A stretch of 31,399 nt of DNA from a bacterium. Lineage in GTDB: Bacteria; JAJVIF01; JAGGVT01. The translations under genes were made by a program, and so were the position numbers. Positions 1 to 31,399 of the stretch are shown here, one piece after another (position 1 is the first letter of the stretch; the number at the start of each line of letters is the position of its first letter). The stretch spans positions 1 through 31,399 of the forward strand of contig JAGGVT010000173.1 in assembly GCA_021157815.1 (NCBI GenBank), in the 5' to 3' direction. The notes below the pieces were generated by a model. It ran no database searches, was not told the origin of the DNA, and saw only the letters and a program-made list of their open reading frames with translations.

Positions 1-1532
1 TCTTCCGGCGGATCGACATCGACAATATGAATCCCGTACGCATCCGTCCCGATATACGCGTACCCGTTCGACACTCGCACATTCGACTGGTGATGCAGTG
101 TATATACAGAACCCTCAATATATGCGGTAAGCGGATTTGAAACATCGATTATTTTTAATTCCCCGCCATGATTCCAGTTGGCGACGAAAACGTAATCACG
201 CTCACCGTCGATTCCATGCGCCTGTCCGAGAGTGTCCAGCGTTAATGCGACAAATGCCGTCTCCGGCGGATCGACATCGATGATATCAAGCCCGTCATCC
301 CAGTTAGGCACGTACGCGTAACCGTCTTTCACAAATACATTCATACAGTTAGCCTGCGGGATTGAATTGACAATAAACGCAGATTCCGGTGTTGAGATAT
401 CGATGATATGCAGTTGGTCTCCCGAATGAAGCGGGTCATTTTCGGTAACGTACGCGTAATTCCCATCAATAAACGTTTCACGGTTAATCCCAAGACCGGT
501 AACATGATGCACCGTTACTGGATCCAGAATTGTATATGTCCCCTCGTAATAAATGGCATCGCTGGATACAGTTGTTTTCGCCTGTACAAGATAATTAAAA
601 TCACCGGATATCCCATCATCGTTGTCGATCATGCAGCTGAAAACATACTGCCTGTATTCAGGGTTGTTGTAATTCGGTCCGATACGACTGTACGAAAGAT
701 TTTTCACACCATCGAATAGCGCGGGTATTTCAATTATTATTCTCGTCGCGTTCCTGCCGGGCCAGCTTAGAACTGTAACCTCAAGTTTTGATTGAGCGCC
801 GATATCCGCGGATAAAGCCTCAATCCAGACACCATCAATTCCCGCCGGCTCCAAACAGTTATCGGTGATTGGTTCGGGCGGGTCGGGGAAGTTGGTTGAG
901 ACATCCACAATAAGCAGAAAAGTCAGCGGTCCAGCGAAACCGCCAATATCCATTACCCAGGTTTTGCTTTGCTCGGTTACGCCATCTGATGCCCACACCC
1001 GATTCGTTGTTTCCTTGAAATACGTAATAAACGGATTGATATTGCCGTCATAATACGGATGGTCAAAAATGTTCGTGTAGCCATCATGATTGAGAAGTAC
1101 GGAGTTGTTAGCCGTAACCCCAAATCCGGTGTAATCCATACTCACACCCGGCTTTGCCGGCAGCACCGCGATAACTCTCGCGTCGTACGCGTCAATCCCG
1201 CTTCCGGGAAACGGATGCGTCAGCTTGATATCCGCGGTAAACGGCGGCCCAAAATCATACGACTCAATAGTTAACACATTATAGTAATTCGTAAGCGGAA
1301 GATGATAATGCGCACTTCTAGTCGAAGGCTCTATTGTAAATGTTTTATTGACGGGATCAATCACCGCATCATAAACGGCAAGCACATTGCGATTTTGAAA
1401 CTCAGTACCAAAGGAAATCGGCACATTATCAATCACCGTCTCAACAGGCGATTCGCTTTTCGAACAGGCGGTTATTGTCGTGGCAAGCAAGATGCCAACA
1501 AACAGAGCTAATAGAATATTCGCATGTTTCAT
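1..1532 (-). CDS. LVIVD-repeat lipoprotein, 3' end cut by window edge
   Basis: An open frame runs from an ATG at 1532 to the left edge with no stop, about 510 residues. The N-terminus is a lipoprotein signal peptide (MKHANILLALFVGI..., lipobox-like ITAC followed by SKSE). It is followed by the same ~200-residue domain as the downstream-numbered paralogue at 1582-4353, sharing stretches such as ESPVETVIDNVP and IKLxHPFPGSGID. The last ~150 visible residues contain propeller repeats of the type GYAYV...GLxIIDVDPPE. A GGAG about 10 nt before the ATG supports the start. It lies 49 bp after the paralogue in the same direction, so the two probably form one operon that arose by tandem duplication. 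Family knowledge: LVIVD repeats form beta-propellers, often on exported proteins. The function is unknown. Confidence 0.85.
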   Translation of the reverse strand, partial: MKHANILLALFVGILLATTITACSKSESPVETVIDNVPISFGTEFQNRNVLAVYDAVIDPVNKTFTIEPSTRSAHYHLPLTNYYNVLTIESYDFGPPFTADIKLTHPFPGSGIDAYDARVIAVLPAKPGVSMDYTGFGVTANNSVLLNHDGYTNIFDHPYYDGNINPFITYFKETTNRVWASDGVTEQSKTWVMDIGGFAGPLTFLLIVDVSTNFPDPPEPITDNCLEPAGIDGVWIEALSADIGAQSKLEVTVLSWPGRNATRIIIEIPALFDGVKNLSYSRIGPNYNNPEYRQYVFSCMIDNDDGISGDFNYLVQAKTTVSSDAIYYEGTYTILDPVTVHHVTGLGINRETFIDGNYAYVTENDPLHSGDQLHIIDISTPESAFIVNSIPQANCMNVFVKDGYAYVPNWDDGLDIIDVDPPETAFVALTLDTLGQAHGIDGERDYVFVANWNHGGELKIIDVSNPLTAYIEGSVYTLHHQSNVRVSNGYAYIGTDAYGIHIVDVDPPE

Positions 1533-1581
1533 TTTTATTTATCTCCAATGTACTTGGATGCTTATAATCTATTCAGCAATA

Positions 1582-4353
1582 CTACCATAGGTCGATTATT
1601 CGAAGTCCGCCGGTATTATCGGCAACATAAGCATAACCACTGGGGACGTAAACATCCAAGGCATAGCCTGGTAAGTTGATTGAATTAATAACGGATGCTA
1701 CTTCAGGCGGGTCTATGTTGATTATCTGCAAGCCGTAATAACCATCAGAAATATAGGCATAATTACTTGAAACGTAAACACCTTGGGCAGAACCCGGTGT
1801 GTTGACAGTTTTCACAATATAAGCATCTTCAGGCGGGTCTATATCGATAATGTGTAACCCGGGATTCCATCCTGCTACATATGCATATCCACTGGAAACG
1901 TGAACATCCAAGGCAAAAATTGGTATGCTGATCGAATTAACAATATACGCAGATTCAGGTGGGTCAATATCGATTATGTGCATGCCGGAATCATAATCTA
2001 CTACATACGCATAGCCACTCAAAACATAAACACCTACAGCACTGCCTGGTGTGTTGACCGAACTGATGATATACGCTGATTCAGGCGGTTCAATGTCAAT
2101 AATCTGTAATCCAGAATCATTATCGGCAATATACGCATATCCGTTGGTTAGGAAAACATCCCGAGCAGAGCTCGGAGTATCGACTGTATTCACAATGTAT
2201 GCTGATTCAGGCGGATCTATGTTGATAATCTGCAATCCAGCACTTGAACCAGCCACAAAGGCATAACTTCCAGCAACATAAACAGCAAATGTTTGTTCCG
2301 GTATGCTGACTTCTTTCACGATATATGCTGATTCAGGTGGATTTATATCTATTATTTGTAATCCGTAAAAGTAATTCGCCACATACGCATAACTACCGAA
2401 AACGTGGATATCTTCAGCAAACCCTGGAGTGTTGACTGAACTGGCGATAAACGCTGATTCAGGTGGGTCTATGTCAATTATCCGTAGTCCGGTGTCCCAA
2501 ACTGCTACATGTGCGTATCCGTTGGAAATGTAAACACCTTGGGCTGAACCTAGTGTGTCGATTGTATTTACGATATACGCCAATTCAGGCGGTTCAATAT
2601 CGATTATCTGTAAACCAGAATTATAATCAGCTACATACGCGTAACCGTCGGAAATACAAACACTCTTGGCAATGCCAGGCGTGTTGACAGTTTTCACAAT
2701 AAATGCTGATTCCGGCGGGTCGATGTCAATGATCTGTAAACCACTATCCCTGTCCGCTACATATGCGTAACCATTGGAAATGAAAACATCAGAGGCTATG
2801 CCGGGTGTGTTAACTGTATTGACGATAAACGCTGATTCAAGCGGGTCAATGTCGATTATCTGTAAACCACTATCTCTATCCGCAACATACGCGTAACCGT
2901 TGGAAACGAAAACATCACAGGCATTGTCCGGCGTGATGACAGAATAAACAATATATGCGGATTCAGGTGGGTCAATATTTATTATCTGCAAACCACCGGA
3001 ATCCGAAGCTGTAACATACGCATAACCACCGGTAACGTAAACACCATTATAAAAACCTGATGAATCGACATTATTTACAATAAACGCTGATTCAGGAGGG
3101 TCAATATCAATGATCTGTAAACCGGAATGTCCATCTGCAACATACGCGTATCCGCCGGAAACGAAAACATCCGTGGCACTGCCTGGAGTGTCGACCATAT
3201 TAATCCAAATCGGATTTACAGGATCAGATACATCAAAGATATGCAGACCATAAGTATCTCCTGCAATATATGAATAACTCGCGTCAACGAAAACATCCTG
3301 TGGCGAGAAATTAAGCCATGGAGGTGTAATATCAACCAGGTTAAAAATAACATCAACGCTGGCAATGGATTCAATGAAAACATGATTCCCGACGTTTATA
3401 TCCCATGCAGCGAGCAATAAATCATAATCATCGGGTTCGGCATGAAGATCATTTGATATGGTTCCGGTGAATATGTATTCGTGCGGATTTGGACCGGGTT
3501 CGGTGTAGAACAATTGAATTGCACCATCGAATAAATCAGGAGCTTCTACCTTGCACTTTATTTCGGAATGTCCCTGCCAGTCAAGCAGAGTCGCTGTTAC
3601 AGTCGCGCTTCCGCCATCGGTGGTAAGGCCATCCGAGATTTCAATCTGCATCTGGACTGGCTCAAGAGCATTGTCTGTTACCGGTTGCGGTGGATTTGGA
3701 TAATTAGTCGAGACATCCACAACAAACTTGAATTCAAATGAACCGCCGAATCCGTTTATATCCATCTGCCATCTTTTTGTTTCATCCACTGGATTAACTG
3801 ATGACCACTGCCTGTATGACTGCTCTTTAAAATACGCAATAAACGGATTCGCATTCCCGGCAATACTTCCGCCAAGGGTATCATACATTTTGGTGTAGCC
3901 GTCCGGTTCCAATACAACCGAGTTGTTAGCATGGACATTGAAAATCGGATAATTGAAACTAACTCCCGCATTAGCAGGTAGGATAGCGATTACACGAGGG
4001 TCGAAGCCGTCTATACCGCTTCCGGGAAATGGATGAACGAGCTTAATATCCGCCCAGAAATTGGGAGTCCAGCCGTAGCCGGTTATTTGCAGCACATCTG
4101 GAAATAATTGTGTTAATGGGTAGTGGTATTCAGCAGAGCGATTTGCGGGCTCTATTGCGAATGTTTTTTCTACGGGATCAATCGCAGCATCATAAACGGC
4201 AAGCACATTCCGATTTTGAAACTCAGTGCCAAAGGGAATCGGCACATTATCAATAACCGTCTCAACAGGCGATTCACTTTTCGAGCAGGCGATTGATGAA
4301 AGCGCGAGTAAAATCGCAAGTAGAAAGATTGGGGAAATCCTGGTCGTTATCAT
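1582..4353 (-). CDS. LVIVD-repeat beta-propeller lipoprotein (923 aa)
   Basis: The protein starts with a lipoprotein signal (hydrophobic run, then SIAC and SKSE), so it is probably anchored to a membrane and exported. Residues ~30-350 form an N-terminal region rich in beta strands, including HPFPGSGIDGFDPRVIAILP. Residues 353-923 consist of 14 consecutive repeats of ~42 residues with the core GYAYVAD..SGLQIIDIDPPESAYIV..V.TPG. This matches the LVIVD repeat family, one repeat per blade. Fourteen repeats would give two seven-bladed propellers, which is an inference. The upstream AGAGG and a promoter-like pair at 4404-4432 fit the start. A paralogue follows at 1532. The ligand or partner is unknown. 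Confidence 0.88.
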   Translation of the reverse strand: MITTRISPIFLLAILLALSSIACSKSESPVETVIDNVPIPFGTEFQNRNVLAVYDAAIDPVEKTFAIEPANRSAEYHYPLTQLFPDVLQITGYGWTPNFWADIKLVHPFPGSGIDGFDPRVIAILPANAGVSFNYPIFNVHANNSVVLEPDGYTKMYDTLGGSIAGNANPFIAYFKEQSYRQWSSVNPVDETKRWQMDINGFGGSFEFKFVVDVSTNYPNPPQPVTDNALEPVQMQIEISDGLTTDGGSATVTATLLDWQGHSEIKCKVEAPDLFDGAIQLFYTEPGPNPHEYIFTGTISNDLHAEPDDYDLLLAAWDINVGNHVFIESIASVDVIFNLVDITPPWLNFSPQDVFVDASYSYIAGDTYGLHIFDVSDPVNPIWINMVDTPGSATDVFVSGGYAYVADGHSGLQIIDIDPPESAFIVNNVDSSGFYNGVYVTGGYAYVTASDSGGLQIINIDPPESAYIVYSVITPDNACDVFVSNGYAYVADRDSGLQIIDIDPLESAFIVNTVNTPGIASDVFISNGYAYVADRDSGLQIIDIDPPESAFIVKTVNTPGIAKSVCISDGYAYVADYNSGLQIIDIEPPELAYIVNTIDTLGSAQGVYISNGYAHVAVWDTGLRIIDIDPPESAFIASSVNTPGFAEDIHVFGSYAYVANYFYGLQIIDINPPESAYIVKEVSIPEQTFAVYVAGSYAFVAGSSAGLQIINIDPPESAYIVNTVDTPSSARDVFLTNGYAYIADNDSGLQIIDIEPPESAYIISSVNTPGSAVGVYVLSGYAYVVDYDSGMHIIDIDPPESAYIVNSISIPIFALDVHVSSGYAYVAGWNPGLHIIDIDPPEDAYIVKTVNTPGSAQGVYVSSNYAYISDGYYGLQIINIDPPEVASVINSINLPGYALDVYVPSGYAYVADNTGGLRIIDLW
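1585..3297 (-). repeat. 14 tandem ~126-bp coding repeats
   Basis: The DNA encoding residues 353-923 of the LVIVD lipoprotein is a tandem array of 13 full units of 126 bp (one is 129 bp) plus a 24-codon final unit. Units stay recognisable at DNA level, for example the segment encoding IDIDPPESAYIV recurs with few changes. The even spacing suggests growth by unequal crossing-over. Confidence 0.88.
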
Positions 4354-4403
4354 TTTACGAGACCTCTTTTAAAACATCTCAGCGGGTTTGAGACAACATA
4401 CTA

Positions 4404-4432
4404 ATTTTATAACTATTACGGGGTTTCGGCAA
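4404..4432 (-). promoter_or_regulatory. Candidate sigma70-like promoter of the LVIVD operon
   Basis: On the minus strand TTGCCG (4432-4427) and TAAAAT (4409-4404) are separated by 17 nt. This lies 51 nt before the start codon at 4353, in the 110-bp gap after the repressor gene. Assigned by consensus match only. Confidence 0.45.
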
Positions 4433-4463
4433 GTGGTTTTGATGTTTATGATGGTAAGTTGCG

Positions 4464-5204
4464 TTAATGATTGGGAGATAGTTTTTCATTCCAGCGAATC
4501 ATAAACGGAAGTACGGCGCCGATGATTCTCACGCGCTTTTTTTTCATGTCAACTTCCATGGGCGCGTAGCGGGTGTTTTCGGGGATAAGGCGGACTCTTG
4601 TTTCAGATAATCGCAGGACTGTTTTCAGCGTGACCTCATTATCGATATAAACCGCCATGACCCGCCCCCTGCCGCCGATTTGTGTGTCCTCAGGGTCGAT
4701 CAGGACAAGGTCATTTTCATGGATACCGATATCTATCATGCTGTCGCCGCGAACTTTCAGAAAAAAACATCTTGAGTGCCTGACCTCTTTTTTGAGAATT
4801 GGGATCTCCTCATCAGCAAGATCGTGGGCGTCCTCGAAATTCAAAACTGGCGTTCCTGCTGGGATTACACCGACAACGGGCAGCATCATGGTTTCAGATG
4901 TTTCTTTAGCCATTCCCATCTCGGTAAGAAAACGGTTCAGGTTGTCTTTTGCTTTGATTAGTTCCTCGAATTCACCGCTTGAGGATGGCGCCTTTCTTTT
5001 TTTACCAATGCGAATTCTGTCGATTTCCTTCGATGGAATTTCCAACGCGGTCGCGAATCTCAAAAGCTGATTAAGTGACAATGCCTTGGTATCATTCTCG
5101 ACAGCGCTGATGTATGCCTTTGTGACGCCCAGTTCGAATGCCAGCTCGTTTTGAGTCCATCCTTTTGATTTGCGAAATCTTCTTATGAGGTCTCCAGCTT
5201 CCAT
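4464..5204 (-). CDS. XRE-family S24 (CI/LexA-like) repressor
   Basis: The 246-residue product has an N-terminal helix-turn-helix (residues ~5-60, including GWTQNELAFELGVTKAYISAVE) and a C-terminal S24 autoprotease domain. Landmarks are an Ala-Gly cleavage site at 116-117 (VIPAG), the serine nucleophile in GDSM (S155) and the catalytic lysine in EVTLK (K194). Family members cleave themselves when stimulated by RecA filaments, so DNA damage is the likely inducer. The frame can be extended to a GTG at 5285, but the extension falls inside a mobile hairpin repeat and would add 27 residues atypical of the family. The ATG at 5204 lies only ~10 nt after a -10 box, so its mRNA may be almost leaderless, like lambda cI from PRM. 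It is divergent from the virion operon and is its probable regulator. Confidence 0.9.
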   Translation of the reverse strand: MEAGDLIRRFRKSKGWTQNELAFELGVTKAYISAVENDTKALSLNQLLRFATALEIPSKEIDRIRIGKKRKAPSSSGEFEELIKAKDNLNRFLTEMGMAKETSETMMLPVVGVIPAGTPVLNFEDAHDLADEEIPILKKEVRHSRCFFLKVRGDSMIDIGIHENDLVLIDPEDTQIGGRGRVMAVYIDNEVTLKTVLRLSETRVRLIPENTRYAPMEVDMKKKRVRIIGAVLPFMIRWNEKLSPNH

Positions 5205-5214
5205 AATAATATAT

Positions 5215-5244
5215 AGTTTACCATAGAATACCCCAGGTTGACAA
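5215..5244 (-). promoter_or_regulatory. Candidate promoter of the repressor gene
   Basis: TTGTCA (5244-5239) and TAAACT (5220-5215) are spaced by 18 nt on the minus strand. The predicted transcription start falls at about 5208, four nucleotides before the ATG at 5204, and no Shine-Dalgarno is present. The segment GTAAACTA and an upstream GGTAT also occur in the divergent promoter at 5492-5520, so both may be bound by the same repressor. Confidence 0.5.
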
Positions 5245-5273
5245 GCTTTGGATTTATTTAGAGCGATGATACA

Positions 5274-5321
5274 CATTTCACCCACAAATCACAAAAAGAC
5301 GTGATGTGTGGGCGGCACCCG
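5274..5321. repeat. 48-bp palindromic repeat, copy A
   Basis: This 48-bp segment is exactly repeated, inverted, at 9489-9536. Each copy can fold on itself: CCCACAAATCAC and GTGATGTGTGGG pair with one mismatch around an 8-nt loop. It lies between the repressor and its target operon. No T-tract follows, so it looks more like a mobile palindromic repeat than a terminator. Confidence 0.88.
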
Positions 5322-5387
5322 GGGTTTTAAAAGAGTTACTGTGGGGACGAGTCCTTGTGCCTGTCCTGAGGGGATGGTATAAATACA

Positions 5388-5408
5388 GGGCAACAACGGT
5401 GGTTGCCC
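5388..5408. repeat. Small hairpin (GGGCAAC/GTTGCCC)
   Basis: A 7-bp perfect stem with a 7-nt loop sits in the 363-bp repressor-operon gap. It resembles the GGGGCAG/CTGCCCC palindrome at 24307-24378. The rest of the gap (5322-5491) shows no convincing gene. Confidence 0.5.
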
Positions 5409-5491
5409 CTGCAATGAATTTTTGCCTAATCTTAGAGAAGAGGACTTTTGCCCAATTTGAGAAAAATACCAGGATATTTCAAAATTGCCTC

Positions 5492-5520
5492 TTGACAGGA
5501 TTGGTATACCCAAGTAAACT
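5492..5520 (+). promoter_or_regulatory. Candidate promoter of the virion operon
   Basis: A perfect TTGACA (5492-5497) is followed after 17 nt by TAAACT (5515-5520). Predicted transcription would begin near 5527, about 40 nt before the first gene at 5568. The spacer contains the palindrome GGTATACC. This is the best promoter match upstream of the structural genes. Confidence 0.6.
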
Positions 5521-5532
5521 AGTGGTGTACTT
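5512..5532. promoter_or_regulatory. Candidate repressor operator
   Basis: An inverted repeat AAGTA-N11-TACTT overlaps the -10 box and start region of the operon promoter, the place where a repressor would block transcription. The half-site sequence also overlaps the GTAAACTA shared with the repressor's own promoter. This is inferred from position and symmetry only. Confidence 0.35.
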
Positions 5533-5567
5533 TTGAATGGTTGAAATTCACTTAAATGGTGGAGACA

Positions 5568-5849
5568 ATGATTACAAGCGGAGTTGCGGTTAAATGTCCG
5601 GTTTGCAAAGGGTTGGGAATCGCTCGTAAAAAAGACATTGCGGCGTTATTAAGTAAACCTCATGAGATTATCTGTCCGTCGTGCCCGTCGTACCATACGA
5701 ATTCAATCTGTACGGCGTGGATTCCGATTGGAAAAGGCAGTGCCGGACAGGATTGGCTTTTCGATTCTGAAAACGCGTGTTACGAGTTGATAAAAATCAT
5801 TTCAGCGCTGGAGACGATAGGGTTAATGCGGGATATGAAGGCAGTGTGA
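5568..5849 (+). CDS. Small zinc-ribbon protein, first gene of virion operon
   Basis: A 93-residue protein (97 if the ATG at 5556 is used). It carries two CxxC pairs (C10-C13 in CPVCKG and C36-C39 in CPSC), with H43 and C48 nearby, so a single zinc-binding knuckle pair is likely. The start at 5568 is preceded by GGTGGAG; its spacing is short, so the upstream ATG is not excluded. It is the first gene after the operon promoter and comes before the terminase genes. The position and zinc motif could suit an early regulator, HNH-like accessory or DNA-binding protein, but no HNH or other catalytic motif is visible. I do not recognise the family. Confidence 0.7.
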   Translation: MITSGVAVKCPVCKGLGIARKKDIAALLSKPHEIICPSCPSYHTNSICTAWIPIGKGSAGQDWLFDSENACYELIKIISALETIGLMRDMKAV

Positions 5850-5856
5850 AAGGATA

Positions 5857-5932
5857 CCCCGGTGAATGGACACCGGGCTACAAATCGAGTGGATTTACGC
5901 AAAGCCCTAGTGAGGGGACACCGGGTTACACA
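5857..5932. repeat. CACCGGG palindromic repeat between genes
   Basis: CCCGGTG and CACCGGG pair around a 6-nt loop at 5858-5877, and a further ACACCGGGTTAC follows at ~5919-5930. The pair resembles short REP-type elements elsewhere in the window. It fills most of the 122-bp gap before the small terminase gene. Confidence 0.5.
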
Positions 5933-5971
5933 TTGATAAAAACGAAACAACAGCATTAAAGGGGAAAGTAA

Positions 5972-6523
5972 ATGAGTGGCAAAATTTTGGATGATTCCGA
6001 AGTGGAACTGTTTGAAAAAATCAAGCAGGATTATCTTGAAATGTCAAAACCCAGCCTTAAAGCATTGGCTGGGAAGTATAGTGTCAATTATAAAAAATTG
6101 CGTTTAGTCTCGAAGTCTAAAAATTGGAATCAAGCAAGAGAAGATAAAAATACAAAAAGCGTTGTAAATGGAGGGAGTCGGGCAGTTGAATCGGAGACCT
6201 CACCAGTCTCTGATTTAAACGGAAAGCAAAAGGGGGGGAGTCCCTTTTCAGAATCCGAAACACCAATAAAGAATCAAGTTAAGACTTTGAGGAATGACGC
6301 GTTTGAGCTGGCATCCAGCGCGGCGGAATCGCTTACTTCAAAGGATGACTGGAATCCGAAGGAGTTCGATTTGCTTGTAGGCACGTTTGCGAAAATCGTG
6401 GGTGTCCAGATGAAAATGGAGGGGAACGAGGATGGGATTGATCGGTTGTTCAGCGAGTTAACCGACACGGAGGTATTCCTTGCACCATCGGCGAAATCCG
6501 AGGAGGGCGCTGATGAATCCTGA
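5972..6523 (+). CDS. Phage terminase small subunit-like protein
   Basis: A 183-residue protein whose N-terminal ~60 residues form a helix-turn-helix (SLKALAGKYSVNYKKLRLVSK, then NWNQAR). This pattern is typical of small terminase subunits that recognise DNA for packaging. A low-complexity linker (~65-100) is followed by a helical C-terminal part (~100-160), the usual oligomerisation and large-subunit-contact region. An AGGGGA lies 8 nt before the ATG. The end overlaps the large terminase by 11 bp. Identification rests on the HTH style, size and position, not on a strict motif. Confidence 0.75.
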   Translation: MSGKILDDSEVELFEKIKQDYLEMSKPSLKALAGKYSVNYKKLRLVSKSKNWNQAREDKNTKSVVNGGSRAVESETSPVSDLNGKQKGGSPFSESETPIKNQVKTLRNDAFELASSAAESLTSKDDWNPKEFDLLVGTFAKIVGVQMKMEGNEDGIDRLFSELTDTEVFLAPSAKSEEGADES

Positions 6524-7952
6524 TAAGCGAAATCTGTTCAGGAGACTATTAACGGACGTAAACCTGTGCGCCGATCATCTCATCCGCGTTCCCCTTATGA
6601 CTTACCAGCGGCCAATCGCGGATTCTATAACCCGAACGATTCTGCGCGGTGACAGCGGAATCATAACCGTGGAGATGCCGCGACAGAGCGGGAAAAATCA
6701 GGTGTCCGCGACATGTGAATTGTTCCTGCTTCTGCAGCATTATTTAAAAGGAGGGAATCTTATTAAAACCGCTCCCACATTCCAACCGCAGCTGACAATC
6801 TCTCGAAACAGATTGGCAGGCTTGCTTGACAGCTGCCTCGTTACCAGAAAGCGGTGGAAATCGAAGGACGGCAACACAATCACATTGGGAAAAGCGAAAG
6901 AGATTTTTCTGTCCGCCCAGCCCGGCGCGAACGTTGTCGGCGCTACCGCGGATATCGCGCTGTTTGTCGATGAGGGGCAGGAGATGGACGTTGAGAAATT
7001 CGAACGTGATTTTAGTCCGATGCGCGCGTGGAAAAATACATCGACTGTGGTGTTTGGAGTACGGTGGAACGGTGAATCATTTCTCGAAAGACTGATTGAA
7101 ACCAATCTTGAACTAGAGAAAAAGGACGGAGTCAAGCGGCATTTCAGGGTTGAACCTGAGCAGGTCATGGAGGTCAATCCTGATTATCAGAAGCATTTCG
7201 AGCGTGAGAGAGCGAGACTCGGGGAGGATCACGTTCTCTTTCGAACGCAGTATCTTCTTGAAAGCGTATCGGCGATGGGGAATATGTTTACGCCGGCGCA
7301 GGTTGTATCCATGCAGGGCGATTTCCCGCGCCTTGATTCACCGCGCGAGGGCAATATCTATTTCATCGGTATTGACGTGGGCGGTGAATCGATCAGCGAT
7401 GAGTCGCATGATGAAACGATCATGGTCGTGTGCGAAAAATCGCGCGACAGGGCCAACGACCAGGTCAGGCTTGTCAACTGCTATCGCTGGCAGGGAGCCA
7501 ACTGGGAAACGCTTCATCGTGAGCTTTTGGTTTTGCTCGATTTATGGCGTCCGCAGTCTGTAACAGTCGATGGCCGCGGTATCGGAAACGCCTGCGCCAT
7601 ATGGATTAATGAGCATTACAGGCGGGGCAATGTCGAGATTTACCAGGCGACATCCTCCAGTGTATCCAGTGACGGATACCAGCTGATGAGTTTTGTTAAT
7701 CTGAATCGTTTGAAGATATTCCGCGATGGCGACAAACCGGCATCGGATGGCATTGTCTCAAACGCTGAAATAATCGGGCAATTCGCTAACGCGAGGCGTG
7801 AACTTGTTTCAGGCGGCCTGATGCGATTTTTTGTGCCTGAAAGATTTGGGCATGATGACATCCTGAAAGCGGCAGCGTACGCGGTAAGGGCGTCGAGAAA
7901 TTCAGAGGGAACATATGAAAATATCATTTTAAAGGCGGTGATTGAGAATTGA
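6513..7952 (+). CDS. terL: Phage terminase large subunit (DNA-packaging ATPase/nuclease)
   Basis: A 479-residue motor protein that pumps DNA into the prohead. The ATPase domain shows Walker A in MPRQSGKNQ (K61) and Walker B in LFVDEGQ (D153, E154). The RNase H-like nuclease domain has the expected acidic residues: IGIDVGG (D288), VTVDGRG (D353) and RFGHDDI (D448, D449). Length is normal for the family and nothing is broken. The frame opens at 6480, but the ATG at 6513 has GAGGAGG just upstream and overlaps the previous gene by 11 bp, so it is preferred. All catalytic residues are intact, so the packaging machine is probably functional. Confidence 0.95.
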   Translation: MNPDKRNLFRRLLTDVNLCADHLIRVPLMTYQRPIADSITRTILRGDSGIITVEMPRQSGKNQVSATCELFLLLQHYLKGGNLIKTAPTFQPQLTISRNRLAGLLDSCLVTRKRWKSKDGNTITLGKAKEIFLSAQPGANVVGATADIALFVDEGQEMDVEKFERDFSPMRAWKNTSTVVFGVRWNGESFLERLIETNLELEKKDGVKRHFRVEPEQVMEVNPDYQKHFERERARLGEDHVLFRTQYLLESVSAMGNMFTPAQVVSMQGDFPRLDSPREGNIYFIGIDVGGESISDESHDETIMVVCEKSRDRANDQVRLVNCYRWQGANWETLHRELLVLLDLWRPQSVTVDGRGIGNACAIWINEHYRRGNVEIYQATSSSVSSDGYQLMSFVNLNRLKIFRDGDKPASDGIVSNAEIIGQFANARRELVSGGLMRFFVPERFGHDDILKAAAYAVRASRNSEGTYENIILKAVIEN

Positions 7953-9130
7953 AAAATTCCGCTCCGGTATTAATACAACTTGCGGATATGCTCGCCGAAA
8001 GGCTTGGTTATGTACGCAAGGACACAATTCCACTGATGATGAGTGGAAATCACATTTTGGGTTCGCCGATTGTGCCATGGGCTGAGAATCGCACGCCACC
8101 GGAGGAACTTCGCGCGCTTGCAAGGCGCTGCGAAACATTAAGGGCGGTTATCAGCATTATCAAGGAAAGCGTGGCGTCGGTCCCGTTCAGGCTTGGCTTG
8201 AATTCGGATTCGGTATCAGGAAACAAGGCGCTTGAGCGTGCCGCATTAATCCTGTCCGATCCGAATGAACACAAGGAATCACTTCGGGATTTAATCCGCA
8301 GGCTCATGGAGGATCTTCTAATCCTTGATTCCGGCGCTTTTGAAATTCGAAAAGCGTTCGATGGTTTGCCGAGATATATCAACTGGATTCCCGGCGACAC
8401 AATCAGGCTTGCGATGCCCGAAACGCCGGGCACCGCTCCATCGCCGGCATATTTCAAAGTGCACATGAACACAATCACGGCGGAATATGAGCAGGATGAA
8501 CTGGTCTATTTCGCGCGCGACAAACAGCCGTCGGGATATGGCCTTTCGCCGGTCGATGTTTTAAAGGATGCCTGTGAAGCGGTTATAAAGGGGCAGACAT
8601 ACAATCGGGATTATTTCGACCACGGGACAATGGTTGACGGCATCCTTAATCTGCCGGAACTTCACGATGAGGAACTGCGAAACTTTCGCGCATACTGGAA
8701 CGCGATGATTAAAGGCAAGAAGCATGTGTTCGCGATGACTAACGCGCGAAAAGCGAACTGGCTGCCCCTGCGGCAGACTAACAAGGACATGGAATTCCAT
8801 CAGCATCTGCTGTGGCTGACACGTTTAATCTGCATGATTTACAGAATCTCGCCGCAGGAGATTGGAATCACTCACGATGTCAACCGTGCGACTGCTGTTG
8901 TCATGGATAGAAACACGATACGGCGATGCATTCGTCCCTGGCTTGGGCTGATAAAGGAGCGCCTGGATGAGGAGATATTCCATAAAATCCATCCAGACAT
9001 CGAGCTGATCTGGCTTGGAATCGACAGGGAGGATGCTCTGACCGAGGCGCGGATATTCCAGATTGCTACAGGCGGTCAGGCATGGATGGATCCGGACGAG
9101 GTTCGCCGTGAATTGGGGTTAAAGGGTTAG
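7949..9130 (+). CDS. Phage portal protein (HK97-like)
   Basis: A 393-residue portal, the dodecameric ring through which DNA enters and leaves the capsid. The order VISIIKESVASVPFRL (early helix and linker), LIRRLMEDLLILDSGAFEI, the YFARDKQPSGYGLSPVDVLKDA region and the downstream PQEIGITHDVNRATAVVMDR match HK97-type portals. The start is a TTG overlapping the terminase TGA (TTGA), with AGGCGGTG upstream; the next ATG (7985) would lose the N-terminal helix. The length is typical. Its stop codon leads straight into an 8-bp tandem repeat array. Confidence 0.92.
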   Translation: MKNSAPVLIQLADMLAERLGYVRKDTIPLMMSGNHILGSPIVPWAENRTPPEELRALARRCETLRAVISIIKESVASVPFRLGLNSDSVSGNKALERAALILSDPNEHKESLRDLIRRLMEDLLILDSGAFEIRKAFDGLPRYINWIPGDTIRLAMPETPGTAPSPAYFKVHMNTITAEYEQDELVYFARDKQPSGYGLSPVDVLKDACEAVIKGQTYNRDYFDHGTMVDGILNLPELHDEELRNFRAYWNAMIKGKKHVFAMTNARKANWLPLRQTNKDMEFHQHLLWLTRLICMIYRISPQEIGITHDVNRATAVVMDRNTIRRCIRPWLGLIKERLDEEIFHKIHPDIELIWLGIDREDALTEARIFQIATGGQAWMDPDEVRRELGLKG

Positions 9131-9440
9131 TAAGTAAGTTAGCAGGTTAGCAGGTTAGTAAGTTAGCAGGTTAGTAAGTTAAAAGCAAAAACAATAACAC
9201 TATGCTTTAGCGTGGTGCGGCATATAACACAGTTAGTAGGTTAGTAAGTTAGCAAGTTAGCAGGTTAGTAAGTTAGTAAGTTAAAAGCAATAACACTATG
9301 CTTTAGCGTGGTGCGGCATATAACACAGTTAGTAGGTTAGAAGGTTAGTAAGTTAGCAGGTTAGTAAGTTAGCAGGTTAGTAAGTTAGCAGGTTAGTAAG
9401 TTAGTAAGTTAAAAGCAATAACACCACGCTTTAGAGCGTG
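9126..9440 (+). repeat. 8-bp tandem repeat array 1 with nested 53-bp unit
   Basis: Starting at the portal stop codon, the sequence is built from units GTTAGCAG and GTTAGTAA. A 53-bp segment (CAATAACACTATGC... to AGTAGGTTAG) occurs identically at 9192-9244 and 9288-9340, 96 bp apart (12 unit lengths). A diverged third copy starts at 9416 and includes the hairpin CACGCT-TTAG-AGCGTG. A related CTTTAACATGGTGCGG sits at ~9629, possibly the source of the inserted segment. The 546-bp gap 9131-9676 has no convincing gene. Confidence 0.95.
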
Positions 9441-9488
9441 TCAGGAAAGCATAATGATTTTCAAACATGCCATTTTCATGATAGCTTT

Positions 9489-9536
9489 CGGGTGCCGCCC
9501 ACACATCACGTCTTTTTGTGATTTGTGGGTGAAATG
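9489..9536. repeat. 48-bp palindromic repeat, copy B (inverted)
   Basis: Exact reverse complement of 5274-5321, giving inverted copies 4.2 kb apart that flank the operon promoter, the zinc-ribbon gene, both terminase genes and the portal gene. Confidence 0.88.
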
Positions 9537-9555
9537 CGTAACTCGCAACATGTCA

Positions 9556-9582
9556 CCCATAAAGCCGAGACGGCTGTATGGG
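9556..9582. repeat. Hairpin beside copy B
   Basis: CCCATAAAGCCG and CGGCTGTATGGG pair with one mismatch around an AGA loop. No T-tract follows. It lies 20 bp after the 48-bp repeat, and the GTCACCCATA at its left edge resembles the repeat's TTCACCCACA, so the two may belong to one element family. Confidence 0.7.
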
Positions 9583-9676
9583 CGGTCCCCAACATTTAAA
9601 ATCAGATTGGCGCCTTTCCCTACACACTCTTTAACATGGTGCGGTAAAAAACATAAAACAAAAGGAGAAAACACGA

Positions 9677-10576
9677 ATGAATAATTCCGAGAAAAACGTC
9701 TTTAAAATCTTCACAGGCACGATTGACGCATGGACTGTGAAGAAAGGCGAATCTGAACAACGAAAACTACGCGGTATCGCGAGCGGAACATCGCTTGATG
9801 CCGAGGGCGACCGCATGAGCGAAAGCGCGCTTCGGTCGATGGAGAAACAGATTGTCGGCCTGACTCTCCACAAGGATCACGTATTCAACGTGGACAACAC
9901 AATCGGCCATTTTGTAAACGCGAAAGTTCTGTCATCCCCTGGCGGCGATGTTCGCGAACTGTGGGTTGAAGCGGAGCTTGAACCGTTTGATGTCAACCCC
10001 GACTCCAAACGGATTTTCGAGAAAATCAAAAGCGGTACTCGACTGGGTTTCAGCGTCGCTGGAATCCTGAGGGAATGGGAGAGGATTGAATCGAAAAATG
10101 GAAACGAAAGATTCCTGATAACCGATATCGAACTTCTCTCTGTCGATTTGGTGACCATCCCCGCGTATCGAGCATCCCAGGGCAGCCTTAGCGCTGTTCA
10201 GGAGGGGAAATCCGCAGGCTTGTCGAAGAGGGATGTCTATGTCTGCAAGCAGATTGGCAATGTTATTCGCGAGATTGAATCTGAAAAAACTGAGATTCAA
10301 AACGAAACGGATGTGATTGCGGATGTCGATTCAAGGCTCGCCGCGCTTGAGCAAAAGATTATGGAACTTGAGAAAGCGGTTATGAAGGGTGTTGACAGAG
10401 CTGACTCACCCGATGTTGATTTGACAAAACTGGTTGAACGTATCGAACGTATTGAATCCGCGGTGGTCGAGCCGCCGAAATCGAAAGGACTGATGGTTCT
10501 CCCGGATGGCGGCATTATGACTGAGGCGGATGATATCGAGGCATTCGAGAAAAGCGGGGGTGGGTTTGTAGGTTAG
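9677..10576 (+). CDS. HK97-type prohead protease with C-terminal coiled coil
   Basis: A 299-residue protein. Residues ~20-175 match the U35 prohead protease: LRGIASGTSLDAEGDRM, the catalytic histidine in LTLHKDH (H65 or H68) and the catalytic serine in RLGFSVAG (S126), then VDLVTIPAY. Residues ~195-270 are charged and heptad-like (RLAALEQKIMELEKAVMKG), resembling the delta or scaffold segment that guides capsid assembly. The protease may therefore also act as scaffold. An AAAGGAG lies ~10 nt before the ATG. It sits directly before the capsid gene as expected. Its last codons (GGTTAG) are the first unit of array 2. Confidence 0.92.
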   Translation: MNNSEKNVFKIFTGTIDAWTVKKGESEQRKLRGIASGTSLDAEGDRMSESALRSMEKQIVGLTLHKDHVFNVDNTIGHFVNAKVLSSPGGDVRELWVEAELEPFDVNPDSKRIFEKIKSGTRLGFSVAGILREWERIESKNGNERFLITDIELLSVDLVTIPAYRASQGSLSAVQEGKSAGLSKRDVYVCKQIGNVIREIESEKTEIQNETDVIADVDSRLAALEQKIMELEKAVMKGVDRADSPDVDLTKLVERIERIESAVVEPPKSKGLMVLPDGGIMTEADDIEAFEKSGGGFVG

Positions 10577-10760
10577 CAAGTTAGAAAGTTAGAAAGTTAG
10601 TAAGTTAGAAAGTTAGAAAATTAGAAAGTTAGCAGGTTAGAAAGTTAGTAAGTTAGAAAGTTAGCAAGTTAGCAAGTTAGAAAGTTAGAAAGTTAGTAAG
10701 TTAGTAAGTTAGAAAGTTAGAAAATTAGAAAGTTAGAAAATTAGAAAGTTAGCAGGTTAG
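10571..10760 (+). repeat. 8-bp tandem repeat array 2
   Basis: About 190 bp made of GTTAGAAA with GTTAGTAA, GTTAGCAA and GTTAGCAG variants. It begins inside the last codons of the protease gene and ends 48 bp before the capsid ATG. The dominant variant differs from array 1. Confidence 0.95.
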
Positions 10761-10807
10761 GCATAAACAATCGTAGGAAAAATAATACAAAACCAAAGGA
10801 GGTTTTT

Positions 10808-11950
10808 ATGACTGAAACAATTAATGAACATGATGTTGAGGATATTGCGCAGATGTCCGAGGATGACGTTGAAAAGGGCGTTTGCGTGAAGCGATCATTC
10901 ACTCTGTATCAGGGAGGGAAATATGCAGGCGATACTCGTTACCTCAACGAATATCTCGAAAACGGTTTTTCACGAAAACGGTTCTGCGATATTAACAACC
11001 TTGATTTCGAGAAACTCGCGTTTTTCGCGATGCGACCATCAATCGCAAAATCAGGATTGAGTTCAAGCGAGGCTGAAAAGCTGATGCAGGATATGCTTAT
11101 CCTCGGCGCGGCTGAACTCATCCTCAACGAATCGCCTGAACTCGGGCTTTTGCCAGTGTTGCCATCGACCGGCAAGACTGTCCAGTGGCGCATGCGTGAT
11201 GTTTTGCCTGTTGCGGACACTATCGAAACCAACAATGACATGGTGGACAACGATTCAACTTTCACAGAGGAATCGAACAACATCGCGAAATTCTACAGCC
11301 AGGTTTCGATTGACAACATGGACATCGACGCCGCGCTGAGCCGCAATAATCTGCTGGCGGTCGAGCAGGCTGGTGCGATTCGCGCGATGGCTGCAGCGTT
11401 TTCGAATGACCTTTATCTAGGCGACCACAACACAAACGCGGATGAATTCGATGGCCTTGACATTCTGATTCCGGGTTCTCAGGAAATTGGAATTGATACC
11501 AACGGCGCGGAAATCAGCGCGAGTAATATCCACAAGCTCGATGAGGCAATCGACCTGGTTAGAGGCGGTGAACCAACCGTAATGATCATGAGGAGACGGG
11601 TCCGAAGGGCGTTGAATAAAATTCTTCGAAGCGATTTCGGCTGGTCAACGGTTTCGGAAAACGCTGCGTTCGGGCATCGTATCGGATTCTATGACGGCAT
11701 CCCAATCAGGATTAACGACAACTATCCGGTCAATGAAACTCTCGGCACTGGAACCGACCTGACATCCATCTGGATACTCAGGCTTGGCCTTGACGGGCTG
11801 TTCCGCGCGAGTCTCGGCGGCGATGTCAAAACCTATTTCTGGCCATCACTCGAAAGTCGGGACGCGGTCAGATTCAGAATGATCATGCAGACTTGCCCAA
11901 TCACGTGGACATCTCTCTGCTGCGCAAGGCTTAAGGGCATTGATGCTTAG
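10808..11950 (+). CDS. HK97-fold major capsid protein
   Basis: A 380-residue protein in the capsid position directly after the protease, with a strong AAAGGAGG 7 nt before the ATG. After a charged N-terminal segment (residues ~1-75, possibly removed by the protease), the sequence follows capsid logic: E-loop-like GLLPVLPSTGKTVQWRMRD (~120), a long helix with AGAIRAMAAAFSNDLYLGDH (~190), DEFDGLDIL (~215), the P-domain segment PTVMIMRRRVRRALNKIL (~260), FYDGIPIRINDNYP (~300) and C-terminal A-domain strands. No frameshift or truncation is visible. Identification is by order of conserved segments and position. Confidence 0.85.
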   Translation: MTETINEHDVEDIAQMSEDDVEKGVCVKRSFTLYQGGKYAGDTRYLNEYLENGFSRKRFCDINNLDFEKLAFFAMRPSIAKSGLSSSEAEKLMQDMLILGAAELILNESPELGLLPVLPSTGKTVQWRMRDVLPVADTIETNNDMVDNDSTFTEESNNIAKFYSQVSIDNMDIDAALSRNNLLAVEQAGAIRAMAAAFSNDLYLGDHNTNADEFDGLDILIPGSQEIGIDTNGAEISASNIHKLDEAIDLVRGGEPTVMIMRRRVRRALNKILRSDFGWSTVSENAAFGHRIGFYDGIPIRINDNYPVNETLGTGTDLTSIWILRLGLDGLFRASLGGDVKTYFWPSLESRDAVRFRMIMQTCPITWTSLCCARLKGIDA

Positions 11951-12031
11951 AAGGTTAGAAGGTTAGCAGGTTAGCAAGTTAGCAGGTTAGCAAGTTAGCA
12001 GGTTAGCAGGTTAGCAGGTTAGCAAGTAAGT
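11946..12031 (+). repeat. 8-bp tandem repeat array 3
   Basis: About 85 bp of GTTAGCAG and GTTAGCAA units starting at the capsid stop codon. It is the third such array after a head gene. Confidence 0.92.
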
Positions 12032-12040
12032 AAAATGTAG

Positions 12041-12126
12041 CCCGGGAATCCATTTCCCGGGAACCTGTAGCCCGGCATGCCGTTTTAGACAACATAAATC
12101 GATTAGACAGGATTGTCAGGCATGCC
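12041..12126. repeat. Palindromic repeats after capsid gene
   Basis: CCCGGGA and TCCCGGG form a hairpin at 12041-12061, and the palindrome GGCATGCC occurs at 12074 and again at 12119. A similar GGCATGCCGGGG is found at ~22985 in the host flank. The rest of the gap to 12206 includes a CTTCGACAGGCTCAGTAC segment, an imperfect repeat-like sequence; no gene is seen. Confidence 0.6.
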
Positions 12127-12206
12127 GGGGAATTTTAACACGGTACTTCGACAGGCTCAGTACAAAGAGTCTTTTGCCGGGAAACAAATTATAAAAAGGA
12201 GATAAA

Positions 12207-12794
12207 ATGAGCTTATATGCAAGCGTAGGTGATGTTCGAATGAGGGGACTGCCTGAACCAAACCCATTGGATGGCGAGATTATGGCCGCTCTTTATATGT
12301 CGAAGGAAATAATCGACAAATGGTGCCGGCAGGTTTTTATAAAACAGAATCCGGCTGATGTAATCATTGATGGCAACGGCGGTGACAGAATTGTCTTCTG
12401 TGTCAAACTCAGGGAGATATACACGCTGACAATCGATGGCAATTCGATTCCGATGGAAAGTGTCGTGCATTATATTGACAGTTCCATTGGCGAGATTGGT
12501 CTGAAGGACGGATATCGATTTAATCGCGGGAAAAAAAACGTTGTTTTAAACTGCAGCACCGGATTTGAGGCTGTACCGTTCGCGATAGGTGAAGCGTCCG
12601 CCCATATTACCGCATTAATCCTGACAAAGCAGTATTTTGCAGGCAAGCCGTTCATCATTGAAAACAAAGCCGAACATCTTCTCGACTACTCTAAAACGTC
12701 ATTCGACGCCTCGGATATCGAGGGATTCATCGAGCAGGACACATATCTGCTCGGGCTTTTAAAACCATATCGAATCAAAGGGGATGGTGTCTGA
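12207..12794 (+). CDS. Head-tail connector (gp6-like adaptor)
   Basis: A 195-residue protein. It opens with a helical pattern typical of adaptor proteins (residues ~1-45: EIMAALYMSKEIIDKWCRQVF), then an inserted beta region (~46-120, VIIDGNGGDRIVFCVKLREIYTLTIDG) and a return to helices (AIGEASAHITALILTKQYF, ~125-150). This layout is characteristic of HK97 gp6-type connectors that sit under the portal. AAGGAG lies 8 nt before the ATG. Its TGA overlaps the next ATG, so translation is probably coupled. Confidence 0.82.
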   Translation: MSLYASVGDVRMRGLPEPNPLDGEIMAALYMSKEIIDKWCRQVFIKQNPADVIIDGNGGDRIVFCVKLREIYTLTIDGNSIPMESVVHYIDSSIGEIGLKDGYRFNRGKKNVVLNCSTGFEAVPFAIGEASAHITALILTKQYFAGKPFIIENKAEHLLDYSKTSFDASDIEGFIEQDTYLLGLLKPYRIKGDGV

Positions 12795-13132
12795 TGATGA
12801 AATTATTCACGCAGTCAGCGAAGATATTCAATCGTGTGTTCACCCCTGATAATGCGGGAGGGGAGACGGCCGATTTTATCGAAGCGGATAATGTCTGGCG
12901 TGTCAGGATTACACCGATGCGTGGTGAGTACGCTGAAAATGCGCCTGGACGGGAGTATCCCGAACGAATCAGGCTTGTCGGTGAAATACGCGACGATCTG
13001 AAAAGATGCGACAGAATCGAATTCAACGATAAACACTGGGAATTGATAAGTTTGCTTAAAGTGGATGGCGTTGGAAGCATCCCGGATTATTTCAGGGCTG
13101 AAGCGATTCTTGTCCCGGATATGGAGGTATAA
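12794..13132 (+). CDS. Head closure / head-tail joining protein
   Basis: A 112-residue beta-rich protein starting in the TGATG overlap with the connector. The pattern NVWRVRITPMRGEY...RLVGEIRDDLKRCDRIEFNDKHWELISL resembles the small head-tail joining (stopper) family, where the sequence describing the 'required field' strand pair (IEFNDKHWEL) is typical. It should seal the packaged head before tail docking. Size and position both fit. Assignment is by pattern and synteny. Confidence 0.72.
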   Translation: MMKLFTQSAKIFNRVFTPDNAGGETADFIEADNVWRVRITPMRGEYAENAPGREYPERIRLVGEIRDDLKRCDRIEFNDKHWELISLLKVDGVGSIPDYFRAEAILVPDMEV

Positions 13133-13135
13133 AGC

Positions 13136-13534
13136 ATGACTGAGGTAATCCAGGCAATTTATGAAGCGCTTTCAACCCACAGCAATTTGCTCGAACTTGT
13201 GAACGAGGATTGCATTCGCCGCGGATGGCAGGAGCCTGTTAATCCGCCAAGCATCCGCTTTTTCAACGCAGGAATGAAACCAGCGGGTGATGATTCCAAT
13301 CGCCATGGGACAGTCGAGGAAATATTCGTTGTCGCGATACTCGCTGATGACGATCTGATAATCGAACAGATTGCGGTAGATGTCATCGACGCGATGCAGG
13401 TCGAATCGCTGCAGCATGATTCGGTGATTTTCCATAACTGTTTTTTCAGCGGCGATGGTCGCGGGACTTTCTTTGACCCGCTTCGGAAGATACACAGGCG
13501 CGACATTTCATTCACGCTGATTTATTCGATGTAG
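13136..13534 (+). CDS. Tail completion / tail terminator protein
   Basis: A 132-residue protein three bases after the head-closure gene, with GGAGG ~9 nt before the ATG. It begins with a helix (VIQAIYEALSTHSNLLELV), then PPSIRFF, a strand (EEIFVVAILADDD), a helix (IIEQIAVDVIDAMQ) and C-terminal strands (RRDISFTLIY). This alpha-beta order is that of tail-completion proteins that cap the tail tube and join it to the head. Identification rests on fold pattern, length and synteny. Confidence 0.68.
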   Translation: MTEVIQAIYEALSTHSNLLELVNEDCIRRGWQEPVNPPSIRFFNAGMKPAGDDSNRHGTVEEIFVVAILADDDLIIEQIAVDVIDAMQVESLQHDSVIFHNCFFSGDGRGTFFDPLRKIHRRDISFTLIYSM

Positions 13535-13544
13535 GGGATGTTGT

Positions 13545-13665
13545 TGTGGTGCAGGCATCCTGCCTGCAATCCTGAGTTGCAACTTAAAATGTTAATAGAT
13601 GCAGGCAGGATGCCCGCACCACAAATTAACTGGTCATTCAATCATTTTATTTGGTTCTGAGACAG
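13545..13665 (+). repeat. GCAGGCATCCTGCCTGC element, copy in virion operon
   Basis: A ~120-bp element: an outer stem of TGTGGTGCAGGCATC and GATGCCCGCACCACA, with smaller TGCAGGCA palindromes inside, followed by ACTGGTCATT and ending TTCTGAGACAG. A homologous element in opposite orientation is at about 24075-24198, keeping both the stem and the distal TTCTGAGACAG. It occupies most of the 184-bp gap before the tail tube gene. Confidence 0.85.
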
Positions 13666-13718
13666 TTTCTGCGTTGCGCCCATGCGTTGAATAATAAATA
13701 TTTGAACAAGGAGAAACA

Positions 13719-14339
13719 ATGACTCTTCAAAAGACAATAGAGGAAATAAACAGAAACAAGGAATTGATAACAATATCTCCGGCGGTTGTTAGTGTAAAAC
13801 GCCTCGGCGCGGCAAGCCCTGAATATGTGCAGATTGGGCCTGTAATCGATGGCGTTCATATTGGCTTCAGCAGCGATGTCGAACATTTTTGCGATGATGG
13901 CACAACAGGGCCAATCGGCGCTGTGGTTTACGGCGAATCGGTAACCTTGCGATTTACACTGGCACAGGCGGGAATATTCAATCTCGCGACAGCGCTTAAC
14001 TACAACGATGAGGATTATATTGAAATCACGCAGCCGGTGGAAATTCCACCTGCAGATGGCGATGTTGCTTTCCAACCTGGTGGAAAGCGCGATGCTGAGG
14101 AGTATGAAATCAAAGTGCAAATCATGCTGGCATCGGGGAAGAAAATCCGTGAGTACATATTTTTCAAAGCTGTGCCTGAACCTGATTTCGCGCATGCATA
14201 CACGCGCGACGAAAGGACTGTTTATGAATGCGAGTTCAGTCTGTTGATGGATCAATCCAAACCGGATGGCAAACGTTACTTCTCAGTCAGCGATTATTTC
14301 GACAGCGAACATGGTGTGATTGGCGGGAGTGATTATTAA
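13719..14339 (+). CDS. Major tail tube protein (probable)
   Basis: A 206-residue beta-rich protein with AAGGAG ~9 nt upstream. It has the tube-protein style: VHIGFSSDVEHFCDD (~50), an acidic turn, VTLRFTLAQAGIFNL (~85), an alpha-helix-poor middle and strands IREYIFFKAVP and RTVYECEFSLLMD near the C-terminus. It lies after the tail terminator, the normal position for the tail tube. No sheath gene is present, so the tail, if made, is non-contractile. The call is based on synteny and pattern. Confidence 0.65.
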   Translation: MTLQKTIEEINRNKELITISPAVVSVKRLGAASPEYVQIGPVIDGVHIGFSSDVEHFCDDGTTGPIGAVVYGESVTLRFTLAQAGIFNLATALNYNDEDYIEITQPVEIPPADGDVAFQPGGKRDAEEYEIKVQIMLASGKKIREYIFFKAVPEPDFAHAYTRDERTVYECEFSLLMDQSKPDGKRYFSVSDYFDSEHGVIGGSDY

Positions 14340-14426
14340 TGATTATCGAGAGATAAGCATTAATAATCCCAACCGGAGCGAAGCGAAGTCGAGGGGATAA
14401 TACCTATTAAATAAAGGAGGTGCTTG

Positions 14427-14948
14427 ATGAATGCATTAGTACAGGAAATATTGAAACTACGCGAGGATGTCGAGGAACTGAAACAACTCAATTCCACGGA
14501 TGGCTCAATCTCAAAAAAAGGAAAAGCCGGAAACCGTCTTGAGCACAAGCTGGGGCGGTCATTTTCCCAGTTGATTGGAGGCAGTCCCAGTCGCGCGATT
14601 CGACCGTGGTTGAACGCGCCCGGGATGAAACGAAACCTTGTCCAATGGCTTGGGTTTAGTGAAATGGGATTTGCGTCCGGCTTGATTGGCGGATTGTGGT
14701 CGTTGGGAGTAAGCGCGGTGATGAAAGGAATTTCAAATCTGTTTAAAAGCAATCTCGCGCCGCTGCTGAAGGCGCATGATCCGGAAGCTGTCCATTATGT
14801 CAACGAGGATATACATACGCCGTATTTTAAGCGGTCATACGAAAGTGAATTGATACGAGGTAAAGGCGCAAGGGGAATGATGCGCGGAAATACGTTTTTT
14901 GACGGTTCTCTCGAACGGCAGATTAGAAGAGGGGTGGTCGGATTATGA
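14427..14948 (+). CDS. Short protein in the tape-measure position
   Basis: A 173-residue protein with AGGAGG 6 nt before the ATG (a TTG at 14424 could also open the frame). Residues ~1-25 form a coiled-coil segment (LVQEILKLREDVEELKQL). Residues ~70-110 are hydrophobic and glycine-rich (GFASGLIGGLWSLGVSAVMKGI), resembling a membrane-active or tape-measure-type segment. The C-terminus is basic. A tape measure is expected between tube and distal tail genes, but normal ones have 600 or more residues. This could be a miniature tape measure or a replacement with another role. The stop overlaps the next gene (ATGA). The function is not established. Confidence 0.6.
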   Translation: MNALVQEILKLREDVEELKQLNSTDGSISKKGKAGNRLEHKLGRSFSQLIGGSPSRAIRPWLNAPGMKRNLVQWLGFSEMGFASGLIGGLWSLGVSAVMKGISNLFKSNLAPLLKAHDPEAVHYVNEDIHTPYFKRSYESELIRGKGARGMMRGNTFFDGSLERQIRRGVVGL

Positions 14949-15424
14949 CACCAGTACCGCAAGTACCGGAATCACATTCAATAAAATTCTCATTCTCAGA
15001 GTTGGCGGAATCATTCAGGATATTCGCGCTAATAGAGGCTTTTTCGCCGAGCTCCATGAAGGAGATTCACGACTCAACCGGAAAACCATTTTTCGTCGCA
15101 CTGCAGCGCGGCGGATGGGTTTCCAAAATTGCGATAACTATTCATCGTTCGCAGCAGTCAATTGATCTGCGAACAGCGTTGATAGCGGCGTCCCAAAGCG
15201 GGGAGGAAATACTCGTACGCGATTATGATACCGCGCAGATTTACAAAGCGCACCTTGTGTCAATCGATCCGATGCATCGAACGCGAATCAAATGGAACGA
15301 TGAATATTTCAGATTCGAGATGGCGGTTGTCGGTGAGGGAGTTTTCAATGTGCAGAATGAATCGCAGATAACATGGCGAAATGAAAGCGGCGAATTGACC
15401 CCGGAAAGGGGGTATCCGTACTGA
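14945..15424 (+). CDS. Small tail protein, possibly distal-tail/baseplate
   Basis: A 159-residue protein whose ATG overlaps the previous TGA and whose TGA overlaps the following ATG, so it is tightly coupled to both. It is beta-rich, with a helix-like start (FSELAESFRIFALIEAF) and later strands EEILVRDYDTAQIYKAHLVSID and FRFEMAVVGEGVF. The position between the short tape-measure candidate and the hub is that of a distal tail (Dit-like) or hub-adaptor protein. I do not recognise a specific family motif. Confidence 0.6.
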   Translation: MTPVPQVPESHSIKFSFSELAESFRIFALIEAFSPSSMKEIHDSTGKPFFVALQRGGWVSKIAITIHRSQQSIDLRTALIAASQSGEEILVRDYDTAQIYKAHLVSIDPMHRTRIKWNDEYFRFEMAVVGEGVFNVQNESQITWRNESGELTPERGYPY

Positions 15425-17529
15425 TGACTTTTACACAGGATGCCATAAACGCCCTTGAACAAAGGCGAATCAGGCCTTACGCGGTTATCGAAACAAAATT
15501 ATCGACTGAAATTCCATCTGATCCCTGGCACGAGATTACATTCACGAATGGCCGATTCGTTCACGACTCGAATGAGTTTTCATCCGAACTGTCGTTCAGG
15601 GCGATTGATCCTGACGGCGATGCGGTCGATCCGTTTCGTGAAGATGCCGGTTTATCGAACTATCTGAGGACCGGATCGCTTATACGCCTTAAAATCGGAA
15701 TCAATTATTTGCACGACGGTTTGGAGGTTACAGAATACCGAATCGGTTTTCAGGGATACATAACGAAACTGAATCCCTTTGTTGATGCCGGATTCTGGGG
15801 TGTCGAGGTAACGGCGCATGACAGGCTGATAAGAGCGCGGGATGCGGTGGCGTCGATAAACAAATGCGCGGACATAATACAAGTTGACAATGAACTTCTC
15901 ACAACGTCTGATAACAAGGTCTATGAGAGCGTCAACGGATACTGGCTTTGCGATATGGTCGTGATTCGTCGTACGCTGAATGGTGAAACCCGGCAGGTTT
16001 CTCCTGAGGAGTATCAAGTATTGGAGCACAACGGCGGCGTTGAGTTTTTCAAATCGCAGAATCCATCGGCGCAGATGCAAGCTGATTACTATCGTTACGA
16101 CGCCTCCAGTTTGCACGTTTCAGAAATAATCAAACTGGCGCTGGAATACGCATCGGATCAGGGCGGTACGGGTTTGACCTCCGGTGATTATGATCTGGCT
16201 GACACATCGCAGAATAATCCCGATGAAACTCAACGCCTTCCAATCGTGAGATTCTGCTGGGATGAAATCGAAGGAGGGCCGATTGAGATTTACAATCATC
16301 TTCTTAACGCAGGATTGATTCCTGATAATCTGAAGTTCTATTACGATCCCGATGATGACAAATGGCGCCTTGAATTTATATATCAAAAGGATGCGAACAA
16401 TCCGCAGACACCAGGTTTTGAGCCTGATTTCGAGGTTATTCGCTCGATGTCTTTCGATGATCCCGCCGATTCGGAGGAATTATTTACGAGGGTCGCGGTA
16501 GTTGGAAAACTGCACGCTCCCAGGAATATCGCGCGTGAGGGAACGATTAACGAATACGCACTGCCGCCCCATCCAGGATGGACCGCTGAATTCAAGTCGC
16601 TGTCGCAAATAGATGGAGCGTCGAATTCTATTGGCAACATAATTGATGGATCGCTGAACACGCAGTTCATGTGGATACTTGGCGACAAAGTCGGTGAGGA
16701 TACAGCGGATGGCGCTATAACACCGGGAACCGAAAACACCGCGATTCCTGAGTTTGATCCTGATCATCCGTACAATGAAATAGCGACATCGTATGTTGAC
16801 CTGGGAGCGATAGTGAAACCGTCTCGTGTGGCTGTTCATATCGGTTCTAACAGGTTTGGCAGCGACAGGAATCCGGGACGTCCCCAGATGCTTGTATCAA
16901 TCGAGGTCGCGAGTAATCTTGCAAATCCCGATGACATGGATGATCCAAACTGGGTTCCGCTTTCAGGCAATGCGTTCAGGATGTCCGTTGACGCGAACGA
17001 ACTGATTGATTTGAATCGTGAGGATTTTCTAATCGAGCGGTTCAGGTATATTCGCGTGAAGTTCCATTTCGGGCTTTATTACAAGTGGAAACCGGAACGG
17101 CGTTTTATTGAATATTCGATAAAGGAGATAACAGTATTCGAAGATGACCGAATTATCGGAACCGACAAGGTTAGCCTGACTCGTTATCCCTCTATATATG
17201 CGCGATACCAGAAGAGGGGATATCGTACTTTCATTCATGAGGATTCATATCTACAGGCTCAGGATGAGGTTGACAATCGCGCGAGTGATTTGCTGGATGA
17301 ACTTGTCCAAAATTATCTTGACAGGGAAACAACGCTGGCGTGGGATCCGCGTTACAGGCTTCATGCGCCATCAACAGTCGGCAGTTTGACTGTTCATGGT
17401 TTGACAATATTGGAAACTGATCCACGATACGCAAGTTCAACATCGAGGCTTGTCAGCAGGATTGAATATGACCTTGACAATTACGTTGTGAAAATCTCAG
17501 GCACGGATTACTTTACGGAGGTGCAATAA
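15424..17529 (+). CDS. Baseplate hub / tail-associated protein with discoidin-like insertion
   Basis: A 701-residue protein. Residues ~1-140 and ~225-375 have the strand order of hub (gp27/Tal-like) proteins, for example FVHDSNEFSSELSFRAID, ITKLNPFVDAGFWGVEVTAHDRLIRARDA and EELFTRVAVVGK. Residues ~385-575 look like an inserted F5/8 type C (discoidin) carbohydrate-binding domain: IGNIIDGSLNTQFMW, SYVDLGAIVKPSRVAVHIG and FRYIRVKFHFG...SIKEITVFE. The hub chain then resumes (SIYARYQKRGYRTFI...) to the end. The start overlaps the previous TGA and the stop joins the next ATG. The domain suggests binding of cell-surface sugars. Confidence 0.75.
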   Translation: MTFTQDAINALEQRRIRPYAVIETKLSTEIPSDPWHEITFTNGRFVHDSNEFSSELSFRAIDPDGDAVDPFREDAGLSNYLRTGSLIRLKIGINYLHDGLEVTEYRIGFQGYITKLNPFVDAGFWGVEVTAHDRLIRARDAVASINKCADIIQVDNELLTTSDNKVYESVNGYWLCDMVVIRRTLNGETRQVSPEEYQVLEHNGGVEFFKSQNPSAQMQADYYRYDASSLHVSEIIKLALEYASDQGGTGLTSGDYDLADTSQNNPDETQRLPIVRFCWDEIEGGPIEIYNHLLNAGLIPDNLKFYYDPDDDKWRLEFIYQKDANNPQTPGFEPDFEVIRSMSFDDPADSEELFTRVAVVGKLHAPRNIAREGTINEYALPPHPGWTAEFKSLSQIDGASNSIGNIIDGSLNTQFMWILGDKVGEDTADGAITPGTENTAIPEFDPDHPYNEIATSYVDLGAIVKPSRVAVHIGSNRFGSDRNPGRPQMLVSIEVASNLANPDDMDDPNWVPLSGNAFRMSVDANELIDLNREDFLIERFRYIRVKFHFGLYYKWKPERRFIEYSIKEITVFEDDRIIGTDKVSLTRYPSIYARYQKRGYRTFIHEDSYLQAQDEVDNRASDLLDELVQNYLDRETTLAWDPRYRLHAPSTVGSLTVHGLTILETDPRYASSTSRLVSRIEYDLDNYVVKISGTDYFTEVQ

Positions 17530-18272
17530 TGTCAGGGCGTAAAACACAGGCGCAGACACTGATTGAACTAATTGACAGGCGGATAAAAAGCGCGCTAAGG
17601 CGACTCGACAGCCGCACGCGTGTTTCAACAGGCAGTAATAGAGGCATCAGCGGAACCGATCCGAAAACCGCTTTCGAGGATGTAAGTTTCATCACGCGTG
17701 ATGACCATCGAGGCGGGGGACACGGCGACCTTCCAAATTCAAGTCCCGCTTTTAATTTGAATTGCGATTTCATTCCAGATGCCGACTGCTCGCGAAACAT
17801 AGGATCAATCATTCGCGCGTGGAAAATATTATTTGCGCAAATCCTTTATCTAAGAGGGAAAAGCGGCTGGATGAAATTGGATGTCGATTATTTTTACAAC
17901 CACATTGCGTTTAAAACTCATGGCAACAAGGTATTTCTGCACGGCTACGGCAATCACCGCATAAAGGATACAGACGGAAAACTGTTGTATCCGAACACAA
18001 TATCAATTCCAATCGCGAGACCGCTTCCATACTCTTCTGATGCTGGTTACACGAGTATAAAATCGTGGCGGGTTGACCCGTGGTATTCGCGTGTTGATAT
18101 CGACAACGAGACCGGCATGGGGTCGCGCAGAAGCTGTGCGGGAGAGGCGTCGCCTTCGAATCCCTGTGTTGAAGCGGAGATTGTGGATACCGGAAATCCG
18201 GTTTCTGTTTACGTTCGGTTTCGAAATTATCTGCCGTATCCGGTGGTGGTTGGAGTCGCGGTTAGTTATTAA
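17529..18272 (+). CDS. Tail-fibre-like protein
   Basis: A 247-residue protein starting in the TAATG overlap with the hub gene. A basic helical N-terminus (TLIELIDRRIKSALRRLDSR) is followed by a loop region and the motif DADCSRNIGSIIRAWKILFA (~90-110), which resembles the short DNLGSxxRxWKxIYA-type repeat of tail fibres. The C-terminal part is strand-rich, ending VYVRFRNYLPYPVVVGVAVSY. Gene order after the hub fits a fibre or tip protein. The role in host recognition is inferred. Confidence 0.6.
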   Translation: MSGRKTQAQTLIELIDRRIKSALRRLDSRTRVSTGSNRGISGTDPKTAFEDVSFITRDDHRGGGHGDLPNSSPAFNLNCDFIPDADCSRNIGSIIRAWKILFAQILYLRGKSGWMKLDVDYFYNHIAFKTHGNKVFLHGYGNHRIKDTDGKLLYPNTISIPIARPLPYSSDAGYTSIKSWRVDPWYSRVDIDNETGMGSRRSCAGEASPSNPCVEAEIVDTGNPVSVYVRFRNYLPYPVVVGVAVSY

Positions 18273-18298
18273 AAGTAAAACAAATAAAGGAGAAAATC

Positions 18299-19666
18299 AT
18301 GGAACGATTATGGAAAAAACAGGCGTTATCGATTTCAACCAACAGGAGCGCTTTTCCGGCGATTGTCGGTAACTTCCAGCGTCAGTCATGCTGGGACGCT
18401 GCCGGCTATGCATATATCCTCACAGCCGAGGATGACGGTGTCGGCGGTACGCTCAGAATCGCGGTTTACAGAAGTGTCAATGGCAACTTCAATTTAAGCG
18501 GCGGATTCACATTCCAGGCGGATACGACAATCGCTAACGGATACAGCCGCAATGAAATCCCAGACCTTGCCGAGTTCTCGGCGCAGCTTAGAAATGACAG
18601 GATTTACATCGCGGCGAATTTCAGTGAAGCGCCGAGTATCGCATCAGGAGTGGTTTTGATCTCGTACGACATCAACGAAAAAACATTTTCACGAGTTGAC
18701 CATCTCGAATCATGCAGCAATCCGGCAACGCCGGTGATTAACTCTGTGGATATCTCGCTGGCATCAAATCGCGCGAATGGGGATATCATCGCAAGCTGGC
18801 TTGAATACGACAGCGACAGCAATCCGACAGTTTTGCTTCGGCGATACCTGCGTGAAATGCTCCCTAAATTCAATTCGGACGGCGCTGGCGGAGTCGGGTT
18901 CATCGATGACAACGTGAATTTTACCACGCTTAGTTACCCGTCCTTTCTGAACAATTTCGATGGCGACAGCGAATTATGGGGCGTTTTAAAACTCCATGAC
19001 CAAACGTTTAATGCGCAGTATTTACTTGCCAACCTGCCGCGAGGGCTTATTAGAGGGCCGTCTCTGCCGCCGAACGATATCACTCTTGGCGCGAGCAACG
19101 GACGGCCGTTTGGAAATTTCAAAGCTCTTTACAATGCGAAATATAATATCGAGGCGCTTGCTCACTGGCGCAGGCTGGATCCACCGAAAGCGGGATGGGA
19201 ACTTGATTTCGGAGTGCGTGGAACGGAGGGAATCTACAAGACGTTCCAGATTGTCGAATTTGACTATTCAAATCTTGGACTTACAAACGTGCTTCTTGAA
19301 ATTCCGAATGTCTATCCCGAGGTTCTGCTGATACTCGATGATCAGGGCGGCGTGTATGTTATTGGAAGTTATCCCGATCCGGGAAGCCGACCGTTAACGG
19401 GATTAGCGGGAGCCGGGCGAATCGACAACCCGTATTATAATATAGCGATGGCGTATTGGGCACTCGATGATTTTGACGACCTTTCCGGTGCGAATTATGA
19501 AACAGTCTGGAACGGCCGATCAACACAGACACAGATGCGAAACCTAAACGCGCCGGATATTTTTCCCGCCGGCGATTCATCGACAATTAGATCATCACGC
19601 CTGTTTATCTCATGTGTCGATGCGTTGAATGACCCAACCGGAAAGGCTGTTCTATACAGGGATTAG
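18299..19666 (+). CDS. 455-aa beta-rich putative receptor-binding or tail-tip protein
   Basis: The protein is almost entirely strand and turn, with segments such as DGVGGTLRIAVYRS, NGDIIASWLEYDSDSNPTVLLRRY and GGVYVIGSYPDPGS that resemble the ~60-residue blades of a propeller (sialidase-like). No catalytic motif is evident. AAAGGAG lies 8 nt before the ATG. The late position after the fibre gene suits a receptor-binding or tip protein. It is intact. The family is not recognised. Confidence 0.6.
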   Translation: MERLWKKQALSISTNRSAFPAIVGNFQRQSCWDAAGYAYILTAEDDGVGGTLRIAVYRSVNGNFNLSGGFTFQADTTIANGYSRNEIPDLAEFSAQLRNDRIYIAANFSEAPSIASGVVLISYDINEKTFSRVDHLESCSNPATPVINSVDISLASNRANGDIIASWLEYDSDSNPTVLLRRYLREMLPKFNSDGAGGVGFIDDNVNFTTLSYPSFLNNFDGDSELWGVLKLHDQTFNAQYLLANLPRGLIRGPSLPPNDITLGASNGRPFGNFKALYNAKYNIEALAHWRRLDPPKAGWELDFGVRGTEGIYKTFQIVEFDYSNLGLTNVLLEIPNVYPEVLLILDDQGGVYVIGSYPDPGSRPLTGLAGAGRIDNPYYNIAMAYWALDDFDDLSGANYETVWNGRSTQTQMRNLNAPDIFPAGDSSTIRSSRLFISCVDALNDPTGKAVLYRD

Positions 19667-19678
19667 GAGGGAGGCGCC

Positions 19679-19933
19679 ATGAATCCGAGCTTTGTAGAGG
19701 AACTGTTTTTTAGAATCGAGGAGCGGTTGAATTCGCTTGATAACGAAATTCACGAGATGCGTGTCGAGATATCGCATATAAACGGTGAAATCAAGCGATG
19801 TGCGAAATGCAGTGCCGAGATGGAGAATGTCCGGCGCTATGTCTGGGTTGGGCGTGGAATCGTGCTTGCTGTGTGGGGCTTCGTTATTACTGTTGTGAAC
19901 GTGCTTATTGGCAAATGGATAAATGTAAATTAG
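19679..19933 (+). CDS. Holin- or XhlA-like small membrane protein
   Basis: An 84-residue protein with GGAGG 8 nt before the ATG. Residues ~8-50 are a charged coiled-coil (EELFFRIEERLNSLDNEIHEM), including a C41xxC44, and residues ~57-79 form one transmembrane helix (WVGRGIVLAVWGFVITVVNVLIG). This coiled-coil plus C-terminal helix layout is that of XhlA/holin-associated proteins encoded at the end of tail operons. No endolysin gene is found nearby, so its lytic role is uncertain. Confidence 0.6.
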   Translation: MNPSFVEELFFRIEERLNSLDNEIHEMRVEISHINGEIKRCAKCSAEMENVRRYVWVGRGIVLAVWGFVITVVNVLIGKWINVN

Positions 19934-19965
19934 GAATTTAAAACAAAATAAAGGAGGCATTGCTT

Positions 19966-20226
19966 ATGTCCGCATTGTCAAAGTTACTAAAGAAAATCAT
20001 CCTGTGGCTTCTGGGGAATGGCCGTATCGAATTCCTGCTCGAAGTCGCAAGGAGAGTTGTATCAAGGCTTGATCATCGCGATGACCTTGATTCCGAGAAA
20101 AAGCGCGAGGAGGCGAAGAAGGAGATTCGCGAGAAGCTAAAAGAGCTCGGCCGTGATTTCTCGAACCACATGATTAACCTTGCGATTGAGATGGCACTGG
20201 TTGAATTTCGCGAAGAGTTGGATTGA
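19966..20226 (+). CDS. Small helical protein, last gene of virion operon
   Basis: An 86-residue protein. AAGGAGG ends 8 nt before the ATG at 19966 (an in-frame TTG at 19960 is less likely). An amphipathic or hydrophobic N-terminal helix (LSKLLKKIILWLLGNG) is followed by a highly charged helix (~residues 36-63, EKKREEAKKEIREKLKELG) and a second apolar helix. It has no recognised family. The position after the holin-like gene suggests a membrane-associated accessory role. The operon terminator follows 40 bp later. Confidence 0.6.
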   Translation: MSALSKLLKKIILWLLGNGRIEFLLEVARRVVSRLDHRDDLDSEKKREEAKKEIREKLKELGRDFSNHMINLAIEMALVEFREELD

Positions 20227-20266
20227 GATTGTGCGCGTGAGATGGGGATAAACAATGGCGGTATGG

Positions 20267-20296
20267 AGCAGAGGGCTAAATCCCTCTGCTATTTTG
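20267..20296. terminator. Bidirectional hairpin terminator of virion operon
   Basis: AGCAGAGGG and CCCTCTGCT form a perfect 9-bp stem around CTAAAT, followed by ATTTTGTT. It lies between the plus-strand virion operon and the convergent lipoprotein gene (stop at 20307). Confidence 0.75.
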
Positions 20297-20306
20297 TTGA
20301 TAATAT

Positions 20307-21134
20307 TTATTGCTTAATCCACTTTTTGGATATTTCGTTTATCGCCTGGTGCATGTTGTCTGTGATATCAATATCGGTGTAGTCGAGGCAAAGGGCGATA
20401 TATGCCAGCGCCGATGCCGCGGACGCCGCATCATCGAATGACTTTACAGTGTTAAGCGCGTTTTCGAATTCGCTGTTGTCTGCCTGACTTTCAGCATCGA
20501 TACAGGTGTTGTCAATCCGTTCAAGAATATCAAGTATCGTGTTGTCGCCAATGTCAGTGATGCTGAAATCCTTTCGAATGTCATCCATGATTAGTTTTGA
20601 CTGCTCCGCAATCTCAGGCGCTTTTTCCAGGTCGCCCGTATTTTTATAGCACGACGCGATTCGTGACAGAATTGATGCTTTATCCAGCGATGCCTCCATT
20701 TGATTACATATTCCCAATGCCTGATTCAACGTTTCTATTGACATGTCCTTTTCATGGAAGATGAGCATTGAATTAGCGATACTTGTCAAAGCTCTCGACT
20801 TGAGAAAAGCGTCATCGATTTCATTTGCGATATCCACGGCTTTGTTGTAACGGGCTGCATCGGCGAGCCTTTCAGCGATTAGCATAAGCAAAATCGCGCG
20901 CTCGCTTGAATCGTTCAGGTTACGCGCGACTGAAATGGACAAATCCCAAATAACGAAATCCTGGTTAACCTCATCAATAACCTGAGTGGATTCATTTTGC
21001 GTTTCAGAATTTGAAAGCGTTTCTTTGACAGTTTCGTTGTTGTTTGTGCAACCGATTTTAATCGTCGCGATAAGGAAAAATGCGATGCAAGCGATAATGA
21101 ATTTCACGTGTTTTCTTCTTCGGTGATAAATCAT
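20307..21134 (-). CDS. Exported TPR-like protein
   Basis: A 275-residue protein with an N-terminal signal region (KFIIACIAFFLIATIKIGC). The cysteine could be a lipidation site, although the lysine at -3 is unusual for a lipobox. The mature part is helical with tetratricopeptide-like repeats (RAILLMLIAERLADAARYNK, then similar stretches at ~115 and ~155). The start at 21134 lies 9 bp after the ftcD stop; its ribosome site is weak and a GTG at 21107 is an alternative. It is probably co-transcribed with ftcD. It may be a scaffold for protein contacts; the partner is unknown. Confidence 0.75.
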   Translation of the reverse strand: MIYHRRRKHVKFIIACIAFFLIATIKIGCTNNNETVKETLSNSETQNESTQVIDEVNQDFVIWDLSISVARNLNDSSERAILLMLIAERLADAARYNKAVDIANEIDDAFLKSRALTSIANSMLIFHEKDMSIETLNQALGICNQMEASLDKASILSRIASCYKNTGDLEKAPEIAEQSKLIMDDIRKDFSITDIGDNTILDILERIDNTCIDAESQADNSEFENALNTVKSFDDAASAASALAYIALCLDYTDIDITDNMHQAINEISKKWIKQ

Positions 21135-21143
21135 TCCTGATGA

Positions 21144-22682
21144 TTAATCATCTTCAAGAATGGTTGTAATCGAATTAATCGCGCGCTTATATAATTTCTC
21201 ACCCTCGGAGCGGATTTGATTCGCGCGATTCTCAATCTCGGACTGCTTGTCGTCATCGCCGATTCCGCTGACGTTGATCATGACATTCATATATGCGCAC
21301 ATGATGCTGTTCATCGCATGGGAGATAGCGCTGCCTGTATCGGATAGCGCATTTTTAGTGCCCTTGGTGATTAGGTGTTCGAGAAGTATCATCGCCTCAA
21401 GCGATTTTTCCATTACGGACAACGGGCTTTGGGTCGCAACAAGCGTAGCTTTCCGGCGTTCCTTTTTACGGATAGCTTTTTCCTCATCTGTTTTCTTTGG
21501 CAGTTTGCCTGCCGCCATTATCAGATCGAAAGCGTCGGAGTCAGCTTTGATAGCGTAGAAAAGATCCTCTTTAAGCGTTTCAAATTTCTCGACCATCGAC
21601 ATCAATTCGCCTTCATGCGGCTTGAATTTCTTCTTGCCGAAAGTAAGGCGGCACACCATCGCGCCCAGGCTTGCCGCGATTGATCCGCTAAGCGCGGCGC
21701 ACGAACCGCCGCCGGGAGCGGGAGCATCGGATGCCAGAACGTTCAAAAAGGGATAAGGGCTTTTCAGCGGATCGTTTTTCATAAGGTCGAGTTTCTTCTC
21801 GATTATCTGTTCGTTCTCATCGAAATTGGCGATCTTAAAAGAGTCCACAAAAGCCTCGTTGATTGCTTTTTGTGGAATGAGTCCGACAATTTCACTTTCC
21901 TTTATTTCATAGCCTAACAAATGAGCCATCCGTGAGATTTTCTCGAACGTTTTCCACAAGCCTGTTACGCGGTAATCGGTCATGTTCATAGAGACCTGCG
22001 ACAGTTTACGGTCTGTAAGGGCGAATCCAAGCCCCTTGACTTCAGGAAATCCACCGCTTCGCGAGCGAACTGTTTTTGCAACCACCTTAGCGACTTTCGT
22101 TTTATCAGTGTCGATATTCACATTGAAAGCGATAAGGAAAAACCGCGCGCCGATTGCAATGCAGCCCGCGGTCGGATGAATTTTATTGGGGCCGTAATCC
22201 GGAACGTGGCTTGGGCTTTTTCCAATTTTATCGCGAAGGCCCTCGAATTGCCCCTCACGGACTTTCGCCAGATTCTGCCTGTCATCGCGAGTGGCGGCTG
22301 CCTCATATAAGTACACGGGAATCCCCAATTCCTCGCCGACTCTCGCGCCAAGCATGTTTGCAAGTTCAATGCAATCCTCTGTTGTAGCGCCTTCCAATGG
22401 GATGAACGGGCAGACATCGCAGGCGCCCATTCTCGGATGCGCTCCCTCGTGTTTTGTCAAATCTATTAATTCACTGGCGCGTTTTATCACACGGAAAGCA
22501 GCCTCGACAGCGGCGTCATAATCAGCGATGAATGTTATTACCGCGCGATTGTGGTCAGCGTCGTGCTCCTCTTCAAGAAGATTCGCGCCCGGGACGGTTT
22601 CAATCTGCGAAATGACATCCTCGATTACCTCTATACGTCTGCCTTCTGATATATTCGGTACACATTCAATGAGCTTTTTCAT
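21144..22682 (-). CDS. ftcD: Glutamate formimidoyltransferase / formimidoyl-THF cyclodeaminase (fused)
   Basis: A 512-residue bifunctional cytoplasmic enzyme of histidine breakdown and one-carbon metabolism. It transfers the formimino group of N-formiminoglutamate to tetrahydrofolate, then releases ammonia to form methenyl-THF. The N-terminal transferase domain (residues 1-300) has CVPNISEG, DADHNRAVITF and AHPRMGACDVCPFIP with the catalytic histidine at H82. The C-terminal cyclodeaminase (305-512) starts YPFLNVLASDAPAPGGGS. In many bacteria the two are separate genes; here they are fused, as in animals and some bacteria. An AGAGG precedes the ATG. Other histidine-degradation genes are not in the window. 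Confidence 0.95.
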   Translation of the reverse strand: MKKLIECVPNISEGRRIEVIEDVISQIETVPGANLLEEEHDADHNRAVITFIADYDAAVEAAFRVIKRASELIDLTKHEGAHPRMGACDVCPFIPLEGATTEDCIELANMLGARVGEELGIPVYLYEAAATRDDRQNLAKVREGQFEGLRDKIGKSPSHVPDYGPNKIHPTAGCIAIGARFFLIAFNVNIDTDKTKVAKVVAKTVRSRSGGFPEVKGLGFALTDRKLSQVSMNMTDYRVTGLWKTFEKISRMAHLLGYEIKESEIVGLIPQKAINEAFVDSFKIANFDENEQIIEKKLDLMKNDPLKSPYPFLNVLASDAPAPGGGSCAALSGSIAASLGAMVCRLTFGKKKFKPHEGELMSMVEKFETLKEDLFYAIKADSDAFDLIMAAGKLPKKTDEEKAIRKKERRKATLVATQSPLSVMEKSLEAMILLEHLITKGTKNALSDTGSAISHAMNSIMCAYMNVMINVSGIGDDDKQSEIENRANQIRSEGEKLYKRAINSITTILEDD

Positions 22683-22734
22683 CGCAAGCCTCTAAGGTGA
22701 AAATTCGGGAATTTATTACTATAAAGAAACCAAG

Positions 22735-22763
22735 AGTTTATCGAACGAGGTTGATGAAATCAA
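22735..22763 (-). promoter_or_regulatory. Candidate promoter of ftcD operon
   Basis: TTGATT (22763-22758) and TAAACT (22740-22735) are 17 nt apart on the minus strand, giving a ~45-nt leader before the ftcD ATG. The arm of a palindromic repeat begins 5 bp upstream of the -35. Confidence 0.45.
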
Positions 22764-22767
22764 GTGA

Positions 22768-23074
22768 AATCGTAGCGCTGGCGTCCCGCCGGCTGTGTCA
22801 CCTGCGTCCCGCAGGCAAATTAAAACTCGCTTTTTTATCATGCCCCTCTTCGACATTGCTCAGAGTCTTCGATGAGACTGGGGCGATAAAGCCAGCGAGA
22901 CTGGGTTGTTGAAAAAGCAGATTTCCCCCGTAACACGGTCATGCCTTTATAGGAAAATGTAAATCAAACCCAACAAACATCACAGGCATGCCGGGGTCCC
23001 GCGTAAATAGCCACTTCCCCGGAATGCCTGCGGGACGCAGGCGACACAGCCGGCGGGACGCCAGCGCTACGATT
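22768..23074. repeat. Element with 50-bp terminal inverted repeats
   Basis: Arms at 22768-22817 and 23025-23074 are reverse complements at 49 of 50 positions. Each arm is itself two small palindromes (GCTGGCG-TCC-CGCCGGC with a wobble, and CCTGCG-TCC-CGCAGG). The ~207-bp interior holds no gene and contains GTTGAAAAA and GGCATGCCGGGG segments also seen near 24280 and 12074. The whole fills the 407-bp gap between ftcD and the next gene. It looks like a MITE- or REP-type element. Confidence 0.88.
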
Positions 23075-23089
23075 ACCAATGAGTGGATT

Positions 23090-24001
23090 CTATTTAAGCA
23101 GCTTCTTCAACGGTAACGTTTCTGACAGGCCTTCAGTGTTGCCACTTAGAACGATAACAACATTGTCATGCGTGCCATCCTTGTCAACGTCCATGTAATA
23201 ATCAGGTTTTGATGAATATTCAGGATTATTCGCGCCGTAGCCAATCAGATAGTAATTAATTGTTTTGCCTTTGCTAATCACCGCTATATATGAAAAATTG
23301 CCCTCTTTGCCGGATGATGTGAACTTGATATCCCGCATCGGAACTTTGTTTTCAGAAAGCGGATTATCAGGAAACTTCTTCATGTAGCTAGTATCAATCA
23401 GCGTTTGGATATCATCCGGATATTGATTCTCGTTTTCGTAGGCGTAACGGTCAACCGCGTTTTGGATTGTCAGCACGTTATTTTTTACCTGTATCTCTTT
23501 GCGTTCAATCTCATCCCACGCCATTCTGGGGATTATTACGGCAAGAGCGATGTAGTGCGGGATTAAAAGCGCCAGTCCGATTGTTTTAACAACAGCGGCC
23601 CATGATTGATTCCGCGCGGCGAATCCAGCGATGATACAGATTATCGGAAAAATGGCGAGAATCGCGATTGGAACGATAGGGGGAATTCCGATTGATGGTT
23701 TTGTATTTACAAAATAACAGAGAATGATAAAAGCGTGAAGGAATACTGCCGAGAAGCCGATGATAAGAACCTCGCCGGAGCCTCTTCTATCCCTGCCAGC
23801 GAAACCCATTATCAGGCATCCGATTGAACCGACAATAAAAAGCAGGTAGGACATCAGGATAAATCCAATCCGCGTGCCTGAATCGAGGCCATCTGCTAGA
23901 ACAACCGGTTCTGTGCTTGCTGCGGTTTCGGTTTGTTTTTGCTTTTCGCGTATTTCCTGCTGGAAACTTTTTTTCTTTTTCTTTTTTGGTTTCTTTGCCA
24001 T
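23090..24001 (-). CDS. Four-helix membrane protein with pseudopilin-like C-terminus
   Basis: A 303-residue protein. The ATG at 24001 has GGAG upstream and begins with a poly-lysine stretch (AKKPKKKKKKS), so it is preferred over a longer frame. Four transmembrane helices span about residues 44-66, 76-97, 108-126 and 137-157. The soluble C-terminal part (165-303) resembles a type II secretion pseudopilin head: VLTIQNAVDRYAYENENQYPDDIQTLIDTSYMKKFPDNPLS and later YYMDVDKDGTHDN. It lacks the usual N-terminal prepilin signal, so the domain is tethered by the helix bundle. Function unknown. It has no operon partner. Confidence 0.75.
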   Translation of the reverse strand: MAKKPKKKKKKSFQQEIREKQKQTETAASTEPVVLADGLDSGTRIGFILMSYLLFIVGSIGCLIMGFAGRDRRGSGEVLIIGFSAVFLHAFIILCYFVNTKPSIGIPPIVPIAILAIFPIICIIAGFAARNQSWAAVVKTIGLALLIPHYIALAVIIPRMAWDEIERKEIQVKNNVLTIQNAVDRYAYENENQYPDDIQTLIDTSYMKKFPDNPLSENKVPMRDIKFTSSGKEGNFSYIAVISKGKTINYYLIGYGANNPEYSSKPDYYMDVDKDGTHDNVVIVLSGNTEGLSETLPLKKLLK

Positions 24002-24074
24002 GATTAACTCCGAGTGGAAAATATAACATATTGTGGGCGTTTCACCCATACAAGGCGAGGGCGCAGCAAGGAAT

Positions 24075-24512
24075 CTGTCTCAGAACTAATTGAAATGTGC
24101 AAATAACCAGTAATTTTGTGCTGCAGGCATCGTGCCTGCATTTTTTGATGTAATTTAAGATTTGAAAAGATGCAGGCAGGATGCCCGCAGCACAAAACGC
24201 AGCACAAAACTGTTATACCAAATCCTGGTTTATATCTAACATTCTTTTTCTTGTCGGAACGCGGACAGCCTTGGGCTTGTTGAAAAAGATTGTTTTATCC
24301 CGAACCGTAGGGGCAGCCCTCTGTGGCTGCCCTGTATTTACAGCAAACCTAAAGGCAGGCACAGAGACCTGCCCCTACATAATTAGGTTTTTCAACAGTC
24401 CCAGCCTTGTCCGCGTTCTGATTAGTTCAGAAGTACATTGTTAAATATCAAAAAGGATTTGGTATTAGATATTCACAGGATATTTACTAGATGTTTATTA
24501 GTTCTGAGACAG
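24075..24512. repeat. Four-level nested inverted-repeat cluster
   Basis: Outer arms CTGTCTCAGAACTAAT (24075-24090) and its exact complement (24497-24512). Inside: arms 24215-24241 and 24439-24465 (23 of 27 pair); then 24257-24287 and 24388-24418 (25 of 31 pair); then GTAGGGGCAG (24307-24316) with its complement at 24369-24378. A GCAGGCAT...ATGCCCGCAGCACA palindrome lies in the left part. The 619-bp gap 24002-24620 contains nothing else recognisable as a gene. Confidence 0.85.
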
Positions 24513-24620
24513 TTTCCAAACAGCGTCCCTACGAAAGAATTGTCCTCCTGGCAAGATAATCTTTTCAACTGCTCAATATTACAACTTGCCTGAAAGCCAC
24601 GTGCCATTTAACATATTGCC

Positions 24621-25769
24621 ATGAATTCCAACTCGAAAAAAATCTACATGAATAACGCCGCGACATCGTGGCCAAAAGCTCCGGGAGTCGCGAAGGCTGT
24701 TTTTGATGAACTGGAGCAGCCATCCGTTCATTCAACGCGGACGACATCCAAAACAAAAGGCATACTGGATGAATGCCGTGAAACGCTTGCTGGCATGCTC
24801 GATGTCGATGATCCAAACTGTATTGTTTTAACCGCAAACGCAACGCAGTCGTTAAATATCGCGATTTATGGATTATGCCGCAATGGGATGAAAAGGGTAA
24901 TCACAACTGTAATGGAACATAGTTCGGTGATTCGCCCGTTGTATCATCGCGCGGAGTCAGGCGGATTTGAGATTTTGATTGTTGGGCTTGATTCGGGAGG
25001 GGCGTTTGATGCAAGCCAGTTTGACAAGTTGCTTGAGAGCAAACCGGATTTAGTCGCGATGTGCCACGCGTCGAATGTAACCGGTAGGATAAACGATATT
25101 GCCCCCTTCTTCAAAAAAGCGAAAGATGCCGGCGCGATTACTCTTCTGGATGCATCCCAGACACTTGGCCATATTCCAGTTCATCCGAAGGAGATGTTCG
25201 CGGACGTTGTCGCTTTTACCGGCCACAAGGGGCTTCTGGGACCTGCTGGGACGGGCGGCTTGTATGTCTCACCTGAAATTGAACTAGCGCGGATTTTTGT
25301 CGGCGGAACCGGAACGTGTACGGAGGACAGGTTTCATCCTGAGGAGATGCCGATACGTCTTGAGGCGGGTACGCCAAACCTGCCCGGATTCGCGGGTTTG
25401 CTAACCTCGCTGAAATGGATGGAAAGTGATATTGAGGATTTCCACGAGACTGAAAAACAAAACGCAAAGCGGATGTGGGATGGCATCGCGGAAATTCCCG
25501 GCGTTCATGTTTTTGATAACAACAAGGTTATCGACAGAATGCCGCTGGTTTCATTTCGTATTGGCGGGGTGACTGTTGAGGATGCTGGGCATATTCTGGA
25601 TTCGGAATATGGAATAATCTGCCGCACGGGAATGCACTGCGCGCCGCTGATTCACAAGGCTATTGGCAGCAGTCCTGAGGGGACGTTGCGCTTGAGTGTG
25701 TCGGGGTTTACTACTGCGGATGAGGTTGAGTACGTGATTGACGCGGTGAGGCGGATTGCGTCGGGGTAG
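24621..25769 (+). CDS. Class V aminotransferase, cysteine desulfurase family
   Basis: A 382-residue PLP enzyme. The PLP lysine is K203 in TGHKGLLGPAG; H100 (MEHSS), D177 and Q180 (DASQ) complete the cofactor pocket. The C-terminal CRTGMHCAP carries the mobile catalytic cysteine C340, as in group II (SufS/CsdA-type) desulfurases that take sulfur from cysteine. The start MNSNSKKIYMNNAATSWPK is normal for the family; no strong Shine-Dalgarno is visible, so the second ATG (24648) is possible. It stands alone, with no suf or isc partner, so substrate and partner are uncertain. Confidence 0.9.
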   Translation: MNSNSKKIYMNNAATSWPKAPGVAKAVFDELEQPSVHSTRTTSKTKGILDECRETLAGMLDVDDPNCIVLTANATQSLNIAIYGLCRNGMKRVITTVMEHSSVIRPLYHRAESGGFEILIVGLDSGGAFDASQFDKLLESKPDLVAMCHASNVTGRINDIAPFFKKAKDAGAITLLDASQTLGHIPVHPKEMFADVVAFTGHKGLLGPAGTGGLYVSPEIELARIFVGGTGTCTEDRFHPEEMPIRLEAGTPNLPGFAGLLTSLKWMESDIEDFHETEKQNAKRMWDGIAEIPGVHVFDNNKVIDRMPLVSFRIGGVTVEDAGHILDSEYGIICRTGMHCAPLIHKAIGSSPEGTLRLSVSGFTTADEVEYVIDAVRRIASG

Positions 25770-25856
25770 GCAGGTTCTTTATTGGTTAACGACTAATTAG
25801 CTGTCAAGATGATAATGTACAGGTAAAAAGTAGCTGTGTCGCACTATTCATCGTCA

Positions 25857-25885
25857 ATAGAAAAGGGGAAAGCCCCCTTTTCTAT
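25857..25885. terminator. Strong hairpin between convergent genes
   Basis: ATAGAAAAGGGG and CCCCTTTTCTAT form a perfect 12-bp stem around AAAGC. A-rich and T-rich stem bases allow terminator function in either direction. It lies between the aminotransferase and the convergent gene ending at 26185, although 88 bp from the first stop. Confidence 0.55.
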
Positions 25886-25960
25886 GCATTGATCCGGCAA
25901 AATTTTGAGATATAAAATCACCTTCATTGATATTATGGGGGTGTTTTTTTATAGAATTTT

Positions 25961-26011
25961 ACCGGTGTCAGACACCTTGATAATGGTATTGTCAAGGAGT
26001 CTGACACCGGT
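25961..26011. repeat. GTGTCAGACACC palindromic repeat 1
   Basis: Arms 25961-25980 and 25992-26011 pair at 19 of 20 positions (ACCGGTGTCAGACACCTTGA type). It belongs to a repeat family with the element at 26101-26144. The 415-bp gap 25770-26184 shows no gene. Confidence 0.85.
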
Positions 26012-26100
26012 ATACCAAGTTAATTTGAAATGCCACATAAAGTAAAGTTAGTCTACCGCCCTATTCATGCCCCACAGTAAAATTGTGCGAATAATATGAA

Positions 26101-26144
26101 GGAGTCAGACACCCTACATTAGGACACTCAAGGTGTCTGACACC
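26101..26144. repeat. GTGTCAGACACC palindromic repeat 2
   Basis: GGAGTCAGACACCC and AGGTGTCTGACACC form an imperfect inverted repeat of the same GTGTCAGACACC family as 25961-26011. Confidence 0.8.
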
Positions 26145-26184
26145 AATTTATTGCCCATTTTGATCCTTCTGATTTTACCGAGAT

Positions 26185-26883
26185 TTATGGCAGCAACGGA
26201 TTCAAATCAAACAACAACGTATTCCCCTTTCTACCGACCTCCTCAATCGCTCCCATCTTCCTCAGGCAGTAGGTCATTTTACGAACAACGTTAATTTTCA
26301 TATCCAATTCATCAGCAATCGTTTTATTCGTAAACGGCTTTTCTATATTTCTTGGAATGAACTGGAGGAAATCATCGCGAGTGGAGAATACAACGCTGTC
26401 CCGGACATCGATTAGCTTTCTGTCGATAATGCTCGCACCGCGGCGTCGCCAGCTGCCTTTGCCATCATCGCACCAGATATCCTCCGATTCAATCATCAGA
26501 ACCTCAAGCGAGAAATTATCCTCGCCAACCAAATCGGGAATTCTGACAAGCTCAGTGAACAAATCGGATAGCTTTCCCTTTTTAGGGGAGCGCCGTCGGC
26601 TGATTTCCTCGCCCTCAGTTGTTATTCGCACTACCCATTTCAGCGCCGATATCGGATAAACAAGGCGCACCTTGTTGCTTTGAACCAGGTTTCGCAGTTT
26701 GTCCCTGATTGATGTGAAATTGCCTGTTTGGATTTCGATTAGGAGGTCGCCGCGGATTATGTCGATAATGTAACTTCCGATATTAACCTCAATGTCATCG
26801 GTTTCAAGGGAATACCAATCCTTGATTTGCGAATGAAGCGAGCGTTCGTTAATCGAACCGATATTGTGATCGGGGTTTGGCAT
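26185..26883 (-). CDS. Nuclease-like protein with C-terminal winged helix
   Basis: A 232-residue protein starting at an ATG at 26883 with no Shine-Dalgarno. Residues ~10-80 show a restriction-nuclease-like pattern: a helix (ERSLHSQIKDWYSL), then IDI (D41), LIEIQTGNF (E50, Q52) and a lysine-containing helix (RDKLRNLV). This is a D...E-x-Q variant of the PD-(D/E)xK core. The middle region has no known motif. The C-terminus (~180-232) is a winged helix (NKTIADELDMKINVVRKMTYCLRKMGAIEEVG). It could be a DNA-binding regulator using a degraded nuclease fold or an active DNA-processing enzyme. Catalysis is unproven. Confidence 0.7.
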   Translation of the reverse strand: MPNPDHNIGSINERSLHSQIKDWYSLETDDIEVNIGSYIIDIIRGDLLIEIQTGNFTSIRDKLRNLVQSNKVRLVYPISALKWVVRITTEGEEISRRRSPKKGKLSDLFTELVRIPDLVGEDNFSLEVLMIESEDIWCDDGKGSWRRRGASIIDRKLIDVRDSVVFSTRDDFLQFIPRNIEKPFTNKTIADELDMKINVVRKMTYCLRKMGAIEEVGRKGNTLLFDLNPLLP

Positions 26884-26889
26884 GGATAT

Positions 26890-26895
26890 ATTGTA
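26890..26895 (-). promoter_or_regulatory. -10 box placed for a leaderless transcript
   Basis: TACAAT on the minus strand lies exactly 6 nt before the ATG at 26883, so transcription would start at or beside the start codon. The -35 region is weak. Confidence 0.45.
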
Positions 26896-26988
26896 GCAAA
26901 GAAAAGCGGGCAAAGAGAGAAGTGGGAAAAGAGTCAGTCGTTGATATCTCCGAAATATTGGTTTTTCATTTTCCTTATTACAGCGCTT

Positions 26989-28089
26989 TTATTTTGCATT
27001 AAGCTCTTCCAGATATTCCTTCATTGTCTGGAGTTTGTAAACGCGCGTTTCATCCCTTTCTGAAATCAGAACAAGCCTGCCCTGGCGTGAGGCGTTGACA
27101 AACTGATTTTTCTTTACGGGGATTTTGCATACAACGGAAATGCTCCCCTCCCAGTCAAGCAGAGTGATTTTCAGAAAATCATCATCCTTGTCGCTGTTGA
27201 GAATTCCAAGGATAAGCCTCTCGTCATCGTTGAACCCCATCGGAACAAGTTTTTTCGCGCCCTCGAATGACTGTCCCCATTTGATTGTGCCTTCGGAGTC
27301 GAACGCGGTTACATAATCCGCGCCCACACTGAAAAAACCATCCTGTACTGAATAAACATGGTTAACGCCGTAACCGAGTTTGGTCTCCCAGACAATTTCG
27401 CCATCATTTGTGATTTCAATAAGCTTGCCCTGTTTGCCAATCGAATCGCGGATTCCAAAAACCAGGTTTCCGTTGATTAGAATTTCAGGATTACATGGGG
27501 CAAAGCCGCCGACCTCAAGCCGCCATAGTTCATTGCTTTCCGAGTCGCATTTAATCAGCGTTCCGGCTCTGTCGCTGATAATTATTTCATTCCCAATTGT
27601 GAAAATATTCATTACAGGTTGCTGCAGCATTAACATCCATTCGATATCGCCATCGCTTTTGAAACAGGTGATTGCGTTGTCGCCGCCTGATGCGTAATTG
27701 AGTCCCGCATTGGATTTGGCGATTACGTTGCGTCCCGGTTCGACAATCCCCATCAGATTGGATTCGATGGACCCGCTACGTGAAATCCGATAGAAATTGC
27801 CGTACTCATCGAGGACAAGAGCGCCTCCGCCATCGGGGATGATAGCAACAGTTTTATACATGAATGTCCGTTCCCAAATTACGCTTCCTGTATTGCTGAT
27901 GGATGCTATCTTATAGGGGAATCTGGAATCGCTTTTCAACGCTGCCAGCCACCCGTTGCCGGTGTTGGAGATTTCAATTCCCGGCTGTGCTGAGATATCC
28001 AGGCTGAATTCAGGTCGGAATTTCATCCCGGACTGAAGGGAAAGTGTAAGTATGATGAACGTAACAATGATGCCGGAATACAGTTTCAT
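26989..28089 (-). CDS. Exported PQQ-like beta-propeller protein
   Basis: A 366-residue protein with an N-terminal signal region (MKLYSGIIVTFIILTLSLQSG) and repeated blades of the PQQ-like type, such as ISNTGSVIWERTF, KSDGDIEWMLML, SESNELWRLEVGGFAP and TNDGEIVWETKLG. Each has the W-docking position of that family. No lipobox cysteine is seen. GAGG lies ~8 nt before the ATG. Family members act as assembly or sensor propellers outside the cytoplasm; no quinone-binding or dehydrogenase motif is seen, so enzymatic activity is unlikely. Confidence 0.8.
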   Translation of the reverse strand: MKLYSGIIVTFIILTLSLQSGMKFRPEFSLDISAQPGIEISNTGNGWLAALKSDSRFPYKIASISNTGSVIWERTFMYKTVAIIPDGGGALVLDEYGNFYRISRSGSIESNLMGIVEPGRNVIAKSNAGLNYASGGDNAITCFKSDGDIEWMLMLQQPVMNIFTIGNEIIISDRAGTLIKCDSESNELWRLEVGGFAPCNPEILINGNLVFGIRDSIGKQGKLIEITNDGEIVWETKLGYGVNHVYSVQDGFFSVGADYVTAFDSEGTIKWGQSFEGAKKLVPMGFNDDERLILGILNSDKDDDFLKITLLDWEGSISVVCKIPVKKNQFVNASRQGRLVLISERDETRVYKLQTMKEYLEELNAK

Positions 28090-28122
28090 TTTAAAACCTC
28101 ACATGTTTCTTTTACTTGAATA

Positions 28123-28128
28123 ATTATA
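28123..28128 (-). promoter_or_regulatory. TATAAT -10 box before propeller gene
   Basis: A perfect TATAAT on the minus strand, about 33 nt before the ATG at 28089. The -35 element is poor. Confidence 0.4.
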
Positions 28129-28157
28129 CACTCTTTGGCGTTTTTAGGTTCATCGAA

Positions 28158-28288
28158 TTAATTCGTACCCGGTACACATTAAATGTACCACTTTGAGAAT
28201 AACGGATTAGTTTCGTATGGCTGATTATTGTTGATAAAACAAAATATGCCATTTCGACAAAAATTAATGTGTACCCGGTACGAATTAA
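28158..28288. repeat. 25-bp inverted repeat element in divergent promoter gap
   Basis: Arms 28158-28182 and 28264-28288 (core TTCGTACCCGGTACAC) are reverse complements apart from one base. They enclose ~80 bp without a gene and end exactly where the hisC -35 begins. Each arm's GTACCCGGTAC is nearly palindromic. Confidence 0.8.
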
Positions 28289-28318
28289 ATGACAAATTAT
28301 GTGTGAATCTGTTAATAT
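28289..28318 (+). promoter_or_regulatory. Candidate hisC promoter
   Basis: ATGACA (28289-28294) and TAATAT (28313-28318) are 18 nt apart, with a leader of ~33 nt to the ATG. It directly abuts the inverted-repeat element. Confidence 0.5.
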
Positions 28319-28357
28319 TGCAGCCTTGAGAATCACTTATTTACCTGAAGGTGGTTT

Positions 28358-29467
28358 ATGCGTAACCTGGAAGATCTTATCCTACCGCATATAATGGATA
28401 TCGCGGAGTATGTCCCCGGCAAGCCTGTGAAAGAGGTTCAGCGCGAGCTTGGACTTGATATTGAATTTCACAAACTGGCATCGAATGAAAATACAATCGG
28501 AGTCAGCCCGAAAGCGCTTGAGGCTATCAAGGCTGAACTTGAAAACCTGTTTTGGTATCCCGAACATTCCTGTTATTACGCCAAACAGGCACTGAGCGAG
28601 AAACTCGGATTCCCTCCCAATCAAATCAGCATGGGCAACGGTGCGGTGGAGATAATCGCCGACCTTGGGCATGTTCTGCTTGGTCCCGGCGATGAATCAA
28701 TTATGGCATCGCCATCGTTCATGTGGTATCGAATCGCGGCGGAAATTACAAATTCAAAGCTAATATCAATCGAGCATCCCGATTTCATTCACGACCTTCC
28801 CAAAATGGCTGAGGCTGTGAATGAGAATACGAAAATAGTCTGGATATGCAATCCCAATAACCCAACCGGGACAATGCTGACAGCGGATGAGGTTGATGAT
28901 TTCATGAAAATTGTCGATGACCGCTGCCTTGTCGTTTTCGATGAGGCATACAACCAGTATGTCGAAAGGGATGATTATCCCGATACGCTTAATTATGTGC
29001 GCGAGAGGCGTAATGTGATGGTTCTCAGGACTTTCGCAAAAATACTCGGGCTTGCCGGACTTAGAATCGGTTACGGAATCGGGCCGAAATTACTGGTAAG
29101 CGCGCTGGAGAAAGTCCGTCCGACATTCAGTGTTAATTCACTCGCGCAGGTCGCTATTGTCGCGGGATTGAAGGATGATGAGTTTATCAGGAAAACAATC
29201 GAAAGAACATGGAAAGAGAAAAGATATTACTATTCGGAATGCGATAGGCTTGGCATGAAATACCTGCCGACTGAAGCGAATTTTATTCTGATAAATACCG
29301 GCATCGATTCCAAAAAGGTTTTTGATAACCTGAAGATGAAAGGGATTTTGGTACGTCCGGGTTGGATATTCAACGCGCCTGCATGGGTTCGAGTAACAAT
29401 ATCCTCACACGATGAAAACGAAAAATTCTTCGCTGCGATAGAGGAAGCTCTCAAGGAATTGAGATAA
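28358..29467 (+). CDS. hisC: Histidinol-phosphate aminotransferase
   Basis: A 369-residue PLP enzyme of histidine biosynthesis (imidazole-acetol phosphate to histidinol phosphate). The PLP lysine is K228 in RTFAKILGLAGLRIGY. Other family marks are ASNENTIGVSPKA (~42), GNGAVEII (~93), CNPNNPTG (~164) and VVFDEAYNQY (~193). GAAGGTGG lies ~6 nt before the ATG. It stands alone rather than in a his operon. Closely related aminotransferases act on phenylalanine or tyrosine precursors, so the exact substrate could differ. Confidence 0.9.
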   Translation: MRNLEDLILPHIMDIAEYVPGKPVKEVQRELGLDIEFHKLASNENTIGVSPKALEAIKAELENLFWYPEHSCYYAKQALSEKLGFPPNQISMGNGAVEIIADLGHVLLGPGDESIMASPSFMWYRIAAEITNSKLISIEHPDFIHDLPKMAEAVNENTKIVWICNPNNPTGTMLTADEVDDFMKIVDDRCLVVFDEAYNQYVERDDYPDTLNYVRERRNVMVLRTFAKILGLAGLRIGYGIGPKLLVSALEKVRPTFSVNSLAQVAIVAGLKDDEFIRKTIERTWKEKRYYYSECDRLGMKYLPTEANFILINTGIDSKKVFDNLKMKGILVRPGWIFNAPAWVRVTISSHDENEKFFAAIEEALKELR

Positions 29468-29475
29468 TGCGGACA

Positions 29476-29514
29476 AAATGGCAACAAGAAGACTTATGCC
29501 TCTTGTTGCCATTT
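29476..29514. terminator. Hairpin terminator after hisC
   Basis: AAATGGCAACAAGA and TCTTGTTGCCATTT form a perfect 14-bp stem with an 11-nt loop, 9 bp after the hisC stop. The gene on the other strand ends at 29539, so it can serve both. Confidence 0.8.
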
Positions 29515-29538
29515 AATTATCATTTTCCAGGATATTAT

Positions 29539-30720
29539 CTAATGAGTTCCCCATAGTTCTTCATGGAACCGTGTCTTGGGAGTTCTTCTGACTGATAACG
29601 CTCTGAGCTTGTTATTTTCATCAAGATAATATATCGAAAATACAGCTATAGAACTTTTTTCATCCTCGAAAACAGCGTATGAATAATTGCCTGCATATTC
29701 ATAAATGTCATGTCCTTTTTCAATCATTGAAATAGGAACAGGCGGTGTGGGATTTTTCATATCAGGTGTTGGCCCGTACACACAATCAGGGAATCCAACC
29801 TGATTCATCGAAGCGCCTGTGTATGGATTAATCCATGCGTTCGGGTTTTTCCGTCCGAACAGATTGATATAGCCATCAAATGTATCGGGGACATTCTCAA
29901 ACAGCTGTGCATATGCGGTCATGAATTTGCGAACCTGGAAATGAAGCCAGTAGATTTTAGTATATTCAATTGGATGAAACGAACCGTAAAATTGCTCTCG
30001 AATGCGACTCCAGTCAGATGATATCTGATCAAATTTACCATCATTGTATTTATAAAACTCAAATACTGTTCTGCCATCAGTTAGACCATTGTCATTCATA
30101 CTACAGAATATTGGATAAAACAAGACATCATGATTATCTTTGTCGGGTTCATAACCTACGTCACTTATACCCGAATGAAAAAGTAAAATGAAACCTTGCC
30201 TGTTACACGCAATAAGCAAATCACCGGGAGAATATTCAAGACTTGTTTTAATATCTTCATCAGTGTATGGATTTCGAGGTATAATCGCCAAAGCGCCTTG
30301 TTCAATCCAGGAGTTATAGTTACTGGTTGGTGAATCCAAATATGCCGGTTTGTTATATAATATTTCGCAGAGGAGCGGGAACAGGATCGAGCGCGTTATA
30401 TCATCCTGAATATCATAACCAGGGGGTGGTGATGAGGTTTGTTTTCGGTTCTTGTATTCATTATTCCAGCGTTCCACTGCAAAATCTTTGTCGAAGGTTT
30501 TTCCAAGAAAACTGAACAACTCATCTTGACCAAGCGCGTTAAGAATGTTTATTTCATCCTCTGTGAATTCCACCTGTGATGGAGCTTGCTGAGTTGTTTT
30601 TGGTTTTTCACTCTCTGGCTTGGCAGATGGTATGTTGCTGTTCGATTTGCTGCTGCATCCTGTTGAGATAAATAACACACTAATGATAAGGGTTGTTATC
30701 AAAATATATGGTGTTTTCAT
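29539..30720 (-). CDS. Lipoprotein of unknown function
   Basis: A 393-residue protein. The ATG at 30720 (AAGGAGAG ~7 nt upstream) gives a clean lipoprotein signal: KTPYILITTLIISVLFISTGC followed by SSKSN. A Ser/Pro/Lys-rich linker (~25-50) precedes a globular region. An earlier in-frame start at 30747 would overlap the gene ahead and lacks that fit. Middle and C-terminal segments such as FMTAYAQLFENVPDTFDGYINLFGR are not recognised. It forms an operon with the preceding gene (11-bp gap). Confidence 0.8.
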   Translation of the reverse strand: MKTPYILITTLIISVLFISTGCSSKSNSNIPSAKPESEKPKTTQQAPSQVEFTEDEINILNALGQDELFSFLGKTFDKDFAVERWNNEYKNRKQTSSPPPGYDIQDDITRSILFPLLCEILYNKPAYLDSPTSNYNSWIEQGALAIIPRNPYTDEDIKTSLEYSPGDLLIACNRQGFILLFHSGISDVGYEPDKDNHDVLFYPIFCSMNDNGLTDGRTVFEFYKYNDGKFDQISSDWSRIREQFYGSFHPIEYTKIYWLHFQVRKFMTAYAQLFENVPDTFDGYINLFGRKNPNAWINPYTGASMNQVGFPDCVYGPTPDMKNPTPPVPISMIEKGHDIYEYAGNYSYAVFEDEKSSIAVFSIYYLDENNKLRALSVRRTPKTRFHEELWGTH

Positions 30721-30731
30721 TTTTTCTCTCC

Positions 30732-31382
30732 TTAATCTGGTGGGCAATTGCCGTTATATGCACCAAATGGATCTTTTACCGCGTAATATTCCACACCTAG
30801 CGAATGTGGCGGATTTCCTTCTTGAGGCGGCAATTCGATGTATGGATAATTAGGATTGGGGGCTCCAATGTCTTCATTCAAGTATTCATACCATCCCGCT
30901 TCGAGATGAAAAATAGTGATAGGTTCGGCTAATACATCAAAAGTATCAGAAAACGGATAACAAATCCTTGCTATTTTGTTCTTGCGATTCTTGCAAATAT
31001 CATTCACTTCAAAATATGAGTTATTATTTGTATCACATTGATGATTATGGTAAATATGGAAATGCTTCTCCGATTCAGGATTTTCACATCCCTGTGTTAT
31101 TGGTGAATTTTCAGTTGTGTTTTGCCAAACAAATTGGTATTCAATAATATAACGCGATTTACCTCCTGGTATCCAGCCGGGCAGATGAGGCACTTCAATA
31201 TCAAAAAACCATTCACTTGTCTTATGTTTCTCGGATGAATAAGCTACCCCATGCCAATTTCTCCATGTAAAGTCCTCTTCTGGGTCTTCCTCATAACAGT
31301 AGTTATCCTGGCTGTAATCAACATGCTCGGGTGCCATTGCGGGAGATGCGAGGAGAATTAGAAACAAAGGAATCAGTAACAT
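30732..31382 (-). CDS. Exported protein of unknown function, 5' end possibly outside window
   Basis: A frame of 216 residues from the ATG at 31382. It begins with a signal peptide (LLIPLFLILLASPAMA, AxA cleavage). The frame stays open to the right edge (…SKYY before this methionine), so the real start, with the expected positive residues, may lie beyond the window. The mature protein is rich in aromatics and acidic residues with six cysteines, suggesting a disulfide-stabilised exported domain. No family recognised. It is followed 11 bp later by the lipoprotein gene, in the same direction. Confidence 0.7.
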   Translation of the reverse strand: MLLIPLFLILLASPAMAPEHVDYSQDNYCYEEDPEEDFTWRNWHGVAYSSEKHKTSEWFFDIEVPHLPGWIPGGKSRYIIEYQFVWQNTTENSPITQGCENPESEKHFHIYHNHQCDTNNNSYFEVNDICKNRKNKIARICYPFSDTFDVLAEPITIFHLEAGWYEYLNEDIGAPNPNYPYIELPPQEGNPPHSLGVEYYAVKDPFGAYNGNCPPD

Positions 31383-31399
31383 ATAGTACTTTGAAAAAA

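Follow-up and report, generated by a model that had tools for sequence, protein, structure and literature searches.

The sequence examined (hereafter, the window) is a complete contig, 31,399 bp long, from a bacterial MAG of 3.2 Mb that belongs to a little-known phylum. A phage-like cluster spans positions 4464-20290 of the window and comprises a divergent S24 repressor, the small and large terminase subunits (TerS and TerL), a portal, a protease, a capsid, connectors, a tail tube, a hub, tip proteins, a holin-like pair, and a terminator. The families of the ORFs were assigned by comparison with PHROGs and Pfam, and all ORFs are open from TerS (5972) through the holin-like gene (20226). On both counts, the terminase-to-tail-tip gene order and the intactness described in a first-pass annotation were borne out; the cluster that it placed at 5204-20296 is real, with its borders amended as above.

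The repressor, which contains an HTH and an S24 (LexA/CI-type) domain, lies on the reverse strand (4464-5204; PF00717, 1.7e-22; HTH_3, 6e-13; phrog_4, 1.9e-34). By sequence reading, it retains (i) an Ala-Gly cleavage site (VIPAGTP), (ii) the Ser of GDSM, and (iii) the Lys of VTLK, and the presence of this S24 repressor suggests SOS control of the cluster. The divergent promoter region between the repressor and the cluster holds a dispersed host repeat of ~62 bp (5260-5321), a second and inverted copy of which lies at 9489-9540; this repeat occurs in at least 41 places in the MAG's own genome. The inverted 52-bp repeat at 5270/9489 was considered as a repressor operator and rejected, since the repeat is host-wide. 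All of the other features with a strand lie on the forward strand. A 97-aa ORF with two CPxC pairs (5556-5849; zinc-ribbon-like, no family match) is possibly an early regulator. At the far end, a GC-rich hairpin (MFE -16.5 kcal/mol) followed by a T-run forms an intrinsic terminator (20267-20298), so that the divergent repressor and the terminator noted earlier were both confirmed. A comparison with Rfam gave zero matches.

The packaging and head genes begin with TerS (5972-6523), a weak assignment from phrog_1889 (1.1e-3), phrog_51 (2.8e-3), and position. TerL (6480-7952; phrog_38, 2.2e-7) begins MNPDK from its first in-frame ATG, and its translation contains Walker-A-like (PRQSGKN), Walker-B-like (LFVDEGQ), and nuclease-like (GIDVGG) motifs. 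It is followed by an HK97-type portal (7949-9130; PF04860, 9.4e-41; phrog_2662, 6e-48), a prohead protease (9677-10576; phrog_617, 8.7e-13; phrog_80, 6.8e-11; S78 PF04586, 7e-4, below the cut-off), and a major capsid protein (10808-11950; phrog_212, 1.9e-37; PF20911, 3.3e-8). The next two genes encode a head-tail adaptor (12207-12794; phrog_442, 1.5e-6) and a head-closure (stopper) candidate, the latter named from its position and size, with phrog_7938 (0.02) as its only match (12794-13132).

The tail genes comprise a tail terminator candidate (13136-13534; position, with only phrog_78 at 0.048), a tail tube (13719-14339; phrog_2175, 4.6e-10), a 173-aa tape-measure-like protein (14427-14948), and a 159-aa protein that is a distal-tail candidate by position, with no family match (14945-15424). 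The 173-aa protein, assigned from its position, charged N-terminal helix, and hydrophobic segment, is the only tape-measure candidate in the cluster, where a long tape measure of the conventional kind is absent; its positional counterparts in relatives measure 203-237 aa. At roughly 1.5 A per residue, a tape measure of this size would predict a tail about 25-30 nm long. The tail hub (15424-17529) was recognized by full-length homology to hubs in another phylum, described below, and carries an inserted F5/8C/CBM32-like domain at about residues 450-580. The structure model of the hub (pLDDT 42) gave weak fold matches to phage baseplate hubs and to CBM32/lectins, which tentatively point to a baseplate-hub N-terminus with a CBM32/F5-8C insert. 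Neither TerL nor the hub gave a sequence match above chance to solved structures. Next come a tail-tip protein (17529-18272), assigned by position and occupying the same place as a 265-aa gene of G166, and a 455-aa putative receptor-binding protein (18299-19666), named by position only, whose structure model had an uninformative fold (pLDDT 33). The last two genes encode an XhlA-like small membrane protein (19679-19933; phrog_1193 hemolysin, 0.005) and a holin-like (LLH) protein (19960-20226; phrog_2609, 4.1e-6; PF09682, 7e-5, just below the cut-off).

These two holin-like ORFs are the only lysis functions in the cluster. No integrase, replication gene, or endolysin was found among the cluster ORFs or the scanned flanking ORFs of the 31.4-kb contig, in agreement with the first-pass annotation, and no direct repeats of the att kind surround the cluster (none ≥10 bp close in, none ≥12 bp in the wider flanks). 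An integrase with att sites just outside the cluster, which had been named as evidence against a gene transfer agent (GTA)-like element, was thus not found on the contig. The cluster shows two GTA traits, namely (i) intact Caudoviricete-derived head and tail genes with a terminase and (ii) the absence, within the 31.4-kb contig, of integration, excision, and replication genes and of an att site. Among the traits of a temperate prophage, the cluster has a CI/S24-type repressor transcribed divergently from the lytic operon, but no integrase with flanking att repeats. The cluster's own repressor, as a temperate-phage trait, and the endolysin missing in cis count against a GTA-like reading; together with the lack of an integrase, they would fit a prophage that became defective some time ago through loss of its early and integration half and is slowly decaying, functionless for the host.

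Host repeats inserted between the genes bear on that alternative. The first-pass annotation had cited tight gene coupling as a sign of upkeep by selection; this argument fails, as spacers of ~185-550 bp with host repeats separate the genes at four junctions (portal/protease, 546 bp; protease/capsid, 231 bp; capsid/adaptor, 256 bp; terminator/tube, 184 bp). Arrays of a host-wide octamer, GTTAGNAR, begin at the stop codons of the portal (9128-9415), the protease (10572-10760), and the capsid (11948-12030). A second strain has 15 fewer units in the protease array and 5 fewer in the capsid array. The octamer has about 1,550 matches genome-wide (737+819; control, 0), and its arrays are absent from G001-G003. 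A dispersed inverted-repeat host element, with 72 matches in the same genome, occupies 13544-13692 and recurs at 24048-24197. In total, repeat sequence accounts for 812 bp in the spacers of the cluster and 0 bp in its ORFs; the chance that none of the six repeat blocks would fall within a gene is 0.069^6, or ~1e-7, under uniform placement, an estimate that presumes repeats without target preference. While host repeats may enter a dead prophage too, the structural ORFs have all stayed intact despite these six blocks.

Compared with the second strain (L003), the window cluster shows 20 synonymous and 9 nonsynonymous changes, which gives a dN/dS of ~0.13 (binomial p 1e-7 against neutrality) on 29 changes in two strains, mostly clustered in the hub. 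The ratio, which had been proposed as a check, is not near 1, the value that would have counted against a GTA-like element, and points to purifying selection on the cluster, a further GTA trait, rather than to the decay of a defective prophage. Moreover, in a comparison covering the flanks and the genome's own rpoB, the codon usage of the cluster resembles that of flanking host genes (r 0.79).

Among four genomes covering the same family, class, and phylum, only the cluster's own genome was positive; TerL, portal, capsid, and hub were not found in three class-level relatives, which leaves vertical inheritance within the cluster's own lineage conjectural and counts against a GTA-like reading. 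A portal scan over 84,980 species genomes gave no match, nor did the hub in 50,697 phage genomes. In IMG/VR, the hub was found only in a contig of the same population, and scans of viral contigs with the portal, capsid, TerL, and hub returned only this contig and one distant portal (28%, L004). A complete set of packaging and particle genes with a repressor, together with a nearly identical contig in IMG/VR, might indicate a temperate phage or satellite that is very small but live and relies on the rest of the cell for integration or replication. However, the IMG/VR contig represents the same chromosomal population (it covers window positions 5486-17287 with few SNPs), the hub is absent from the searched phage and other viral contigs, and the cluster has host-specific repeats, host codon usage, and no att-like repeats; we therefore consider a live phage or satellite quite improbable. 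Phages with phrog_212-type capsids, namely Paenibacillus phage Tripp and Rhizobium/Pseudomonas phages, have capsids homologous to those of G166 (51%) and of the window (28-30%). Unlike the window cluster, they possess full genomes of about 54 kb or 112-122 kb, no hub homolog was detected in them, and the tape measure of Tripp has 962 aa, as compared with 173 aa for the window candidate.

Full-length hub homologs are present in 7 of 10 genomes of another phylum (G166, G386, G385, G389, G390, G019, and G305). The related clusters, which include that of G391, belong to the phylum of 'Planctomycetales bacterium 4484_113', which we take to be GTDB 4484-113. Like the window cluster at its LVIVD/FTCD locus, they are small, lack a visible integrase, and lie among housekeeping genes (in their case TIM, lumazine synthase, HU, NAPRTase, and a response regulator), and they contain a short tape-measure-like gene and holin-like small proteins; all of them share the full-length hub, except G391, whose contig stops before it. 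Six have a phrog_212-type capsid, as in the window, and G019 further repeats the window layout, in which a divergent S24 repressor is combined with a TerL of phrog_38, a head, and a short tail. In contrast to the window, the related clusters have SPP1-type (phrog_64) or Mu-type (phrog_113) portals and occupy different chromosomal sites, and G166/G389 contain an amidase or CHAP lysin, with no TerL recognized beside the cluster. Because head modules differ between these clusters, the related group is mosaic, not one clean GTA lineage. Within the phylum, RpoB divergence is tracked by that of the capsid (r=0.91, Mantel 1/720), the portal (r 0.93), and the hub (r 0.85), and the omega of cluster genes between the congeners G166 and G386 is 0.03-0.17. 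As judged from this co-divergence, the related clusters are inherited with their hosts. The recurrence of the same reduced layout in other genomes, co-diverging with hosts, also speaks against a defective prophage, which we regard as unlikely, though deserving some weight.

Taken together, the host repeats, intact ORFs, low dN/dS, codon usage, lack of an integrase and att site, and co-diverging relatives support, at the level of sequence, a resident, selected, particle-encoding element. The residence and selection proposed in the first-pass annotation thus stand, without tight coupling as an argument. Since no genes for its own mobility or replication were found on the contig and host repeats fill its spacers, the cluster looks like a virus that the host has captured and maintains; we assign a probability of roughly 60% to its being a host-domesticated, chromosomal particle cluster of the GTA-like kind, controlled by an SOS-type repressor. 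Most likely, judging from its gene content, it makes small, short-tailed, DNA-containing particles. The S24 repressor would hold a single operon silent until DNA damage, through RecA-stimulated self-cleavage, releases it; terminase, head, and short tail would then be expressed, and any DNA that the terminase encounters, host DNA included, would be packed into heads. An endolysin from outside the cluster would be required for the particles to leave the cell, the sugar-binding-like domain inserted in the hub may, with the tip proteins, attach particles to kin cells, and the particles could then transfer their DNA; the role of the cluster for the host would perhaps be to shuttle DNA. The short tail, the F5/8C-like domain in the hub, and the apparent lack of an adjacent terminase in several related clusters might alternatively indicate a particle kept as a weapon against relatives (a bacteriocin, tailocin-like or headed) or as a vehicle for protein instead of DNA. 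As a DNA-free weapon would have no need of TerS, TerL, portal, and prohead protease, all of them kept in the window cluster, and no toxin domain was seen, we find such a purpose very improbable.

The GTA-like reading raises a more tentative proposal, to which we give slightly less than even odds: a new GTA-like group, defined by a shared hub with a sugar-binding-like insert, a very short tape measure, and S24 control, would be inherited with its hosts across 4484-113 and also be present in the window's unrelated phylum, as a GTA origin separate from the three recognized families. A literature search found no description of the 4484-113-phylum clusters as GTAs. Formally classified GTA groups number three, two alphaproteobacterial and one in spirochetes (PMC9662315), and the frequency of such virus domestication elsewhere is named as an open question in PMC11841831. 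An operon with ingrown host repeats, along with capsids that diverge in step with RpoB across candidate-phylum families, would make this question testable in uncultivated lineages, where the hub could serve as a marker to search for such clusters. With RcGTA (Rhodobacter capsulatus, Rhodogtaviriformidae), to which we liken it by layout, the window cluster shares (i) a ~15-kb chromosomal head-tail organization without integrase or replication genes and (ii) the order terminase-portal-protease-capsid-adaptor-stopper-terminator-tube-short tape measure-distal tail-hub (PMC7296036 and general knowledge). Unlike RcGTA, it has its own S24 repressor and a hub of another type, into which an F5/8C-like domain is inserted, and no cell-wall peptidase or megatron gene was recognized in the cluster. 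BhGTA/VSH-1 (Brachyspira, Brachygtaviriformidae), likened to the window by description, is a ~16-kb cluster of a non-proteobacterial host with which it co-diversifies (PMC9662315); its terL lies outside the cluster, as seemingly in some G166-phylum clusters, whereas the window has TerL and TerS in cis and, unlike BhGTA, lacks an endolysin in cis. The RcGTA tape measure is likewise short, at 113+83+20 residues (PMC7296036).

The metagenome-assembled genome G000 (3.2 Mb; 91% complete) carries, on contig C167 (complete, and identical with the window; 31,399 bp), a self-contained cluster at 4464-20290, with an LVIVD-repeat gene (1582-4353) on one side and a TPR/FTCD pair (20307-22682) on the other. 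Its single leftward gene encodes an HTH-S24 repressor, assigned by profile matches, in whose sequence the self-cleavage residues are present as expected. The 17 rightward ORFs, which end at a hairpin terminator, encode in order (i) a 97-aa zinc-ribbon-like protein, TerS, TerL, portal, and protease; (ii) capsid, adaptor, stopper, terminator, and tube; (iii) a 173-aa tape-measure-like protein, a 159-aa protein, and the tail hub (15424-17529); and (iv) two tip proteins, followed by two holin-like proteins; TerS, stopper, tail terminator, tape measure, and distal tail are called by position and weak or no profile matches. The first-pass annotation had described a head-tail module with a repressor, and the intact ORFs from TerS to the holin-like genes, the divergent S24 gene, and the terminator confirm that observation. 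No integrase, replication protein, endolysin, or tRNA was found on the 31,399-bp contig, and the cluster edges show no nearby direct repeats of ≥10 bp. Upstream, two large LVIVD-type repeat regions lie in tandem (1-1511 and 1582-4353; repeat unit 126 bp), the first of which contains short ORFs only and is apparently broken or truncated at the contig end.

The tight gene coupling claimed in the first-pass annotation did not hold, as four cluster junctions are spaced 184-546 bp and contain repeats. Three arrays of the octamer GTTAGNAR (9128-9415, 10572-10760, and 11948-12030) start at the portal, protease, and capsid stop codons, respectively. A genome-wide count of this pattern gave 737 + 819 matches in G000 (reversed control, 0), the pattern is absent from all three class-level relatives, and unit numbers differ by 15 and 5 units between G000 and a second strain, the IMG/VR contig L003. 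Many arrays start ≤14 nt from a gene stop codon (3 in the window and 5 in other sampled contigs). A ∼62-bp palindromic repeat at 5260-5321 and 9489-9540 occurs in at least 41 places in G000 (about 89-100% identity), a copy number that led us to reject it as the repressor's operator; several of its genome copies are located at the ends of contigs. The inverted-repeat element at 13544-13692 is matched 72 times in G000, including once in the cluster flank (24048-24197). Repeats total 812 bp in the cluster, all intergenic and none within ORFs; the figure of 1e-7 for uniform placement is only indicative, because repeats may prefer intergenic targets. The cluster has thus resided in the lineage for long enough that repeats colonized it as they do ordinary host DNA, with every ORF still open.

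L003, from the same chromosomal population, aligns to 5486-17287, with 20 synonymous and 9 nonsynonymous differences over about 10.4 kb of coding sequence. This corresponds to a dN/dS of about 0.13 (binomial p 1e-7 against neutrality), from a comparison that is a limited sample because most changes fall in the hub. Codon usage is similar to that of the host genes on either side (r 0.79) and of the genome's own rpoB (0.73). The suggestion of a resident element is thus partly supported, without its tight coupling, by spacer repeats, open ORFs, and low dN/dS, and strengthened by the related clusters described below. We consider the cluster to be probably (roughly 0.6) a host-domesticated particle-producing element; that it is a slowly decaying prophage seems unlikely given the same open ORFs and dN/dS.

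For such a domesticated element, the S24 repressor most likely holds the single operon silent until SOS induction, after which terminase would fill small heads. From the length of the tape measure, which is short, a tail of about 25-30 nm is predicted at 1.5 Å per residue; the gene transfer agent (GTA) of Rhodobacter capsulatus has a tape measure of 113 + 83 + 20 residues and a 49-nm tail (PMC7296036). In a low-confidence structure model, the domain inserted in the hub is similar to CBM32/F5-8C folds, and it may bind cell-surface sugars. As no endolysin is encoded in cis, release would have to borrow one. The cluster appears to work like a GTA on most sequence-testable features. Packaging of host DNA, the act that defines a GTA, is putative for this cluster, as is vertical inheritance in its own lineage, and we therefore name it GTA-like, not a GTA. 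Three GTA groups are formally recognized (PMC9662315).

TerL, portal, capsid, and hub gave no match in the three other genomes of the window's phylum that were searched, all class-level relatives. The capsid has ordinary phage relatives (28-30% identity); for the hub, a search at E 0.01 of 50,697 phage records gave no match, and a pattern-based, non-exhaustive scan of viral contigs found it in the same population only. Across 385 broadly sampled genomes, the capsid search gave one match, G166 ('Planctomycetales bacterium CSMAG_2248'), where the locus repeats the small head-tail layout of the window and encodes a hub homologous to its hub along the full length (22-24% identity). Its relative G385, 'Planctomycetales bacterium 4484_113', is the namesake of GTDB phylum 4484-113. 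The G166-type capsid is present in 6 of 10 genomes of this phylum, and a hub-profile search was additionally positive for G019 and G305. The capsid-bearing head-tail loci of the six (L034, L036, L037, L008, L032, and L033) co-diverge with RpoB.

These related clusters share the order portal, capsid, connectors, tube, short tape-measure-like gene (203-237 aa), and hub; those of G166 and G389 also encode small membrane proteins and an amidase or CHAP-like lysin. No TerL was recognized beside the latter two clusters, which parallels the Brachyspira GTA, whose terL lies outside its cluster. Neighboring genes are housekeeping ones (for example, those for triosephosphate isomerase, lumazine synthase, HU, NAPRTase, and a response regulator), no integrase was seen in the partly annotated flanks, and chromosomal sites vary from family to family. 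Across three families, capsid and RpoB identities correlated at r 0.91 (Mantel, 1 of 720), with five pairs giving 93/91, 82/76, 71/66, 79/81, and 62/63%; the values against RpoB were r 0.93 for portal and r 0.85 for hub. Between the congeners G166 and G386, omega was 0.03-0.17 for cluster genes. Judged by these sequence features, the related clusters would behave like GTAs, and the capsid-bearing ones form a candidate GTA group in their own right.

Heads are of the Mu type in G019 and G305, whose hubs (31-36% identity to other families) are more diverged than RpoB would predict; the head is therefore exchangeable and the group mosaic. G019 shares the window's control layout, namely a divergent S24 repressor (PF00717, 8.5e-21) followed by a phrog_38 TerL (6e-60). 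In G305, two 23S-rRNA-IVP four-helix-bundle genes flank the capsid gene (locus L081, 14244-14654 and 15695-16102) and are another instance of host-type spacer insertions. A second, phage-like locus in G019 (contig C47; L082, 5431-12288), with a 1,320-aa ORF in the tape-measure position and a distant hub, may represent a conventional phage version, possibly a prophage relative of the clusters.
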